Below, piece by piece: positions 1 through 64,000 of a DNA stretch of 64,000 bases (position 1 is the stretch's first letter; every line of letters begins with the position of its first letter). The translations under genes and the position numbers were made by a program. The notes beneath the pieces were generated by a model. It ran no database searches, was not told the DNA's origin, and was given only the letters and a program-made list of their open reading frames with translations. The DNA comes from an uncultured Lysobacteraceae bacterium (lineage in GTDB: Bacteria; Pseudomonadota; Gammaproteobacteria; Xanthomonadales; Xanthomonadaceae). The stretch covers positions 62,001-126,000 of the forward strand of contig CADECF010000002.1 of the NCBI GenBank assembly GCA_902825775.1, given 5' to 3'.

Positions 1-139
1 CGCGGTACATCGGTCGACGCGATGTATTCGAAGACGTTGACGTATGATGCCCCTGCGGCTTCGCAAAGAGGTTTTAATAAAAAGTCTGGTCGGTTTCTCT
101 GCAGTACGATACACAGCCTATGGTAAATCTATAAAGGTG

Positions 140-196
140 TTCGGAATCCGAAGCTGCGAAGTTGATAAAAATGCGGGCAAAGCTTCGGATTCCGAA
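140..196. repeat. 16-bp perfect inverted repeat built from two 13-bp palindromes
   Basis: The arms at 140-155 and 181-196 are exact reverse complements (TTCGGAATCCGAAGCT and its complement), separated by 25 bp. Each arm also contains its own palindrome, TTCGGAATCCGAA at 140-152 and TTCGGATTCCGAA at 184-196. It lies just downstream of the stop of the 209-679 gene in an otherwise gene-free stretch (1-208). It could be a pair of operator or partition sites, or a hairpin. I see no T-run to make it a clear terminator. Confidence 0.8.
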
Positions 197-208
197 TCGG
201 TCAGAATG

Positions 209-679
209 CTAGTGGTGCCTATAGGTTCGATTTTCGAAGCGGGTGACTTCGATTTTCGAACTGGCGCGTTGTTTTTTAGGCCGTTCGTATCGGGACTTCG
301 GCACCGCCCAGTCGCCGGGTGCGAGGGTGGTCGCGCCGCAATCAAGCTTTCCGCTGCAGTGGTCTATGGGGTGCCACGTCAAGGCATACAGGCTTGGGGA
401 GCCCAACCCACCTTGCCGCGTCAAACGCAGCAAACCGTAATGGCAAAGCTCTCGTAGCGCGCTGGTCAACGCTTCCGAAGCCGGTTTCGACTTTAATGTC
501 GCCGGGGCTAGGTCGCCGTTATTATCGCCCCGATACAGCCTGGCCAGATCCAGTAACAGCTTGATCGCTGTGCCGCTGCATTGTTGCCAATTCGCGGAGT
601 CCTGTATCGCATGAGGCAGCGCCGTGAAGGTGCCTGAGATTTTCCGCCCTTTTTGTCGCTGTCGGTTAAGAGGCTTCAT
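209..679 (-). CDS. Hypothetical protein of an integrated element, winged-helix-like
   Basis: A 156-residue protein that I do not recognise by name. I chose the ATG at 679 because a GGAGG sits 7 bp upstream of it; a 40-codon upstream extension lacks such a site. The N-terminus is very basic (MKPLNRQRQKGRK). The middle (about residues 35-90) has the pattern of a helical winged-helix region, with a segment reading ALTSALRELCHYGLLRLTRQ, as seen in small replication or plasmid-type regulators. The C-terminus is again basic. It lies downstream of an AlpA-type regulator on the same strand, so I take it as part of the same mobile element. Its 3' end and downstream flank carry four TTCG-N5-CGAA palindromes. 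Function is unknown; DNA binding is only inferred. Confidence 0.6.
   Translation of the reverse strand: MKPLNRQRQKGRKISGTFTALPHAIQDSANWQQCSGTAIKLLLDLARLYRGDNNGDLAPATLKSKPASEALTSALRELCHYGLLRLTRQGGLGSPSLYALTWHPIDHCSGKLDCGATTLAPGDWAVPKSRYERPKKQRASSKIEVTRFENRTYRHH
226..260. repeat. Two direct copies of TTCGATTTTCGAA, 22 bp apart
   Basis: Identical 13-bp near-palindromes lie at 226-238 and 248-260, with starts 22 bp apart (about two helical turns). They fit the same TTCG-N5-CGAA pattern as the two palindromes at 140-196. They overlap the last codons of the 209-679 gene, so they are partly coding. Four sites of one pattern within 120 bp suggest a multi-site protein-binding region. Confidence 0.65.
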
Positions 680-820
680 GAGGGAGCCTCCGGTAACGCC
701 GACCAAGGAGCTTGCTCGCTTTGCAAGGCGAGGGCATATGTGCTCGGTACCCTGTTGCGAATCCACGTTTCCTGACGGTAGGATCGCATTGCTTGGCAAC
801 GAGCAGAAAAATTGTGTTTT

Positions 821-848
821 CGAAAGCCGGCCCGCCAGCCGGCTTTCG
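821..848. terminator. Strong hairpin, probable terminator
   Basis: A perfect 11-bp stem (CGAAAGCCGGC at 821-831 and GCCGGCTTTCG at 838-848) with a 6-nt loop. It begins 15 bp beyond the stop of the AlpA-type gene. On the plus strand it is followed by T-rich sequence; on the minus strand the T-run starts a few bases later. It may act in both directions. Confidence 0.6.
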
Positions 849-862
849 TTTTCTGTTGGTTT

Positions 863-1204
863 TCATTTTTTGCCCCCGATACTGATATTTCTCCTATTCC
901 GACGACGTTTCAGTGTCCGAACTCTTTGAGTATTTGGGGGCGGTCGCGGCACGATCGAATGCTTTGTTTCGATTGCGGCATCCGAGGTGGCGTCACGCGC
1001 ATTAATTCGCGCTTGAATCCACGCGTCTATCTCACGCGAATCCCATGCGATAGCGCGCTCGCTCAGCTTGGCAGGTCGAGGAAATTTGCCGGTCGCTATC
1101 AGCCGATAGATGCTTGAGCGGGATAGCCCAACACGGCGCCTGACGCGCTTCAGCGTTTCCAAGGTCAACTCACCCAGCAAGAGGGCGGGGGCTTCTTCTT
1201 TCAT
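863..1204 (-). CDS. AlpA family phage-type transcriptional regulator
   Basis: A 113-residue protein of the AlpA family, short MerR-like helix-turn-helix regulators encoded beside integrases of prophages and integrative elements. The family signature is visible: RRRVGLSRSSIYRLIATGKF (about residues 22-41) is the helix-turn-helix, followed by P-x-P-x-KLSERAIAWDSREIDAWIQ (about 42-62). The C-terminal 45 residues are a basic extension beyond the usual 65-90 residue length. The ATG has a GGAG seven bases upstream. Family members activate excision or element genes. No integrase is inside the window, so the element probably extends beyond the left edge. Confidence 0.85.
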   Translation of the reverse strand: MKEEAPALLLGELTLETLKRVRRRVGLSRSSIYRLIATGKFPRPAKLSERAIAWDSREIDAWIQARINARDATSDAAIETKHSIVPRPPPNTQRVRTLKRRRNRRNISIGGKK

Positions 1205-1292
1205 ACCGTTGCTCCAATGCGACCTTGCGGAATTGCTTGGTCGGCTGCAGGTAGCAGCGGTTACGTATTGGATAGACTGAAACGCCCCGTGT

Positions 1293-1337
1293 ATTGGGGG
1301 AAAATTCCCTCTACTAAGTAGAGAATTTCACCCCAAT
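1293..1337. promoter_or_regulatory. 45-bp dyad upstream of the AlpA-type gene
   Basis: An imperfect palindrome: outer arms ATTGGGG (1293-1299) and CCCCAAT (1331-1337), an inner perfect stem CTCTAC-TAA-GTAGAG (1309-1323), and matching AAATT/AATTT between them. It sits between the stop of the upstream gene (1342) and the AlpA start (1204). It could be an attenuating or terminating hairpin for the upstream gene, or an operator for the regulator. Confidence 0.5.
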
Positions 1338-1341
1338 CGGC

Positions 1342-1953
1342 TTATGCCTTTTTCCCTGCTTTCATGAGGTCCCTCATGTCGCTGGGAGGCTTGGCCCCAG
1401 CGTAAATAAGCGCGCATCGAAGTAGGCGTGCATAGTTCGCCCCCCTGCCTTGGGGGGCGATGCGTTCATCGTCCGCGCTCATCGATAGCTTGAGTGCCAG
1501 GGTATCGGTGAGTACTGCTCGTATTCGCGCGGATAACGCAGGTGCATACATATCGCCCTGGTGGCTTTTCTCATTAGGTAAACGATCGAGGGCCTTCTGC
1601 AGGGCAAGATCCGCACTATCTAGCGCGATTTCTAATGGGCGTCGTATATGCCCGATCTTCATCACGGCTCCCTTTGAGAGGGTCGCGAAAAGCGTATGCA
1701 GTTCGGTAAATTTATTGTGCAGCACGTGCAATTCTCGGCGTATTGGGGAGCCGCTCGGAGCCACCTTGCGGCCGTCTATTTGCTCTGTAAATGCATCGCG
1801 ATAGTCGCCTGCCGCATCCATTACCTGTTCGCAAGCAAGGTTAAGAGCTTTCGCGCTGGCATTCGGTGCCAGAATCGCGAGTAGCTCTCGTATCTGTTTT
1901 TCGTTTCGGCCTGCCTGTAGTGCTAGGCCTTTCTTCTTCAGGTATCTCGCCAT
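1342..1953 (-). CDS. Hypothetical helical protein of the integrated element
   Basis: A 203-residue protein with no motif that I recognise. It is rich in Ala, Leu, Lys and Arg, apparently all alpha-helical and cytoplasmic, without signal peptide or membrane segment. The N-terminus is basic (MARYLKKKGLALQAGRNEKQ). It precedes the AlpA-type regulator on the same strand with 137 bp between, and marks the last accessory gene before the cbb3 oxidase operon. It is assigned to the mobile element only by position and by codon use that is less GC-biased than the neighbouring core genes. No function can be proposed. Confidence 0.6.
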   Translation of the reverse strand: MARYLKKKGLALQAGRNEKQIRELLAILAPNASAKALNLACEQVMDAAGDYRDAFTEQIDGRKVAPSGSPIRRELHVLHNKFTELHTLFATLSKGAVMKIGHIRRPLEIALDSADLALQKALDRLPNEKSHQGDMYAPALSARIRAVLTDTLALKLSMSADDERIAPQGRGANYARLLRCALIYAGAKPPSDMRDLMKAGKKA

Positions 1954-1993
1954 CTTGTTACCCAGAAGGTGGCTGTTTGAGAGGCTAAGACTA

Positions 1994-2725
1994 TTAGTTG
2001 AAGAGGCTTCCAGTCACGGCAGTCAGGCCCATCGCCAACGCCCCCCAAAACGCAACGCGTACGGCGCCTTTGACGACGGAAGCCCCGCCTGCATGGGCCG
2101 CTACCCCGCCAAGAACCAATAGGGCTACGAAAGCAGTCGCCGAAGTCGTCTGGACGACCCAGGCCGCCGGCGAAAGGAGGGTGGAGGCGATAGGAATGGC
2201 CGCGCCGGCAGCGAACGACAGCGCCGAGGCTATGGCCGCTTGAATAGGCCTCGCCCGAAGCGTCTCCGTGATGCCTAGTTCGTCGCGCGCATGCGCGCCC
2301 AATGCGTCATGGGACATCAGCTGCTCGGCCACCTGCCGGGCCAACGCGCGGTCCAGCCCGCGGCCCTGGTAGATCGAAGTCAGTTCCTCCAACTCCATAT
2401 CCGGCTGGGTCGCCAGCTCGCTTTTCTCTTTATTGAGGTCGGCTTGCTCGGTATCGGCTTGCGATTTGACCGACACGTATTCGCCGGCAGCCATCGACAT
2501 GGCGCCGGCGACGAGGCCGGCGATGCCGGCGGTAAGTATGGCGCCATGCGAAGCGCCCGAGGCCGCTACGCCGACGACCAAGCTCGCGGTCGAGATCGCG
2601 CCGTCGTTCGCGCCGAGTACGGCCGCGCGTAGCCACCCGATCCTGCTCGTGCGATGGGATTCGCGGTGCATCCTGGGCATAGGCATCCTCGCGATTGGCG
2701 TGGGGCATGCGGAGGTTACGCTCAT
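1994..2725 (-). CDS. VIT1/CCC1-family Fe2+/Mn2+ transporter
   Basis: A 243-residue integral membrane protein of the vacuolar iron transporter family, which moves Fe2+ or Mn2+ across membranes. The diagnostic first helix reads LRAAVLGANDGAISTASLVV (about residues 32-51). It is followed by a helix with VAGAMSMAAGEYVSVKSQAD (72-91), the usual acidic cytoplasmic metal-binding loop (about 92-155, many Glu/Asp), and three C-terminal membrane segments. The ATG at 2725 overlaps the stop of the preceding gene as ATGA, so translation is probably coupled and it is the last gene of the cco operon. An ATG 18 codons further in is an alternative start. Its place behind ccoS suggests metal supply or detoxification linked to oxidase assembly (inference). 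Confidence 0.85.
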   Translation of the reverse strand: MSVTSACPTPIARMPMPRMHRESHRTSRIGWLRAAVLGANDGAISTASLVVGVAASGASHGAILTAGIAGLVAGAMSMAAGEYVSVKSQADTEQADLNKEKSELATQPDMELEELTSIYQGRGLDRALARQVAEQLMSHDALGAHARDELGITETLRARPIQAAIASALSFAAGAAIPIASTLLSPAAWVVQTTSATAFVALLVLGGVAAHAGGASVVKGAVRVAFWGALAMGLTAVTGSLFN

Positions 2726-3447
2726 GTCGGTAGACTTATGCAGCCCAGGCCGACCAGCAGGTTGTGTAGCGTTGGCGCACGCACCAGCCAGGGCGCGCTT
2801 AAGGTGATGAGGCCGGCACCTAATACCAGCATGCCTGCTGCCGCACGCCACCCGCCGCGTTGTAGGCGCTGCCCGATCCGGACGCCCGACCAGGTCAGCG
2901 GGAGCATGAGCGGGAGCGTTCCGATTCCGAATGCCGCCATGGTCAGCGCGCCGTTGCGAACGTCGGCCTGGAACCACGCGGCTGCCAGCAGGGTCGTGCT
3001 CAAGCCGCAGGGCATCCATCCCCACAACACGCCCAAAGCGATGCGCTTGGCGGCGTTGTCGGCGGGCAGCAGCGGCCGCTGTAATGGACGCAACCACCGC
3101 CATAAGCCGACAGCGGGGCGCGACAGGAGCGAGAATCGCCCTTGCCGATCGAGCAGCCGCAGCGCCACCACGATCAGGACGATACCGACGAGCATGCGCG
3201 ATCCGATTGCGATCCATTCGTTGCCGACGAGCCCGACGAAGCCGTATCCGCCACCCCCGGCCAGCGCCCCGGCTGCGGCATAGCCGGCAATGCGTCCCAG
3301 GTTGGGCTCCAGCGCATGCCACCAGCCGGCCTGGGCGGACATCGCCGAAAACCCAGTCGCGATACCGCCGCACATCGCCATGCAATGCGCGCTCCCCACG
3401 AGACCCGCCAGCAGCGCCGAGCCTAAGGTGACCCAGTCAATCGGCAT
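2722..3447 (-). CDS. Sulfite exporter TauE/SafE-family membrane protein of the cco operon
   Basis: A 241-residue polytopic membrane protein. The first helix carries GSAHCMAMCGG (about residues 18-28). A second Cys motif, GWMPCG, lies near residue 143. These paired His/Cys/Met signatures mark the TauE/SafE-like proteins that follow ccoS in many proteobacteria and are linked to copper handling for cbb3 oxidase. It overlaps ccoS by 11 bp at its start and the Fe/Mn transporter by 4 bp (ATGA) at its end. A role in copper delivery is inferred from the family's usual context. True sulfite export is unlikely. Confidence 0.8.
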   Translation of the reverse strand: MPIDWVTLGSALLAGLVGSAHCMAMCGGIATGFSAMSAQAGWWHALEPNLGRIAGYAAAGALAGGGGYGFVGLVGNEWIAIGSRMLVGIVLIVVALRLLDRQGRFSLLSRPAVGLWRWLRPLQRPLLPADNAAKRIALGVLWGWMPCGLSTTLLAAAWFQADVRNGALTMAAFGIGTLPLMLPLTWSGVRIGQRLQRGGWRAAAGMLVLGAGLITLSAPWLVRAPTLHNLLVGLGCISLPT

Positions 3448-3619
3448 CGCCTTTTCCCCACAAGCGGTCTTCAGCTCCGTTTTCGTCGTCGCAAAGGATG
3501 TCCAGCGCAGGCGTGTCGAGGTCGTCGAATTGGCCGCGGCGCACTGCCCACGCGAATCCCCACGCTGCGGCGCCGAGCAGTATCAGGCTGAGCGGGATAA
3601 GCAACAGGAGGATGCTCAC
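3437..3619 (-). CDS. ccoS: cbb3 oxidase assembly protein CcoS
   Basis: A 60-residue protein with one N-terminal membrane helix (SILLLLIPLSLILLGAAAW) followed by the family signature: Arg-rich turn, GQFDDLDTPALDIL and an acidic tail with DDE. CcoS is needed for cofactor insertion (heme and copper) into the cbb3 oxidase. I take the GTG at 3619 as start because it forms a GTGA overlap with the ccoI stop and gives the canonical N-terminus; a longer upstream reading would be coding sequence of ccoI in another frame. Confidence 0.88.
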   Translation of the reverse strand: MSILLLLIPLSLILLGAAAWGFAWAVRRGQFDDLDTPALDILCDDENGAEDRLWGKGDAD

Positions 3620-6027
3620 GGCGGTGAGGTCCTCGTCAATCGCAATGCGTTGAGCGTCACGGTCAGCGATGAGGCGGCCATGCCTAGCGCGGCCAGCCAT
3701 GGAGTTACCAGGCCCGCCGCCGCCAGCGGCAGTGCGAGCAGGTTGTAGCCGATGGCCCAGGCCAGGTTCTGGCGTATCACGCGCCGGGTGCGCCGCGCGA
3801 GCGTGATGGCTGCGGGGATGCGCATTAACGATGTTCCCGTCATCACCAGGTCGGCCGCGCGTTGCGCGAGCGCCGCGCCGTCGGAGACCGCCAGCGATAC
3901 GTCTGCGCCGGCCAATACTGGCGCGTCGTTGAGGCCGTCACCGACCATCGCCACAACGCGGCCACGGGCCTGCAGGGTCCGTACCTGGGCGAGTTTGGCC
4001 TCCGGCGATTGCCGGGCGGCTGCGTGATGGATATCGAGCTTCTTAGCCAGGCGCGCGACAGCCCAGCCGCTATCGCCGCTGGAAAGGTGCATATCGAGGC
4101 CTTGCGCGCGCAAGGCGGCGACGGCCTCGCGTGCATCGGTGCGCTCGGATTCATACAGCGCAAAACAGGCGAACGCGTTATGGCCATCGCCGAGCCACAG
4201 CGCGCCATCGTCTGTCCGATTGGCGGCGAACGAAGCCTGGCCTAGACGCCAATAGCGGTTGCAGACCACACCTTCGATGCCTAGACCGGCATGCTCTTGG
4301 ATGTTGCGTGCCGGTTCGATAGGCTCCACGTCCGCGAACGCCGCGGCAATGGGATGCCGGCTGCCGCGTTCGAGCGCCGCGGCAATTCGCAGAGCGAAGT
4401 CGGCATCAAAAGCGCCGACGATGGAGGTGTCGGCGAGAACGGGCCGACCGTCGCTGAGCGTGCCGGTCTTGTCGAATACCACGTCGGTCACGCCAGCTAA
4501 GGTATCGATCGCGTTCGCGCGCACAGCGAGTACGCCGAGCTTGGACAGCGCGCCGTGCGCCGCCGCGAGGGCGGCCGGCACCGAAAGCGACAGCGCGCAG
4601 GGACAGCTGACGACCAGGAGCGCCAGCGTGACTTCGAAGGCGCGCGAGGGATCGTACGACCGCCAAAACGCGAACACCGCGACGGATGCGACCAGGATGC
4701 CGAGCACGAAGCCGCCGGCGATATGGTCGGCCAGGCGCGCGATCGCCGGACGCTGGGCCTGCGCTTGCTCTACCAGCCGTTCCACCTGCGAGAGCCGGGT
4801 CGCGCTGCCGACCGAAGCGACCCGTATCCGCGCGGGCGATTCCCCGCATACGGTCCCTGCGTAGATCGGCTCCCCCGGCATCCTCGGCGCCGGATGCGAT
4901 TCGCCGGTCAGCAGCGCCTCTTCGAACCGTGCGGGGCTGTCCAACAACACGCCGTCGGCCGGTACCGTTTCGCCTGCGGCGACACGGACGATGTCGCCGA
5001 TGGTCAGCATCGACAAGGGCACGATCTCATGGCTGCCGTCGCCGCGTTCGCGCGTCGCCAATGCGGGCCGTGCCTTGGCCAGCGCATCGACCTGCGCGTT
5101 GGCGATACTTCGCGCTCGATGCTCGAGTGTTCGCGCGGCCAGCAGCAGGAACACGAACATCACCGCCGCGTCGTACCAGACGTGCGGTCCGCCGCGCACC
5201 GTCTCGATCGCGCTGGCGAAATACGCGAGCAAAGTCGAGGTAGCGATCAGCGTATCCATCCCCAGGCGGCGATGGCTTAGCTCACGCCAGCAACCGGCGA
5301 TGAACGGCCAGCCCGCATAGAACACGACCGGCGTCGACACCAGGAATGTGACCCAACGGAAGAAGTCGCGCGTGGCGAGCGGCATCTCGCCAGCGGTGTC
5401 CAGGTACAGGGCCTCGGCGAACATCATCGCCTGCATCGCGCCCAATCCCGCCAGGCCGAGGCGAAGAAGGCTGCGATTTCGCTCAGCGCGCCGGGCGCGT
5501 TCGCTGTCCTCGCCGTTGGCGAGATACGGCCGGTAGCCGAGCCCGGCCAGGCGTCGCAGCGGAGCGGACAGCGCCGCCCCCCGTGGATCCCAGACCAAGC
5601 GGATGCGGCCGGTCACCGCGTTCGCCGCGACCTCAACGATGCCAGGCTCGCGCGCCATGGCGCGGTCTATCAGCCACGCACAGGCTGCGCAGCGCATGCC
5701 GTCGGTGAGCAGTACGATTTCGCGATAGTTGCCGACGTCGCGCGCGTGCTGCCGTTGCACGTCGTCGCGATCCCATGCCGACAGATCGATGATGTCCGTG
5801 GCCACTCGCCCTGCAGGGCTGCTCCGCAGCCGGTAGTAGTCGTCGAGCCTGGCGTCGCGGATCCATTGCGCCGCGGCCGCGCAACCCTGGCAGCAGAAGG
5901 TATGCCCGGCGGGATCGGCCACCGCCGGATCCGAAGAGGCCGAGAGAGCTTCGCCGCAATGGAAACAGACCGTAGCGGCGGCAGCGTCCGTCCATGCCTC
6001 CGCCGGCGCGGCGAGCGCGACGTTCAT
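3616..6027 (-). CDS. ccoI: Copper-translocating P-type ATPase CcoI
   Basis: An 803-residue P1B-type ATPase that exports copper to the periplasm for the CuB site of cbb3 oxidase. In order: an N-terminal Cys cluster (C21, C24 and CCQGC around 45-49), a heavy-metal domain with MRCAAC (C113, C116), eight predicted membrane helices, TGES at 374-377, the metal-site CPC at 475-477, the phosphorylation motif DKTG at 519-522, HP near 559, and GDGLND at 696-701. All catalytic motifs are intact. The start at 6027 gives an ATGA overlap with ccoH. The stop overlaps the ccoS start. Confidence 0.95.
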   Translation of the reverse strand: MNVALAAPAEAWTDAAAATVCFHCGEALSASSDPAVADPAGHTFCCQGCAAAAQWIRDARLDDYYRLRSSPAGRVATDIIDLSAWDRDDVQRQHARDVGNYREIVLLTDGMRCAACAWLIDRAMAREPGIVEVAANAVTGRIRLVWDPRGAALSAPLRRLAGLGYRPYLANGEDSERARRAERNRSLLRLGLAGLGAMQAMMFAEALYLDTAGEMPLATRDFFRWVTFLVSTPVVFYAGWPFIAGCWRELSHRRLGMDTLIATSTLLAYFASAIETVRGGPHVWYDAAVMFVFLLLAARTLEHRARSIANAQVDALAKARPALATRERGDGSHEIVPLSMLTIGDIVRVAAGETVPADGVLLDSPARFEEALLTGESHPAPRMPGEPIYAGTVCGESPARIRVASVGSATRLSQVERLVEQAQAQRPAIARLADHIAGGFVLGILVASVAVFAFWRSYDPSRAFEVTLALLVVSCPCALSLSVPAALAAAHGALSKLGVLAVRANAIDTLAGVTDVVFDKTGTLSDGRPVLADTSIVGAFDADFALRIAAALERGSRHPIAAAFADVEPIEPARNIQEHAGLGIEGVVCNRYWRLGQASFAANRTDDGALWLGDGHNAFACFALYESERTDAREAVAALRAQGLDMHLSSGDSGWAVARLAKKLDIHHAAARQSPEAKLAQVRTLQARGRVVAMVGDGLNDAPVLAGADVSLAVSDGAALAQRAADLVMTGTSLMRIPAAITLARRTRRVIRQNLAWAIGYNLLALPLAAAGLVTPWLAALGMAASSLTVTLNALRLTRTSPP

Positions 6028-6533
6028 GGCGAATATCGCTCGTTCGAAAAAGCAGGCTTGAGATGCGCGGCGCGCTGGCCCTTGGGCAGGCGTCCCTGCA
6101 GGCGCCAAGCGCCGTTTCGCGGCGAAAGCTGGACTTTCCAATCGTGAGAGCCATCGATCGCCGTGGCAATGCGCCAGCCCGACTTGCCGGGTTGCAGGAC
6201 GAATTCCCGGTCGGCGGCGGCGCGCGTAGGGTGGCGCAGCACTATTCTCAGCGGCGCGCGGCGCTCGAATTCGCCGCTCACCGGCAGCACTTCGATCAGA
6301 TCGGCATCGACACGAACGATCGCAGTCAACCGCAGTTGCTGCGCACGCGCATCGGGACCGAGGTCGGCCACCTGAATCTGCGCGGTGCGCCTCACGGAGT
6401 CGGCGATCGCATCGCTGCCGCCGCTGCGGGAGGCGACGATAACTAGGGCGATGCCGGCAAAGATGGAAGCCAGCGGTAGCCCCGCCACCAGCCACAACAT
6501 CGGTTCGCGCCAGACGGGACGCTTGTCGTCCAT
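6024..6533 (-). CDS. ccoH: FixH/CcoH family oxidase assembly protein
   Basis: A 169-residue membrane-anchored protein with one N-terminal helix (about residues 12-34, PMLWLVAGLPLASIFAGIAL) and a periplasmic beta-rich domain, as in FixH/CcoH, which stabilises the cbb3 oxidase during assembly. It lies between ccoG and ccoI, the standard position. The ATG at 6533 overlaps the ccoG stop (TGATG). A GTG one codon upstream is an alternative start. The domain sequence is diverged, so the family call rests partly on context. Confidence 0.8.
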   Translation of the reverse strand: MDDKRPVWREPMLWLVAGLPLASIFAGIALVIVASRSGGSDAIADSVRRTAQIQVADLGPDARAQQLRLTAIVRVDADLIEVLPVSGEFERRAPLRIVLRHPTRAAADREFVLQPGKSGWRIATAIDGSHDWKVQLSPRNGAWRLQGRLPKGQRAAHLKPAFSNERYSP

Positions 6534-8083
6534 CACATCGGCCCGAAGAAGCTGCTGTCGACCGTCGCGCTGGTTTCGCCGTCGGCAGTCACGATACGGA
6601 ACTGCAGCGCATGCCGCCCCTTTACGCTCGCTGGAGCTGCGACGACCACGGGCAACGACAGCACCTGCTGGGCATCGGCACGGACGGTCGCGATTCCGGA
6701 ACGCAGGACCATGTCAGAGACGTCCGAGCGGATGGTGATGCGGTACGTGCGCGCGCGATCGTCCTTGTTGACGAGCTTGAGCGTGTACCCATTCTCGACC
6801 ATGCCGTCTCCCGCCATGCGATAAAGCGCATTGCGGTCGCGAAGGGCTTCCGCGATCAGCGGGCTGCGAGCGGTAACGCCCCAGGCCCAGGCAGCCGCAA
6901 GCGCCGCCAGGATCGTGCCGTACACCAGCACGCGCGGCCGCAGCACGCGCGTGGGTTTGCCGTCGATGGCGTTCTGGGTGCTGTAGCGGATCAGGCCGCG
7001 CTCGTAGCCCATTTTGTCCATGACGTCGTCGCAGGCGTCAATGCAGGCGCCGCAGGCGATGCATTCGTATTGCAGGCCGTTGCGGATGTCGATGCCGGTC
7101 GGACACACCTGCACGCAGATCGTGCAATCGATGCAATCGCCTAAAGCTTCTGGCTCGAACTTCGGAAGCGGCTGCGCGGCCTGGCCGATTTCGCCGAGCG
7201 CGATCGTGCCGCCGGCGTGGAGTCGGTTGTCGGCAGCGGTCGGATGACGCGCGGAGCGGAATACGTAGTCGTAGGCGGTCAGCTTGTCCAACAGGTCGCG
7301 GCCGCGCTGAAGCACGCTGCGCAAGCTGCGTTTACGCGGGCCGCGCGGCTCGCCGCGCATCGGGTCGTAGGCGATGACCAACGTGTTGCGGTCGAACATC
7401 GCGCTCTGGAACCGCGCGTACGGACACATGTACTTGCAGACCTGTTCGCGCAGGAAGCCGGCGTTGCCCCAGGTCGCGAACGCGTAGAACAGCACCCAGA
7501 AGGTTTCCCAGCCGCCCCAGCTGAACGGCAGCAGGCGGCCGGCGAGATCGGCGATGGGGGTGAAGAAGCCGACGAAAGTGAAGCCGGTCCACAAGGCGAA
7601 GGCCAGCCACAGCAGGTGCTTGCTGCCTTTCCGCAGCAGTTTTTCCGCGGTCCAGGGCGCCGCATCCAGTTTCATGCGCTTGTTGCGGTCGCCTTCGGTG
7701 CGCCGCTCCATCCACAGAAACACTTCGGTCCATACCGTCTGCGGGCATGCGTAACCGCACCATAGGCGTCCGGCTAAGGCGGTGAAGAAGAAAAGGGCCA
7801 GCGCCGCGATGATTAACAACAGCGCAAGAAACAGGAAATCCTGCGGCCAGAAAGTAAGTCCAAAGACGTGGAACTTGCGCGCGGGCAGATCGAACAACAC
7901 AGCCTGCCGTCCATCCCAGCGCAGCCAGGGGAATACGTAGAACATGCCGAGCAGCCAAAATACCGCGACGATACGCAGCGTGTTCAGACGCCCAGAAACC
8001 TCGCGCGGATAGATCTTGCGCTCGCTGACGTACATCGAGCCGCCTGCGTCGTCGACGACTTCCACGGGTATGCGCCGGGTCAT
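6533..8083 (-). CDS. ccoG: cbb3 oxidase accessory protein CcoG (polyferredoxin, Cu reductase)
   Basis: A 516-residue membrane protein. CcoG reduces Cu2+ to Cu+ during cbb3 assembly. Visible features: membrane helices around 37-55, 80-105, 155-178 and 195-210; the CGYACPQTVWTE motif at 109-120; CKYMCPY at 216-222; and two 4Fe-4S motifs (C317, C320, C323, C327 and C341, C344, C347, C351). A helix at about 375-395 is followed by a periplasmic immunoglobulin-like C-terminal domain. Start and stop both overlap neighbouring genes by a few bases, marking translational coupling. Confidence 0.95.
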   Translation of the reverse strand: MTRRIPVEVVDDAGGSMYVSERKIYPREVSGRLNTLRIVAVFWLLGMFYVFPWLRWDGRQAVLFDLPARKFHVFGLTFWPQDFLFLALLLIIAALALFFFTALAGRLWCGYACPQTVWTEVFLWMERRTEGDRNKRMKLDAAPWTAEKLLRKGSKHLLWLAFALWTGFTFVGFFTPIADLAGRLLPFSWGGWETFWVLFYAFATWGNAGFLREQVCKYMCPYARFQSAMFDRNTLVIAYDPMRGEPRGPRKRSLRSVLQRGRDLLDKLTAYDYVFRSARHPTAADNRLHAGGTIALGEIGQAAQPLPKFEPEALGDCIDCTICVQVCPTGIDIRNGLQYECIACGACIDACDDVMDKMGYERGLIRYSTQNAIDGKPTRVLRPRVLVYGTILAALAAAWAWGVTARSPLIAEALRDRNALYRMAGDGMVENGYTLKLVNKDDRARTYRITIRSDVSDMVLRSGIATVRADAQQVLSLPVVVAAPASVKGRHALQFRIVTADGETSATVDSSFFGPM

Positions 8084-8376
8084 CGTTCGGGCGGCAGAGC
8101 GCGGTTGAAGCGGCTGGCGGGCCGCAGCAGGATCCATGTGAACAGGCTTGAAGCGGCAGTTGCGGCCCAGAACATGAAGAATCCGACGGAATAGCCCAGC
8201 CCGCGTGTCAACGGCAGTTCCGGGAAAGTCATGTCGCGCAGTGCCAGCGGATCGACGAAAGCGAAGAACGCCATCGTCGCAATGCCCGCAGCGAAGAAAC
8301 TGGGCCACAGGATCGCGCCGACGCGCTGCGCCTGCGGTCGCGGTGGATGGTCGAATGCCTGACCATGCGTGCTCAT
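8080..8376 (-). CDS. Small two-helix membrane protein of the cco operon
   Basis: A 98-residue protein that I cannot name. It has two membrane segments, about residues 22-40 (VGAILWPSFFAAGIATMAFF) and 60-82 (LGYSVGFFMFWAATAASSLF), and a basic C-terminus. Overlapping ATGA junctions link it to ccoP upstream and ccoG downstream, so it is clearly translated with the operon. A similar small protein between ccoP and ccoG is found in other Xanthomonadales as I recall, so a lineage-specific assembly or stability factor is possible. That role is inference. Confidence 0.75.
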   Translation of the reverse strand: MSTHGQAFDHPPRPQAQRVGAILWPSFFAAGIATMAFFAFVDPLALRDMTFPELPLTRGLGYSVGFFMFWAATAASSLFTWILLRPASRFNRALPPER

Positions 8377-9320
8377 TGCCCGCCGGCTCGCTTCGCCGGC
8401 GCGGCGCTGCCTTTCTCCGCGTCCGTGTTGGAGAGCGACCAAACATAGGCGGCCACCAGGCGCGAACGCGTCTCGCCGAGTAGACCGCGATGCGCCGGCA
8501 TCACGCCGTGGCGGCCATTGGCGATCGTCTTGGTCAGCGATTCTGTGCTATCGCCGTATAACCAGTAATCGTCGGTCAAGTCTGGTGCGCCGAGCTCAGG
8601 ATTGCCTTTTCCGTCGATGCCGTGACAGGCGACGCAGACTCCTTCGTAAAGCCGCTGGCCCTGTGCCGCGAAGTAATCGTTGGGCGCTGGATGCGAAAAA
8701 GATCGCACGTAACTGGCGACCGAAAGCACCGCATGCTCGCCGCCGATGCCGGTTAGCACCTGTCCCCACTCGGGCATGACCCCCTCGCGGCCGTCCAGCA
8801 CGGTTTCGAGCACGCGCTCCGGGGAGCCTCCCCAATGCCAGATGTCGTCGCGCAGGTTCGGATAGCCGATGGCGCCTTGTGCGGACGAACCATGGCAGGT
8901 GGCGCATGTGTTGTTGAAGATGGCGCGGCCCAGAGACAACGCCTGCGGATCGCGGGCCAGCATGGAGATCGGTTGTCCGTCATAGGGCCGGAAGGTTTCT
9001 TTCAGCTTCGCGTCCTCCGCTTCCTTGATCGTCGCGTGCTCGTTGCGCGAGGACCAGCTACCGTAGCCGGCGAAGTTGCCCAGCCCGGGGTACCAGATCA
9101 AATAGCCGACGCCGAATACGATGGTGATGTAGAACAGGTTGATCCACCACCGTGGCAAGGGCTTGTTGTACTCGGTGATGTCGCCGTCCCAGACATGGCT
9201 GGTGTCCTCCGGCTTGGGGTCGCCGGGGCGGCGACGCGCCGTCCACCACAACAACCATGCACAACCGGCGACGTTCAGCACGATCAACGCGATCACATAC
9301 CACGACCAGCCGCCACTCAT
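8373..9320 (-). CDS. ccoP: cbb3 oxidase diheme subunit CcoP
   Basis: A 315-residue protein with two N-terminal membrane helices (about residues 7-27 and 58-76) and two c-type heme domains, CATCH at 139-143 and CVACH at 229-233. The family signature WDGDITEYNKPLPRWW is at about 44-59. CcoP passes electrons from cytochrome c to CcoO/CcoN. It is of normal length. ATG at 9320 overlaps the ccoQ stop as ATGA. Confidence 0.97.
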   Translation of the reverse strand: MSGGWSWYVIALIVLNVAGCAWLLWWTARRRPGDPKPEDTSHVWDGDITEYNKPLPRWWINLFYITIVFGVGYLIWYPGLGNFAGYGSWSSRNEHATIKEAEDAKLKETFRPYDGQPISMLARDPQALSLGRAIFNNTCATCHGSSAQGAIGYPNLRDDIWHWGGSPERVLETVLDGREGVMPEWGQVLTGIGGEHAVLSVASYVRSFSHPAPNDYFAAQGQRLYEGVCVACHGIDGKGNPELGAPDLTDDYWLYGDSTESLTKTIANGRHGVMPAHRGLLGETRSRLVAAYVWSLSNTDAEKGSAAPAKRAGGQ

Positions 9321-9457
9321 CGCGTCGTCTCCTCTTCGTCGGACAAGGGCAGTCTTGCCGCGGTATCGAATTCAGCCTTGCGCCGCGGGTGCCAGACCCA
9401 GACCCAACCGCAAACGAACAGGACCAGTAGCGTCGAACTCACGATTCCCGATAGCAT
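9317..9457 (-). CDS. ccoQ: cbb3 oxidase small subunit CcoQ
   Basis: A short frame of 46 residues between ccoO and ccoP. The ATG at 9457 gives MLSGIVSSTLLVLFVCGWVW as a single membrane helix, then a charged tail rich in Arg, Glu and Asp. This is the length and layout of CcoQ, which stabilises the core oxidase. The stop overlaps the ccoP start (ATGA). It lies three bases after the ccoO stop. Confidence 0.9.
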   Translation of the reverse strand: MLSGIVSSTLLVLFVCGWVWVWHPRRKAEFDTAARLPLSDEEETTR

Positions 9458-9460
9458 CTC

Positions 9461-10075
9461 TCAGTCTCCTCGCGGTGCCTGTTTGCCCAGCGCCTGCAGA
9501 TAGGCGACTACCGCGTCCAACTCGGTCTTGTCGCCCAACGCTTCCGGTACTCCGGCGATCTCTTCGTCCGTGTACGGGTCGCCGAGACGCTGCAGCGAAC
9601 GCATGTGGAGGGAGACGGTGTCCGCGTCCAGCGAGGTTTGCGCCAGCCAGGGGAATGCGGGCATGTTGGATTCCGGGACGACGTCGCGAGGATTGATCAG
9701 ATGAACACGATGCCAATCGTCCGAATAGCGGCCGCCGACGCGGGCGAGGTCGGGCCCGGTGCGCTTGCTGCCCCACTGGAAGGGGCGGTCGTAGACGGAT
9801 TCGCCGGCGAGCGAGTAGTGACCGTATCGCTCTGATTCGAAGCGCAACGTGCGCACCATCTGCGAGTGGCAGTTGTAACAGCCTTCGCGAACGTAGATGT
9901 CGCGTCCGGCCAGTTGCAGCGCGGGGTAAGGCTTGACGCCCGGCAAAGGCTTGATAGCCTCGGCCTGGTACATCAACGGCACGATTTCGGCCAATCCGCC
10001 GAACGAAACCGCTACCGCGATGAGTACCGCCATCAAACCGATGTTCTTTTCGATCTTTTCGTGCGAATTGCTCAT
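9461..10075 (-). CDS. ccoO: cbb3 oxidase monoheme subunit CcoO
   Basis: A 204-residue protein with one N-terminal helix (about 12-34) and a single heme c motif CYNCH at 66-70, followed by the conserved [15 protein letters not shown]. It is the membrane cytochrome c subunit of cbb3 oxidase. I prefer the ATG at 10075, one base after the ccoN stop, over a GTG three codons upstream. The Met heme ligand lies in the SNMPAFPWL region near residue 140. Confidence 0.97.
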
Positions 10076-10076
10076 C

Positions 10077-11588
10077 TCAGGCACCTGCCGGTGAAGGGCG
10101 CGCTTCGGAAACGTCGGGCGCGAGGATTGGCTGCGGCGCCGGATTCTTGGCCAGCTGGTAGGTCTTCCAGGTGTTCAGCGCCATCAAACACATGCCGCCC
10201 AGCACCAGCAGTCCGCCACCTAGGCGCACGAGGTAGTAGGGATAGGTCGCGTTGAGAGATTCCACGAAACTGTAGGTCAGCGTGCCGTCGTCGTTGGTGG
10301 CTCGCCACATCAAACCTTGCATCACGCCGGCGATCCACATCGACGCGATGTAGAACACCACTCCCAGCGTGTGAGTCCAGAAATGTGCGTCGACCCATTT
10401 TGTCGAGTACATCGACGTCAGGCCGAGCAGGCGCGGCAGCAGCGCGTAGATCGAGCCGATGGAGATCATCGCGACCCAGCCCAGTGCGCCGGCATGGACG
10501 TGGCCCACCGTCCAGTCGGTGTAGTGCGACAGCGAGTTGACTGTCTTGATCGACATCATCGGGCCTTCGAAGGTCGCGATCATGTAGAAGCTGATCGCGA
10601 CGATCAGGAACTTGAGGATCGGGTCGGTGCGCAGCTTGTGCCAGACGCCCGAGAGCGTGAGGATGCCGTTCAGCGCGCCGCCCCACGACGGCGCCAGCAG
10701 GATCAGCGAGAACACCATGCCCACAGACTGCGCCCAGTCGGGCAGGGCGGTGTACTGCAGGTGGTGCGGACCCGCCCACATGTACACCGCGATCAGCGCC
10801 CAGAAGTGCACGATCGAGAGTCGATAGGAATAGACCGGACGGCCGGCCTGCTTGGGCACGAAGTAGTACATCATTCCCAGGAAGCCCGCGGTCAGCAGGA
10901 ATCCGACGGCGTTATGGCCGTACCACCACTGCACCATCGCGTCGACCGCGCCGCTATAGATGGGATAGGACTTGTCCAGCCCGGCCGGAATCGCAAGATT
11001 GTTGACGATGTGCAGTAGCGCGATCGCGATGATGTAGGCGCCGTAGAACCAATTAGCGACGTAGATGTGCTTGACGTTGCGCTTGGCGATCGTGCCGAAG
11101 AAAAGCACGGCGTAGGCGACCCAGACGATCGTGATCAGGATGTCGATCGGCCATTCCAGCTCGGCGTATTCCTTGCCCTGGGTCATGCCGAGCGGCAGGG
11201 TGACGGCGGCCGCGACGATCACTGCCTGCCAGCCCCAAAAGACGAACGCCGCCAGTCGATCGGAGATCAGGCGGACGTGGCAGGTGCGCTGCACCACATG
11301 CAGGCTGGTCGCGAACAGCGCGCTGCCGCCGAAGGCGAAGATCACCGCGTTGGTATGCAGCGGCCGGAGACGGCCGTAACTGAGCCAGGGAATGCCCTCG
11401 CCGATGGTGGGCCAATAGAGTTGCGCAGCAATCAGCACGCCCACGGCCATGCCCACGATGCCCCAGATCACGGTCATCACCGCGAACTGGCGCACCACCT
11501 TGTTGTTGTAGGTGCCACGCGATCCGGTATCAGCCGGAACGACCAGGTCAAGGCCGGGGGAATCGCTGGAAACGGAATACGCCGCCAT
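10077..11588 (-). CDS. ccoN: cbb3 cytochrome c oxidase catalytic subunit CcoN
   Basis: A 503-residue heme-copper oxidase subunit I of the cbb3 (C-family) type, the high-affinity O2-reducing and proton-pumping core. H78 in RPLHTN (heme b ligand region) and H225 in [10 protein letters not shown] (active-site region) are visible, with about 12 membrane helices. It is the first gene of an 11-gene run ending at 1994. The 289 bp upstream contain a perfect FNR box and a matching -10, so expression is expected to rise at low oxygen. Confidence 0.97.
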
Positions 11589-11616
11589 AAAGACAGTCTC
11601 GAAGTGGCTGGCACGG

Positions 11617-11658
11617 ATTATTCCGGCCGGGCGGGAACTGGGACTTGATTTGGATCAA
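11617..11658 (-). promoter_or_regulatory. FNR-type class II promoter of the cco operon
   Basis: A perfect FNR/ANR box TTGAT-TTGG-ATCAA lies at 11645-11658. After a 22-bp gap comes the -10 hexamer AATAAT at 11617-11622, placing the box centre at -41.5 of a start site near 11610, about 22 bp before the ccoN ATG. Confidence 0.85.
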
Positions 11659-11877
11659 GGCGGATACGGCAACGTACTTTTGCGAAGGCCGGCGCCTAGA
11701 TCGCTCGTGAATACTGCAGCCGGTCAATGAGTGCGGCTGTCGCAAATAGCGGTCTTGCACGGCCAGTGTTATCGGGCCGCAATCCATATGCCCCTGGCAG
11801 TCGGCCTCGCGCGTACACGGGCTCAAGGGCCGGGTTGAGCTACAGAACCTTCGTAGTCGCGCGGTTCCCAGTCGCGC

Positions 11878-12528
11878 TCATCTCACCTTGACCCGGTTGT
11901 CGACCTTTTTGACCCCGGCAACCAGCCATGCCGCGTCTTCGACGGCGTTGCGGGCAACCCAGTCCTCCACCTTGCCTTTCAATACGACTTGACCTTCTTC
12001 GTCGACATCGACGCAGATGGCAGAAGCCTGCACGTCGGCCCGGCGGTGCATGGCCTCCTTAATGGAGTTCTTGATGTCCTCCTTCTTGGAGACCCGGCGG
12101 AGTACGATCTCGTTCTTCAAACCTGCGACGCCAGCCAGCCGACGCAGATCCTGTTCGGCCTCGGCCCGCTGGTACTGCCAGTCCACGCTGCCCGACAGGG
12201 TCAAACAGCCGTCCTCGACGGTGACTTTCACCGCCCCGCGGGGGATTGCGGTGTTCCAGTCCAAGACGGTGGCAGCGCGTTTGGCGACTTCCTCGTCTGT
12301 AAGCTGGAACTCCGGGGAGCGTCGCACCTCAAGCTCCACCACGATGCCGCGCACGCCCTTGACTCTGGCAGCGGCGTCGACAACGGCCGTCTTGTCCGCG
12401 TAGCTGTTGACGTGGCCAGTGAGGGTGACGAGGCGGTTGTCGACCGAAACGCCGACACCGGAGGCATCGATGCGAGGGTCGAACTTTAGTTCTTCGAGCA
12501 CATACCGCCGCAATTTTTCGCTGTTCAT
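11878..12528 (-). CDS. Triple BON-domain (OsmY-like) protein
   Basis: A 216-residue protein made of three BON domains (about 2-70, 75-145 and 148-216), each with the pattern VxxGxVxLxGxVxxxxxKxxAxxAAxxVxGVxxV. BON domains bind phospholipid or act as envelope and stress modules. No signal peptide is visible, so this version is probably cytoplasmic. The start codon is at 12528. A perfect FNR box and good -10 lie upstream, so it belongs to the low-oxygen regulon. Such triple-BON proteins commonly neighbour universal stress proteins in proteobacteria. Confidence 0.88.
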   Translation of the reverse strand: MNSEKLRRYVLEELKFDPRIDASGVGVSVDNRLVTLTGHVNSYADKTAVVDAAARVKGVRGIVVELEVRRSPEFQLTDEEVAKRAATVLDWNTAIPRGAVKVTVEDGCLTLSGSVDWQYQRAEAEQDLRRLAGVAGLKNEIVLRRVSKKEDIKNSIKEAMHRRADVQASAICVDVDEEGQVVLKGKVEDWVARNAVEDAAWLVAGVKKVDNRVKVR

Positions 12529-12552
12529 GGCCGCTCCCTCCGAAGGAACCTG

Positions 12553-12594
12553 ATTACAGCGTCAAGGCGAATTGCATCTTTTGATCGAGATCAA
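12553..12594 (-). promoter_or_regulatory. FNR-type promoter of the BON gene
   Basis: Perfect box TTGAT-CGAG-ATCAA at 12581-12594, then 22 bp, then -10 TGTAAT at 12553-12558 (five of six bases of the consensus). The predicted start site is about 18 bp upstream of the BON ATG. Confidence 0.85.
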
Positions 12595-12642
12595 TGGTCA
12601 GTCCGATCCTTGTGATTCAAGTTTTCCGGCCGCGCAGATGCC

Positions 12643-14064
12643 TTAGTCGCCCTTGGCGGCCTTGGTGAGCTTATGGCGCAAGTCGACGCTGTCGCGATAT
12701 TCGGGCACCCGTGCATCCCAGTGAAGTTCTCGTTCGATCCGTTTGCGAAGCTCATCTGAAGCGCCAGATTCACCGTGCACCAGAAATACCGCGCGAGGCT
12801 GGCGCGGCGCGGCATCGAGCCAAGTTAGGATTTCGTCGGCATCGGCGTGGGCCGATGCGGCGCCCAACGTTATCACTTCGGCATTCACAGATACGTCCTG
12901 ACCGTAGATGCGCACCGATTTGGCGCCCGACGCCAGGGCCGCGCCGCGCGTGCCGCCTGCCTGGTATCCGCTGAGCAGGATCGCGTTGCGTGGATCGGGC
13001 GCGAACGTGGTCAGATGATGCAGCACTCGGCCGCCGGTGAGCATGCCCGCGGCGGAAACGATGATCATCGGTCCCTTCTTGCGGTTAAGTGCTTTGGATT
13101 CTTCGGCTGTACGCACCAGTCGGGTCATTCGCCGCATGTTTTCCAGAGCACCGGCATCCAGACGGTGTTGACCGGCGTAACGGTGATAGAGATCGGTCAC
13201 ATCTGTAGCCATCGGGCTATTGAGGTAGACAGGAGTGTCTGGAATGGCTCCGTCCTGTTGGAGCTCGGCGATGGTGTGCAGCAGCAACTGCGCGCGACCG
13301 ACCGCAAAGGCTGGGATTACAGCCACACCGTTCCTGCCGAGCACGCTGGAGAGGGTGCTTTCAAGTTCGTTCTTCAGCGACCCTGGAGGGTGGTGCCTAT
13401 CGCCATAAGTGGATTCGCAGACGATCCAATCACTTTCGGCTGGAGGCGCCGGTGCAGGCATGATCGGATCGTTCGGGCGGCCGATATCGCCGCTGAAGGT
13501 GATGCGTATACCGCCGTGGTCGAGCGTCACCGCAGCCGCGCCCAGGATATGTCCCTGGTTCTTGAGAAAGGCTTGGATGCCTGGGACCGCAGCGAAATGC
13601 TGCTCGAAGGGTACGGTGCGGAAGCGTTCGAGGCAGGCTCGCGCTTCCTTTTCAGTGTATAGAGGCTCGGCCGGATGATGTCGCGATGAACCGATCCGGT
13701 TCGCGTAGCCGGCCTCTTCTTCCAGAAGTCTTCCTGAATCCGGTAACAGAATGCCGCACAGCGCCCGGGTCGCGTCGGTGCACCAGATCGGACCGCGGAA
13801 GCCTTCTCGTATCAAACGCGGCAGATAGCCCGAGTGGTCCAGATGGGCATGCGTCAGCACCACTGCGTCGATCGAGGCCGGATCGACCGGGAACGATGCC
13901 CAGTTGCGTAATCGCAACTGCTTATATCCCTGAAAGAGACCGCAATCCACCAACAAGCGCGCGTTACCGGTCTCTACCATATGGCGCGAGCCGGTCACCG
14001 TGGCGTTGGCGCCCAGGAAGGTGAGTGCGAAACGACTAGGGTCGCCAGCAGAAAGTGCAGCCAT
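12643..14064 (-). CDS. MBL-fold metallo-hydrolase with RNA-specificity (beta-CASP) domain
   Basis: A 473-residue protein of the CPSF73/Ysh1-like group of metallo-beta-lactamase fold RNA nucleases. The metal motif THAHLDHSG is at about 71-79 and FSGDIG near 212. The beta-CASP region contains ECESTYGDRHH-type sequence (about 240) and PAFAVGRAQ. The C-terminus contains the HxH-type motif SAHADADE. Catalytic residues appear intact. The family cleaves or degrades RNA, and this version is typical of hypoxia or stress islands of proteobacteria. An FNR-like box lies upstream. RNA substrates are unknown. Confidence 0.88.
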   Translation of the reverse strand: MAALSAGDPSRFALTFLGANATVTGSRHMVETGNARLLVDCGLFQGYKQLRLRNWASFPVDPASIDAVVLTHAHLDHSGYLPRLIREGFRGPIWCTDATRALCGILLPDSGRLLEEEAGYANRIGSSRHHPAEPLYTEKEARACLERFRTVPFEQHFAAVPGIQAFLKNQGHILGAAAVTLDHGGIRITFSGDIGRPNDPIMPAPAPPAESDWIVCESTYGDRHHPPGSLKNELESTLSSVLGRNGVAVIPAFAVGRAQLLLHTIAELQQDGAIPDTPVYLNSPMATDVTDLYHRYAGQHRLDAGALENMRRMTRLVRTAEESKALNRKKGPMIIVSAAGMLTGGRVLHHLTTFAPDPRNAILLSGYQAGGTRGAALASGAKSVRIYGQDVSVNAEVITLGAASAHADADEILTWLDAAPRQPRAVFLVHGESGASDELRKRIERELHWDARVPEYRDSVDLRHKLTKAAKGD

Positions 14065-14065
14065 A

Positions 14066-14649
14066 TCACCAGCTCTTGGCCTGGATGATTCTATTAGGCA
14101 GCCTGCGCGGTAGGCCTGGGTTGATCGAGGTCAACCAAGTGGGTTTCGATCGGGATTCACAGATGCGTGCGTTAGCGTCTGCGGGAACGCGATCACCCTC
14201 GGCGACGCGAATATAGTCGCCGACCACGAGTTCGGCCGATAGGGCCGATACCACTCTCCCGTCGCGAACCACTTTGCGCTCGGCGCGCTTAGATTCGCGT
14301 AAAGCCTGTAGAGCGCGTTCTGATCGCCAACCCTGGATAGGGTGAGTGCAATGACGGTCGCGCCCGATACGGCGAGCAGGGCGACATCGCCCGCTTCGCC
14401 GAGCGCCAGGTAAAGAATCGTGGCAGCGATCAGCAGAAGCAGCATGGATTGACGCAGGATTTCGGCCAGGAGCCGCGGCCACCGGCGGCGATCCGCGCTC
14501 GGCAGCAGATTGGGACCGTTGCGGCGCAGCCGCTGGTCCGCTTCGGTGGAAGACAGCCCTAGGCCGCCGGCTGCGGTTGGTGGGGCGCCGAGCGTCGGTG
14601 CAGATTGAGGCGAATCCGTCTGCTGGCAGGCCGCGCGACCGAAAGGCAT
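14066..14649 (-). pseudogene. Broken N-terminal fragment of a cation-transporting P-type ATPase
   Basis: Reading from ATG 14649, one frame gives the cation-ATPase N-terminal domain: LSSTEADQRLRRNGPNLLP, then a first membrane helix with LLLLIAATILYLALGEAGD and SGATVIAL. Near 14340 the homology jumps to another frame, which continues with RSERALQALRESKRAERKVV, then LVVGDYIRVAEGDRVPADA. After that the sequence stops matching; no actuator TGES, phosphorylation motif or the remaining ~700 residues are present. So the gene carries both a frameshift and a large 3' deletion. Its FNR-type promoter is preserved. P-type ATPases of this kind usually accompany USP/MBL/BON genes in hypoxia regulons. Confidence 0.8.
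14093..14134 (-). promoter_or_regulatory. FNR-like promoter of the MBL gene
   Basis: Box TTGAT-CGAG-GTCAA at 14121-14134 (a mixed half-site), 22 bp, then -10 CCTAAT at 14093-14098. It lies in what would be the 3' part of the broken ATPase gene. Confidence 0.7.
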
Positions 14650-14675
14650 GCGGGTGGTCCTGAAGAGTAGGGCGG

Positions 14676-14717
14676 ACGCTACACCGCGACTGATTTCTGA
14701 GAATTGATCGAGATCAG
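14676..14717 (-). promoter_or_regulatory. FNR-like promoter of the ATPase pseudogene
   Basis: Box TTGAT-CGAG-ATCAG at 14704-14717 (one mismatch), 22 bp, -10 TAGCGT at 14676-14681. It is divergent from the next box. Confidence 0.65.
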
Positions 14718-14731
14718 CGATCGAAGCTCTT

Positions 14732-14773
14732 TTGATCAGAATCAAGGACCGCCCCTTTCGGTCGGGATAGCGT
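14732..14773 (+). promoter_or_regulatory. FNR-type promoter of the coiled-coil protein operon
   Basis: Perfect box TTGAT-CAGA-ATCAA at 14732-14745, 22 bp, -10 TAGCGT at 14768-14773. It shares its -10 sequence with the divergent promoter. The predicted start is near 14780, leaving a leader of about 30 nt. Confidence 0.85.
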
Positions 14774-14810
14774 GCGCACACAGATACTGGAGACATCCAC
14801 GGAGGACAAC

Positions 14811-15350
14811 ATGAAGATGACAATCCAGGCCCTCACACTCGCCTTGTTGCTGGCAACAGGCTCGAACGCATCCGCACAAGAAGCGCGCCCGTCAGCCGAG
14901 CAGAAGCCATCGGAAGTCACCGAAGCGACGCAGCGGGCCGAGATGCGCCGCGAAGTCGAAGAGGCAGCGCGTGCCATCAATGCCTACTCGGTAGCACGAA
15001 GGGGAGACGCGGCCAAACGCGCGCAACGGGCGATGGATGACATGGACCAGCGCCTCCGCTATTTCCAGGCCGAATGGTCCGCCGAGGCCAAGCGGATAGG
15101 CGACCGCTCGCAAGCTAACCGCGAGCGCGCGCTGGTCGAAGCCCGGGAACGGCGGGCGGAGCTGGAAAAGCAGTACCACGCGATGCAGGATAGCAATGCG
15201 CAAGCCTGGGAACGCGCGCGCGATGGTTTTATTCGCGCCTATCGCGACCTTGCCGTCACGCTTGGTATTCCAAGGCCGAAGCAGGAGACGAAGGAGGACG
15301 AGAAGACCGAGGACGACAAGGCTAAAGCCGACGAGTCCGAGGCTAGGTAA
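14811..15350 (+). CDS. Periplasmic coiled-coil stress protein
   Basis: A 179-residue protein with a clear signal peptide (MKMTIQALTLALLLATGSNA, cleavage after ASA). The mature part is almost wholly helical and highly charged (Arg/Glu/Lys), with coiled-coil potential from about 35 to 150. The tail is Lys/Glu/Asp-rich and low complexity. Start ATG 14811 has GGAGG six bases upstream; an earlier in-frame ATG lacks one. It resembles the sll1863-type stress response proteins in overall character, but that is a weak match. It is driven by an FNR box and followed by two overlapping genes, so it opens a three-gene operon. Confidence 0.75.
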   Translation: MKMTIQALTLALLLATGSNASAQEARPSAEQKPSEVTEATQRAEMRREVEEAARAINAYSVARRGDAAKRAQRAMDDMDQRLRYFQAEWSAEAKRIGDRSQANRERALVEARERRAELEKQYHAMQDSNAQAWERARDGFIRAYRDLAVTLGIPRPKQETKEDEKTEDDKAKADESEAR

Positions 15351-15499
15351 TGGTCGAGACTCCAGACCGCACGCCCGTCGCTATCCATGGGCGGGCGATC
15401 GCGGTCCTTGCTGTCTTTGCGGGCTTGGCTGGATTGCTCAGCCTCGAAACCGTGCACAGTTGGGTACGACAAGCTTTGGCTTGGCGGAGCCGATCGTGA
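15350..15499 (+). CDS. Small single-helix membrane protein
   Basis: A 49-residue frame. ATG 15350 overlaps the preceding stop (TAATG), and its TGA overlaps the next gene's GTG (GTGA). It encodes a basic N-terminus, one membrane helix (AIAVLAVFAGLAGLLSL, about 17-32) and a Trp/Arg-rich tail. Overlaps at both ends are the main evidence that it is real. I do not recognise the family. Confidence 0.55.
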   Translation: MVETPDRTPVAIHGRAIAVLAVFAGLAGLLSLETVHSWVRQALAWRSRS

Positions 15500-16032
15500 C
15501 GTCCCACCCGATACTTGGCCCTGCGCTGTTTGTGTTGCTCGCGGCGACGTCTGCGATGCTAGCCTTCTTTTCGAGCGCGGTCGTCGTACCCGCGGCGGTA
15601 TACGCATGGGGCCGACCAGCCACAATCTGCCTATTATGGCTAGGCTGGTGGCTAGGCGGTGTAGTCACTTACGCGCTGGGTCGAGGATTGCGGGCTCCGC
15701 TTATCCATACGCTAACCCGGGCTCCGGCGCTCGAAAAATATCTACCGCGCTTACCCAGGCAACTTAGCTGGCCGACTGTGCTGCTCATGCAGCTTGCATT
15801 GCCCTCGGAAGTGCCCGGCTATGTCTGCGGGGTGATGAAGGTGCCGTTCTTCACCTATGCCAGCGCGTTGGCGCTGGCGGAGTTGCCCTATGCCGTTGGC
15901 GCGGTGGTGGCCGGCGACAGCATCGTTCGGGGACAGACCATATGGCTCATCGCGCTCGGTGCATTGGCGGCGCTCTCGATGGTGACGGCCTATCGTCTAT
16001 TGCATCGCGCATTGCGCCGCAAAAACGCATAG
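15496..16032 (+). CDS. VTT-domain (DedA/TVP38-like) membrane protein
   Basis: A 178-residue polytopic protein starting at GTG 15496, which overlaps the previous stop. It contains a VTT/SNARE-associated domain: helix FVLLAATSAMLAFFSSA, then PAAVYAWGRPATICLLWLGW, GGVVTYALGR near 58-67, and PGYVCGVMKVPFFTYASAL near 115-133. DedA-type proteins act in lipid flipping and membrane homeostasis. The sequence is shorter than classical DedA (about 200 residues). It ends 20 bp from the convergent GNAT gene. Confidence 0.75.
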   Translation: MTSHPILGPALFVLLAATSAMLAFFSSAVVVPAAVYAWGRPATICLLWLGWWLGGVVTYALGRGLRAPLIHTLTRAPALEKYLPRLPRQLSWPTVLLMQLALPSEVPGYVCGVMKVPFFTYASALALAELPYAVGAVVAGDSIVRGQTIWLIALGALAALSMVTAYRLLHRALRRKNA

Positions 16033-16052
16033 TACAGGCGGCTCCACATGCC

Positions 16053-16625
16053 TCACGCCAGGGGTTTTGGCCCATTCAAAGGCAGGGAGTAGATGACCTG
16101 GTGGACATCGTCCGGATCCGGCCGCCGATGGAAACCCAGATCGGTAGCCAAGTCCCGCATCTCGATATTCTCGGCCAGGTCGGTGGACTCCATCAGGCGC
16201 AGGCCGCGCTCCTGCGCGATCTTGATCAGCTTCTGCATCAGCGCCGTGCCCAGCCCTTTATGCTGCCATTCGTCAGCAACCACGACGGCGCACTCGCAGC
16301 GTTCGCGCGTCTCATCTACCGCGTAGCGGCTGACGCCAACGATACGATCCTTGCCGTTGCCTTCGACCACCGCGGCCAGCGCCACATCGTTGACATAGTC
16401 GATGTCGGTGAGTTTGTGGATGAATTCTTCGCTCGGACAGGACATCTGACCGAGAAAGCGCATCCGCTTCGAATCCGCCGACAAGGCCTGGATGAAATCC
16501 CGCTCCGCTTGCGCATCCCGGTTTCCGATCGGACGGATCAAAACCCAGCTGCCGTCGGAAAGGGTTTGGTGCCAGCGGGGATAGTCCGGACCCACGTAGG
16601 CGGACGGCGAGTAGGTATCGATCAT
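16053..16625 (-). CDS. GNAT family N-acetyltransferase, stress-regulon type
   Basis: A 190-residue GNAT acetyltransferase. The acetyl-CoA loop reads EWQHKGLGTALM (Q/R-x-x-G-x-G/A, about 118-129). The N-terminal half contains LIRPIGNRDAQAERDFIQAL, the usual GNAT alpha-1 region. It resembles the acetyltransferase domain of Pat-type protein acetylases, but without their CoA-ligase-like domain, so protein lysine acetylation is possible and unproven. A perfect FNR box lies 57 bp upstream. A second GNAT with the same kind of promoter lies at 18190-18759. Confidence 0.85.
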   Translation of the reverse strand: MIDTYSPSAYVGPDYPRWHQTLSDGSWVLIRPIGNRDAQAERDFIQALSADSKRMRFLGQMSCPSEEFIHKLTDIDYVNDVALAAVVEGNGKDRIVGVSRYAVDETRERCECAVVVADEWQHKGLGTALMQKLIKIAQERGLRLMESTDLAENIEMRDLATDLGFHRRPDPDDVHQVIYSLPLNGPKPLA

Positions 16626-16681
16626 GATGGGTTCTCCGGATTTTCGACGCTGCCAGCATCGCGGAAACCTCGGAGTCGGAT

Positions 16682-16695
16682 TTGATTCAGATCAA
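16682..16695 (-). promoter_or_regulatory. FNR box of the first GNAT gene
   Basis: Perfect TTGAT-TCAG-ATCAA, 57 bp before the GNAT ATG. No convincing -10 hexamer lies at the expected place. It is divergent from the next box. Confidence 0.75.
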
Positions 16696-16742
16696 CCGGA
16701 GGCGGTCGCGCGCGAAATCTTCGGCATACCGCCGTGAAAGCC

Positions 16743-16756
16743 TTGATCCAGATCAA
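16743..16756 (+). promoter_or_regulatory. FNR box of the first universal stress protein gene
   Basis: Perfect TTGAT-CCAG-ATCAA, followed after 22 bp by a weak -10 (CCCAAT, 16779-16784). It rules out the upstream ATG at 16765 as start, since that would lie before the transcript begins. Confidence 0.8.
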
Positions 16757-16812
16757 AAGGCTGCATGGCCGAAAGCAGCCCAATAGCGTCTAGTCCATTC
16801 CGGTTTGCAGCA

Positions 16813-17655
16813 ATGTTCAAAGATCTCATTGTGCCGGTAACGGCCACTTCCGGCGACGACGACGCCATCAATATCGGGATCGCGCTGGCAGGCTCGTTCG
16901 GCGCCAGATTGACGGTACTGGAAATGGTGAACTTGCCCATGCCGCTGGCCAGTCCGTGGGGGTTGACGCCTGAGATGGCGATGGCCGACGTCTACAGCCG
17001 CCTGCGAGCGCAAGGGGAAATCAACGTCGGCAGGCTCAAGGCGAAGCTGGGCAAGGAAGCGATCCAAAGCGATGTGCGTCTGGTCGAGGCCATGTTCGCT
17101 GAGCCGGCGCAGGTGGCCGCGCACCATGCTCACTATGCGGACTTGGCTGTGGTGGCCGGCGCGATCGGAGATACGGCGGAAGGCGCCGTCACGCAGGCTT
17201 GTTTCGGCGGATTGCTGCTCGAATCGGGCCGGCCGGTGCTGGTCGTGCCGCCGCGCTGCAAGACCGTGCTGCCGCCGAAGCGGATCGTGCTCGCCTGGCG
17301 TCCGACCCGGGAGGCATCGCGCGCCCTGCACGATGCCATGCCTTTCCTCGAGCGGGCCGAGCAGGTGGACATTCTCGTCATCGATGCCGTCGACGGCGAG
17401 TTGGGCCAAGGTGATGAGCCCGGCGCCGATGCGGCGGCGCACCTCGTCAGGCATGGCGTCAAAGCGAATGTGGTGAGGCGAGACGCCGGAGCAAGGTCGG
17501 TCAGTTCGATCGTGCTTGAGCATGCTCGCGAGAGCAATGCGCAAATGATCGTGGCGGGCGGCTACGGCCACTCGCGGTTTCGGGAATGGGCGATGGGCGG
17601 AGTCACGCGGGAGCTGTTGATCGCCGCTCCCATACCTGTCTTCTATTCGCATTAA
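16813..17655 (+). CDS. Tandem universal stress protein
   Basis: A 280-residue protein with two Usp domains (about 1-148 and 150-280). The N-terminus MFKDLIVPVTATSGDDDAIN is a standard Usp beta-1/alpha-1. The C-terminal domain carries the nucleotide-binding pattern GGYGHSRFREWAMGGVTREL (G-x2-G-x9-G-x-T). The first domain is more degenerate at that site. ATG 16813 is chosen because the FNR box is too close to the earlier ATG. Usp proteins with this architecture support survival under oxygen or energy starvation. The next frame begins 3 bp after the stop. Confidence 0.9.
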   Translation: MFKDLIVPVTATSGDDDAINIGIALAGSFGARLTVLEMVNLPMPLASPWGLTPEMAMADVYSRLRAQGEINVGRLKAKLGKEAIQSDVRLVEAMFAEPAQVAAHHAHYADLAVVAGAIGDTAEGAVTQACFGGLLLESGRPVLVVPPRCKTVLPPKRIVLAWRPTREASRALHDAMPFLERAEQVDILVIDAVDGELGQGDEPGADAAAHLVRHGVKANVVRRDAGARSVSSIVLEHARESNAQMIVAGGYGHSRFREWAMGGVTRELLIAAPIPVFYSH

Positions 17656-17658
17656 GCC

Positions 17659-18096
17659 ATGAACGGTTCAACAATGGCACTGGCAGAAGCGAAAGCGGCC
17701 GTTGACTACGCCGCGTCCGTGGTGGTGTCGCTGCGATGCCGGGAAGTGTCTCTGCCAAAAAGCGAGGAGCTGGCGAGACTTCAACGCGTTATCCGCGAGC
17801 TTGAGCAGCGGCATTCGCGCCTAGCAAAGCAATACGAGCGGCTCTCGCATATTCCAGCCGACAGGCATGCGGAGGGATGGGGTGCCTTTCGTATTTTCTA
17901 CGAGGATTTCTTGGGTCGAGAAAGCCGCCGCCGTCTCGAAACGATGGAGATGGAACGTTACGACGCCAAGAAGACTGCATCGACGCAATCGGAGGGATTA
18001 CATGAAGCAAAGCGCAGAGAATTGGCTGGCAGAGGTCAAGCTGGAACGTCAGGCGCGAAGACTGGCCAGGAGCGTGGCCAGATCGCTCATTGCTGA
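17659..18096 (+). CDS. Hypothetical helical protein downstream of the USP
   Basis: A 145-residue frame beginning 3 bp after the USP stop. Residues 30-70 look like a coiled coil (SEELARLQRVIRELEQRHSR). The C-terminal 35 residues are low-complexity and overlap the next frame by 95 bp. The ribosome site is weak, so coupling to the USP is likely. The unusual overlap may mean that the C-terminus is a frameshifted extension. Function is unknown. Confidence 0.5.
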   Translation: MNGSTMALAEAKAAVDYAASVVVSLRCREVSLPKSEELARLQRVIRELEQRHSRLAKQYERLSHIPADRHAEGWGAFRIFYEDFLGRESRRRLETMEMERYDAKKTASTQSEGLHEAKRRELAGRGQAGTSGAKTGQERGQIAHC

Positions 18097-18193
18097 TGGA
18101 AGCCCTCCGCGCCGGGAAGATTTCCCCGCCGCCAAGAGCAACAGGCCGTCAAGAATCCGGAACTGGATTTCGAAAATCTTCAAGGCGCACTAA
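18002..18193 (+). CDS. Small basic protein, overlapping the previous frame
   Basis: A 63-residue frame with a strong ribosome site (GGAGG, six bases before the ATG at 18002). The product is helical and basic (MKQSAENWLAEVKLERQARR at the start, RNWISKIFKAH at the end), possibly membrane-associated by an amphipathic tail. Its stop overlaps the stop of the convergent GNAT gene. Family unknown. The ribosome site is the main support. Confidence 0.5.
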   Translation: MKQSAENWLAEVKLERQARRLARSVARSLIADGSPPRREDFPAAKSNRPSRIRNWISKIFKAH

Positions 18194-18759
18194 CGAGTGG
18201 TCGCGCCCAGTTCGTGAATGAGCCAATCCGGATCGCTCAAGTCGAGCCGCGTACGGAAACCGAGCTGGTGCGCCAGATCGTTCATGGCGCGGTTCTCGTT
18301 GCGGCAGCGGGCGTACATCAGACGCATCCCTCGCGACTTGGCGAGTTCCATAAGGGGACGCATCAGCGCGGATCCCAGGCCCTTGTTCCGCCACTCGGCA
18401 TCGACCAACACGGTGCATCGACACCGCAGCCCATGCTCGAAAGTGCAGAACTCGCCCACGCCGATCATTCGTTCTTCGCCGCTGTCGTACACGAAAGCGC
18501 CGAAAACGGTAGGGGCTTCGCCGTCGGACCAGATCTTCGAGAAGCACTTGGGAATGTCCGATATCTGTCCCACGATATAGAGCGGCGCCGCCACGCCGGG
18601 TAATGCAGCTTCGAACGCCAACTTGGCGGGACCGTCGGCCGGCTCGAGCGGCCGAATCAGTGCGTTGGTGCGGTCGCTGAACGTTTCCAGCCACCGCATG
18701 CCACTGGCTGGGGTCGACGCATCGAAATAGCCGAACCCGCTATCCATAAAATGATTCAC
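18190..18759 (-). CDS. Second GNAT family N-acetyltransferase
   Basis: A 189-residue GNAT protein. The acetyl-CoA loop is EWRNKGLGSALM (about 122-133), preceded by CRCTVLVDAEW. It is a paralogue of the 16053-16625 protein (same ALIRP/VLIRP start, same spacing). I choose the GTG at 18759 because AGGAGG lies five bases upstream; the ATG four codons later has no site at good distance. An FNR/DNR-like box lies 51 bp upstream. It is convergent with the small basic protein. Confidence 0.82.
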   Translation of the reverse strand: MNHFMDSGFGYFDASTPASGMRWLETFSDRTNALIRPLEPADGPAKLAFEAALPGVAAPLYIVGQISDIPKCFSKIWSDGEAPTVFGAFVYDSGEERMIGVGEFCTFEHGLRCRCTVLVDAEWRNKGLGSALMRPLMELAKSRGMRLMYARCRNENRAMNDLAHQLGFRTRLDLSDPDWLIHELGATTR

Positions 18760-18782
18760 GGCATCCTCCTGGTTTTCGGCAA

Positions 18783-18823
18783 AGCCTATTTCGCAGCGGC
18801 CGCTTGTCATTGACCAAGGTCAA
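18783..18823 (-). promoter_or_regulatory. FNR/DNR-like promoter of the second GNAT gene
   Basis: Box TTGAC-CAAG-GTCAA at 18810-18823, a perfect palindrome of the DNR/NNR variant, with -10 TAGGCT at 18783-18788 (gap 21 bp). Confidence 0.7.
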
Positions 18824-18960
18824 GAGCGGGGCTTTCCGGTTCGTCGCGAACCGGCCGCCGGACGCTCGCTTACAAACCGTTACATTCCGTTGCCCGCCGC
18901 ACATCGTGGCGATACCGGCCGACCGCATGCTGAGTCCGCAATCAGCCTTCGGAGTCCGCC

Positions 18961-19680
18961 ATGTTGACCGTTGCCGCGCCCACCCTGGAATGCCCGCCGA
19001 TCGATTTCGCGGCCGGAACTACGACCATCGAATCCGCTCCGGCGGCGAGCCTGGAGGCCTTGCTGGCGCGCTGGCCTTTCCAGCGCAGGATCGTGCGGGC
19101 CAAGCAATACGTTTTCCGCGCCGGCCAGCCGCGGCAGTCCTTGTTCCTGGTGCATGCGGGCTTCTTCAAGACCTGCCTGGTGACGGAAGACGGGCGCGAG
19201 AAGATCACCGGCTTCCGCCTGCGCGGCGACATGCTGGGCCTGGATGCGTTGGACATGCCGACCTACGCCTGCGACGCCGTCGCGCTGGACGTGGGCGAGG
19301 TGTGGGAACTGCCGTACGCCCAACTGCGCGAGAGTCTGCCCGAGTTCCAACAGAGGATCACCGCGATCCTGGCCGGCGAAATCCGCCGCGACTGGAGTTG
19401 GATGCTGGCGCTGGGGACGCTGAGCGCGGAACAGCGGGTGGCGAATTTCCTGCTGGACTTGGCGGCGCGCATGGACGCCTTGGGTTTCAGCGCACGCCGG
19501 CTGACTTTGCGCATGACCCGCGCTGAAATCGGTAATTTCCTGGCGTTGAAGCTGGAAACGGTCACTCGCGCGCTTTCCAGCTTGCAGGCACAAGGCCTGA
19601 TCGGGGTGGAAGGGCGGGATATCCGGATCCAGGATCCGGCGGGTATGCGGGCTTGCTTGACTGTGGAGAAATGCCACTGA
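18961..19680 (+). CDS. Crp/Fnr-family regulator lacking the Fe-S cysteines
   Basis: A 239-residue regulator with a cyclic-nucleotide-like sensor domain (about 40-145) and a C-terminal helix-turn-helix (about 180-220) reading RAEIGNFLALKLETVTRAL. Of the FNR iron-sulfur ligands only a Cys in YACDA (C104) is retained; the N-terminus has a single Cys (C11), so no 4Fe-4S cluster can form. This is the pattern of DNR/NNR-type or cluster-less FNR proteins. NO sensing through heme is plausible but unproven. The recognition helix ETVTR differs from FNR's ETVSR. It sits beside the GNAT/USP block. Confidence 0.85.
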   Translation: MLTVAAPTLECPPIDFAAGTTTIESAPAASLEALLARWPFQRRIVRAKQYVFRAGQPRQSLFLVHAGFFKTCLVTEDGREKITGFRLRGDMLGLDALDMPTYACDAVALDVGEVWELPYAQLRESLPEFQQRITAILAGEIRRDWSWMLALGTLSAEQRVANFLLDLAARMDALGFSARRLTLRMTRAEIGNFLALKLETVTRALSSLQAQGLIGVEGRDIRIQDPAGMRACLTVEKCH

Positions 19681-19712
19681 GGCCAGTGTTAGTGATGCCT
19701 GCAGCGGACATT

Positions 19713-19772
19713 CGCGAACGCCTGAATATAGCCAGGCCATGAAGCGGCTTCGGCTTGAATGAATTGTTAGGC
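19713..19772 (-). other. Integron attC-like (59-base element) site
   Basis: Read on the minus strand, the site starts GCCTAAC-AATTCATTCAAGCC 20 bp after the amidohydrolase stop and continues through a GC-rich imperfect dyad to GGCGTTCGC. The start is a consensus reverse core (RYYYAAC). The internal AATTC-TTCAAGCCGA and GAAGCGGCTTCGGC arms match the pattern of classic attC sites after resistance cassettes. The distal core is degenerate (GTTCGCG rather than GTTRRRY). No integrase gene is nearby. Confidence 0.65.
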
Positions 19773-19792
19773 CGCACCATTGCCTGCAATCT

Positions 19793-21253
19793 CTAGTGCT
19801 CTAACAGGGACCCGACCCCTGCCTGTTCAAGCAACTCAGCGGGTGAGTATTCTCGACCGCCAAGGAAGACTTTCTTGATCTTGCGTACATTGTTGATATC
19901 AGCTGTCGGATCAGCGCCGAGTACGACAAGATCCGCTCGTTTTCCCACAGCTACAGTACCGGTCTCGCCGAGGAGCTTCAAAGACTCAGCGCCGTTACGC
20001 GTTGCGATCCGGATGACCTCGGCGGGGGGAATGCCCGCTTGAACCAGCAGCTCCATCTCGTCGTGCAGACTCGCGCCGGGGATCACGTAGGGGTTGGGGA
20101 AATCCGATCCGGTGGTCAACAGTGCGCCGGCATCGTAATAGCGTTTCACAAGTTCTAACATGCGCGGCCAAGCGGCCGCGCCGCGTGCGAATTCTTCGTC
20201 GGGCCAGTCGTCGAGCCATCCATCCCACGTGGCGAGAACCTCGCGCGGTGCGATATCCAGATAGGGGCTGCTCCGGTAGCGCGGATCGCGTCCGCGGAAC
20301 TTGGTGACGTAGGCAATCAGTGTCGGGTCCAGCGGAGTGCGCGACCGCGCGACCGCTTGAATCGAGCCTTGTACCTGCGCGCTGTCCAGATCGATCCAGT
20401 TGAGCCAGTCGATCCTCGAACGCATGAAGCCCACTTGCTGTTGCCGCTTCAGGTAGGCGTTGCGGTGTTCTTCCGGCAGAAGTCCGGTCGTCCAGGTTGC
20501 GCCATGCGTGATTGCATCGATCCCTGCAGCTACAGCTTCCTCGGGCGAGGTGGCTTGCAAGTGGCCCACGACACGCAAGCCGCGCGCGTGCGCCGCGTCG
20601 GCGGCAGCGCGAACCAGGTTTGGCGGCATCCGTGCATACACCTTGATGTAGTCGACTCCGGCATCCGCCTGCCGGTTAACTTCGGCGCGCACTTGCTCCG
20701 GGGTTCTCTCCTCGCCCCAATTGATGGGCGGCCCTGCTGTGAGCATCCTCGGGCCCAGCACCTGCCCGGCTGCGATGGCATCGCGCAGTTGCACAGCAGG
20801 TTCCTCTGGCGCTGCCGGATTCAGGATGGTCGTGATCCCGTGGGCAAGCAATATCTTGAGGATGCGCTCCGATGTGGCCGCATCGTATCCCGAAAAGCTA
20901 TTGGGTTCGCGAAGGAAGGTCACGTGAGCGTGCGTGTCGAACAGCCCCGGAAGTACGAAGCTCCCATGCAGACGCTGGACTCGCCAACCCGGCCGGATCG
21001 ATACGTCCTTGGCCGGTGCGACTTGCACGATTTTACCTTGGGATACGACAACGGACATCCCAGTACGAGGCGCAACGTTTTCCCCATCAAAGAGCGTCAC
21101 GTCTTCAAGTACGATCGCCACGGCTGAAGACGGTGATCGATCGGCCTCTGCCGTCGGCGCACAACCCATATGCGCCAAAAGCAGTGCCAAGACGGCGACT
21201 TTACCGATGCGTACGGTCCACGCAGATGCGCGCCACCCGTTACGAGATCTCAT
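19793..21253 (-). CDS. Secreted/lipoprotein amidohydrolase
   Basis: A 486-residue metal-dependent hydrolase of the amidohydrolase superfamily (imidazolonepropionase/prolidase-like branch). A lipoprotein signal is visible (VLALLLAHMGC, Cys near 31). The metal site has FDTHAHV (about 104-110), the likely metal-ligand Lys in DYIKVYA (near 200), His in RVVGHLQA (about 222) and GSDFPNP (about 374). The substrate is unknown; relatives hydrolyse dipeptides or cyclic amides. It is followed by an attC-like site, suggesting that it arrived as an integron gene cassette. Codon use is less biased than in the neighbouring cco genes. Confidence 0.85.
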   Translation of the reverse strand: MRSRNGWRASAWTVRIGKVAVLALLLAHMGCAPTAEADRSPSSAVAIVLEDVTLFDGENVAPRTGMSVVVSQGKIVQVAPAKDVSIRPGWRVQRLHGSFVLPGLFDTHAHVTFLREPNSFSGYDAATSERILKILLAHGITTILNPAAPEEPAVQLRDAIAAGQVLGPRMLTAGPPINWGEERTPEQVRAEVNRQADAGVDYIKVYARMPPNLVRAAADAAHARGLRVVGHLQATSPEEAVAAGIDAITHGATWTTGLLPEEHRNAYLKRQQQVGFMRSRIDWLNWIDLDSAQVQGSIQAVARSRTPLDPTLIAYVTKFRGRDPRYRSSPYLDIAPREVLATWDGWLDDWPDEEFARGAAAWPRMLELVKRYYDAGALLTTGSDFPNPYVIPGASLHDEMELLVQAGIPPAEVIRIATRNGAESLKLLGETGTVAVGKRADLVVLGADPTADINNVRKIKKVFLGGREYSPAELLEQAGVGSLLEH

Positions 21254-21297
21254 GCCCCGGACCCTCTGGAAAATGTGTCGCGATGGTACTGCTCATG

Positions 21298-21834
21298 TTA
21301 CTTCTGGCATCGGTTCGTTGACCGAAGGTCCAGAGAAAATGCGCACTCGTCTGGATACCAGCCATTTTTGTCGTAATGGATGACTTGCGGGGCATCGAGT
21401 AACGCGCTCGCCACGCGGCTCACTTCCACCGCACACCAGCCGAGTTTTTCGAAGTATGAGCCGGTATCTTTACTGAAGAGATATAGGTCCAATATTCCCC
21501 GCGCTTTTGCCTCTGCAGTGGTCGTGGAAACAAGGGCTTGTGCCAAGCCATGATTTCGACGGCTGGAGTCAACTGCTACCGACCCCAGGAGCGCCGCATC
21601 GCTGCAAATTTCGAGACCACAAACTCCGGCAATATCGTATGCAACAGTTTCTACGCCAACCCAATAGATGGCTCGTTCATGAAGCACATCCTTCGTGGAC
21701 AATCCGCAAGTAACAAGCAATTCATGGATAGCTACTCGGTCCACCATCGCAGATGGAACTATATGTAGACCAGCCGCTTGCTGCGGCGCAGCATGAAATT
21801 CGCGACGGAGTGAACTATGCGCTTTTTGATACAT
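21298..21834 (-). CDS. GNAT acetyltransferase, ArsN2-like
   Basis: A 178-residue GNAT protein. The pattern CGLEICSDAALLGSVAVDSS, then RNHGLAQALVSTTTAEAKARG and LYLFSKDTGSYFEKLGW, matches the ArsN2 group (acetyltransferases linked to arsenic resistance). The acetyl-CoA loop RRNHGLA is slightly degenerate. Start ATG 21834 includes the first beta strand (GLHIVPSA); ATG 21747 would cut it. It lies 45 bp upstream of the amidohydrolase on the same strand, possibly in the same acquired segment. No ars genes are visible nearby. Confidence 0.7.
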   Translation of the reverse strand: MYQKAHSSLRREFHAAPQQAAGLHIVPSAMVDRVAIHELLVTCGLSTKDVLHERAIYWVGVETVAYDIAGVCGLEICSDAALLGSVAVDSSRRNHGLAQALVSTTTAEAKARGILDLYLFSKDTGSYFEKLGWCAVEVSRVASALLDAPQVIHYDKNGWYPDECAFSLDLRSTNRCQK

Positions 21835-22062
21835 ATCGCTCAGTTAACCCTCGTCTGCACACCGGCACTTGCTGCCGGCCCGAGCACGCTCCAGTCGGGT
21901 CGGCCGCTGCCTGTCGACGTGGGTCCAAGCGAAACCCATGAAGCAGCGACGTCGCTTCCTCCATTTCCGGTACTGGCGCAAATGTTCGATTACGATCAAA
22001 GCGCGCGGCTTGATATGCAGGAACATTCCGTTGAAGAGCGTTGGAGTGGATGGGCTTGCTGA
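21817..22062 (+). pseudogene. Truncated secreted alpha/beta-hydrolase-like fragment
   Basis: An 81-residue frame with a signal peptide (MRFLIHIAQLTLVCTPALAA) and a good ribosome site (GGAG). The segment LAQMFDYDQSARLDMQEHSV resembles the N-terminus of secreted dienelactone-hydrolase/acetyl-xylan-esterase-like enzymes, where a long catalytic domain normally follows. Here it stops after about 25 further residues. I read it as a remnant that may still be translated. It overlaps the divergent acetyltransferase start by 18 bp. Confidence 0.4.
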
Positions 22063-22083
22063 ACTTTCACGGCAGAAAACAAC

Positions 22084-23190
22084 ATGCAATCGATCGTCAT
22101 ACAACGTCTGGTAGCGGTTTTCCTGGTTGCCGCGGGAGTAGTGCTATTGGGCGTCAATGTCTGGCGCTACGGCTTGGCCGCGCAGTCGGACATCATCGTC
22201 ATTTTCATCGTCCCGCTCCTGTTCGCGGGCCTATTGCTGGGTCGTTCCGGCGTATGGGTAACGCTGGCCTGCTACATGCCGATCCTGTCGATCGGTGCCT
22301 GGGTTGATTCGAAAGATGCGGTCGGCGGCCTGGATGTGGGACGGGCGCTTTCCGCGCTAGCACAACCCTTGCTGGCTGCGCTGATCGTCGCGCTGATTCT
22401 GGACAGGCTGGTCGCGAAGGTGGAACGGGGCAACCGCCTGAACCACGACCTTGCCGAGGTCTGCACGCGACTGGAGGATGAAATCCGCGAACATGAGCGA
22501 TCGCACATGCAGTTGGTGCATTCGCAGCGGGTCGATGCGTTGGGCCGGCTGGCCAGTGGCGTGGCCCACGACTTCAGCAATCTGCTCGCCGTGATGCGTG
22601 GCTACGCCTATCACGCCGAACGCGCCCCCGGCGGCAACGAGGAGATCCGTGGGTACCTGCACGACATGAAGGCGGTGACGCAACGTGGCCAGCAACTCGT
22701 GTCGAAGCTGCTGACCCTTGCGCGCAGCGACGAGTTCGCTGTGGAAACCTTTGATGCCGGCGAAGTCGTCGAATTGCTGCTGCCACTGATGCGCCAGATG
22801 TTCGCACCCGGCGTGGCAGTACAGATGGAGCAGTCCGCGGGACCCGTACCGGTGCGGCTGGACCGCACCGGTTTCGAGGCAGTGCTGCTGAACATGGCCA
22901 AGAATGCGAACGACGCACTCGGCGATAGCGGCGAGTTCCGGCTGCGCATCACGATCGCGGATGGCGAGGTCTGCGTTCAGGTCGAGGACACTGGGCGAGG
23001 CATGAGCGCGGAGACGGCAGCGCGAGTGTTCGAACCATTCTTCAGCACCAAGCCGCGCGGACAAGGCACTGGCATTGGATTGGCGGCGGCTTACCGCGTC
23101 GTCACCGAAGCCGGGGGGCGGATCGAAGTCGAGAGCGCGCCCGGCGAAGGGGCTTGCTTTTCCATCTACCTGCCGCTGGCGCCGTCGTGA
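22084..23190 (+). CDS. Membrane sensor histidine kinase
   Basis: A 368-residue kinase. Four membrane helices (about 8-30, 37-55, 58-75, 90-108), a short coiled linker (110-145), a dimerisation/phosphoacceptor domain with VAHDFSNLLAVM (His near 161), and an ATPase domain with N-box NMAKNANDAL (about 277-286), VEDTGRGM (about 300) and G-box GTGIGLAAAYRV (about 328-339). It has no extracellular sensor or receiver domain. No response regulator is adjacent; the next gene is convergent and encodes a beta-propeller sensor without kinase. The input may be sensed in the membrane. Confidence 0.88.
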   Translation: MQSIVIQRLVAVFLVAAGVVLLGVNVWRYGLAAQSDIIVIFIVPLLFAGLLLGRSGVWVTLACYMPILSIGAWVDSKDAVGGLDVGRALSALAQPLLAALIVALILDRLVAKVERGNRLNHDLAEVCTRLEDEIREHERSHMQLVHSQRVDALGRLASGVAHDFSNLLAVMRGYAYHAERAPGGNEEIRGYLHDMKAVTQRGQQLVSKLLTLARSDEFAVETFDAGEVVELLLPLMRQMFAPGVAVQMEQSAGPVPVRLDRTGFEAVLLNMAKNANDALGDSGEFRLRITIADGEVCVQVEDTGRGMSAETAARVFEPFFSTKPRGQGTGIGLAAAYRVVTEAGGRIEVESAPGEGACFSIYLPLAPS

Positions 23191-23199
23191 TGGCGCAGT

Positions 23200-25563
23200 T
23201 CATCGCGCAGCCTCGCGACGGCGGCGGGATGCGCGGACGTTTTCGAGCAGATGTTCGTAGTCCTGGCCAGGTCCGCGGTCGCGTGTTGTCCAAAGCAGGG
23301 CCAGCAGACACGCCAAACTGATCACCAGCCAGATCCATTGCCGCCGGTACCACGGCAGCGGATGGTCGAGCCATGTCGCAACTGGCTTCGACCAAGGGCT
23401 CCCCAACTGCCGCGCCTGCACTTCGAAAGCGAACTTGCCCCAAGGCAGGGTTGGCAGCAGTACGTTGCGGCGGCCGCCGGCGTCCAACCAGTCGCTGTCG
23501 CTGCTCGCCGAGACCAACCGGTAGCGAAAGCGCAGCCGCTCCGGACTGGCAAATCCAATGGCGGTGTAGCCAATCTCCAGGTTGCCGGCCTTAGGGCCCA
23601 ACTGCACGGGTCGGGCTGGATTGAGGTCACGGCCGGCCACGCGCAGGCGCTCGATGTGCACGATCGGCGGACCTGCCCGGCTGTTGAACCGGGTCGGGTC
23701 GATCATCGCAAACCCCTTGATCAAAGCGAACCACAACCGCCCGCGGTCGTCGCGCAGGCAAGAGGACACCGTGCCGCCGTTCATTTCCGGAGGGACTAGG
23801 CCATCGCTCGTGGAAAGGGCGATGAGTTCAGGACCGCGTTTGCCGAAATTGCGATCGATCAGCACGGAAACGCCACGGTTGCCCCCCAGCCACAGGCGTC
23901 CGTCGGCGTCCGGCAGGATGCACGAAACGGTGTCGTCGAACAGGCCGTTGGAGGTGTCGTAGCGCCGCAATGAACCGTTGCGTATCCGGATCAGGCCTCC
24001 CCCGTAGCTGCCAATCCAGAGAGTGGTGCCGTCGGGGTCTTCGTACAGCCAGCGCAGAAAGCGGTTGCCGATACCGTCTTCCTGCCGCCATTGCTCGACG
24101 ATCCTACCGTCCACCAGACGGTATGCACCCTGATCGCCGACAAACCAGATGCCGCCCTTACGTGCCGGGCTCATGAAGGCGATCGACATCCCATCCAACG
24201 CGGGCTCTGGCCGCGCACCGATGATCTCGCCTTTCGTGTTCACCTCCAGCCGCCAGGTATCGCGCAGCCTGCCGACCCAGTAAGTGCCGTCACCCGGATT
24301 CCGCCAGACGTTCAAGGCGGAGCCCTGCGGCCACCTTTTGACTAGGGTCAACCGATCATTTTCCAGCAGACCCAGTGTGCCCTGCCACGTCCCGATCCAA
24401 AGCCGGCGCTTGTCATCCATCAGCAAGCTTTGCACGCACTCGGTGCCCAGCTTGCTTTCCAAGCGCACAACTCGGACGGCACCATCTCGGCCCCAATGCC
24501 GCAACCCGCCGCAGGCCACACCGAACCACAATCCACCTTCGCCATCCTCGACCACGGCACGGCCAGGGGCATTCATTTGGACGTCGGCTGATTGCATCAG
24601 GCCGATGTGCGATGTGCGGATGCGCGATAGGCCCTGCGTATCGCTTCCGATCCACAGGTTTCCCTCGTGGTCGACGTAGGCCTGGCGCGCATACGCGCCA
24701 TCCGGAATACCTGCCAGTGGGGTCGTACTGCCGTCGTCGTGCAGCAACCAGATGCCGCCCGCAAGCCAATCTGAGACCAGCAACCGGCCGTCGTTGGACG
24801 TCGTGAAATGGAGATCGGGGGAAACGTCGGCACGCACCATTTTCCAGGTGCGATCGAGGATGTCGTAGCGGTACAGGCGCCAGTCTTCTGCGATCAGCCA
24901 GAGGTAGCGGCCCCGCCCGGCCATTCGCGCCCGAGTATTGCCGGCGGGAAGGGGAATGTTGGTCAGGGTATTCGCCTCGATCCGAGTCAGTCCGCCATCG
25001 CCCGACACGTAGACATTGCTGTCGGACATGGGAGCGATGAAGCCGAAGGTGTTGAAAGTCGAATGTCGAACCCGGTAGCGCAGCGTCTCTGGGTCGAATT
25101 CGAACACGCCTTGCGGACCCACCACCCATAGCTTGCGGCCATCGGTGGACGGACTGATCGCATTGACCTGGCAAGTACCGCCGCAGAAATCGAGCGAGCG
25201 GAACCGACCAGATTCGTAGAGCGCAATGCCGGCCCCCTCCGTACCTATCCACAGCCGCCCGTGGCGATCCTCGTGAAGGGCTAGGATGCGGTTGCTGACC
25301 AACCCCTCCGGGCCAGCATTGAAGGTCTTGAACGAATCGCCATCGAAGCGGACGAGTCCGCCGTGGGTACCGATCCAGAGGTAGCCATCGCGTCCCTGCA
25401 GCAGCGCATTGACGCTGGCCTGCGGCAGCCCTTCGTCGATGCCAAAATTGCGGTACGAGTCGACGTAGACGGGTTCAGCCTTGCCGATGCTTCCCGCTCC
25501 CGACGCGGCCTGCGCCGCAAGGGCCAGTCCGGCAAGCACCAGACACCGTAGCTCCCAGAGCAT
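23200..25563 (-). CDS. Two-component-type beta-propeller sensor without an output domain
   Basis: A 787-residue protein: signal peptide (MLWELRCLVLAGLALAAQAA), then about 12 propeller repeats with the YLWIGTHGGL / RLWIGTEGAG pattern (about 35-650), a Y_Y_Y-like domain (about 650-740) and one membrane helix near 755-773 (WIWLVISLACLLALLW). It ends after a 28-residue basic tail. Relatives of this architecture continue into a histidine kinase or GGDEF domain; here there is none. The gene converges on the kinase at 22084-23190 with a 9-bp gap. ATG 25563 gives the signal peptide; an upstream ATG at 25599 is possible. Confidence 0.85.
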   Translation of the reverse strand: MLWELRCLVLAGLALAAQAASGAGSIGKAEPVYVDSYRNFGIDEGLPQASVNALLQGRDGYLWIGTHGGLVRFDGDSFKTFNAGPEGLVSNRILALHEDRHGRLWIGTEGAGIALYESGRFRSLDFCGGTCQVNAISPSTDGRKLWVVGPQGVFEFDPETLRYRVRHSTFNTFGFIAPMSDSNVYVSGDGGLTRIEANTLTNIPLPAGNTRARMAGRGRYLWLIAEDWRLYRYDILDRTWKMVRADVSPDLHFTTSNDGRLLVSDWLAGGIWLLHDDGSTTPLAGIPDGAYARQAYVDHEGNLWIGSDTQGLSRIRTSHIGLMQSADVQMNAPGRAVVEDGEGGLWFGVACGGLRHWGRDGAVRVVRLESKLGTECVQSLLMDDKRRLWIGTWQGTLGLLENDRLTLVKRWPQGSALNVWRNPGDGTYWVGRLRDTWRLEVNTKGEIIGARPEPALDGMSIAFMSPARKGGIWFVGDQGAYRLVDGRIVEQWRQEDGIGNRFLRWLYEDPDGTTLWIGSYGGGLIRIRNGSLRRYDTSNGLFDDTVSCILPDADGRLWLGGNRGVSVLIDRNFGKRGPELIALSTSDGLVPPEMNGGTVSSCLRDDRGRLWFALIKGFAMIDPTRFNSRAGPPIVHIERLRVAGRDLNPARPVQLGPKAGNLEIGYTAIGFASPERLRFRYRLVSASSDSDWLDAGGRRNVLLPTLPWGKFAFEVQARQLGSPWSKPVATWLDHPLPWYRRQWIWLVISLACLLALLWTTRDRGPGQDYEHLLENVRASRRRREAAR

Positions 25564-25881
25564 CGCGCGATGGTGGTTCGGCTGTACCGGTACGGCCACT
25601 TTCTACCTTCAGCAACGGTGAATTGCCCAGCTACACTCTACTGCATGGCTCTGATCCGGAGCAGGTCTGCTTGCTGCCGTATCCCGGCGTAGCAGGCTCT
25701 TCTTGCAGCCGAGCACGCGATCGCGTGGGGACTGACGACCTCCACGGTCGCGGCGCCAAGCCTATCCAGCCAGTCAGCCGGACAAATGCTGGCATGCGCT
25801 GCTGTTGACGCCGTGCTCATCGCGTTGGCTTGACGTGTCACCATGATCGTTTTTGAAAGTGCGCTGTATGGAATTTGCCTT

Positions 25882-26121
25882 CTATTTACGTGATGGAAAC
25901 GCCGATTCTTGACCGCGAGCGCGCTGCTCCTGGATGCGTTCGTAGATTTCATCGCGCTGCTTCCGGATACGCTCGTAGATTTCTTCGCGATGTACCGGCA
26001 CATCTGGCGGAGCGGTGATACCGAGCCGGACTTGGTTGCCGCGGATACTGAGGACAGAGACGGTAATGTTGTCGCCAATGTAGAAAGTTTCGCCATTAGC
26101 GCGGCGCGTGAGGATCAACAA
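25882..26121 (-). CDS. csrA: CsrA-family RNA-binding regulator with a duplicated tail
   Basis: A 79-residue CsrA/RsmA-type protein. The core is canonical: [20 protein letters not shown], then [18 protein letters not shown] and PVHREEIY, including the RNA-contact Arg near 44 (VRLGI). The tail contains a tandem 11-residue repeat, [11 protein letters not shown] and [11 protein letters not shown], extending helix 1. The start codon appears to be TTG at 26121 (AGGAA about seven bases upstream); no ATG is in frame. CsrA controls translation of many mRNAs. This is probably an accessory copy. Confidence 0.88.
25919..25984 (-). repeat. 33-bp tandem duplication inside csrA
   Basis: Two adjacent 33-bp units, differing at a handful of positions, encode the repeated EIYERI-x-x-QR segment of the CsrA tail. 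Confidence 0.75.
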
Positions 26122-26268
26122 GATGGCGTTCCTTTACTAATTGGGCAGACTGTGCGCAGCGGTGCGAATCTAGCCTTGCTTGCGGCGAAGTCGGGCTTAC
26201 CGCACTTGTCAGGGGTGCAAGTGGTGCGGCAACGACCATTCGGAACGCGGTTGTCCTAGTTTCACGCG

Positions 26269-26634
26269 TCAGAGCGTTGCGGTCACCGTGCAGCTCAATT
26301 CGATGTGGACAGTATCGTCCTCGGGCAGCGCCGGTATCGCCAGACGCGCTCCCTGCAAATCAGCAATGGTCGGCGAAGCAGGGCATTGGACATCGCCCAT
26401 GTTCGCGCACGCCGTCGAAGAATTCGGCGGCGGCGCGAACGGCGCGCAATTCATGTTGACGTTGTCGACGCCGACGATGTCGCCATTGATCGCTGTGTTG
26501 GTGTTAGGCGTCGAGAACGTGCGCTGCGCCTGCGCAGGTAGATTGACCGCGACCAGCATCAGAGCCGAAAGCAGCAGCGCGGGGACGCGTGCGCGGAACC
26601 GGCAAACGAACAGAGCCATGTGCGTTGCCTTCAT
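26269..26634 (-). CDS. Small secreted protein of the DUF11 operon
   Basis: A 121-residue protein with a long signal peptide (VPALLLSALMLVAVNLPAQA, cleavage about residue 36). The mature part is about 85 residues, rich in Asn, Thr, Pro and Cys (three Cys in the middle), ending in a beta-like IELSCTVTATL. ATG 26634 overlaps the stop of the barrel gene (TGATG). Its position as third gene of a surface operon suggests a periplasmic or surface partner. I do not recognise a family. Confidence 0.6.
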   Translation of the reverse strand: MKATHMALFVCRFRARVPALLLSALMLVAVNLPAQAQRTFSTPNTNTAINGDIVGVDNVNMNCAPFAPPPNSSTACANMGDVQCPASPTIADLQGARLAIPALPEDDTVHIELSCTVTATL

Positions 26635-29600
26635 CAGTAGCTGCCCACGAAGTTGATGAACCAGCCCTTGTGGTCATAGTCGAAATCGGTCAGATCGTCG
26701 CTGAAGTCGGTGAAGTTGTAGCCAGCACCGATGCGGAAATTGCGGCCGATGTCTCGATCCACGCCTAGCATCCAGCCCTGCCGGGTGCCGCCGTTATCGA
26801 CATCCAGCCTGCGGTATTCGGCCATCGCATGCCAGCGGTACACCAGTTCGTAGCGGATCTGTCCTGCGGCGAACGTAGTGGCCGAGTCGAACCACTGGCC
26901 CGTACCGCGGCCGAAGCGCGCCTCGCCTTCGCGCCGCGCGAGCTTGGCGGCGAACTCCCAGTGCTGATCGCGTCGGTACACGCCCTCGAACGACAGCACC
27001 TGGGTCTTCTGGTCGTACTGCGCGCCGCCGATCTGGCCCAATGTGGCCAAGTCGTAGAGATAAGTGTAACGGCCGAACAGCCCCCAGCGCGTGCTATTCC
27101 ATGGCCGGTAAGCGAAGCCGAAATTGCCTTCGACGAACTTCGCGCTCGCCTCCGGATTCAGATCGTCCTGGGTATCGGCGTAGTTGAAGCGCGCAGCGAT
27201 CCGCCAACTGTCGTTGATCTTGTGGTTGAGGCGATGGGTGGTTACCCATTGGGTGACCCATTCGGCGCCAGTGTCTTGACGCCGCTCCAGCTTGCTCTGC
27301 CAGGTAGTGTTGCTGGAGGTGTGCCCGCCGCTCACGCTGATCGCGCGCCGGTCGACCTGGCCTCCGTCGCTGTTGGTCAACTCGCCGTCGCTCAGGGTGA
27401 AGCCGACGTTCCAACCCTGGACCGGGTAGAAGTCCATGCCGAAAGTATGCGCCAAGCCGTTCTCGCGCCGGCTCTTGAGGAACTGGCTCTCGTTGAACAG
27501 ATTGACCTGGTCCGACAGCCGCCAACGCTGGCCGAGGGTCCAACCGTTTTGTGCGTTCGGATTGAACAGCGGATCGTAGTCGCTGCGGTCGGTCGAATAA
27601 GTGTAATTGCCGTAGAAGCTGTGTTGCGGCGACAGGCGGTACTCAGCGTTGACCTGCGCGGCCTCGCCGCGATCGCCGGTGGTCAACTCCGCGCCGACCG
27701 TGGACATGTTGGCGAAGTTGTAGCGGCCGCCCAGCGTGAAGGCGTCGTTGTCGGCATAGCGGCCGCCGTCGTCGTCGAGCGTGACCTGCGCGGTGCCGTA
27801 CAGGTCGAGCGCGGTGCCGAAACGACGGGTGTAGCGCGCCGCGCCGAGCAGGCCCGCCGCGTCGAACGTGCCGCGCTGCTCCTCGACCCGGCGCAGCTCG
27901 AAGGCCAACGCGTCGAAGTCGCCGATTCGCCACTCGGCATTCGCCTGGGCCTGGACCAGCGTGTCGCCGGCGCGTTCGGCGCGGCTGTAGCGCGCGAACA
28001 CACCCACGTCCGCACCGAATTGGCCCAGCACCTCGGCGCCGTACTCTTCAATGTCGGCACCAGTGTCGAAGCGCGAGATTGAATAACCGGCGTCCACCTG
28101 GCGCCACCAGGCGCCGGTGCTCCACGGCTGCGCGGTCCAGCCCAGTTCCTGGAAGTTGGCGCGTGCCTCGACCGCACTGGCCTCGCCTTCGCGCGGGCCG
28201 GTCGGGTTGAGGCGGGTGAAACTCAGGCCGCCATTGTCGGAGAAGAAGACCGGGGCGCTGGTGGATTCGGTGCGGCTGTGCTCGAGCTTGAGATAGGTGC
28301 CCTTACCCGCCTGCAGCGTCGCGTCCGCCGACATCAGCGTGTAGTCCTCGCCGGCGCGATTCTCGTCCACATAGGTCAGGCCGATGCCGACGTGGTCGCC
28401 GAACCAGTGCTTGCTGCGCACGCCGGCGGTCACCTCGTCGGCGTCGAAGTCGTTAGGCACCCATTCGTAGTCGACGATCAGGCGCTGCTCGAAACCGTCC
28501 AGCGGCGCGTCGCGGGTCAGGGTCGGAATGTTCTCGCGCGTGACCTGGGCCAACGGCCGGGTCAGCAGGATGCGGCCCTGCAGTTCATCGATCTCGTAGT
28601 CGGCGCCGCGTAGCAATTCCACGCGCTGCTCGACGCGGCCGGTGGTGCGGTCGCGCACTTCCAGCACCACGCGATCGGACCCGGGCAGGAGATCGGGATG
28701 ACGCAGGTAGTACAAGCTGCCACCGGTGCCGATGAACTCACTGTGCCCGGGCGCAGTCTCGGCCTCGGACGCGAACACACGCAATTGCGTCGCCGGGTCG
28801 CCCCAGGCGTTGGCCATGCGCGAGCGCCAATTGAACGCGGCCCCGTACAGCGAGCGCACGTACTGGCCGTATTCGGTGCCGGTGATGCCGGTAGCGAAGT
28901 TGCCCCACAGCGCCTCGTTCTTGTCCCATTCGGCGCGCAGATAGAAACGGCCCATGGTGTCGACATCGCGCCAGACGTTGGAGTCGTCGCCGTAGGTCGG
29001 ATAGTACAGGTCCGGGTCGAGGCGGCGGAAAATGTCCTGCGGCTGGGCGGTAGTGAAGCCGTCGAACAGATCCTCCAGCGGGCGGTTCTGGGTGTCGCCC
29101 TGGGCGGTGATCAGGTATTTGCCGCCCACCTTGGCCTTGCCGTAGAAAGCCAGGCGCCCGTCGCTGAGAATGTCATCCTCGCGTCCGGCCATCGCCAGCG
29201 ATTGGCCGGGACCGCTGGCGCTATTCTCGTACGCGGTGATGTCGGCCAAAGCTACCCCGAAGAAGTAGCGGCCGCTGACGTCCACGTCGAGCGCCTGGGT
29301 GATCGGCGGCGTACCCTCCGCGCCCTGCAGGCCGATCTCGAACCGGTGTCGGCCCACGGGCATCAGGTATTCGGCGACGAACTTGCGTTCCAGGTCAACC
29401 GGATAGTTCTCGCCGTTAATGCGCAACGCATAGCCTTCGGGCAGGTTGCGGCCCTGGACGCGCACGCGCGAACCGTAGATCGGGATGTTCTGCTGGCGCA
29501 TGCCGTTGCCTGCGAACGCATCCTCCACCAGTTCCTGGGTCAACGCCTGGTCGGCAGTCAGTGACATGCCCAGCGCCCGTTCGGCGCCCTCGCGCAGTTG

Positions 29601-30338
29601 GATGCGGCCCCGTTCGGCTTCGTCGGGGCGCACCAACTGCAGTTTGCGCGGTGAAGTCTCGTCGAAGTGGTCTTCGGCGTCGTAGGCGCGCAGCACGTAG
29701 ACCAGTTCGTCGCCGGCCCGCATGCGTAGGTCGGCAGGAAGCGCGCCGTCCCACTCGGCTTGCGCTGCGGCCTGCACGGGTAACGACAACCGCGCGACTG
29801 GTGCGATCAGGTCGGCATCGCTGCCGCGATACACGGTCAACTCGTAACGCTTCACGAAGGCCACGTAGTTGCTGCGCACGAAAAAGCGCACCGGCTCGGC
29901 GATGCGACCACCATCAAAGGCGACCATCGTCGGCGCGGAAATGGTGAGTTCTGGCGCGCCCAGGCCCGGATCCTCGGTGGCCCAGACCACGCCGCCGCCC
30001 GGCAGTTGCGCCGAGAACGTGCCGCGCGCTTCGGCGCGGCCCGGCGGTTCGATTGCGACGGAGACGCGGCGATCTGGCTGCAGCGCCTGCGACGACGAGC
30101 CTTTGCCGGTGCCGGTGGTTACCGGCTGGTCGTAGCTGCGCGTACGAAGGCGGAATACCAAGGCTCCATCCGTACTGTCGCAAGCTTCTTCGCCGCATTC
30201 GATCGGGGCGATCGTCGGCGCGGTTTCCTGCGCTGGGGCGACGGCTTGCGGCACGGACACGGCGTTTTGTGCCGAGGCCGCTGCGCTCATGCCGGCCAGC
30301 AGACCGATCAGGGTGGTGTCGAGCAGTTTCATCTTCAT
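26634..30338 (-). CDS. Large outer-membrane beta-barrel protein
   Basis: A 1234-residue protein: signal peptide (MKMKLLDTTLIGLLAGMSAA, cleavage near 25), an N-terminal region (about 30-370) with beta-sandwich-like segments and an EGYALRINGENYPVDL carbohydrate/Ig-like module, then a barrel region (about 390-1234) with alternating aromatic strands such as FGLFGRYTYLYDLA-type segments. It ends KGWFINFVGSY, with the C-terminal aromatic typical of outer-membrane barrels. ATG 30338 lies about 10 bases after GAGGGGG; GTG 30356 overlaps the DUF11 stop. It is probably a pore, anchor or transporter for the giant DUF11 protein (inference from operon order). Confidence 0.8.
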   Translation of the reverse strand: MKMKLLDTTLIGLLAGMSAAASAQNAVSVPQAVAPAQETAPTIAPIECGEEACDSTDGALVFRLRTRSYDQPVTTGTGKGSSSQALQPDRRVSVAIEPPGRAEARGTFSAQLPGGGVVWATEDPGLGAPELTISAPTMVAFDGGRIAEPVRFFVRSNYVAFVKRYELTVYRGSDADLIAPVARLSLPVQAAAQAEWDGALPADLRMRAGDELVYVLRAYDAEDHFDETSPRKLQLVRPDEAERGRIQLREGAERALGMSLTADQALTQELVEDAFAGNGMRQQNIPIYGSRVRVQGRNLPEGYALRINGENYPVDLERKFVAEYLMPVGRHRFEIGLQGAEGTPPITQALDVDVSGRYFFGVALADITAYENSASGPGQSLAMAGREDDILSDGRLAFYGKAKVGGKYLITAQGDTQNRPLEDLFDGFTTAQPQDIFRRLDPDLYYPTYGDDSNVWRDVDTMGRFYLRAEWDKNEALWGNFATGITGTEYGQYVRSLYGAAFNWRSRMANAWGDPATQLRVFASEAETAPGHSEFIGTGGSLYYLRHPDLLPGSDRVVLEVRDRTTGRVEQRVELLRGADYEIDELQGRILLTRPLAQVTRENIPTLTRDAPLDGFEQRLIVDYEWVPNDFDADEVTAGVRSKHWFGDHVGIGLTYVDENRAGEDYTLMSADATLQAGKGTYLKLEHSRTESTSAPVFFSDNGGLSFTRLNPTGPREGEASAVEARANFQELGWTAQPWSTGAWWRQVDAGYSISRFDTGADIEEYGAEVLGQFGADVGVFARYSRAERAGDTLVQAQANAEWRIGDFDALAFELRRVEEQRGTFDAAGLLGAARYTRRFGTALDLYGTAQVTLDDDGGRYADNDAFTLGGRYNFANMSTVGAELTTGDRGEAAQVNAEYRLSPQHSFYGNYTYSTDRSDYDPLFNPNAQNGWTLGQRWRLSDQVNLFNESQFLKSRRENGLAHTFGMDFYPVQGWNVGFTLSDGELTNSDGGQVDRRAISVSGGHTSSNTTWQSKLERRQDTGAEWVTQWVTTHRLNHKINDSWRIAARFNYADTQDDLNPEASAKFVEGNFGFAYRPWNSTRWGLFGRYTYLYDLATLGQIGGAQYDQKTQVLSFEGVYRRDQHWEFAAKLARREGEARFGRGTGQWFDSATTFAAGQIRYELVYRWHAMAEYRRLDVDNGGTRQGWMLGVDRDIGRNFRIGAGYNFTDFSDDLTDFDYDHKGWFINFVGSY

Positions 30339-30352
30339 GATCCGGGTCCCCC

Positions 30353-33300
30353 TCACTCGCGTTCCGTGCCGACGGGGGCCGTCGGATCGCTGCTTGTTTT
30401 CACACGCACTCTGGCGCGCGCTTCCGGGCTCAATCGCTGCGCGAGCGCCTGCTGCACGGCGGTGGCCCGACGCAGGCCAAGCGCGGTGTTGTAGGCGTGC
30501 GAGCCGCGCACGTCGGTATGGCCGACGATGGCCACCACGCTGCCTCCGAGGGCTTCGAGCCGCTGGGCGACCGCGTCGAGCAGATCGGCGAACTCGGGCC
30601 GGATCCGCGCGCTGTCGGTGTCGAACAACACCGTACCCAGCAGAGCGCCGCCGGCGTCTACGCCCGCTATCAAGCTGTGTGGGTCGTCCGCCCGCGTGCG
30701 CAACACCGCACTCAGCCTGGCCTGCACTTCGGGGTTCACGCGCGCCTTGAGCGCATCGCGCACCGCCGCCGCGCGTGCGAAGGCCAGACCCTCGCTGTCG
30801 CCATCGGCGGTGATCGTCACCTCGCCGCCGCGGTATTCGTCCACCCGCTCGGCCATACGCTGGATCGCCGGCAGATAGGCTTCGCGCACCTCGGCGCTGC
30901 CCGGAGCGAAGATCACCTCGCCGAGTTCCAGTTCCAGCTTGCGTTCGCCACCGGGCAGTACCTGCACCGGCAGGCGCACGCCGAAGTCGAAGCGCACCGG
31001 CAGGCCCGGAGTCACGCGCCGTACCAGCGGATTGGCGGTGGTGAACTCGGTGCCCGGCGGCAGCGTGGCCGGATCGACCTTCAGGATGAAGTTGCGCCCG
31101 CGGCCCCAGTCGCCGCCCTGCACGTCGGCCAGGTGGTAACGACCGTACTGGTCGGTCTCGATCAGCAAGCCTTCCACCGATGCGATGCGTACGCCGGGGA
31201 TGCCGCGTTCGTCGATGCCGGCGTTGGAGATGACGTAAGCCACCTCGAAGCCGCCATCCACCGCGGACACCACGCGCTCGACCGTCGGCTCGGCCGCGGT
31301 CAGGCCCTTGGCGGCTTCGCCGGAACGTTCCACCGTGTTCCGACCTGCGGCATCCATACGTACGGTGACGCCCTGGACGCTAGTCAGTGAGAAATCATCG
31401 GTGAACTCGATTGAGCGCAGGCGCTGGCGAATCGTCACGCGATGGGCGGCAACCGGATCGGCCTGCGACTGGCGTGCCGAGATCGCGCCCGCGTCGATGC
31501 CGTGCAGCAGCGGTGCGCTGGCGTCGGCGAGAGGCTGCGGACCGTTGCCGTAGTCGATCGTGGTCGACCCCGGAACGTACGCGCCCGACGCGAAACCGCC
31601 CTGCACTCGCACGTCGCCCAAGTCCGCACGATCCTGCCAACCGTCACCGTCGCGATCGTCGAAGACCGTGCCGAAGACCAGGCTGTCGTCGAGGAGCGGA
31701 TCGGCATCGAGCGCAACCTGTGCAGTGGCGACATTGGAGACCGGGCTGCCCGCGCCGTTGATCGCGACCGCCTCGTTGACATGCATGCCCGGGCGCACGC
31801 CGGCACCCACGCGCAGCAGGTAGACAACGGTCGCGCGTCCGCCGACGTCAATATCGAGGCTACCGATACGCAGCGGATGACGGCCTTCCAGGGTGAAGGC
31901 ACCGTCGCGGTCGGCGACCGCCATCGAGCCCTCGACATAGCTGAAGCCGGTCGGTGGAGTGTCGACGACGGTGGCGTCGGTCACGTTCACCACGCCCACG
32001 TTTTCAACTGTCAGCGTGTAGCGGATCAGGTCACCAATCTTGGCGTTGCGCGCGCCCACCGCCTTGACGATGCGCAACTGCACGTCGTCGGACAGTTCGT
32101 GGCGGGTATCGCAGTCGGTGCACTCCGGCGGCGACTGGCCACCACCAACGGACTCACCGATCACCACGTTCTCGACCGCCTCCGACGCCTGGGGCGTCAC
32201 CGTCGCCGGGTAGACGAAGGTGTAGGTGCCCGGCACCGATCCGGCCAGCAGCACGCAGACCACGGTTGCACCCTGGGTGGTGCAGCCGCTGGGCAGCGTG
32301 CCTACGGCCAGCCCTGACCCGGGGGTATCGACCAGGCGCACGTCTGCGAGCGTCGCGGAGTTTTCGATCGTCGCGGTCAGCGTGTACTGGATGATGTCGC
32401 CGACGCTTACCTCGCGGTCCTCGCCCGGTGTGGCGCTCTTGGCGATGACCACGCGCGGCGCAACCAGCAAATGCTCGGTGTGGCATGTCGCGCACGTCGG
32501 CGGCTGGCCACCGGTGCCAGTACCACCGCCCGGGACGACCACGTTGTTCACGATGCGGGTGGCATTGGCGTCCACCGCCGCGGTGTAGGTCACTGGGTAC
32601 GTGCCCGGCACCGTGCCCGCGGGCAGCGTGCAGGTCAGCGAACCCGTACAGACAAACGCACCCGCATTCGTCACTGCACCAAAGGTCAGGCCCACGCCCA
32701 GCGTGTCGGTCAGAGTTAGCGTGTCGATCGTCGCGGAATTTACGACCGTCACCTCCAGCGTATAGGTGATAGTGTCGCCAGCACGTACTTCAGTGCCACT
32801 GCCTGGATTGGAGGACTTCGCAACGGTGATGACCGGCGCGACTACGTTGTGTTCAGTCGTGCACGTAATGCAGTTCGGATCGGGATCCGGTCCGCCCGGC
32901 GGGTTGCTCGCCAACACAACGTTGCGCAGCGCACCTGTTGCATCGGCATCCACTGTCGCCGTGTAGCTCACCGCGTACGTGCCCGGCACCGTGCTCGCGG
33001 GCAGCGTGCAGGTCAGCGAACCCGTGCAGGTGAACGCGCCAGCATTGGTTACGGCACCGAAGGTCAGGCCGTCGCCCAGGGTGTCGGCCAAGGTCAGCAC
33101 TTCGGCCGTAGCCGAGTTCGCCACCGTCACTGTCAACGTGTAGGTCAGTGTGTCGCCCGGATTTACCGCCGTCCCCGTCGCTGGGTTCGAGGTCTTCGCC
33201 ACCGCAGTCGTTGACGTCAGCGGATGTTCGGTCTCGCATGCCGCGCAGTCTGGATCCGGATCGCCGCCCGGTGGCGTCGAAGGCACCACCACGTTGCCGA

Positions 33301-36300
33301 CCGAACCGGTCGCATCGGTGTCCACCGTTGCGCTGTATGCAAAGGTATGCGAGCCCACTGCGGCACCGGCCGCGAGTATGCACGTCACTACCTGGCCGCT
33401 GGCCGAGCAGCCGGCCGGCAGCACGCCCGACAGCGTCAGGCCATCACCGAGCGTATCGGTCAGCGTGATTGCTTCGGTCGTCACCGTGTTCGCCACCGTC
33501 ACCGTCAGCGTGTAGGTAACCGTGTCACCGGCACTCACCGCGGTACCGGACGCCGGATTGGAACTCTTGGCGACGCTGGTCGTCGGCCCCAAGGGCGTGA
33601 TTTCCCCACAGTCGTTGCCAACGGCCGTGCAGTCGATGAGACCGCCCGGCGGGCCTGGTGGACCCACTGGGAAGGTGAGGCTGTTGGCGACGCTGGTAGC
33701 ACCGACTGGCAGCGGATCGTTGACCTGCACTACGAAATTCAGCACAGCGTTGCCGCCGGCCGGCACGTTGACGGCGCTACCAATGGTCCAGTTGGGCCCG
33801 GCGGCTTGGTTGAAGGTGTTGCCGGTAGCCACGTAGGTGGTGTTGGCCGGCACGGATTCGATCACGCTACCCGGATATAGCGTGCCGACGGCGGTGCCGT
33901 CGTTGCCGAAGGTGATGGCGTAAGTCAGGACGTCACCGGCGGCCACGGGCGCCCCCGCGGTGTAGGCCGCGCCGTTGACCTGCGCCAGCGTCTTGACCAC
34001 GGACAAATCGGGTTCGGCCTGCGCCGGGAAGGCGCAGGAAGCCAAGTCGCGCGAACCGCCCGCCGCCGTTGTCGCAGACTGGGTCAGAGCACCGGTTGCG
34101 AAATCGTACCTGTAATAGGCGCTTCCGCCGCCGCCTGCGTTATTGGCCAAATACAGCGAACCGTCGTCGGCGAACGCAACGCCCGCGAAGTCGATGGTCG
34201 GCACGGCACCGCCGATCAGGGGACGCGCCTGCCGGGTGGCGGCCAACGTAGTCATGTCGACCAAGTACAGATCGCGACCGACCAGCAACCATGCATCGCC
34301 ATTGGCATCGAATGCGATGTCGCCAGACGAGTTGGAGCCGGTCGGCGCGATATCGTAGGTCACATTGCCGATGTTCGTGACCGTGTACCCGTAGGTACCG
34401 TTCGGATCGATTCTGCTGACTGCCGGGCTGGTGCCGCCCGCCATGAGATAACCCACGCCGGCTGCGGTCATACCGCCACGCGGGAAATTGCCAGTCACGC
34501 CCGTGGCTGCCACGTACCAGCCGCCGTTGTCGGCATCGTAGGCCCAGAGTTGTGAACTGGTCCCAGCGTGGAACAGCAAACGATCCCTGGCCGGGTCGAT
34601 CATCAACGCATTGACGTCGCCGCCCACCGTCGGCAGCGCCAACTCGGGCACCGCTGCGTCAGCACCCGCATTGGGCTCATAGCGTGCAATCTGCACGCCG
34701 TTGACGATGCCGTAGGTGGCGTTCGAGATCGCACTACCGCCTGGCGCCCTGCAGAAGCTGTAGGCGGCCGAAGTGGGCTCGATGACGGTATTCACCGGTG
34801 GGCTCGGGCAATCGCCGACCGCCGTGCAGCCCGGATCTCCGCCGCCACTGACGCTGGCGGTATTGATCGCCGTCGTGCCCGCGGTACTGGCCTGCGGCGT
34901 CACATTGATGGTGAAGCTTGTCGTATTGTTCGGCGCCACGTTCGACAAACCTGTCGGTATCGGACAAGTCACCGTCTGCCCGGCAATGCTGCAACCAGTT
35001 GCCGCGTTGATCGTCAGGCCCGCCGGCACCACGTCCGTCACCGTTGCCGCAATGGCCGTCGCCGCGGTGCCGGTGTTAGTCACCGTGATCGTGTAGTCGT
35101 AGGCCGTGCCTACTGCCGCGTTCGCCGGGCCGCTCTTGCCCACTTCCAGGTTCGGTGCATTCACCCGCGTCAGATCGTTCGGGATGCAATTCCGATTGGT
35201 GGTCGTGCCGCTGGCCGGGCAGGTAGGATCGCCGCCGCCGCTCACTCGCGCGCTGTTGGTTACGCTCGGCGCAGCCGCCGCACCCACTGCCACCGTCAAC
35301 GTGATCTGGCTAGGTTGGATTGCATTAGGCAGAATCGCCGTGTCCGTTGTGCAGGTCACGACCTGGCCTGCGGCACCGCACGTCCAGCCTGTTCCGGTCG
35401 CCGAAACGAAGGTCAATCCCGTCGGCAAGGTGTCGACAATCGTGATCGTCCCCGATGTCGGTACTAGGCCGTTATTTCTGAGCGATAAGGTGTAGACCCC
35501 ATTCGTTCCGACGGTGAAGTTGCCGGTATGCCGCTTGAGAAGACTCAGTCGCGGGGTCGCTTCAAGCGAACCATCGCAGCCAGTGGCGCTGCCTGGATCG
35601 CCCGGGTCGCGGAAGGCCGATGCGGGAATGATTTCGGCGGTGCCGTCAGGACGCGTCCACCGCAACCGGTTGAAATTCTGTCCGGACTGGTTGGTCCACC
35701 ACATGCGCAGCAATACGCAGCTGTTGGCGGTGGCGGCCGAGAATGTCCCGAAATTGTCATAGACCTCTTCGCCCCCGGTCCATGCGCCCACGGACGCCAC
35801 CGGGATGCTGTAGTTCGCCGCGCGGTAATTGGTGTTGGCGTATTCGGGAGAGAGATCGAGGACCACGTTGTCATCGTGGGCAGCAGAGAACGCGTAAAGA
35901 CCTGCCTGGGGAAGCCGGACAAGCGCGTAAGCTACACGGCCCTGGGCCTGGTACAGGCACGCCTGGCTGGCGGCGCCGGCGCCCCGGGTGTCGCACAATG
36001 AGTTCGCGGTTGGATCCACGCCAAAATCGCGGAAATTGATGTCGGCGCTGGCGCCCGTCCGCACCGCATTGGCCGGATTCGCGGCAACCGCCTGCAATGC
36101 TGCAATCGCCCCCGCGTTGGGGAAGTTGTTGAATTTCGGCGCTCCCGGTGGCCCGATGTACTGGGTGTCGTCCGGGGTATTCTGGCCGCCCCGGTAATCT
36201 TCCCAACGCACGGTTTGGGCCTGGGCCTGTACCGTAAAGACCAACAAGGCCGCAACGGCAACTGCCTTGCAGTAACGTCGTACCGTGCTCGGGAACGAAT

Positions 36301-36409
36301 GATCCGGGGCAATGCACCTCAACGCGTGCAAGTCACGGCGGCTTTTGCATACGCTCGCTCCGTGCGAGCCCGGGCATGCGCCCGATGTCGGATAACTGTT
36401 CGATCCCAT
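30353..36409 (-). CDS. Giant surface protein with DUF11 repeats and C-terminal OmpA-like domains
   Basis: A 2018-residue secreted protein. The start ATG 36409 has AAGGGG upstream and gives an unusually long leader (hydrophobic core AVAVAALLVFTVQAQAQ at about 49-65). Then: an N-terminal lectin-like region (66-290), DUF11 repeats at about 294 and 420, a propeller-like insert (about 554-797), six more DUF11 repeats (about 800-1564), an extended region with a carboxypeptidase-regulatory-like fold (about 1580-1800), and two OmpA-like segments (about 1817-1904 and 1917-2003) with IVGHTDVRGSHAYN. Several repeats end in a CxxC linker. OmpA modules bind peptidoglycan. The first gene of a three-gene operon. 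Confidence 0.85.
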   Translation of the reverse strand: MGSNSYPTSGACPGSHGASVCKSRRDLHALRCIAPDHSFPSTVRRYCKAVAVAALLVFTVQAQAQTVRWEDYRGGQNTPDDTQYIGPPGAPKFNNFPNAGAIAALQAVAANPANAVRTGASADINFRDFGVDPTANSLCDTRGAGAASQACLYQAQGRVAYALVRLPQAGLYAFSAAHDDNVVLDLSPEYANTNYRAANYSIPVASVGAWTGGEEVYDNFGTFSAATANSCVLLRMWWTNQSGQNFNRLRWTRPDGTAEIIPASAFRDPGDPGSATGCDGSLEATPRLSLLKRHTGNFTVGTNGVYTLSLRNNGLVPTSGTITIVDTLPTGLTFVSATGTGWTCGAAGQVVTCTTDTAILPNAIQPSQITLTVAVGAAAAPSVTNSARVSGGGDPTCPASGTTTNRNCIPNDLTRVNAPNLEVGKSGPANAAVGTAYDYTITVTNTGTAATAIAATVTDVVPAGLTINAATGCSIAGQTVTCPIPTGLSNVAPNNTTSFTINVTPQASTAGTTAINTASVSGGGDPGCTAVGDCPSPPVNTVIEPTSAAYSFCRAPGGSAISNATYGIVNGVQIARYEPNAGADAAVPELALPTVGGDVNALMIDPARDRLLFHAGTSSQLWAYDADNGGWYVAATGVTGNFPRGGMTAAGVGYLMAGGTSPAVSRIDPNGTYGYTVTNIGNVTYDIAPTGSNSSGDIAFDANGDAWLLVGRDLYLVDMTTLAATRQARPLIGGAVPTIDFAGVAFADDGSLYLANNAGGGGSAYYRYDFATGALTQSATTAAGGSRDLASCAFPAQAEPDLSVVKTLAQVNGAAYTAGAPVAAGDVLTYAITFGNDGTAVGTLYPGSVIESVPANTTYVATGNTFNQAAGPNWTIGSAVNVPAGGNAVLNFVVQVNDPLPVGATSVANSLTFPVGPPGPPGGLIDCTAVGNDCGEITPLGPTTSVAKSSNPASGTAVSAGDTVTYTLTVTVANTVTTEAITLTDTLGDGLTLSGVLPAGCSASGQVVTCILAAGAAVGSHTFAYSATVDTDATGSVGNVVVPSTPPGGDPDPDCAACETEHPLTSTTAVAKTSNPATGTAVNPGDTLTYTLTVTVANSATAEVLTLADTLGDGLTFGAVTNAGAFTCTGSLTCTLPASTVPGTYAVSYTATVDADATGALRNVVLASNPPGGPDPDPNCITCTTEHNVVAPVITVAKSSNPGSGTEVRAGDTITYTLEVTVVNSATIDTLTLTDTLGVGLTFGAVTNAGAFVCTGSLTCTLPAGTVPGTYPVTYTAAVDANATRIVNNVVVPGGGTGTGGQPPTCATCHTEHLLVAPRVVIAKSATPGEDREVSVGDIIQYTLTATIENSATLADVRLVDTPGSGLAVGTLPSGCTTQGATVVCVLLAGSVPGTYTFVYPATVTPQASEAVENVVIGESVGGGQSPPECTDCDTRHELSDDVQLRIVKAVGARNAKIGDLIRYTLTVENVGVVNVTDATVVDTPPTGFSYVEGSMAVADRDGAFTLEGRHPLRIGSLDIDVGGRATVVYLLRVGAGVRPGMHVNEAVAINGAGSPVSNVATAQVALDADPLLDDSLVFGTVFDDRDGDGWQDRADLGDVRVQGGFASGAYVPGSTTIDYGNGPQPLADASAPLLHGIDAGAISARQSQADPVAAHRVTIRQRLRSIEFTDDFSLTSVQGVTVRMDAAGRNTVERSGEAAKGLTAAEPTVERVVSAVDGGFEVAYVISNAGIDERGIPGVRIASVEGLLIETDQYGRYHLADVQGGDWGRGRNFILKVDPATLPPGTEFTTANPLVRRVTPGLPVRFDFGVRLPVQVLPGGERKLELELGEVIFAPGSAEVREAYLPAIQRMAERVDEYRGGEVTITADGDSEGLAFARAAAVRDALKARVNPEVQARLSAVLRTRADDPHSLIAGVDAGGALLGTVLFDTDSARIRPEFADLLDAVAQRLEALGGSVVAIVGHTDVRGSHAYNTALGLRRATAVQQALAQRLSPEARARVRVKTSSDPTAPVGTERE
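32300..33600 (-). repeat. Tandem about 370-bp coding repeats (DUF11 units)
   Basis: Four successive units of about 360-370 bp encode near-identical segments of the type SNPxxGTxVxxGDTxxYTLxVT and TLTDTLGDGLTFGAVTNAGA. The high DNA identity points to recent duplication and makes length variation by recombination likely. Confidence 0.75.
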
Positions 36410-36901
36410 CTACACACCCCTTGGAAAGTCCGCGGCTCACCGCGCGCACGAGTGCGCGTCGGTGCCGTCTTTCGTCATGCCATCCCGGCCGGGGGTACAC
36501 GTCCCTACTGGACACTTCGTCGAGGCGAAGCCAGGTTCCCTGTCCGGGCTTCCGACGCGCCTGTTTCGGCCCCAGGGTTTGTGAAGAACGCGTCAAAAGC
36601 GCACGCACTTTAGGGGGGAGGAAATGAGACCTCAATCACGTTTTGCTCACTATCCCTCACTGGAAGTGAGCAACTCGACCAAACCCGAGTGAGAAGAGGT
36701 GGGCTATCGCCCAGGCTCAAAGTGTTGCAGACCGTCGATCCGGTCCGCCAAAACTGTCCGTGTTACAGGGTTACGACCGATGTTGGCTGTACCGCTTGTT
36801 CAGAAGCAGCACCTGACCGCAGGATCAAGGGCGGTCAGCGATCGGCAGCGCCACGTTCTAGCTTCGCCCCTCTCAACGGTTCCCTCTGCCGTCTTCCGCG
36901 T
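36410..36901. promoter_or_regulatory. 492-bp intergenic region upstream of the surface operon, with a nested palindrome
   Basis: No convincing gene. The one clear structure is a perfect 8-bp inverted repeat TTGCTCAC (36643-36650) and GTGAGCAA (36666-36673), within which CTCAC-TGGAA-GTGAG (36656-36670) forms a second, tighter palindrome sharing the right arm. The downstream sequence has another GAGTGAG. These could be operator half-sites for the adjacent response regulator. No promoter hexamers stand out. Confidence 0.45.
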
Positions 36902-37615
36902 TTACCACTCCAGAACGTACCCCACACCTCTGATTGCCTGTAGCGGCAGCACTTCACCAGACGTTTCCAGGCACTTCCGGCGCAGGCGATAGACCAGCAT
37001 CTCCAGTCTGTGCGGATCGAAACCCGCGACGTCGCTGGTGAGATTGGCAATCAGCACCTCGCGAGACACCGGCTGGTTGGCAGCCGCCGTCAGGGTATTC
37101 ATGATCTGACGCTCCGCCTGATTCAACGTTACCGCGACACCGGAGGGCGTCCATAACGACCAGCCCTGACGCTCCAGTGACCATCCGCCGGAGCGGAGTA
37201 GCGACGATTCATGGTTTCTACGTCGCTCCCAGACGCTACGCAGCGTCTCGATCACCTCATCCATATCAGCCGGTTTCACCAAATAGGCGTCCACTCCCGC
37301 GCGCAGACCACGCACGCGGTCGGCGGTGCGTCCAAGTCCGGTGTACATCACGATTCCGAGTGAAGGCGACAACCCACGCAGGTATCTGGCGATCTCGACG
37401 CCATCGTCGTCCGGAAGCCCTACGTCCAGTAGGATTAGGTCGAACGGTGAGCCCGCCCAGATGCGGTAGAACTGCAATGCACTCGCCAGACCCGTAGTGT
37501 CAAATCCCGCCGCCCGCAAGGCCGGCAACATGATTTTCTCGCGCAACTCCTCGTCATCTTCGACGATCGCAAGGCGGGGCTGTGAGGACGGTGGTTCGGT
37601 TGCGCTCGGGCTCAT
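36902..37615 (-). CDS. OmpR-type response regulator
   Basis: A 237-residue regulator with an N-terminal receiver (about 14-125): acidic pocket VEDDEE (18-23), phosphoacceptor Asp in LILLDVGLPDDDG (near 63), Thr in YTGLG (about 91) and Lys in VKPADM (about 113). It has a C-terminal winged helix (about 140-237) ending IRGVGYVLEW. The DNA-binding domain is of OmpR/PhoB type. No kinase is directly adjacent; the hybrid kinase at 37971 already has its own regulator. It is the nearest regulator to the DUF11 surface operon. Confidence 0.9.
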   Translation of the reverse strand: MSPSATEPPSSQPRLAIVEDDEELREKIMLPALRAAGFDTTGLASALQFYRIWAGSPFDLILLDVGLPDDDGVEIARYLRGLSPSLGIVMYTGLGRTADRVRGLRAGVDAYLVKPADMDEVIETLRSVWERRRNHESSLLRSGGWSLERQGWSLWTPSGVAVTLNQAERQIMNTLTAAANQPVSREVLIANLTSDVAGFDPHRLEMLVYRLRRKCLETSGEVLPLQAIRGVGYVLEW

Positions 37616-37970
37616 CTTGTCGAAGTCACGTCGGTTCTACGGAGACATCGCCGGCATATACGCGATCATGCACTGGCGCAAACATGTAGGCGGATGTATC
37701 GGACCGAACCAATCGACGGCTACATCGATCGGTTGAATCCAAAGCCGGTAGCAATCGTTGGCAGTACTAGCCATCCACGGCGTCCCGTATTGGGCGTTAT
37801 CCCCAGATGCGCCTAGATCTTATGGCGACCGCGTCCGGCTAACAACTGGCCGTATAACCTAGCCGAGAGCGGCGTCACCCGTCGCTCTTTCGATGTCCGC
37901 TTCGGGTTGAAATCGGGCTCAGCGATGATTCACGCGACGGTAACCCGATCACCGTTCACGATCTGGCCGC
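37616..37970. other. 355-bp intergenic region, no feature seen
   Basis: Between the response regulator and the hybrid kinase, both on the minus strand. I see no gene, no convincing terminator and no FNR-like box in it. Confidence 0.4.
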
Positions 37971-39962
37971 TCAGGAACCGTCGATACGCACAGCAGCAGC
38001 CAAAAGCCGCTGCACAGTCGCCAGTAACTGCTCCCTGCGATAAGGCTTGCGCAAAAGATCGAAATCCGCGGCGCCGGAAATAGCGTGCTCTTCGTAGCCC
38101 GAGGTCAGCAGGATCGGCAAATCCGGCCGCAGCTGTCGCGCTTCCTCGGCCAGTTCTTTTCCGTTCCTGCCGCTGCCGAGCATGACATCGCTGAACAACA
38201 AGGCGATGTCCGGCGTATCGAGCAATACCTGCCTGGCGTCTTCCGCGCTCGCCACCGCCAAGACCTTGTAAGCCGAAGAACGCAGGAACGCGACGGCGAT
38301 ATTGCGCACGGCCGGATCGTCTTCCACCACCAGAATAGTTTCGCCGCCGCTGGTCGCGCGCCCTGCGCTTGCTGGCGCCGCGCCCTGCGCCGCGGCATGC
38401 GTCACCGGCAGATACAGGTCCACCCGCGTGCCGCGCCCTTGCGCGCTGTTGATCTGCAGATGCCCGCCGCTTTGCTTGGCGAAGCCGTAGACCATGCTCA
38501 GTCCCAGTCCGCTGCCGCGGCCGGATTCCTTGGTGGTGAAGAACGGTTCCATCGCGCGCGCCAAAGTGTCGGGCGACATGCCCTGGCCGGTATCGCTGAC
38601 CGAAACGAGGACGTAGTAACCGACCGGGAGTTCGCCGGAACTGCGGGTGGAATCGACCAACACCTGGCGCGCGCCGATACGGATCTCGCCGCCCTGCGGC
38701 ATCGCGTCGCGTGCGTTGAGCGCCAGGTTGACCAGGGCGGCTTCCAACTGGGTAGGGTCCACGAACGCCGCGGGAAGATCGGATTCGCAATCCAGCCGTA
38801 GGCTGATGGCATTGCCCAGCGTTCGCCTGAGCATGAGTTCGACGTCCTGCAGCAGCACGCGAGGATCCGTCGCCTGAGGCAATAGGCGCTGACGTCGCGC
38901 GAAGGCCAGCAGCTTGGAGGTCAGTTCCGCGCCTCGCGAGACCGAACGCAGCGCGGTGGCGATGAGCTCCTGCATCTCCGCACGGCCTTCGGTTTCCAGC
39001 TCCAGCAGCTGCAGGCTGCCGGACATCACCGTCAGCAGATTGTTGAAATCGTGGGCGATCCCGCCGGTCAGCTGGCCCAGCGCATCGAGGCGTTGCGCAT
39101 GCGCCAGCTGTTCTTCGGTGTGGCGGCGCTGCGCCAACGCGGCCAGCAGGTTGGCCACCGATTGCAGCAGGTGCAGCGCATCGTGATCGAACCGGCGCGG
39201 CTGCCGCGAATAGGCGATCAGCGCGCCGACCGCGCGATTGCGGTCGATCAGCGGTATCAGCGCGCCGCTGCCGGCGCTGTCGTGACGCAAGGGGAAGGGC
39301 GGTGCGCTCGAGGCGAAATCGTCGGCGATAACGGAAGCGCCGCTTTCGAGCGCGGCGGCGAAGATGCCCGCGTCTACCGGATTGCGATCGGCGTCCAGGC
39401 CTTTCGCTGCACGGATTTCGACCGTCTGCCGGTCCGGCCGCAAGGCGAGGATGGCGACCGTTTCTATTTTCAGCGCGTCGGCCAGCAAATCGGGCACCTC
39501 TCCGAGCACGCCGACCTCGTTTTCGGTCTCCAGTGCAAGCTGTCCGATGCGGGCGACGAGCGCGTCGTATCCGGCCCTCACCAAAGCCTGGCGAGCGCGC
39601 TGCGTTTCGGATATGTCGCGGATCGATGCCAGATAGCGCGGCCCGGCGTCGCTGTCGATCGGGCTCAGGGCGATTTCGACCGGGAATTGCGAACCGTCCC
39701 GGCGCAGCCCCACCAAAGTCTGACCTGTCGCGCCCATCGGCCGCAGATGCGGCTTGGCCATGTAGCCGGCCCGGTAGCCGCGATGCCGGCCGCGCGCTTC
39801 TTCGGGCAGCAGCATTTCGATCTCGGTGCCGGCGAGTTCTCCGCCGGCGTAACCGAACAATTGTTCGGCCTGGCGATTGGCCATGGCGATGCGGCCTTGG
39901 CCGTCGACGACGATCAGGGCGTCGGGAACGGCATCGAACAGGCCTGAAAACAGCGGTTCCAT
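37971..39962 (-). CDS. PAS-GAF hybrid histidine kinase with receiver domain
   Basis: A 663-residue soluble kinase. In order: PAS domain (about 5-125, DAVPDALIVVDGQGRI), GAF domain (about 135-275), HisKA with GGIAHDFNNLLTVM (His near 303), ATPase with N-box LNLALNARDAM-type sequence, DTGQGM and GSGLGLSMVYGF (about 480), and a C-terminal receiver (about 543-655) with VVEDD and a phosphoacceptor Asp in LLFSDVMLG. No membrane helices, so it senses a cytoplasmic signal. It lies 2 bp downstream of its probable partner regulator on the same strand. Confidence 0.92.
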   Translation of the reverse strand: MEPLFSGLFDAVPDALIVVDGQGRIAMANRQAEQLFGYAGGELAGTEIEMLLPEEARGRHRGYRAGYMAKPHLRPMGATGQTLVGLRRDGSQFPVEIALSPIDSDAGPRYLASIRDISETQRARQALVRAGYDALVARIGQLALETENEVGVLGEVPDLLADALKIETVAILALRPDRQTVEIRAAKGLDADRNPVDAGIFAAALESGASVIADDFASSAPPFPLRHDSAGSGALIPLIDRNRAVGALIAYSRQPRRFDHDALHLLQSVANLLAALAQRRHTEEQLAHAQRLDALGQLTGGIAHDFNNLLTVMSGSLQLLELETEGRAEMQELIATALRSVSRGAELTSKLLAFARRQRLLPQATDPRVLLQDVELMLRRTLGNAISLRLDCESDLPAAFVDPTQLEAALVNLALNARDAMPQGGEIRIGARQVLVDSTRSSGELPVGYYVLVSVSDTGQGMSPDTLARAMEPFFTTKESGRGSGLGLSMVYGFAKQSGGHLQINSAQGRGTRVDLYLPVTHAAAQGAAPASAGRATSGGETILVVEDDPAVRNIAVAFLRSSAYKVLAVASAEDARQVLLDTPDIALLFSDVMLGSGRNGKELAEEARQLRPDLPILLTSGYEEHAISGAADFDLLRKPYRREQLLATVQRLLAAAVRIDGS

Positions 39963-39964
39963 CG

Positions 39965-40711
39965 TCAGCTCCGTTTGACTTCGGCCGCGAGCAGATAGCC
40001 CGCACCGCGGACGGACTTGATCAAAGCCGGTTGCGTCGGATCGTCGCCGAGTTTGCGTCGCAAGCGTCCGATCTGCACATCGATGGCGCGATCGTACGGC
40101 CCGGCATCGCGGCCGTGGAGGCGGCTCATGAGCTGGTCGCGACTCAACACCTGGCGCGGATGGGAAACCAGAACCCGCAGCAAATCGAATTCGCCCGTAG
40201 TGAGCGGAATGTCGCGTCCGTCGGGCCCGATCAGGTGGCGCGACGTCGGGTCCAATGTGAAGCCGGCGAAAGACAGCTTGGCGTCCGCAACGACATTGGG
40301 ACTAGTGGGCGGTTTCGTCCTTCGCAGAACGGTGCGGATCCGGGCGACAAGCTCTCGGAAGTCGAAAGGCTTGGTGACGTAGTCGTCGGCGCCGAGTTCG
40401 AGTCCCACGACCCGTTCCACAGCGTCGCCTCGGCCCGTTACCACGATGACCGGTCCGCGCCAGACAGCCTGGAGGTGTTTGAGGTGCGATAAACCGTCTT
40501 CGTCAGGGAGACCCAGATCCAGCAGCACGAGATCGATCGGTCGACTACTGATCGCAGCGCGCGACTCCGCGGCGGAGCCGGCGGAAACCACTCGAAATCC
40601 ATGGCCGCTCAAATAACGGTCCAGCAGCCGGCGGATTTCCTCGTCGTCGTCGACCACCAGCACCGAGGGTAGGTCGGGGGCCGTTCCAGCGTTGGTTTCG
40701 GTAGGGGGCAT
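39965..40711 (-). CDS. OmpR/KdpE-type response regulator
   Basis: A 248-residue regulator. The receiver (about 16-128) has VVDDDEE, phosphoacceptor Asp in LVLLDLGLPDEDG (near 62), VTGRG and VTKPFDFREL. The winged helix (about 145-245) contains LTTGEFDLLRVLVSHPRQVL and ends IKSVRGAGYLLAAEV. The stop is 2 bp before the hybrid kinase start, so the two form a two-component operon. It is divergent from the alcohol dehydrogenase gene. Confidence 0.93.
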   Translation of the reverse strand: MPPTETNAGTAPDLPSVLVVDDDEEIRRLLDRYLSGHGFRVVSAGSAAESRAAISSRPIDLVLLDLGLPDEDGLSHLKHLQAVWRGPVIVVTGRGDAVERVVGLELGADDYVTKPFDFRELVARIRTVLRRTKPPTSPNVVADAKLSFAGFTLDPTSRHLIGPDGRDIPLTTGEFDLLRVLVSHPRQVLSRDQLMSRLHGRDAGPYDRAIDVQIGRLRRKLGDDPTQPALIKSVRGAGYLLAAEVKRS

Positions 40712-40803
40712 GGAACGTTCGAATCCAATCCGTATCCGGTACTCGCCAATTTAAGCATGGGCGCATCCCATGCGGGCGGCAAATGAGTGGCCTGGTGCTT
40801 GTA

Positions 40804-40845
40804 TTGACCCAGGTCAAAACGATCCGAGCCGAGGATCGCTACGTT
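40804..40845 (+). promoter_or_regulatory. FNR/DNR-like promoter of the alcohol dehydrogenase gene
   Basis: Box TTGAC-CCAG-GTCAA at 40804-40817, 22 bp, -10 TACGTT at 40840-40845. The predicted start site is near 40852, about 19 bp before the ATG. Confidence 0.75.
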
Positions 40846-40870
40846 CGGGCATGACCATCGGGAAGGGCGT

Positions 40871-41902
40871 ATGGACAGGATGAAAGCTGCGGTAGTCCGG
40901 GAATTCGGCAAGCCCCTTGCCATCGAGGAAATGGCGTCTCCGGCGCCGGGCCATGGCGAAGTGCTCGTGCGGATCATGGCATCCGGCGTCTGCCATACCG
41001 ATCTGCATGCAGCGGATGGCGATTGGCCGGTCAAGCCCGCACCGCCGTTCGTACCGGGGCATGAGGGCGCAGGCATCGTCGCCGCTGTAGGCGAGGGAGT
41101 GAAAGACGTCAAGGAAGGCGACCACGTCGGTATCGCATGGCTGCATGATGCGTGCGGCAGCTGCGAATACTGCATCACCGGCTGGGAGACGCTTTGCGAG
41201 CATCAGCACAACAGCGGCTACAGCGTGAACGGCACCTTCGCCGAATATGCGATTGGGTCGGCGAATTATGTGACGCGGCTGCCGCAGGGAACCGATTTCG
41301 CAGAGATCGCGCCGATCCTGTGCGCGGGTGTGACTACCTACAAAGGCATCCGGGAAACCGAAGCGAGGCCTGGTGAGTGGATAGCGATCTCCGGCATCGG
41401 CGGACTCGGCCATCTTGCGGTCCAGTACGCCAAAGCGATGGGTCTGCATGTGGCGGCGCTCGACGTGGGCGAAGAAAAGCTGGCGCTCGCGCGGAGCTTA
41501 GGTGCGGAGCTAGCCGTCGATGCGAGGGCGATGGATGCCGTCGACCAGGTGATCAAGCAAACGGGCGGCGGCGCGCACGGTGTATTGGTAACTGCAGTGT
41601 CGCCGCCGGCGTTCGAACAAGCCTTGCGCTTGGTGCGGCGACGGGGAACGATCAGCTTGGTCGGTCTGCCGCCGGGCGATTTCGGTACGCCGATCTTCGA
41701 TGTCGTACTCAAGCGAATCACGCTTCGAGGATCGATAGTGGGCACACGACGGGACTTGCAGGAAGCGATCTCGTTCGCCACGGAAGGCAAGGTGCGCGCC
41801 ACGATCGAGCGTAAACGGATCGAAGACATCAATGCAGTATTCTCCGGATTGCGCGAGGGTGCGATCAAAGGCCGCGTCGTTCTGGAAATGCCGGATCGTT
41901 GA
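40871..41902 (+). CDS. adhP: Zinc-dependent alcohol dehydrogenase
   Basis: A 343-residue medium-chain alcohol dehydrogenase of the AdhP/AdhA type (alcohol plus NAD+ to aldehyde, or ethanol formation in reverse). The catalytic-zinc region reads MASGVCHTDLHAADGDWP (Cys/His near 39-40) and PGHEGAGIVAAVGEGV (about 61-76). The structural-zinc Cys are in DACGSCEYCITGWETLC. The NAD fold shows GIGGLGHLAVQYAKAMGL (about 175-192). Low-oxygen induction of such an enzyme is known for the Anr regulon of Pseudomonas and fits the FNR-like box here. ATG 40880 is an alternative start. Followed by a DUF6868-like gene. Confidence 0.92.
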   Translation: MDRMKAAVVREFGKPLAIEEMASPAPGHGEVLVRIMASGVCHTDLHAADGDWPVKPAPPFVPGHEGAGIVAAVGEGVKDVKEGDHVGIAWLHDACGSCEYCITGWETLCEHQHNSGYSVNGTFAEYAIGSANYVTRLPQGTDFAEIAPILCAGVTTYKGIRETEARPGEWIAISGIGGLGHLAVQYAKAMGLHVAALDVGEEKLALARSLGAELAVDARAMDAVDQVIKQTGGGAHGVLVTAVSPPAFEQALRLVRRRGTISLVGLPPGDFGTPIFDVVLKRITLRGSIVGTRRDLQEAISFATEGKVRATIERKRIEDINAVFSGLREGAIKGRVVLEMPDR

Positions 41903-41934
41903 CTCGTTCGCTTTTTCTAAGCGGGAGGTGTGAG

Positions 41935-42177
41935 ATGGTCTTGATCGCCTTGAAAGAATTCTTGCTCTGGTGCCTGATCGTCGACTATTCGGTTCTCCTT
42001 CTGTGGTTCCTCCTATTCACCGTTGCGCGCGGTTGGATGTACCGCTTGCACGGCCGCTGGTTCAAGCTTTCGGATGACACGTTCGATCTCGTCCACTATT
42101 CGGGCATGGCCGCATTCAAGCTTGTGATCGTCGTGTTCAATCTCGCGCCTTGGCTGGCTGTCGTGGCTATGACCTAG
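41935..42177 (+). CDS. DUF6868-like small membrane protein
   Basis: An 80-residue protein with two membrane helices (about 8-30 and 58-76) around a conserved loop RLHGRWFKLSDDTFDLVHYS. This is the pattern of the DUF6868 family of unknown function. ATG 41935 has GGGAGGTG eight bases upstream; an earlier in-frame ATG overlapping the dehydrogenase stop lacks it. Probably co-transcribed with adhP. Confidence 0.75.
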   Translation: MVLIALKEFLLWCLIVDYSVLLLWFLLFTVARGWMYRLHGRWFKLSDDTFDLVHYSGMAAFKLVIVVFNLAPWLAVVAMT

Positions 42178-42205
42178 GCGGAATCCCGCCGGAGACGAGC
42201 GATCC

Positions 42206-42237
42206 ACGAGCCTGGCGGACATCGCCGGGCTCGTTTT
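42206..42237 (+). terminator. Rho-independent terminator of the adhP operon
   Basis: A 12-bp stem with one G-T pair (42206-42217 and 42223-42234), a GACAT loop, followed by TTTT. It lies 29 bp after the DUF6868-like stop. Confidence 0.85.
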
Positions 42238-42252
42238 CGATGAATTAACGGA

Positions 42253-43092
42253 TCACGCCGAGAGCAGCAGCGGGGTTTGCGAGGCGCCGAATACGGTTCG
42301 CGTGGCGCCTCCGAAAAAGAACTCGCTCACATCCGAACGTCCCTTGGCTCCCATTACCAACAGGTCGGCGTCGATATCCGCGCATCGCTGCAATAGGGCC
42401 TTGCCGGCGTCATCGCCGGGTTGTTGTTCGAGCACGACGCGGACACCGTGACGCGAAAGGTGAGCCGCCATGTCCGCGCCGGGATCTTGCCCATGCAGCC
42501 CCTTCGTGCCAGCGTCGGGTACGACTACCAGATGCACGGCATCGGCGGCGGCGAGGACGGGCATCGCGGCTGTGATGGCGCGTGCCGCCTCGCGCCCGCC
42601 GTTCCAGCCGACGACGATGTGGCCAAGCGTGCGTTCGGCAGACCAATCGGCGGGCAGCAGCAGACAGGGCCGTCCCGAAGCGAAGATGAGGCGCTCCGAA
42701 AGACCCAGCGCCGTAGTGGACGCTTGCTGACGTTCGGGAGGCCCCAAGATGGCCAAGCTCGCATGCCGCGCATGCTGCATAAGCGTTTCGTGCGGTTCAT
42801 CGTCGGATACGCGCCATTCCGCGGAGAAGCTGCGGCGCTCGGTCAGGGCATCGAACTCCTTTCGGGCGCGTTCGAGCGCAGAGGCCTTCTTGGCCCGGTA
42901 GCCCTCCAGCATCGCGGACAACCCTGCGCCGACAGCGAAACCGGCATGCGGATCCAATGCCAGCGGCCTGGTCGCGAAGGTTGCGATCAAATGCGCTTGC
43001 CAGCGTTTAGCCAGCCCGGCAGCGAAGGCTAGCCGTTGTCCGCAGCCGCGGCAATCCTGTTCTAGGAAGACGACGAGGTCTTTGGGCAGCAT
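42253..43092 (-). CDS. Tandem universal stress protein
   Basis: A 279-residue protein with two Usp domains (about 1-145 and 150-279). The N-terminal domain begins KDLVVFLEQDCRGCGQRLAF; the C-terminal one carries the nucleotide-binding pattern GAKGRSDVSEFFFGGATRTV. It is a paralogue of the 16813-17655 protein and likewise has an FNR-type box upstream. It is convergent with the adhP operon and divergent from hemN. Confidence 0.9.
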   Translation of the reverse strand: MLPKDLVVFLEQDCRGCGQRLAFAAGLAKRWQAHLIATFATRPLALDPHAGFAVGAGLSAMLEGYRAKKASALERARKEFDALTERRSFSAEWRVSDDEPHETLMQHARHASLAILGPPERQQASTTALGLSERLIFASGRPCLLLPADWSAERTLGHIVVGWNGGREAARAITAAMPVLAAADAVHLVVVPDAGTKGLHGQDPGADMAAHLSRHGVRVVLEQQPGDDAGKALLQRCADIDADLLVMGAKGRSDVSEFFFGGATRTVFGASQTPLLLSA

Positions 43093-43120
43093 CGCGCGGT
43101 TCCGGTTGAGGGCGATGTGC

Positions 43121-43162
43121 AGTGTCGGGATTCCAGCGGGACGGTGCGTTGACTTTGGTCAA
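43121..43162 (-). promoter_or_regulatory. FNR/DNR-like promoter of the second USP gene
   Basis: Box TTGAC-TTTG-GTCAA at 43149-43162, 22 bp, weak -10 GACACT at 43121-43126. It is divergent from the hemN box 32 bp away. Confidence 0.65.
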
Positions 43163-43194
43163 GCCCTGGCGCGATCGCAGGATTGTCCGTCGGC

Positions 43195-43236
43195 TTGATC
43201 CGCATCAAGGTCCTGGCGGCGAGCAAGGATTAGTTT
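43195..43236 (+). promoter_or_regulatory. FNR-type promoter of hemN
   Basis: Perfect box TTGAT-CCGC-ATCAA at 43195-43208, 22 bp, -10 TAGTTT at 43231-43236. The expected start site falls at about 43243, which is the A of the hemN ATG. Confidence 0.85.
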
Positions 43237-43242
43237 TTCGGC

Positions 43243-44643
43243 ATGGGAACCCATCTTTCCTTCGACACGGCGATGCTGCGTACCTACGACCGACCGGGGC
43301 CGCGGTATACCTCGTACCCGACCGTTCCGCAGTTTTCCAACGAATTCGGCGAAAGCGACTTGCGCCTGGCGGCGAAGGCGAGCAACGAGGAGCCGATCCC
43401 GCGCCGGCTGTCCTTGTACGTGCATGTGCCGTTCTGCGCGAGCCCGTGCTTCTATTGCGGCTGCAACCGCATCATCACCCGGGATCCGGCGCGCGGCGAG
43501 ATCTACCTGACGCGGCTCTATCGGGAAATCGCGATGACCGCAGAATTGTTCGATCGAGATCGGGAAGCGATCCAACTTCATCTCGGCGGCGGGACGCCGA
43601 ACTTTCTGTCACCGACCCAGTTGGGCGAATTGGTGAGTGCATTGCGCTCCCATTTCAGGTTCTCGGAATCGGCCGGCAGAGACTTTTCGATCGAGCTCGA
43701 CCCGCGTTGCGTATCGCCCGACGACGTGGCCGAACTGGCGATGCTGGGATTCAACCGCACCAGCCTCGGCGTACAGGATTTCGATCCGGATGTGCAGGCC
43801 GCGGTCAACCGCATCCAGTCGGTGGAGGAGACTCTGGCGATCATCGAAGCCTGTCGCCGTCATGGCATGCGCTCGGTCAATGTCGACTTGATCTACGGGC
43901 TGCCGAAGCAGACCGTCGCGGGGTTCGCGCGGACGCTGGATACGGTGATCGCGGCGCGGCCGGACCGGCTGGCCGTGTACAGCTACGCGCATCTGCCCGA
44001 GTTGTTCAAACTGCAGCGGCGGATCGATTCGGCCGACCTGCCTTCTTCCGAGGCCAAGCTGGGCCTGCTGCAGTTGGCGATCGAAAAGTTGACCGCGGCC
44101 GGCTACGTCTACATCGGCATGGACCATTTCGCATTGCCGGACGACGATCTCGCCATCGCACAGGCGCATGGTGGGTTGCACCGGAATTTCATGGGCTATA
44201 CCACGCATGCCGATACCGACCTCGTGGGGCTCGGCGTCAGCGCGATCAGCCATATAGGAGATTGCTACAGCCAGAATCCGCGCGACCTGCCCAGTTGGCA
44301 GGCCGCCATCGACGACGGCCGCCTACCCGTGTTTCGCGGCATGCGTCTGAGCGAGGACGACCAACTGCGCGCCGACTTGATCCAAGGACTGATGTGCCAG
44401 GGCGAAGTGCCGGTTGCCCCATTGGAGCGCCGCTACGGCATCGATTTCGGGGACTATTTCGCCGAATCGCTGGAAAAATTGCGGCCCTTAGCAGCGGACG
44501 GGCTGGTTCGGATCAAGCCCGGAAAGATCGTGGCGACTTCGCAAGGACGGTTGTTGCTGCGCAATATAGCGATGTGTTTCGATCGATATCTTCACGAAAA
44601 GCCGTCCATCGATGCGCCAGTGCGATTCTCCCGCGCTATCTGA
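43243..44643 (+). CDS. hemN: Oxygen-independent coproporphyrinogen III dehydrogenase
   Basis: A 466-residue radical-SAM enzyme that makes protoporphyrinogen IX from coproporphyrinogen III without O2, needed for heme under anoxia. The motif C65-x3-C69-x2-C72 (FCASPCFYCGCNR) binds the 4Fe-4S cluster and SAM. The N-terminus DRPGPRYTSYPTVPQF is typical. The C-terminal part has FRGMRLSEDDQ and the HemN C-domain with a basic LIQGLM. Full length. It lies 19 bp upstream of the FNR gene, a linkage common in proteobacteria. Confidence 0.96.
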   Translation: MGTHLSFDTAMLRTYDRPGPRYTSYPTVPQFSNEFGESDLRLAAKASNEEPIPRRLSLYVHVPFCASPCFYCGCNRIITRDPARGEIYLTRLYREIAMTAELFDRDREAIQLHLGGGTPNFLSPTQLGELVSALRSHFRFSESAGRDFSIELDPRCVSPDDVAELAMLGFNRTSLGVQDFDPDVQAAVNRIQSVEETLAIIEACRRHGMRSVNVDLIYGLPKQTVAGFARTLDTVIAARPDRLAVYSYAHLPELFKLQRRIDSADLPSSEAKLGLLQLAIEKLTAAGYVYIGMDHFALPDDDLAIAQAHGGLHRNFMGYTTHADTDLVGLGVSAISHIGDCYSQNPRDLPSWQAAIDDGRLPVFRGMRLSEDDQLRADLIQGLMCQGEVPVAPLERRYGIDFGDYFAESLEKLRPLAADGLVRIKPGKIVATSQGRLLLRNIAMCFDRYLHEKPSIDAPVRFSRAI

Positions 44644-44662
44644 AGGCAGCGCCGACTACGGC

Positions 44663-45415
44663 ATGAGCCGCAGCGCATTCCCGCGCGTAGACGGTCGAAC
44701 GTTCGCTGACGACGGCGACTCGCTGCATTTTTGTTCGACATGCGCTTTCTCGCAGGCCTGCATGTCGGAAGGCATGGACAAGCGCGCATTGTCGGACCTG
44801 CATGTGCTGGTCGAGCACGTCGGCCCGTTGCGCGCGGGAGAGCACGTCTTCCGCGAGGGCGATCCATTCGAGGTCATCGCCGCGGTGCGCGCGGGCACGG
44901 TCAAAACCTACGTCGTCGATCCGGACGGGCGCGAGCATGTGCTCGGCTTCCACCTCCCGGGCGAGGTGATAGGACTGAATGCGATCGATGGCGAGCACTA
45001 TCCTTGCAACGCGGTGGCATTGGATACGGTAATGCTGTGCCGGTTTTCGTTCCCGAAAATATCGGTTCTTGCGGCCAAACTCCCTGGGTTGCAGAAGCAT
45101 TTGTTTCGCCTGTTGAGTCGCGACATTGGCCGCGCCGTGATGCTCGCGGGGGATTGGACGGCGGACCAACGCATGGCCGCCTTCCTGATTGGCATCTCCC
45201 GCCGCTTGGCAGCACGCGGTTTCTCGCCGCTACGTTTCCAACTAACCATGGCCCGCACCGATATCGCGAATTACCTCAGGCTGGCGCCGGAAACTGTCAG
45301 CCGCGTCTTGAAGCGGTTCCAAGAAGATGGGCTGCTGCAGGTGGATCGTCGCGAAGTGGAACTGGTCGGCATGGTCCGTTTGGAAGCCTTGGCAGGAGCG
45401 GTACTGCGGGCCTAA
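44663..45415 (+). CDS. fnr: FNR-type oxygen-sensing regulator
   Basis: A 250-residue FNR/ANR orthologue. The iron-sulfur Cys are present: C24, C27 and C33 (FCSTCAFSQAC) and C115 (YPCNA). A cyclic-nucleotide-like barrel follows (about 50-150). The recognition helix has APETVSRVLKRFQ with E210, S213 and R214, the residues FNR uses to read TTGAT half-sites. The ATG at 44663 is chosen as it follows the hemN stop; an upstream in-frame ATG at 44612 would overlap hemN by 32 bp. It is the expected activator of the boxes in this window. Confidence 0.93.
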   Translation: MSRSAFPRVDGRTFADDGDSLHFCSTCAFSQACMSEGMDKRALSDLHVLVEHVGPLRAGEHVFREGDPFEVIAAVRAGTVKTYVVDPDGREHVLGFHLPGEVIGLNAIDGEHYPCNAVALDTVMLCRFSFPKISVLAAKLPGLQKHLFRLLSRDIGRAVMLAGDWTADQRMAAFLIGISRRLAARGFSPLRFQLTMARTDIANYLRLAPETVSRVLKRFQEDGLLQVDRREVELVGMVRLEALAGAVLRA

Positions 45416-45479
45416 GTGCTGGCGGTTCTGCGGGGCCTCTACTGCCGCGGTCATGAGATCGGCGGCTCGCTCTCCGAGC

Positions 45480-45521
45480 TTGATCTAGATCATGGTGGGG
45501 GAGGGCGCCCGAAGCGACCAT
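45480..45521 (+). promoter_or_regulatory. FNR-like promoter of the NO reductase gene
   Basis: Box TTGAT-CTAG-ATCAT at 45480-45493 (one mismatch), 22 bp, -10 GACCAT at 45516-45521 (weak). ATG 45492 overlaps the box, so the start at 45546 is preferred. Confidence 0.65.
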
Positions 45522-45545
45522 GCGTCGTCGAAAAGGGAGAACGTC

Positions 45546-47873
45546 ATGACCGATACGCGCAAGCTATGGCTGGGCTTGGCCGCCCTGCTGCTCGCTTCGT
45601 TCGCCGTGCTGCTGTGGGCCGGGGGTGAAATCTTCCGGGCTGCGCCGCCGGTACCGGAGCGGGTCGTGGCCGAGGACGGCACCGAGGTCTACACGCGGAA
45701 CGACATCCAGATCGGGCGCCAAGTCTGGCAGTCGATGGGCGGCATGCAACTGGGGTCGATCTGGGGTCATGGCGGCTACGTCGCGCCGGACTGGAGCGCG
45801 GACTGGCTGCATCGCGAAGCTACGGCGATGCTCGACCTCTGGGCCCGGCAGGACGGCGGCAGTGCAACCTACGCCCAGTTGTCGGCCGAGGAACAGGCCG
45901 CGCTTCGCGGCCGCTTGCAGGAAGTGATGCGGCGCAATACCTACGATCAGGCGACCGGTACGATCACGCTCGGCCGCGACCGCGTGGCCGCACTGTCGAA
46001 CGTCGCCGCGCACTACGAAAGCTTGTTTGGCAACGATCCGTCCACGCGCGAGCTGCGCGAAGCCTATGCGATGAAGGAAAACACGGTACCCGACGCCGCG
46101 CATCGGCGCGCGCTCACCGCGTTCTTCTGGTGGACGGCGTGGGCAGCGGGCACCGAGCGCCCGCCTGCGGCTGGCGATGAAATGGTGCCGGATCAAGCGG
46201 GCGTTCCCGACAAGCGCGTCACATACACCAACAATTGGCCGAACGAGCCGCTGATCGGCAATGCACCGCCACCGCCGCTGTGGGTCTGGTCGGCCTTCAG
46301 CGTATTGTTCTTGCTGGCCGGCATCGGCCTGCTCGGGTGGCACCATGCCCGCACGCACGACCGCGAAGAATCGCCCCCGTTGCCGGCGACCGATCCGTTG
46401 GCCACACTGCGCATCACACCGTCGATGCGCGCCACGGCCAAGTACTTCTGGGTGGTGCTGGCGCTATTCCTGGTGCAGATCCTGCTCGGCGCCATGACTG
46501 CGCACTATCAGATCGAAGGTCAGCAGGCTTACGGATACGCGCTATCGGATGTGCTGCCGTACTCGATCACGCGCACCTGGCACACGCAGTTGGCGGTGCT
46601 GTGGATCGCTGTGGCTTGGCTGGGAACCGGCTTGTATATCGCGCCGGCGATGTCGGGGCACGAGCCGAAGTTCCAGCGTTTCGGTGTGAACTTCCTCTTT
46701 GTCTGTCTGCTGATCATCGTGGTCGGCTCGTTCGCTGGCCAATGGTTGGCGGTGATGCAGAAGTTGGGCTTGGCCAATAACTTCTGGTGGGGGCATCAGG
46801 GCTGGGAATACGCCGACATGGGCAGGTTCTGGCAATGGTTCCTCTTCGTCGGTCTGCTGCTATGGCTGACCCTGGTCGGCCGCGCGCTGTGGCCGGTGCT
46901 GCGAGGGCCGCAGAGCGACACCAAAGCGATCGTGGGACTACTGTTCCTGTCTACCGTCTGCATCGGCCTGTTCTTCGGCGCTGCGCTGATGTGGGGCGAG
47001 CATACCCACATCTCCGAGGTCGAATACTGGCGCTGGTGGCTTGTGCATCTGTGGGTGGAAGGTTTCTTCGAGGTGTTCGCCACCGCGGTGATGGCGTTGA
47101 TCTTCGTCCGGCTGGGGCTGGTGCAAGCCAAATCGGCGACGACCGCGGTGCTGTTCGCGACCATCGTATTCATGGCCGGCGGCGTACTGGGTACCCTGCA
47201 TCACCTGTACTTCGTCGGCACGCCGACGGCGGTAGTGGCACTGGGCGCCAGTTTCAGCGCGCTGGAAGTGGTTCCGCTGGCCTACATCGGCTTCGAGGCG
47301 TATCACACCTACAAGCTGGGCCATGCCACGCCATGGATGGCGCGTTACCGCTGGCCAATCCTGTTCTTCGTCGCGGTATCGTTCTGGAATCTGGTGGGCG
47401 CGGGTCTGTTCGGTTTTCTGATCAACCCGCCCCTATCGCTGTACTTCATGCAGGGTCTGAATCTGACGCCGCTGCACGGCCATACCGCGCTGTTCGGCGT
47501 GTACGGCATGCTCGGCATCGCGCTGGTGCTGTTCTGCATGCGCGGCCTGCGAGGGCAGATGCAGTGGGACACGCGGGCACTGAAGACGGCATTCTGGTGT
47601 CTCAACATCGGTTTGGCGCTGATGGCGCTGCTGACCCTGCTACCGCTGGGCACGATGCAGTTGCTTGCGGCGATCGAGCACGGCTACGCCTATGCGCGTT
47701 CAGCCGAGTTCATGCAGAAGCCCATCGTCGAACTACTGGTGTGGATGCGGGTACCGGGCGACACCATCTTCAGCGTCGGTGCACTGGCGTTGACATGGTT
47801 CATCTTCCGATTGTGGGTGGCGCCGAAGCGCGATCCGGCCCTGGAAGGCCAGCCCGAAGGTGCTGATTGTTGA
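45546..47873 (+). CDS. norB: Quinol-dependent nitric oxide reductase (qNor)
   Basis: A 775-residue single-subunit NO reductase that turns two NO into N2O with quinol as donor. Compared with cNor NorB (about 450 residues) it has an N-terminal helix plus a 200-residue periplasmic domain (about 35-240, ARNDIQIGRQVWQSMGGMQL-type region), the qNor hallmark. Metal-site His are visible in HTQLAVLWIAV (about 350), NFWWGHQGWEY, HLWVEGFFEVF (His and Glu for FeB, about 505) and GTLHHLYFVG (about 560). 13-14 helices. ATG 45546 has AGGGAGA upstream. Confidence 0.95.
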   Translation: MTDTRKLWLGLAALLLASFAVLLWAGGEIFRAAPPVPERVVAEDGTEVYTRNDIQIGRQVWQSMGGMQLGSIWGHGGYVAPDWSADWLHREATAMLDLWARQDGGSATYAQLSAEEQAALRGRLQEVMRRNTYDQATGTITLGRDRVAALSNVAAHYESLFGNDPSTRELREAYAMKENTVPDAAHRRALTAFFWWTAWAAGTERPPAAGDEMVPDQAGVPDKRVTYTNNWPNEPLIGNAPPPPLWVWSAFSVLFLLAGIGLLGWHHARTHDREESPPLPATDPLATLRITPSMRATAKYFWVVLALFLVQILLGAMTAHYQIEGQQAYGYALSDVLPYSITRTWHTQLAVLWIAVAWLGTGLYIAPAMSGHEPKFQRFGVNFLFVCLLIIVVGSFAGQWLAVMQKLGLANNFWWGHQGWEYADMGRFWQWFLFVGLLLWLTLVGRALWPVLRGPQSDTKAIVGLLFLSTVCIGLFFGAALMWGEHTHISEVEYWRWWLVHLWVEGFFEVFATAVMALIFVRLGLVQAKSATTAVLFATIVFMAGGVLGTLHHLYFVGTPTAVVALGASFSALEVVPLAYIGFEAYHTYKLGHATPWMARYRWPILFFVAVSFWNLVGAGLFGFLINPPLSLYFMQGLNLTPLHGHTALFGVYGMLGIALVLFCMRGLRGQMQWDTRALKTAFWCLNIGLALMALLTLLPLGTMQLLAAIEHGYAYARSAEFMQKPIVELLVWMRVPGDTIFSVGALALTWFIFRLWVAPKRDPALEGQPEGADC

Positions 47874-47880
47874 TTCGCCG

Positions 47881-47906
47881 TGCGCCCGGCAGAAGTGCCG
47901 GGCGCA
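47881..47906 (+). terminator. Perfect hairpin between norB and the CCGGCGG gene
   Basis: An 11-bp perfect stem (TGCGCCCGGCA and its complement) with a GAAG loop, seven bases after the norB stop. No T-run follows, so it is more likely an mRNA-stability or attenuating hairpin than a full terminator. Confidence 0.6.
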
Positions 47907-47939
47907 TTCACTATCGCCTCTCACGACAGAGCTAAGGCC

Positions 47940-48179
47940 ATGCAGTTCCAACTTCAAGTCGATGGCCATTCGCCGGACCTGGCGGCAATCGAATTCGCGA
48001 TCGCTGCACTGGACCCAGCCATCCTGCTCGATCTCGACCCCTTCGGCCGGACCATCAGAATCTCCACCTCATTGACCGATACCGAATTGCTCGCTTGCCT
48101 TAGGCTCGCGGGGGCGCCCGCAGCTCCAGAACAGCTTACGCGCTTGCCTTCGCAGTGCTGCGGAGGTTGCGGCGGATGA
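47940..48179 (+). CDS. Small cysteine-tailed protein of the NO cluster
   Basis: A 79-residue protein. The first 65 residues look like a small ferredoxin-like/HMA-type fold (MQFQLQVDGHSPDLAAIEFA, then ILLDLDPFGRTIRISTSLTD) but lack the CxxC of heavy-metal domains. The C-terminus is LPSQCCGGCGG, three Cys in seven residues, suited to metal or cluster binding. An AAGG lies five bases before the ATG. It lies between norB and nnrS, 4 bp before the latter. I do not recognise a named family; a metal-handling or maturation role for NO reductase is a guess. Confidence 0.75.
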   Translation: MQFQLQVDGHSPDLAAIEFAIAALDPAILLDLDPFGRTIRISTSLTDTELLACLRLAGAPAAPEQLTRLPSQCCGGCGG

Positions 48180-48183
48180 TGCG

Positions 48184-49398
48184 ATGACTAACGCAATATC
48201 GCCGCGTCTGCTCGCCCAGGCTCCGCACCGACTGATGTTCTTCATTGGTGCGACCAACCTATTGCTGGCGATGACGTGGTGGGCAATGTGGCTCGCAGAT
48301 GTGCGCTGGCAGACGTTCGGGTTGCGTCAGCCGCAGGTTTGGGCGGGTTGGCTGCATGCATTCGTGATGCAGTACCAGATGTTGCCGAGCTTCATCTTCG
48401 GTTTCCTGTTGACTGTATTTCCGCGTTGGATGGGATTGCCCGACTTGCCGTGCTGGCGCTACCTGCCGGTCGGCGCCGGGCTGTTCGGCGGCCAGTTGGC
48501 GACCATCGCCGGGGCCTTTGGTTATCCGCCCGGAATCATCATCGTGGGTTTCTGGCTGACGTTGGCGGGCTGGTTGGTGGGCACCTTCACCCTCGGGCCC
48601 ATGCTTCTGCGGGAGCAGGGCGCTACTTGGCATGCGCGAACCTGCTTCGCCGGCTTGTTGCTGGGGGTCGCCGGCCTACTGGCCTGGGCTGCGTTCTTGC
48701 ACGGCGGCGATGCGCGTTGGGCGTTCGCCAGCATCAAGCTGGGAACGTTCGGCCTGTTGCTGCCGGTGTATTTCACCGTCGCGCACCGGATGTTCCCATT
48801 CTTTGCGGGCAACGTTGTCGTCGGCTATGTGGCGTGGCGCCCGCTGTGGCTGCTCGGCGCTGTGCTGGTGTTGTCCTTCTCGCACTTGGCGCTGGAGCTG
48901 GTTCACGCCTATGCGTGGTTATGGCTGGCAGACGTACCACTGCTGGCGCTGTTGCTGCTGGCGCTCTGGAAATGGTGGCCGCGCGGCAAGGCGCCGGCAT
49001 TGCTCAATGTGCTGTTCATTGGCTTGGCATGGCTGCCGGCGGCAATCGCGCTATATGCGTTTCAAAGCATCGCATATGAGCTGACCGGTTCGTTCTTGCT
49101 CGGTCGTGCGCCGGCGCACGCGCTTTTCGTGGGCTTCTTCGGCAGCGTGCTGGTGGCGATGGTGACGCGGGTGACACAAGGGCACTCCGGCCGCAAGCTG
49201 GTGATGCCGAAAGCAGCCTGGTTTGCGTTTGCGACGATCCAGCTGGTCGCGTTGATGCGCATCTTTGCCGAGGTACTTCCCGACGGCATGGCTTGGCAGG
49301 CCGTTGCGGCATTAGGGTGGTTGGCGGCGTTCGCGCCTTGGGTCGCCCGGATCGGCAGGATCTATCTCTCTCCACGCGTTGACGGCAAGCCCGGATGA
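48184..49398 (+). CDS. nnrS: NnrS heme-copper-type membrane protein
   Basis: A 404-residue protein with 12 predicted membrane helices, of the NnrS family that protects cells from nitrosative stress. Visible family features: HRLMFFIGATNLLLAMTWWA (about 15-34), LHAFVMQYQMLPSFIFGFLL (about 58-77), and HRMFPFFAGNVV (His near 202). The conserved His are thought to bind heme and copper. It begins 4 bp after the Cys-tailed protein and overlaps the next gene by 4 bp (ATGA). Confidence 0.93.
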   Translation: MTNAISPRLLAQAPHRLMFFIGATNLLLAMTWWAMWLADVRWQTFGLRQPQVWAGWLHAFVMQYQMLPSFIFGFLLTVFPRWMGLPDLPCWRYLPVGAGLFGGQLATIAGAFGYPPGIIIVGFWLTLAGWLVGTFTLGPMLLREQGATWHARTCFAGLLLGVAGLLAWAAFLHGGDARWAFASIKLGTFGLLLPVYFTVAHRMFPFFAGNVVVGYVAWRPLWLLGAVLVLSFSHLALELVHAYAWLWLADVPLLALLLLALWKWWPRGKAPALLNVLFIGLAWLPAAIALYAFQSIAYELTGSFLLGRAPAHALFVGFFGSVLVAMVTRVTQGHSGRKLVMPKAAWFAFATIQLVALMRIFAEVLPDGMAWQAVAALGWLAAFAPWVARIGRIYLSPRVDGKPG

Positions 49399-49796
49399 TC
49401 GAGTTTTACCCGCAGATCAAGCAGTTCCACATTTTCGTCGCCCTACTCAGCGGGTCTATCTTCGCCTTGCGCGGCGCTTTTGCGCTGGCCGGCGCGAAAT
49501 GGCCGATGGCATCGCCCGTGAAATGGCTGAGCTACACCGTCGATACCTCCTTGCTGACCGCGGCGCTGATGTTGTTGACCATCTTGCCGTGGGCGATGTT
49601 TGGCAATGGATGGCTACTGGTGAAGGTCATGTTGGTAGTCGTATACGTCGTGCTCGGCGTGTTTGCGATGCGTCGCGGCAGAACCCAGCGTATGCGGGCG
49701 ATGTGTTACGTATCCGCACTGCTTGTTTTCGGGATGATTTACGGCATCGCGCGTGCGCATCATCCGCTGGGTGTGTTCTTGCATCTGCTTGGCTGA
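49395..49796 (+). CDS. SirB2-family membrane protein
   Basis: A 133-residue protein with four membrane helices, matching the SirB2 family (IKQFHIFVALLSGSIFALRG at about 8-27, LSYTVDTSLLTAALMLL at 45-61, and a final HHPLGVFLHLLG). His residues in helices 1 and 4 could bind heme. Proteins of this family frequently follow nnrS. ATGA overlap with nnrS shows coupling. Function unproven. Confidence 0.85.
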   Translation: MIEFYPQIKQFHIFVALLSGSIFALRGAFALAGAKWPMASPVKWLSYTVDTSLLTAALMLLTILPWAMFGNGWLLVKVMLVVVYVVLGVFAMRRGRTQRMRAMCYVSALLVFGMIYGIARAHHPLGVFLHLLG

Positions 49797-49809
49797 GGTG
49801 GCGCGCGAC

Positions 49810-49953
49810 TCAGCCGGCTTTCGGCCGATCTTCGGCAGCTGTGGACGGAACTCGGCAATCGATCCCAGCCGCGTCCAGCGCCTCGCATAGGCCGCTGTCG
49901 GCTCGCAGGCCGCCTTCAAACTCCAGTGCGAGAAAGTCGTATCCAGTTTCCAT
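49810..49953 (-). CDS. Small hypothetical protein divergent from AOX
   Basis: A 47-residue frame in the sirB2-AOX intergenic region (357 bp). ATG 49953 has GGAGG eight bases upstream. The product is acidic with two Cys (METGYDFLALEFEGGLRADS at the start). An imperfect FNR-like box (50004-50017) lies upstream in the right orientation. No family recognised. An alternative ATG lies two codons earlier. Confidence 0.4.
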   Translation of the reverse strand: METGYDFLALEFEGGLRADSGLCEALDAAGIDCRVPSTAAEDRPKAG

Positions 49954-50003
49954 CGACATTACCTCCGAGGCTCGCAGGAAACCGCGTTTCGACCTAGAGC
50001 GCC

Positions 50004-50017
50004 ATGACCTGGGTCAA
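50004..50017 (-). promoter_or_regulatory. Imperfect FNR/DNR-like box upstream of the small ORF
   Basis: ATGAC-CTGG-GTCAA, one mismatch from the palindrome. A weak -10 (TTTCCT, 49976-49981) lies 22 bp away. It could also assist the divergent AOX promoter. Confidence 0.45.
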
Positions 50018-50061
50018 GCGATCCCAGGCAAACCGAAATGTAGGGTTGCAACGCAGCCTCA

Positions 50062-50103
50062 TTGACCCAGATCAAGCGCCGCTGGGGATGCAACGCGTAC
50101 CTT
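50062..50103 (+). promoter_or_regulatory. FNR/DNR-type promoter of the alternative oxidase gene
   Basis: Box TTGAC-CCAG-ATCAA at 50062-50075, 22 bp, -10 TACCTT at 50098-50103, giving a leader of about 45 nt. Confidence 0.75.
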
Positions 50104-50153
50104 GGACACATCGGCGTCTACCCGCCAACAGCTCTTAGATCAAGGGTCGTTTC

Positions 50154-50831
50154 ATGAATGCTTTGATTACTCCTGTCGTCCAAACTCCGGACGACATCGT
50201 GCTGGATAGCCATCAGCCCACTCGCGATTGGTCCGATCGCGTCGCCTACGGCATAACCCGCGGGCTGCGTTTTATGGCCGACACCTTCTTCGCCAAGCGT
50301 TACGGCAACCGCGCGATCGTGCTGGAGACGGTGGCTGCTGTGCCAGGCCTGGTCGGTGCGGCCCTGATCCACCTTCGTTGCCTGCGGTGGATGAAGTACG
50401 ACCACGGCTGGATCCGCGCGCTTATGGAAGAAGCCGAGAACGAGCGTATGCATCTGATGACCTTCATCGAGATCGCGCGGCCGAATTTGGTGGAGCGCGC
50501 CCTCGTGTTGGTGGCGCAGGCGGGCTTCTTTACTTTCTTCCTGCTGCTGTACTTAGCGTCGTCCCGCACCGCCCACCGCTTGGTTGGTTACTTCGAAGAG
50601 CAGGCGGTGGTGAGCTATAGCCAGTACCTGCGGGAGATCGATAGCGGACGCGTCGCGAACGTGCCCGCGCCAAAGATCGCCATCGACTACTGGCAGTTGC
50701 ACGCCGGCGCGCGCCTGCGCGAGGTCGTCCTCGCTGTGCGCGCCGACGAGGCCGGTCATCGCGACGTCAATCACGGCTTCGCCAACGAGTTGCGACCGGC
50801 GCGGGGAGGGTCGGCGCCGCTGGCCCGGTGA
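50154..50831 (+). CDS. aox: Alternative oxidase (diiron quinol oxidase)
   Basis: A 225-residue membrane-associated diiron oxidase that oxidises quinol and reduces O2 to water without proton pumping. All diiron ligands are visible: E58 (LETVAAVPG), E97 and H100 (ENERMHL), E148/E149 (YFEEQAV), E199 and H202 (ADEAGHRDVNH). It lacks the plant-type mitochondrial leader and dimer-Cys region. AOX is cyanide- and NO-resistant, which suits its place between the nnrS and nirK groups. An FNR-type box precedes it and a strong terminator follows. Confidence 0.95.
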   Translation: MNALITPVVQTPDDIVLDSHQPTRDWSDRVAYGITRGLRFMADTFFAKRYGNRAIVLETVAAVPGLVGAALIHLRCLRWMKYDHGWIRALMEEAENERMHLMTFIEIARPNLVERALVLVAQAGFFTFFLLLYLASSRTAHRLVGYFEEQAVVSYSQYLREIDSGRVANVPAPKIAIDYWQLHAGARLREVVLAVRADEAGHRDVNHGFANELRPARGGSAPLAR

Positions 50832-50856
50832 GCCCCGCCGGCCAGCATTCGCGCGC

Positions 50857-50880
50857 AGGGCCCTTCGGGGCCCTTTTTTT
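50857..50880 (+). terminator. Rho-independent terminator after AOX
   Basis: Stem AGGGCCC (50857-50863) and GGGCCCT (50868-50874), TTCG loop, seven T (50874-50880). A textbook hairpin 25 bp after the stop. Confidence 0.95.
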
Positions 50881-50908
50881 GTGCGTTTTTCGGGCCCGAC
50901 TGGCGGGC

Positions 50909-50972
50909 ATGATCTAGATCAAGAAGAGAGCTCGCGGACGGGCCCGGCTCCGTCGGAGTTGACCTAGATCAG
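50909..50972 (+). promoter_or_regulatory. Two imperfect FNR-like boxes upstream of the nirK operon
   Basis: ATGAT-CTAG-ATCAA (50909-50922) and TTGAC-CTAG-ATCAG (50959-50972), each with one mismatch, 50 bp apart. The second is followed at 22 bp by CAGACT (50995-51000), a weak -10. Dual sites may allow control by two regulators. Confidence 0.65.
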
Positions 50973-51041
50973 GGCCGCTATGCGGCCGGAAACCCAGACT
51001 GCGCGCAACACTAAGGCGCAACTCCAGGGAGTTCGGTCGAT

Positions 51042-51194
51042 ATGAAAACCGCCAGTTTCAATCGCGCATGGTTAGCGGCTCCGGTCCTCGTGGCCGTGCT
51101 TGCCGCGCTGTGCATCGTATGGCTAGGCACGCGCGGTTCGGACGCCAGGCCGGTAGCAGCTGCGCAGCCGACCGCAATGACAGTGCCTTTCTGA
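51042..51194 (+). CDS. Small single-helix membrane protein preceding nirK
   Basis: A 50-residue frame: basic N-terminus ([10 protein letters not shown]), one membrane helix ([19 protein letters not shown], about 11-29) and a short periplasmic tail. Its TGA overlaps an in-frame ATG of nirK at 51194 (TGATG). It is first in the operon after the FNR-like boxes. No family recognised. Confidence 0.5.
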
Positions 51195-51211
51195 TGACCA
51201 GGGAACCGCTC

Positions 51212-52741
51212 ATGAAGACAAGGAAGCAAGGCCGCGATGTGTTGATCTTTTCCTCCCTGCTCGTGGCCGCACTGCTGGCAGGTTGCCAGGGCGAACGTGG
51301 CGCCGGCGATGGACGCGCGGCCTCAGCGCAGTCCGACAGTGGAGGTTCCCGCAATGGGGATTTCGGCCCGCCACAGGGACGGCCCGTCGACGCAGTACTC
51401 ACCTCGCCGCCGCAAGTCCCGCCGCCGACTGGACGGAAGGCGCCAGCGAAAGTAATCGTGAAGCTAGATGTCGTGGAAAAGGATTTGCCGATCTCCGAAG
51501 GAGTGACCTACACCTTCTGGACCTTCGGAGGGACGGTGCCGGGGAGTTTCATCCGGGTGCGCCAAGGCGACACGGTGGAATTTCACCTCCGCAATCTTCC
51601 CGATTCGAAGATGCCGCACAACATCGACTTGCACGGCGTTACCGGGCCCGGTGGCGGCGCAGCCTCGAGCTTCACCGCGCCGGGTCATTCCTCGCGTTTC
51701 ACGTTCAAGGCGCTCAACGCCGGCCTCTACGTGTACCACTGCGCCACCGCACCGGTGGGCATGCATGTGGCCAATGGCATGTATGGACTGATCCTGATCG
51801 AGCCGCCTGAAGGCATGCCACCGGTCGACAAGGAGTATTACGTCATGCAGGGCGACTTCTACACGACCGGTAAGTACCGAGAGAAGGGCCATCAGCCTTT
51901 CGATATGGAGAAAGCGATCGAGGAACATCCGACCTACGTGCTGTTCAATGGCAGCGAAGGCGCGCTGACCGGTGACAAGGCTCTCACCGCCAACGTCGGC
52001 GACACGGTGCGCTTGTACGTGGGCAACGGTGGCCCGAACCTGGTGTCCAGCTTCCATGTGATCGGCGAAATCTTCGACAAGGTCTGGTTCGAAGGCGGTA
52101 CGCGTTTCCAGGAGAACGTGCAGACCACCCTGATTCCGTCGGGCGGCGCTGCGATCATGGATTTCCGCATCGAGGTACCAGGCAGCTACGTTCTCGTCGA
52201 CCACTCGATCTTCCGCGCCTTCAACAAAGGGGCGTTAGCCATCCTTAAGGCGGACGGCAACGAGAACAAGGCGATCTATTCCGGCAAAGAAGTCGACTAT
52301 GTATACCTCGGCGATCGCGCTCAGCCGAACATGAAAGCAGTGGAGACTGCGGCCGTCGCGGCAAAAACGGGCGAACTCTCGCTGGAAGAACAGGTCGCAG
52401 CAGGCAAGGCGCTGTTCGCCGGTACGTGTTCGACCTGTCATCAACCCGAAGGGCAGGGGCTGGCTGGCGTATTCCCACCATTGGCCAAGTCGGATTACAT
52501 CGCCGCCGATCCCAAGCGCGTGCCGAACGTGGTTTTGCATGGCTTAAGCGGCGCCGTAAAGGTGAACGGCACAGATTACAACTCCGTCATGCCGCCGATG
52601 AGTCAGCTCACCGACGACGAGGTGGCCAACATCTCCACCTACGTCCTGAACAGCTGGGGCAACCCGGGAGGCCGCGTCAGCAAAGCCGAGGCCGCGCGGA
52701 TCCGCCAAACCCAGGTCGCCGGCGCGCCCGCAGAGCACTGA
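51212..52741 (+). CDS. nirK: Copper nitrite reductase, AniA-like lipoprotein with C-terminal cytochrome c
   Basis: A 509-residue enzyme reducing nitrite to NO. Lipoprotein signal with lipobox LLAGC (C25), then a Pro-rich linker and two cupredoxin domains (about 75-345). Type 1 copper ligands: H136, C177, H185, M190. Type 2: H141, H176, H331. Catalytic D139 and H282 are present. A cytochrome c domain follows (CSTCH at 406-410, Met in SVMPPM). The lipid anchor recalls neisserial AniA, and the heme tail recalls three-domain NirK of other bacteria; here both occur together. ATG 51194 (coupled to the previous ORF) is an alternative start. Confidence 0.95.
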
Positions 52742-52744
52742 GCA

Positions 52745-53521
52745 ATGCGCCGCCTGTTCGCCGCGTTGATGTTCGCGCTGCCCATCGCCGCTCTCGGCGT
52801 AGGGGTGGCGGGGCGTTACGCGGGTTTGCCGGGCGGCGTCTTCGAGTCCGCATTGCGCTACGAGGACCAGCGCGCCGGAACACGCATCGCACCGTTCGCG
52901 TTGATGCGCCGGCCGGTGACCAATGCGGAGTTCCTGGCCTTCGTCGAATCGCATCCGCAATGGCGTCGCGACCAAGTTCCTGAAGTGCTAGCGGAAGCAC
53001 GGTACCTGGCGCACTGGCGATCGGCTACCGAACTAGGCCCCAAGGCCTTGCCCGAGCAGCCCGTGACCGCCGTTAGCTGGTTCGCTGCGAACGCGTACTG
53101 CGAATCGCTGGGTGCGCGGCTGCCGACCTGGACGGAATGGGAGTACGCGGCCGCCGCCGACGAGACTCGCCGCGACGCGCGCAAGGATCCGGCTTGGCGC
53201 GAACGTATCCTGGCCTGGTACTCCAAGCCCTCCAATCAGGCGCTGCCGCGCGCTGGATTGCAGGCGCCCAACGCCTACGGCGTGCAGGACCTGCACGGCC
53301 TGGTCTGGGAGTGGACCGATGATTTCTCGTCCCTGCTGATTTCCGCGGACAACCGCAACCAAGGCGACGCCGATAGGACGAAGTTCTGCGGCGCGGGCGC
53401 CTTGTCCATGGCCGATCGTGAGAACTACGCGGTACTGATGCGGGTCGCGATGCTTTCCTCGCTCGAAGCGCGCGATACCACCGCCAACCTCGGTTTCCGT
53501 TGCGCAAGGAGCGCCCGATGA
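52745..53521 (+). CDS. nirV: NirV-type formylglycine-generating-enzyme-like protein
   Basis: A 258-residue secreted or anchored protein (hydrophobic N-terminus, about 1-20) of the SUMF1/FGE-sulfatase fold. Family elements: MRRPVTNAEFLAFVESHP (about 55-72), PVTAVSWFAANAYCESLG (about 102-119), LPTWTEWEYAAAADE and the C-terminal NLGFRCARS. NirV regularly follows nirK. Its biochemical role is unclear; it may mature or stabilise NirK. It starts 3 bp after nirK and overlaps sco by 4 bp (ATGA). Confidence 0.9.
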   Translation: MRRLFAALMFALPIAALGVGVAGRYAGLPGGVFESALRYEDQRAGTRIAPFALMRRPVTNAEFLAFVESHPQWRRDQVPEVLAEARYLAHWRSATELGPKALPEQPVTAVSWFAANAYCESLGARLPTWTEWEYAAAADETRRDARKDPAWRERILAWYSKPSNQALPRAGLQAPNAYGVQDLHGLVWEWTDDFSSLLISADNRNQGDADRTKFCGAGALSMADRENYAVLMRVAMLSSLEARDTTANLGFRCARSAR

Positions 53522-54099
53522 AACGTTTTTATTCCGCAATTCTGGCTTTGCTGACGCTGACGGCTGCGAGCCTAGCGACCGGCCAAACCCCGGCTTCGTT
53601 GCCGAAGGACTCGGTGTACCAATTACCCCTGCAGCTCACGGATCAGCAGGGCAGGTCGTGGGATTGGCGGAACAAGCGCGGTAAGCCCCAGGTCGTCGCC
53701 ATGTTCTACACCTCTTGTCAGTACATTTGCCCCTTAATCGTGGACAGCGGCAAGGCCGTAGAGCACGCGCTAACCGCCGATGAGCGCAGTCGCCTGGGAA
53801 TCTTGTTGATAAGCATGGATCCTGCGCGCGATACGCCTGCCGCCCTAATGGCGGTCGCCCAGAAGCGTGATTTGGACCTGGCGCGTTGGGCCCTGGTGAC
53901 TCCAAAGGCTGCCGACGTCCGCAGCGCAGCAGGCGTTTTAGGGGTGCGCTATCGGCAACTGGCTGATGGTGAATTCAATCATACGAGCGCCCTGGTACTC
54001 ATCGACGCGCAGGGTCGTGTTCTGGCCAAGACCGAGAAAGTGGGCAGCCGAGTGGATCCGGAGTTCCTGGCCGCGGTTAAAAACGCGACACGAGGCTAG
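53518..54099 (+). CDS. SCO1/SenC/PrrC-type copper chaperone
   Basis: A 193-residue periplasmic protein with a signal peptide (cleavage near 24) and thioredoxin-like fold. The copper-binding C-x3-C is in YTSCQYICPLI (about 63-73) and the third ligand His is in FNHTSALVLID (near 156). It probably delivers copper to NirK in this operon; SCO proteins otherwise serve CuA assembly. ATGA overlap with nirV. Length is normal. Confidence 0.92.
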   Translation: MKRFYSAILALLTLTAASLATGQTPASLPKDSVYQLPLQLTDQQGRSWDWRNKRGKPQVVAMFYTSCQYICPLIVDSGKAVEHALTADERSRLGILLISMDPARDTPAALMAVAQKRDLDLARWALVTPKAADVRSAAGVLGVRYRQLADGEFNHTSALVLIDAQGRVLAKTEKVGSRVDPEFLAAVKNATRG

Positions 54100-54185
54100 G
54101 CGATGTTATCGGCGGCGCATCGGAGCCGCATATCCCGGCGGGAACCCAAACAAAACCCAGTCGGTTAGTTATGGCTACTGATCCT

Positions 54186-54207
54186 CGCGCGCGCGTACGC
54201 GCGCGCG
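54186..54207. repeat. 22-bp alternating CG palindrome (Z-DNA-prone)
   Basis: Ten bases of alternating CG, TA, then ten more of CG, a perfect palindrome. It lies in a gene-free stretch (54100-54295) in which I see no other feature. Confidence 0.7.
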
Positions 54208-54295
54208 GGCTTGCATGAAATCGCAGAAATGGGCCGCTAGATGCAGCCAGCGCGGAGTAGGGACCGGGCAGGGACCGGATCTGTATTCCGGGAAG

Positions 54296-54325
54296 TAAAA
54301 AGGGCCTGCATTGCTGCAAGCCCTT
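54296..54325 (-). terminator. Terminator of tRNA-Phe
   Basis: On the minus strand, a 9-bp stem (GGGCTTGCA and TGCAGGCCC, one G-U pair) with a GCAA loop, followed by five T. It begins a few bases after the tRNA 3' end. Confidence 0.85.
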
Positions 54326-54333
54326 GATATACA

Positions 54334-54409
54334 TGGTGGCCGGGGAGGGAATCGAACCCCCGACACGGGGATTTTCAATCCCCTGCTCTACCAACTGAGC
54401 TACCCGGCC
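54334..54409 (-). tRNA. tRNA-Phe (GAA)
   Basis: A 76-nt cloverleaf read on the minus strand with encoded CCA. Acceptor stem GGCCGGG pairs with CCCGGCC. The D-arm has AGCTCAGTTGGTAGAGC. The anticodon loop TTGAAAA gives GAA. The T-arm has GGTTCGATTCC. A terminator follows directly. Confidence 0.97.
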
Positions 54410-54574
54410 ATTCTGCTGCGGCCTGGGCCGAGCGAGCCCGAAATGATACGTAGACAGGCGGCGGCAGGCAAGCCGGATCGTGGCTGAACACCCTTCCGAT
54501 GGCGGGTTGCGGGCGGCGGGATAGGGCGCATCATCTTCTCGATGGTGGTTTTTCACCCCAAAAAGGAGGTCGCC

Positions 54575-54982
54575 ATGAAGCGTATTTCACTGCTGTTGAG
54601 CGCGCTGGCGCTGGCCCTGACGGCTTCCGCCGCCGCGGCTGCGGAAGGTTCGCGCGATGCGACCCGGCTGGCCAAGTACGAGGCCCATGCCGGCGCGCCG
54701 GTCAAGAACATTCCTTATCGCAGTCCGATCGGTTGGGAAGTGGTCGACGACGACCACATCCTGCTGACGATGCGGCCCAAGGAAGTCTATTTGCTGCGCT
54801 TGTCCGGGTTGTGCATCCAGAACGACCGCGGCGCTGCGGCCATCGCCATCACCTCGCAAGCGGGGCGCATCAGCGCCGGCTTCGATCGGGTGAAGACCGG
54901 CGACGAGCCTTCGAGTTGCCGCGTCGAGGAAATCCGGCCGATCGATACGGCTGCGTTGAAAACGGCCGAAGCCGCGAAGTAA
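54575..54982 (+). CDS. DUF6491-like secreted protein
   Basis: A 135-residue protein with a clear signal peptide (MKRISLLLSALALALTASAA). The mature segment SPIGWEVVDDDHILLTMRPK and YLLRLSGLC match the general pattern of DUF6491 proteins in Xanthomonadaceae. Two Cys may form a disulfide. ATG 54575 has AGGAGGT upstream; an earlier in-frame ATG does not. Function unknown. Confidence 0.75.
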   Translation: MKRISLLLSALALALTASAAAAAEGSRDATRLAKYEAHAGAPVKNIPYRSPIGWEVVDDDHILLTMRPKEVYLLRLSGLCIQNDRGAAAIAITSQAGRISAGFDRVKTGDEPSSCRVEEIRPIDTAALKTAEAAK

Positions 54983-55037
54983 TCGGTAATCAGCGGGCGG
55001 ATTCTCCTCCCGAAGCCGGGAGGAGAACGCGCGGCGG

Positions 55038-55310
55038 CTACGACTCGGGCGGCACGTAGCCGGCGGGTTTCTCGGCGCCGTCGCCGAACAGGAATTTCTG
55101 CATCTCGGTTTCCAGCAGCGCCCGATGCTTGGGATCGCGCGGCGACAGCCGGTTTTCGTTGATCAGCATCGTCTGGTGCGCCAGCCACGCGGCCCAGCCG
55201 GCCTTGCCGATGTGGGCGAATACGCGCTGGCCGAGTTCGCCGGGCCAGGGGACGAAATCGAGGCCTTCGGTTTCGCGTTTTTCGTATTCGCAGAAGACTG
55301 TGCGTGGCAT
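55038..55310 (-). CDS. yggX: Oxidative damage protection / Fe(II)-trafficking protein YggX
   Basis: A 90-residue protein matching the YggX family throughout: [20 protein letters not shown], then [35 protein letters not shown] and a C-terminal FLFGDG. It protects Fe-S enzymes from oxidation. It lies downstream of mutY on the same strand, as in many gammaproteobacteria, but separated here by a large palindromic repeat. The canonical start is ATG 55310. Confidence 0.95.
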
Positions 55311-55362
55311 GGGGGAATTGTAGCGGGTCTGCTCTTGTTGGGCCGACTTTTGTGAGCCCGGC

Positions 55363-55453
55363 TTTTGTGGGACCGGCTTTAGCCGCGAGCTCTTTCCCCA
55401 AGTTAGCGCAATCATGATTGGAAGAGCTCGCGGCTAAAGCCGCTCCCACAAAA
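55363..55453. repeat. Palindromic intergenic repeat, GTGGG-CGGCTTTAGCCGCGAGCTC type
   Basis: Near-perfect 32-bp arms (55363-55394 and 55422-55453) around a 27-bp spacer, between mutY and yggX. The flanks carry extra degenerate arms. The same family occurs at 60766-60847. Confidence 0.85.
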
Positions 55454-55476
55454 AGGCCCCTGCCACAAAGCCGTTC

Positions 55477-56529
55477 CTACAAAACGGCTAGAAGCAATTT
55501 GCGGACGGGGGCGGGAATGCCCAGCGATGGCAACTCATCGCGCGACACCCAGCGCAGTTCGTCGTTGTCACGCACGCTTGCGCGCAAACCGAGCCCGCGC
55601 CAATGCAGCGGCTGCAATTGCACATGATAGTGGGTGAACGCATGCGCGATCGGCGTCAGCGCTTCGGCGTGGTCGTAATCGCCCTGCAGATGGCTTGCGA
55701 ACCAGGCGCGCGCGGTTTCGTGGTCCGCGGCTTCGGGGAGCGACCACAGCGAGGCCCAGATGCCGGTCGGCGGGCGTTTCTGCAGCAGTACGCGTTGGCC
55801 GGCGTTTTCCGCCAGCAACAACAGCGCATGGCGTTCGGGAATAGGCTTGCTCGGCTTGGCGGTGGGCAACTCGGCGACGCGGCCTTCGCGCAGCGCGATG
55901 CAGTCGGTCTGCAGCGGGCAGATCACGCAAGCCGGATCGTGGCGCGTGCACAGCGTGGCGCCGAAATCCATCTGCGCCTGCGTGTAATCGGCCAGGCGTT
56001 CGTGCGGCAGGTGCGATTCCGCGAGCAGCCACAATGCTTTTTCGACGGCCGGCGTGCCCGGCCAGCCGGCGACGCCGTGGTAGCGGCACAGCACGCGCTT
56101 GACGTTGCCGTCCAGGATCGGGAAACGGTCGCCCCAGGCCTGCGCCAGTATCGCGCCGGCAGTGCTGCGGCCGATGCCGGGCAGGGCGATCAGCGCATCG
56201 AGGTCGCGCGGCAGATCGCCGCCGTGCTTTTCGACGCAGAGCTTCGCGGCCGCATGCAGATTGCGCGCGCGGGCGTAGTAGCCCAGTCCCGACCACAGCG
56301 CCAGCACGTCGTCCTGCGGCGCCGCGGCCAGCGCGGGCAAGGTCGGCAGTGCGGCGACGAAGCGCTCGAAATACGGCATCACCGTCTGCACCTGGGTCTG
56401 CTGCAGCATGATTTCCGACAGCCAGACGCGGTACGGCGCGCGCGGATGCATCCACGGCAGATCGTGTCGGCCGGCGTGGTCGTACCAGGCCAGCAGGCGC
56501 GCGGCGAAATCGTCGACGGCGATGTTCAT
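55477..56529 (-). CDS. mutY: A/G-specific adenine glycosylase MutY
   Basis: A 350-residue DNA repair enzyme removing adenine opposite 8-oxoG. EIMLQQTQVQTV (about 39-50), helix-hairpin-helix LPGIGRSTAGAIL with catalytic Asp in FPILDGNVKRV (about 136), the 4Fe-4S loop C-x6-C-x2-C-x5-C (CTRHDPACVICPLQTDC, about 195-211) and a C-terminal Nudix-like domain. Full length. Its start overlaps the stop of the AsmA-like gene (ATGA). Confidence 0.96.
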   Translation of the reverse strand: MNIAVDDFAARLLAWYDHAGRHDLPWMHPRAPYRVWLSEIMLQQTQVQTVMPYFERFVAALPTLPALAAAPQDDVLALWSGLGYYARARNLHAAAKLCVEKHGGDLPRDLDALIALPGIGRSTAGAILAQAWGDRFPILDGNVKRVLCRYHGVAGWPGTPAVEKALWLLAESHLPHERLADYTQAQMDFGATLCTRHDPACVICPLQTDCIALREGRVAELPTAKPSKPIPERHALLLLAENAGQRVLLQKRPPTGIWASLWSLPEAADHETARAWFASHLQGDYDHAEALTPIAHAFTHYHVQLQPLHWRGLGLRASVRDNDELRWVSRDELPSLGIPAPVRKLLLAVL

Positions 56530-57776
56530 TGCACCACCGGCTCGGCGATGGCGGGATCGTCGATTTCGATCTCGACGCCTCGCAGTTGCGCGCCGGAAAC
56601 TTCCAATGCCGGCGTCGACATGCGCCCGTCCAGCGGCGGCAGCGGCGAACCTGCCGTGCCTGCGTCGATCCACGCGGTAATTTCCGGCAAACGAAAGCGG
56701 CCGTCGAACTGCGTCTTATCGCGCTGCAGATGCAACGCGGCGACATCGCTGAAGTCGGGTTTGCCGGCGTATTGCAGCGCGAACGGCAGCGGCGACGTCG
56801 ATGCGCCGATCGGCGCGGGCAGGGCGGGCCAGGAGACCGGCCATTCGGCGATCGCTCCCGCCAGCTGCAGCGACAGCGCGGCGCCGTATTCGATGCGGCC
56901 GTGCGCATTCAGATGCGGAACCGGATCGCGGCCGCGCACGACGGCGCCTGCCGGCGCCACGATCAATTTTCCTTCGCGATAGCGCAGCGGGCCGGCGAAT
57001 CCCAGCACGAAGGGAAGATCGGTATCGCCGGCTACGTAACGCGCTGTCGCGGCGAGTTTCATCCGATCCAGGCCGACGCCATCGGTTCCGGAATGCAGGC
57101 GGCCGCCGAGGACGGGTTTCGTCGGCAGTTTCCAATCGCCCGATTCCACCGATAACTGGCCAGCCAAACCGAACCCTGCGCCGATCGCGGGTTTGATCAG
57201 CACCGCATGCACATCGAAAGGCAGCCGCACGTCGCCGGCGATTAGGCGTCCGCTCGCCTGCGCATGCACGCGGCGCTGCGGGTATAGCGTGGGCAATTCC
57301 AGGTCGAGCGCTTCGATCGACCAACCTTCGCCGGTCACGCGTCCATCGTCGACTTGCAGACCGTCGGTCAGCGTGGGGATTTTGGTTTCGCTCGGCGGCC
57401 GCGTCGCCAGCCAGCGTTGCAGGGCGGGGATGTCCAACTGCGGCGCATCCAATTCGATGCGCTCGACGGTCAGCTCGGCGCCGCCGGCGCGGATCGTCGA
57501 CCAGGGCAGGGTGAGGTAGATGCGTTTGGCGCGAAGCAGCGGCGTTGCGGCGTCGCGTTGCTTGGCGACCACATCGCGCACGACCAACATCGGCGTGCCG
57601 AACAGGCGGTATTCGCTGGCGCCGCTGGCCGTGATCTCCAGGCCGAGCGCGGTGCCGGCGCGGCTGAGGATCATCGCGGCTACGCGGTCGGGGTGCGCGA
57701 GCCAACGCAATGCGAGCAGGCCGAGCACCACCACCATCAGGGCGGCGATCAGCCAGGTGCGGCTGCGGATTTTCAT
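56526..57776 (-). CDS. AsmA-family inner-membrane anchored protein
   Basis: A 416-residue protein with one N-terminal helix (TWLIAALMVVVLGLLALRWL, about 6-25) and a long beta-rich periplasmic region. The first 120 residues follow the AsmA pattern (LEITASGASEYRLFGTPMLV, then LTLPWSTIRAGGAELTVERI). AsmA-like proteins act in envelope lipid transport. ATG 57776 gives the membrane anchor. It is coupled to mutY. The exact AsmA subgroup is unclear. Confidence 0.8.
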   Translation of the reverse strand: MKIRSRTWLIAALMVVVLGLLALRWLAHPDRVAAMILSRAGTALGLEITASGASEYRLFGTPMLVVRDVVAKQRDAATPLLRAKRIYLTLPWSTIRAGGAELTVERIELDAPQLDIPALQRWLATRPPSETKIPTLTDGLQVDDGRVTGEGWSIEALDLELPTLYPQRRVHAQASGRLIAGDVRLPFDVHAVLIKPAIGAGFGLAGQLSVESGDWKLPTKPVLGGRLHSGTDGVGLDRMKLAATARYVAGDTDLPFVLGFAGPLRYREGKLIVAPAGAVVRGRDPVPHLNAHGRIEYGAALSLQLAGAIAEWPVSWPALPAPIGASTSPLPFALQYAGKPDFSDVAALHLQRDKTQFDGRFRLPEITAWIDAGTAGSPLPPLDGRMSTPALEVSGAQLRGVEIEIDDPAIAEPVVQ

Positions 57777-57814
57777 GGGGCCGTCCTGCGGGACGCGCGC
57801 CGGCCAACATCGCA

Positions 57815-57894
57815 AGAGCAGCGGGGCAGGCCCCGCTCTACAAGGCAAGGGCGGAGCAAAGTCACTGGGTTCCCGCCTTCGCGGGAATGACGGC
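57815..57894. repeat. Two short palindromic repeats upstream of the AsmA-like gene
   Basis: 57815-57843 is a GCGGGGC-AGGCCCCGCTCTAC hairpin related to the GTAGAGCGGAGC family at 63206. 57868-57894 is a TCCCGCCTTCGCGGGAATGACGGC-type unit also found at 61209 and 61431. Confidence 0.75.
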
Positions 57895-57918
57895 TTTCAA
57901 AAGCGTCGCGACGCGCCA

Positions 57919-59046
57919 TCAGGCGCCGAGCGATTCCGGCAGCAGCGCGTCGACGAAGGCTTCGGCGTCGAACACGCGCAGGTCCTCCGGGCGTTCGCCG
58001 ATGCCGGCGTAGCGGATCGGAATGCCGAATTCGCGCGCCAATGCGAATACCACGCCGCCTTTCGCGGTGCCGTCGAGTTTGGTCACCACCAGGCCGGTGA
58101 CGCCGACGGCGGCGTTGAACAGGCGCAACTGCGACAACGCGTTCTGGCCGGTGGTGCCGTCGATCACCATCAACACTTCATGCGGCGCGGTGACGTCGAT
58201 CTTGCCGAGCACGCGGCGGATCTTGCCTAATTCGTCCATCAATCCCGACTGCGTGTGCAGGCGGCCGGCGGTGTCGGCGATCAGCACTTCGATGCCGCGC
58301 GATTTCGCCGCCTGCAATGCGTCGTAAGCGACCGAAGCCGCGTCGGCGTTCTGGCCCTGCGCGACGACCGGTACGCCGTTGCGTTCGCCCCAGGCCTGCA
58401 ATTGCGCGACGGCGGCGGCGCGGAAAGTGTCGCCCGCGGCCAGCATCAGGCTGCGGCCTTCGTTCTTGTAGCGTTTGGCCAGTTTGCCGATGGTGGTGGT
58501 CTTGCCGACGCCGTTCACGCCGACCGTGAGCACCACGAAAGGCTTCGCCTGGCCGCCGATCAGCAAAGGTTGCGCGACCGGCCGCAGCAAATCGATCAGC
58601 GCGTTGCGCAGGGCGGACAGCAAGGCTTGGGCGTCGGCGAACTCGCGCGCCTTCATCCGCTTGCGCAGCGAATCCACCAGCATGGAAGTCGCGGCGACGC
58701 CGACGTCGGCGGTCAGCAACGCGGTTTCGATCTCGTCGAGCAGATCGTCGTCGAGTTTGGGATTGCGCGAGAACAGGCCGCCGAAACTGCGCGCGAAGGC
58801 GCTGCCGCGCAGGCGTTCGCGCCAGCCGGGTTTGCCGGATGCGGTCGGCGCCATCGATTGCCCTGCGGCCTCGGCGGTCGGTTCAGTGTCCGGACGCGAG
58901 TCGGCCTGACGCGAGTCGGAATGATCCGGCGGCGCCGGGAAGGCGGCGGCGGGTTCTTCGATACGGGGGCTTTCTTGGCCAGCGGGGCGCTCGGACGGGT
59001 CGGCGGCGGCCGGTTCCGGCTTCTTGCGGCGGAAAAAACTGACCAT
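57919..59046 (-). CDS. ftsY: Signal recognition particle receptor FtsY
   Basis: A 375-residue SRP receptor GTPase. An acidic, Pro/Ala-rich A domain (1-75), N domain helices (80-165), and G domain with GVNGVGKTTTIGKLA (G1), DTFRAAAVAQL, DTAGRLHTQSGLMDEL (G3) and TKLDGTAKGG (G4). Full length and all motifs intact. It is divergent from rsmD. Confidence 0.97.
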   Translation of the reverse strand: MVSFFRRKKPEPAAADPSERPAGQESPRIEEPAAAFPAPPDHSDSRQADSRPDTEPTAEAAGQSMAPTASGKPGWRERLRGSAFARSFGGLFSRNPKLDDDLLDEIETALLTADVGVAATSMLVDSLRKRMKAREFADAQALLSALRNALIDLLRPVAQPLLIGGQAKPFVVLTVGVNGVGKTTTIGKLAKRYKNEGRSLMLAAGDTFRAAAVAQLQAWGERNGVPVVAQGQNADAASVAYDALQAAKSRGIEVLIADTAGRLHTQSGLMDELGKIRRVLGKIDVTAPHEVLMVIDGTTGQNALSQLRLFNAAVGVTGLVVTKLDGTAKGGVVFALAREFGIPIRYAGIGERPEDLRVFDAEAFVDALLPESLGA

Positions 59047-59102
59047 TGCGCGGGAATTCCGGAGAATGCGCGCATGGTAACAAAGCCCGGCTACGGCCCA
59101 CG

Positions 59103-60253
<1,151 letters not shown>

Positions 60254-60273
60254 CCGTCACCTGGGGGAATACC

Positions 60274-60762
60274 ATGAAAATCACCACCCGTCTGATGCTG
60301 ATCGCCTGCCTGGTACTGCCGTTCGCGGCGTGCAAGAAGGAAGAAGCGCCCAAAGAGGCGGTCGCCGCGCCGGTCGCCGTGCCGACCACGGGCGACAAGC
60401 GCGCCTGGCAGGACTACATCAAGGACGTCGCCAAGCGGAATATGGACGGCGTCACCAGTCCGCCTTTCGCGTACTTCCTGCCCGATGCGTCTTCGCCCGA
60501 TTTCGCCGGCGAGTACGAGCGGCAGCTGGAGAAGATGAAGGGCGATGTCGGCCGCGGCATCCTGGAAGGCAACATGCTGGTGTTCGGTTCGCCGGCTTCG
60601 GCGCAGATGGCCGATGCGGTGATCGAATCGTTCCAGGGCATCCAGGCCGGCTCGATGAAGGGCGTCAAGGTCGTGTTCGTCGGCGCCGCCGCCGACAACG
60701 AGCGAGTCAAGGCCGCGGTTACGCCTGCCGGCGTAGACTACGTATTCGTGCAAACGAAATAA
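60274..60762 (+). CDS. Putative lipoprotein
   Basis: A 162-residue protein with a lipoprotein signal (MLIACLVLPFAAC, Cys at 20), a Lys/Glu/Ala/Pro linker, and a small alpha/beta domain with LEGNMLVFGSPASAQMADAV and VVFVGAAADNERVK. ATG 60274 has GGGGGA seven bases upstream. It is found between coaD and the ferredoxin gene in related genomes as I recall. Function unknown. Confidence 0.75.
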   Translation: MKITTRLMLIACLVLPFAACKKEEAPKEAVAAPVAVPTTGDKRAWQDYIKDVAKRNMDGVTSPPFAYFLPDASSPDFAGEYERQLEKMKGDVGRGILEGNMLVFGSPASAQMADAVIESFQGIQAGSMKGVKVVFVGAAADNERVKAAVTPAGVDYVFVQTK

Positions 60763-61122
<360 letters not shown>

Positions 61123-61208
61123 GCCATCGATTTTTGGACGTCGCCCCCGCGCGGGCGAAGGCTTTCCTATCGGCCGTCAATTCCGTGAAGGCAAAGGCTT
61201 TGCTTTTA

Positions 61209-61456
61209 GCCGTCATTCCCGCGAAGGCGGGACTGCGGAGGCATGGATGCCGAAGCGAACATCCGCTTGCGGATGGCCCGAAGGGCGCGCCGCAGGAGCG
61301 GCGCGTAATCCAGTGTCTTTCGCGCAATTTCAGATCGCTTCGGAAACAGCAAAGTCGCTGGATTATTCGCTTCGCTCGCCCTTCGGTCCATCTGCTGATG
61401 CAGATGTTCGCTCCGACCTTCGGCCTGCGCAGTCCCGCCTTCGCGGGAATGACGGC
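61209..61456. repeat. MITE-like inverted-repeat element
   Basis: Terminal inverted copies GCCGTCATTCCCGCGAAGG.. at 61209-61234 and ..TTCGCGGGAATGACGGC at 61431-61456 flank about 195 bp. That middle part contains a second, imperfect dyad: GAAGCGAACATC/GGCCCGAAGGGCG against CGCCCTTCGG/GATGTTCGCTCC. The preceding 1200 region has degenerate extra units. No transposase. The whole 61123-61448 gap between yfhL and ggt has no other gene. Confidence 0.7.
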
Positions 61457-63200
61457 TGAAAGGCGATTCGCCGCAGGCCTGTTGCTTGCGGGCCTGTTCT
61501 TTTCGTCTTTCGCCTTCGCCGACGCCCGCCGCGAACAGCCGCCATCGCATCCCGACGGCGCCGCTATCGCCAGCGCCCACACCCTGGCCACGGCAGCGGG
61601 CGTGCAGATGCTGCGCCAGGGCGGCAACGCCTTCGATGCGGCCATCGCCACTTCGGCTGCGCTCTCGGTGGTCGAACCGATCAGCAGCGGTTTGGGCGGC
61701 GGCGGCTTCTTCCTGTTGCACGACGCCAAGACCGGCAAGGACGTATTCGTCGATGCGCGCGAGACCGCACCCGCGGCCGCCAAGCCGGAGGAATACTTGC
61801 TGGAGAACGGCGATTTCAACCGCGACCGTGCCGAGAACGGGCCGTGGGCCGCCGGCATTCCGGGCCTGCCTGCGGCCTTCGTCCACATGGCCGACAAGTA
61901 CGGAAGACTGCCGCTCAAGACCACGCTCGCGCCGGCGATCAAGCTCGCGCGCGAAGGTTTTCCGGTCTATGCCCGCCTGGTACGTGGTTACGCATCGCGC
62001 CGTGCGGTGATGGAGCGCTATCCGGGTACGCGAGCGGTGTTCCTCGTCAACGGCGCGTCGCTGAAAGAAGGCGACATCTTCAAGCAGCCCGACCTGGCGC
62101 GCACGCTCGAAACGCTGGCCGCGAAAGGCCGCGATGGTTTCTACCGCGGCGAAGTCGCCGAGAAACTGCTCGCCGGCGTCGCCGCCGAAGGCGGGCGCTG
62201 GACCGCGCAGGAGCTGGCCGGCTACCGCGTGCGCGAACGCGAACCGATCAGTTTCCAATATCGCGGCTGGCGCGTCGTCACCTCGCCGCCGCCGTCGTCG
62301 GGCGGCATCGCGCTGGCGGAAATGCTGCAGATCCTGCAGGGATGGGATCTGCGCAAACTCGATCCGGCGCACCGCATCCATCTCACGGTCGAAGCGATGC
62401 GCCGCGCGTTCCGCGACCGCACTTTCTATCTCGGCGATCCGGATTTCGTGAAGATCCCGCAGCGCGTGCTGTCCAGTCTCGATTACGCCGCGGGACTGCG
62501 CGCCACCATCCATCCCGACAAGGCGACGCCCAGCGATCTGCTGTCGGGCGAAGAGACGCCGCTCGAAGACGAGGAGACCACGCACTTCTCGATCATCGAC
62601 GCCGACGGCAACCGCGTCGCCGCCACCCAGACCGTGAACCTGACTTACGGATCGGGCCTGATCCCGCCCGGCACCGGCGTCCTGCTGAACGACGAGATGG
62701 ATGATTTCGCGCTCAAGCCCGGCACGCCGAATGCTTTCGGCGTGATGGGTTACGACGCCAACGCGCCCAAGCCGGGCAAGCGGATGCTCAGTTCGATGAC
62801 GCCGACGTTCATGGAATCGCCCGACCGCGTCGCCGTGCTCGGCACGCCCGGCGGCAGCCGCATCATCACGATGGTCCTGCTGGGCGTGCTGGGTTACGAC
62901 GACGGCCTGGATGCGCAGGCCGTGGCGGCGCTGCCGCGCTACCACCACCAGTGGATGCCGGACGAGATCGAGGCCGAAAGCGGCGCGATCGCACCGGCGG
63001 TCGCGACGGAACTAAAGGCCATGGGCCACGGTCTGGACTTGCCGGGCGACGAGGCTGCGGGCGGACGCGGTTCCAGCCATGTCTGGGGCAACCTCCAGAC
63101 CGTGCTCTGGGATCGCAAAACCAATACCCTGTCCACCGGCAGCGACCCGCGCAATACGGTCGGGCGGGGCGAGGTGCTGGAAGCCGTCAAAGCGAAGTAA
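61449..63200 (+). CDS. ggt: Gamma-glutamyltransferase (glutathione hydrolase)
   Basis: A 583-residue periplasmic enzyme that cleaves gamma-glutamyl bonds. Signal peptide (RRFAAGLLLAGLFFSSFAFA, about 5-24), large subunit with LRQGGNAFDAAIATSAAL and SGLGGGGFFL, and the autoprocessing nucleophile Thr in ETTHFSIIDADGN (about 376). The small subunit has GSGLIPPGTGVLLNDEMDDF and GTPGGSRIITMVL. Full length. The ATG lies inside the end of the MITE-like repeat; no later Met could give a signal peptide. Confidence 0.94.
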   Translation: MTAERRFAAGLLLAGLFFSSFAFADARREQPPSHPDGAAIASAHTLATAAGVQMLRQGGNAFDAAIATSAALSVVEPISSGLGGGGFFLLHDAKTGKDVFVDARETAPAAAKPEEYLLENGDFNRDRAENGPWAAGIPGLPAAFVHMADKYGRLPLKTTLAPAIKLAREGFPVYARLVRGYASRRAVMERYPGTRAVFLVNGASLKEGDIFKQPDLARTLETLAAKGRDGFYRGEVAEKLLAGVAAEGGRWTAQELAGYRVREREPISFQYRGWRVVTSPPPSSGGIALAEMLQILQGWDLRKLDPAHRIHLTVEAMRRAFRDRTFYLGDPDFVKIPQRVLSSLDYAAGLRATIHPDKATPSDLLSGEETPLEDEETTHFSIIDADGNRVAATQTVNLTYGSGLIPPGTGVLLNDEMDDFALKPGTPNAFGVMGYDANAPKPGKRMLSSMTPTFMESPDRVAVLGTPGGSRIITMVLLGVLGYDDGLDAQAVAALPRYHHQWMPDEIEAESGAIAPAVATELKAMGHGLDLPGDEAAGGRGSSHVWGNLQTVLWDRKTNTLSTGSDPRNTVGRGEVLEAVKAK

Positions 63201-63205
63201 CTCGT

Positions 63206-63298
63206 TTTGTAGAGCGGAGCTTGCTCCGCTGCTCTTGATTCTCGAATGGCGACGCGACGGTAAAGCAAAAAGCAGCGGAGCAAGCTCCGCTCTACAAA
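63206..63298. repeat. Palindromic repeat, GTAGAGCGGAGCTTGCTCCGCT type
   Basis: Arms at about 63206-63234 and 63271-63298, each itself a hairpin (GCGGAGC-TT-GCTCCGC), with a 36-bp spacer. It resembles the GTAG-headed REP families of Stenotrophomonas/Xanthomonas. It lies just after ggt. Confidence 0.85.
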
Positions 63299-63317
63299 GA
63301 TCAAAGGCGCAGCGTGC

Positions 63318-63899
63318 ATGGCGGACAACGATAAGAAACCGATCGCGCACCTGGTACCTGCGATCCTGACCGGCGCTGCGGCGCTGATCGCATCGCTGAC
63401 AGCGGTCTACGTCAACGTGCGCGGCGACAAGGCTGCGGACAAGACGCAGGCCGTGGTCGCGGCGCAGAAGGACGATGTGGTCGCTACGGACAAACCGCTG
63501 CCGCCGTTGCCATCGGATAGATTGCAGTTGCATTTGGACCGCATCGCCGTGGAGCACGACGGTTCGATCGGCACTACCGATTGGCGCTTTGCGGTGGAAG
63601 CCGATGGCCAGCCGCTGTTCGTATTCCAACAGGACGACCTGGACGACACCGGCGGCCGCAATATCGTCAACCCGAAAGACATACAGGCCGTGCTGCGCCT
63701 GCCCGCCGGTCAGCGCGGCAAATTGACGATCAAGGGCTGGCGCGGCAGCCGGCTGCGGCTGATCGAAGGCGATGCCGACGTGACCGGCGAGGGCGCGGTC
63801 GGCGACGGCGCGCTGGCGCCGATTCCGGTCAAAGCCATGAAAGACAGCGCGGGCGCATTCGTGTTCTATTTTTCGGCGAATCGCCAGAACGCTGAATAA
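63318..63899 (+). CDS. Hypothetical membrane-anchored protein
   Basis: A 193-residue protein with one N-terminal helix (AHLVPAILTGAAALIASLTA, about 10-29) and a periplasmic beta-rich domain. No family recognised. Its C-terminus is ordinary. It starts 20 bp after the palindromic repeat. Confidence 0.65.
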   Translation: MADNDKKPIAHLVPAILTGAAALIASLTAVYVNVRGDKAADKTQAVVAAQKDDVVATDKPLPPLPSDRLQLHLDRIAVEHDGSIGTTDWRFAVEADGQPLFVFQQDDLDDTGGRNIVNPKDIQAVLRLPAGQRGKLTIKGWRGSRLRLIEGDADVTGEGAVGDGALAPIPVKAMKDSAGAFVFYFSANRQNAE

Positions 63900-63948
63900 C
63901 GTCCGCCATACCCCGTGGTTAACGCGGCTAGGCGCTAGAATCGGTGCC

Positions 63949-64000
63949 ATGAAGCTCTGGTCCCTGCTCGGAAATTCCCAGAAGCTGGACGGCGGCGCCA
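63949..64000 (+). CDS. MBL-fold metallo-hydrolase, cut by the window end
   Basis: Only 17 codons are inside the window: MKLWSLLGNSQKLDGGA. This start is characteristic of a metallo-beta-lactamase-fold hydrolase in xanthomonads. The domain itself lies beyond 64000. Confidence 0.6.
   Translation, partial: MKLWSLLGNSQKLDGGA

Follow-up and report, generated by a model that had tools for sequence, protein, structure and literature searches.

A probable, largely closed FNR-type low-oxygen regulon on an integrative island at tRNA-Phe of a Lysobacteraceae bacterium

The window, that is, the whole 64,000-nucleotide stretch analyzed here, holds most of a 59,551-bp (59.5-kb) element located at tRNA-Phe of a Lysobacteraceae bacterium. 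The respiratory cargo includes ccoN for subunit I of the cbb3 oxidase (10077..11588, minus strand; TIGR00780 above cut-off), with ccoO, ccoP, ccoG and ccoI-type genes downstream of it (3616..10084, minus strand; Pfam, NCBIfam), and a gene for NirK with a C-terminal cytochrome c domain (51068..52741, plus strand; TIGR02376, 367.5 bits against a cut-off of 296.3), the true start of which probably lies downstream of 51068. The COX1 family comprises CcoN and qNor and, besides these two, a single protein also present in congeners. A hybrid histidine kinase (PAS-GAF-HisKA-receiver; 37971..39962, minus strand; Pfam), in relatives a neighbor of the regulator denoted FNR1 below, and an OmpR-type response regulator (39965..40711, minus strand; Pfam), the third member of that triad, are encoded side by side.

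A previous reading of the sequence alone assigned the window an FNR of its own. An FNR is indeed present, but a single one is ruled out by two FNR-family genes. FNR2 (44612..45415, plus strand; Pfam, NCBIfam) is an FNR-type regulator that keeps the four Fe-S cysteine positions intact; translation may in fact begin downstream of 44612. The Fe-S ligand cysteines and the recognition-helix residues of FNR are known. Among the proteins aligned with FNR2, which were chosen at >54% identity, both the four-cysteine set (three N-terminal and one central) and the E, S and R of the recognition helix (E..SR) are present in 35 of 35, its own sequence included; oxygen-sensitive DNA binding is predicted for FNR2. 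Its score against the NCBIfam Fnr model, 193.1 bits, is under the cut-off of 228, and it is therefore described as FNR-type rather than filed under that family.

FNR1 (18961..19680, plus strand; Pfam, NCBIfam) is a member of the same family that lacks the Fe-S cysteine set. None of its 10 aligned members, chosen at >50% identity, keeps the four cysteines; the fourth position is W in eight, a different, non-ligand cysteine is conserved in eight, and in nine T replaces S in the recognition helix. Compared with solved chains, FNR1 matches FNR (E = 3e-34), FixK2 (8e-21) and DNR (3dkw; 4e-10), so that DNR, the haem NO sensor, is not its closest relative by sequence. As a query, FNR1 retrieves FNR2 in its own genome (E = 1e-32) and one weak Crp-family match in each congener (E = 1e-7 to 1.4e-6).

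Sixteen boxes of the 14-bp consensus TTGAY-N4-RTCAA had been reported in the window, ten exact and six with one mismatch. A sequence scan recovers all 16 at the reported coordinates and corrects the division to 11 exact and five one-mismatch boxes, the mismatch being at a terminal base in all five. With up to one mismatch allowed, the window contains 22 sites against 3.2 expected, a number reached in none of 100 shuffles. Of its 12 exact boxes, 11 are intergenic, with centers 41.5-85.5 bp from a start called by a simple codon-usage gene caller trained on window genes (five at 63.5 bp); the remaining exact box, at 24338, had been overlooked and is rejected as a promoter element, as it lies inside a gene. 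The one-mismatch sites at 9933, 10546, 33993 and 58160 are likewise all within called genes, and between 19793 and 37615 there is no promoter-positioned exact or end-mismatch box.

Proceeding along the window, with the -10-like hexamer 22 bp from the box given in brackets, minus-strand boxes precede ccoN (11645..11658; AATAAT), the BON gene 11878-12528 (12581..12594; TGTAAT), the MBL beta-CASP gene 12643-14064 (14121..14134; CCTAAT) and, with one mismatch, the N-terminal piece of a cation-ATPase, 14131-14649 (14704..14717; TAGCGT). A plus-strand box (14732..14745; TAGCGT) is followed by gene 14811-15350 and the VTT gene 15496-16032. The next three boxes belong to the GNAT gene 16053-16625 (16682..16695, minus strand), the USP gene 16813-17655 (16743..16756, plus strand; CCCAAT) and the GNAT gene 18190-18759 (18810..18823, minus strand), the last of which is also 144.5 bp upstream of FNR1 on its other side. 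Further boxes are found before the alcohol dehydrogenase (ADH) gene 40880-41902 (40804..40817, plus strand; TACGTT), the USP gene 42253-43092 (43149..43162, minus strand; GACACT) and hemN, 43243-44643, with FNR2 next (43195..43208, plus strand; TAGTTT). All remaining boxes are on the plus strand: a one-mismatch box of qNor (45480..45493; GACCAT), the start of which is at about 45546-45561; the box of the alternative oxidase (AOX) gene 50154-50831 (50062..50075; TACCTT) and a one-mismatch box upstream of it (50004..50017); and two one-mismatch boxes of nirK (50959..50972, CAGACT; and the upstream box 50909..50922). A possible additional box with an inner mismatch (21986..21999, plus strand; AACATT) lies 91.5 bp upstream of the histidine kinase gene 22084-23190. 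The target genes are those named in the sequence-only reading, and the boxes do jointly precede respiration, partial denitrification and stress genes.

In class II promoters the FNR box is centered at -41.5. The claim that the window boxes have this spacing is borne out: when the 16 boxes, each assigned the orientation of its gene before the -10 region was inspected, were scored for -10 hexamers using E. coli -10 frequencies, the mean score was 0.44 at a gap of 22 bp and did not exceed -3.55 at any other gap between 10 and 39, and none of 5000 single-base shuffles matched the former value. All eight hexamers named beforehand are at gap 22, and 12 of the 16 boxes score positively there; as for the other four, the hexamer is at gap 21 for 16682 and 18810 and at gap 23 for 50004, and none was found for 50909. 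At boxes 14121 and 16743, a hexamer at gap 27 scores better than the one at gap 22. Relatives, which also have boxes before qNor and nirK, provide 172 box-gene pairs (a box between divergent genes being counted twice), 85 of which are positive at gap 22 compared with 29 at the next best gap. By spacing, these 85 pairs and the 12 boxes of the window are predicted to be class II sites. Burkholderiaceae boxes were discarded as support for the 22-bp gap, as four of four peak at 21.

The right end of the element, attR (54333..54384, minus strand), is a 52-bp repeat that consists of the 3' end of tRNA-Phe (gaa; 54334..54409, minus strand; ARAGORN), the insertion site, plus one base. An identical second copy is located on the same contig, C2:56834-56885, 5.1 kb to the left of the window, and is adjoined by a tyrosine recombinase gene (C2:57020-58381). 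An exact box at C2:60921, on the island to the left of the window, is intergenic with no called start nearby. In three congeners the repeat occurs once at tRNA-Phe and the island is missing, and the 19 kb fetched near this tRNA in each yielded no match to the island proteins or the integrase. In one of them, G001, 12.3 kb of unrelated genes separate the left flank from tRNA-Phe, so that this site is not clean. The element thus combines an integrase, a direct repeat of a tRNA 3' end and an element-free site in relatives, as is typical of tRNA-integrated genomic islands. Of 11 further loci that have related integrases, seven contain a 49-52-bp stretch of the tRNA-Phe 3' end (93.9-100% identity). 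The Pfam-scanned proteins, which cover only part of the ORFs, include no relaxase or mating-pair proteins. Plasmid carriage of FNR1 was rejected (680 records, every one below 60% identity), as was the notion that tRNA-Phe is a general hotspot for FNR1 modules: among 10 FNR1 genomes, FNR1 is near tRNA-Phe only in G005.

Exact boxes are concentrated on the island: of the 23 in the 3.76-Mb genome, 13 fall on its 59.55 kb (binomial P = 4e-18), whereas wrong spacers (5-8 bp) give 21 sites in total and none on the island. The 10 exact boxes elsewhere are at background level, within the range of the three congeners (5, 7 and 10), and none of them is at a promoter position. Of 68 off-island sites examined (the 10 exact ones and 58 of 92 with an end mismatch), 60 are inside called genes; four have a start 30-150 bp downstream, one of these with a -10 at gap 22. 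An ordinary genome-wide FNR regulon, clustered by chance and reaching its remaining targets through weaker boxes, is hard to reconcile with these counts, the more so as congeners without FNR reach as many exact boxes, and we regard it as improbable. In its favor, FNR regulons usually include weak sites, and the examined off-island set is limited to the exact boxes and 58 of the 92 end-mismatch sites. Wrong spacings average about half as many sites (21 over four spacings) as the 10 exact boxes off the island, a few of which could therefore be real; weak core targets at inner-mismatch and other weaker sites are possible.

The presence of two FNR-family genes, one of them without the Fe-S cysteines and mostly with T for S in the helix, raises the prospect of two regulons, FNR2 controlling the respiration and NO half and FNR1 with the kinase controlling the stress half, the common box reflecting family specificity only. 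In relatives, the FNR1-kinase-regulator triad is near USP, MBL or BON genes, mostly without hemN-qNor-nirK in the fetched stretch. On the other hand, the boxes of both halves are alike and share the 22-bp gap, and genome G048 has both halves in one locus; we consider this division plausible, if somewhat less likely than not. The origin of the locus also allows two readings. In G005, which belongs to another genus, USP, BON, ATPase, FNR1, kinase and regulator genes lie between the same tRNA-Phe flanks, and the FNR1 DNA is 77% identical to that of the island, like the ftsY region; part of the stress half thus occupies the same tRNA-Phe, and instead of a gain by this lineage, loss by the congeners is therefore conceivable, the regulon at tRNA-Phe being old in the family and excised in them. 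This scenario appears unlikely, because the 40 kb of G005 searched yielded neither the hemN-FNR2-qNor-nirK half nor an island-like integrase, its USP, kinase and regulator DNA is just 65-67% identical, and in 9 of the 10 FNR1 genomes tRNA-Phe is on another contig (eight) or 218 kb away (one), a distribution that, in draft contigs, still allows nearness. The identical 52-bp repeats and the adjoining recombinase, too, point to an element.

Given the concentration of boxes on the element, its absence from the congeners and the background level of boxes elsewhere, the locus is most readily interpreted as a regulon that was acquired and is largely self-contained: the window very probably represents most of an integrative island that carries a largely closed low-oxygen FNR-type regulon. 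When oxygen falls, FNR2, whose gene follows hemN, is predicted to be activated, to bind TTGAY-N4-RTCAA boxes at -41.5 and to bring RNA polymerase, as in class II activation, to about a dozen promoters. Expression of the cbb3 oxidase, AOX, HemN, NirK and qNor and of the stress proteins (USP, GNAT, BON, MBL and ADH) would follow, and the hemN promoter would drive FNR2 itself as well. The cysteine-less FNR1, found beside the hybrid kinase and the OmpR-type regulator in relatives, probably gives the stress half an additional input. Whether one FNR governs a single regulon, as had been proposed, is uncertain, because FNR1 may read the same boxes and the two regulators could share them.

Binding, oxygen response, joint transfer of the whole and the way in which FNR1 and FNR2 divide their labor are deduced here from sequence. 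With the response genes, both regulators and their boxes together on DNA that three congeners lack, an entire response to the environment may be transferable as a single package. That the oxygen sensor, a second FNR with kinase input and nearly all their targets entered an FNR-less lineage together as a transferable closed regulon, leaving core promoters untouched, is a proposition to which we assign about even confidence. If true, the sensor, promoters and effectors of a global-type response would have been gained by one insertion, and the island would offer a natural test case, with the recognizable targets of a regulator nearly all on its own element and congeners without the element for comparison.

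Among the open-licence titles and abstract openings listed, none describes this island, nor an FNR regulon restricted to any genomic island. By gene content, the island resembles the low-oxygen-activated (lxa) locus of Burkholderia cenocepacia in combining USPs, a Zn alcohol dehydrogenase and a metallo-beta-lactamase protein (51-kDa in lxa) in one locus; lxa has six USPs, and the island has two together with cbb3, NirK, qNor, AOX and an integrase (PMC6127331; PMC9104464). Low-oxygen activation is likewise predicted for the island set. In strain H111, itself without lxa, Anr-type regulators are reported, as is a TTGATCTCGATCAA site in front of the bd oxidase (PMC6127331; PMC9104464). In the available text on DNR/FNR-type regulons of denitrifying Proteobacteria, the same type of box precedes nirK, norB and hemN, and in some genomes nnrS belongs to the set; these passages show no restriction to a mobile island, and the text never uses the term "universal stress" (PMC1274295). 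A looser parallel is Sphingopyxis, where one strain alone has nitrate respiration, with an FtrB-like regulator beside nar (PMC4741004). The nearest known parallel among the literature matches listed is the nitrate element of Thermus. There too, mobile clusters confer anaerobic nitrogen-oxide respiration on an aerobe and bring their own regulators, the cysteine-less CRP-family DnrT and the GAF-domain DnrS, a proposed oxygen sensor. DnrT acts on core operons as well, whereas no promoter-positioned exact core boxes were found for the island, and no nitrate reductase is among the island proteins scanned. Unlike the Thermus element, the island adds an Fe-S-type FNR, carries cbb3, AOX, NirK, qNor, HemN and stress genes as cargo, and occupies a tRNA-Phe site.

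The sixteen positions at which the sequence-only reading had placed FNR-type boxes (TTGAY-N4-RTCAA, 14 bp) in the window were borne out and the observation is sound; the proposed division into ten exact and six one-mismatch sites is corrected to 11 exact boxes and five with one end base off. Sites with at most one mismatch number 22 in the window versus 3.2 expected, a count that was reached in none of 100 shuffles. When each of the 16 boxes was oriented to its own gene and the -10 hexamer was scored at all gaps between 10 and 39 bp, the best score was obtained at a gap of 22 bp (mean 0.44, positive for 12 boxes; next best gap, mean -3.55) and was equalled in none of 5000 shuffles. The 22-bp gap, originally described as constant, stands alone in this respect but is missed by four boxes, with the hexamer at gap 21 in two, at gap 23 in one and absent in one; in two of the positive boxes, 14121 and 16743, gap 27 gives a better hexamer. 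With a gap of 22 bp, the centre of the box falls at -41.5, as in class II promoters. The exact boxes in the window are, in 11 of 12 cases, centred 41.5-85.5 bp from called starts, five of them at 63.5 bp. A leaderless transcript is predicted for hemN (43195-43243) because the box centre and the called ATG are 41.5 bp apart and, in 15 of the 20 hemN pairs of relatives, this distance is 41.5 or 42.5 bp.

The boxes are concentrated on the island, a 59,551-bp element located mostly inside the window. The 23 exact boxes in the genome include 12 in the window and another on the island to the left of it, at C2:60921 (13 of 23 on the island; binomial P = 4e-18). Eleven of these 13 occupy promoter positions; of the other two, one falls within a gene and the other lacks a nearby start. 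Among the ten exact boxes off the island, eight are inside called genes and two are intergenic, and none has a start 30-150 bp downstream; their number is somewhat above background because control spacers of 5-8 bp yield 21 sites genome-wide, about five per spacing, none of them on the island. Off-island sites with one end mismatch amount to 92; among the 58 whose positions were examined, 52 are inside genes and four have a start in range, the -10 score at gap 22 being positive for one of the four. The same test in the window gave 18 sites, two inside genes and 16 with a start in range, and 13 have a positive -10 in at least one direction, including 50004, which was counted towards a doubtful small ORF. 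The three congeners lacking the island contain 5, 7 and 10 exact boxes (totals only, at any position). The core cytochrome bd gene is at C7:175275, and the nearest exact or end-mismatch sites on this contig, among the sites listed, are at least 25 kb away.

Interpretation of these boxes as a single oxygen/NO regulon requires two changes, namely the recognition of two regulators and of a mobile island. The window does encode its own FNR, as had been noted, yet there are two FNR-family genes, the Fe-S-type FNR2 (44612..45415, plus strand) behind hemN and the cysteine-less paralogue FNR1 (18961..19680, plus strand). Three proteins in the genome exceed the Pfam cut-off for HTH_Crp_2: two encoded by the island and a third, weaker, by contig C4. 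With FNR1 as the query, each congener yields one match (E 1e-7 to 1.4e-6), the C4 protein is similar (1.1e-7), and FNR2 is found at E 1e-32. All four cysteine positions are kept in 35 of 35 aligned FNR2 proteins, and the set is kept in none of 10 FNR1 proteins; among solved structures, those of FNR are nearer to FNR1 than that of DNR. Seven of eight neighbourhoods in relatives have a hybrid histidine kinase and an OmpR-type response regulator after FNR1, and in the eighth (G022) these two genes adjoin an FNR1 match missed by the gene caller. On the island, this triad is interrupted by 18 kb of DNA (19793-37615) encoding an amidohydrolase, a kinase, a propeller protein, CsrA (25882-26121) and very large proteins, among them one that has DUF11 and OmpA domains.

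Among the products of the island genes are a cbb3 oxidase, AOX, HemN, NirK fused to a cytochrome c domain, qNor, NnrS, two USPs, GNATs, BON, a beta-CASP MBL protein and an alcohol dehydrogenase. The congeners have one COX1-family protein each and the island-bearing genome has three, two of them on the island (CcoN and qNor); each of the four genomes has one bd oxidase. Of a cation ATPase, the ORF at 14131-14649, with its own box at 14704, retains just the N-terminal portion; the genes matching it in G034 and G022 are far longer (query lengths of 1211 and 836 aa, respectively).

The insertion site is tRNA-Phe (54334-54409): an identical copy of the 52 bp at its 3' end lies at C2:56834-56885, 5.1 kb beyond the left edge of the window, and a tyrosine recombinase gene (PF00589) adjoins this copy. 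Near this recombinase end, G+C drops to 54% (window 1-2000). A tRNA-Ala (anticodon AGC) called by ARAGORN at 61516-61598 overlaps a called gene and is probably a false call. The element is described here as an integrative island rather than an ICE, since neither relaxase nor mating genes turned up among the proteins scanned. Related integrases were detected at 11 loci in 10 other genomes (149 searched, own included); within the short stretch covered at each locus, seven of the 11 loci have a 49-52 bp piece of the tRNA-Phe 3' end (93.9-100% identity).

Each of the three congeners has one tRNA-Phe; in the 19 kb analysed, the 52 bp occur once, the right flank adjoins the tRNA gene, and no island-protein or integrase matches were found. 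The left flank is immediate in G002, 1.9 kb away in G003 and separated by 12.3 kb of unrelated genes in G001 (L154 1322-13606). In G005, from another genus of the family (g3), the same tRNA-Phe flanks enclose a low-oxygen stress module that is shorter, a 22-kb stretch (L228 from 6017 to 28319, L228 joined with L229) with genes for USP, BON, ATPase, FNR1, kinase and regulator; no match to the integrase of the island was found in 40 kb. DNA identity with the island is 77% for FNR1, like the ftsY region, and 65-67% for USP, kinase and regulator. It is therefore possible, given this locus and its FNR1 identity, that an old locus at tRNA-Phe was lost by the congeners; however, the island has identical repeats and a recombinase, and of the ten FNR1 genomes, nine have tRNA-Phe either on a different contig or at a distance of 218 kb from FNR1.

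The relatives were surveyed across 109 loci (80 + 29; 1.55 Mb), in which 166 exact boxes were counted; 14 of these fall within called genes. After removal of eight box-gene pairs (within genes or cut short) from 180, the -10 score is positive at gap 22 in 85 of the remaining 172 pairs, at gap 21 in 29 and at gap 23 in 21; these counts are not independent because many loci share descent and one box is counted twice at divergent genes. Targets with island homologues are chiefly nirK (32), ccoN (27), hemN (20) and qNor (11), and in 67 pairs the downstream gene has no island homologue. In two Burkholderiaceae records (L243 and L244), all four promoter-positioned boxes, a small number, peak at gap 21 rather than 22.

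Taken as a whole, the sequence data point to an FNR-type regulon with two regulators carried by a mobile island, with a putative response to low oxygen. Parts of this arrangement have parallels. The Thermus nitrate element is reported to have brought a former aerobe regulators of its own, one of them a cysteine-less CRP-family protein (PMC5748679), and the Burkholderia lxa locus encodes USPs, a Zn-ADH and an MBL protein (PMC6127331, PMC9104464). A conjugative Paraburkholderia plasmid carries an fnr alongside genes for USPs, ADH and an MBL protein. To these cases the island adds the finding of no promoter-positioned exact box outside it, together with an Fe-S-type FNR and class II spacing at most boxes.
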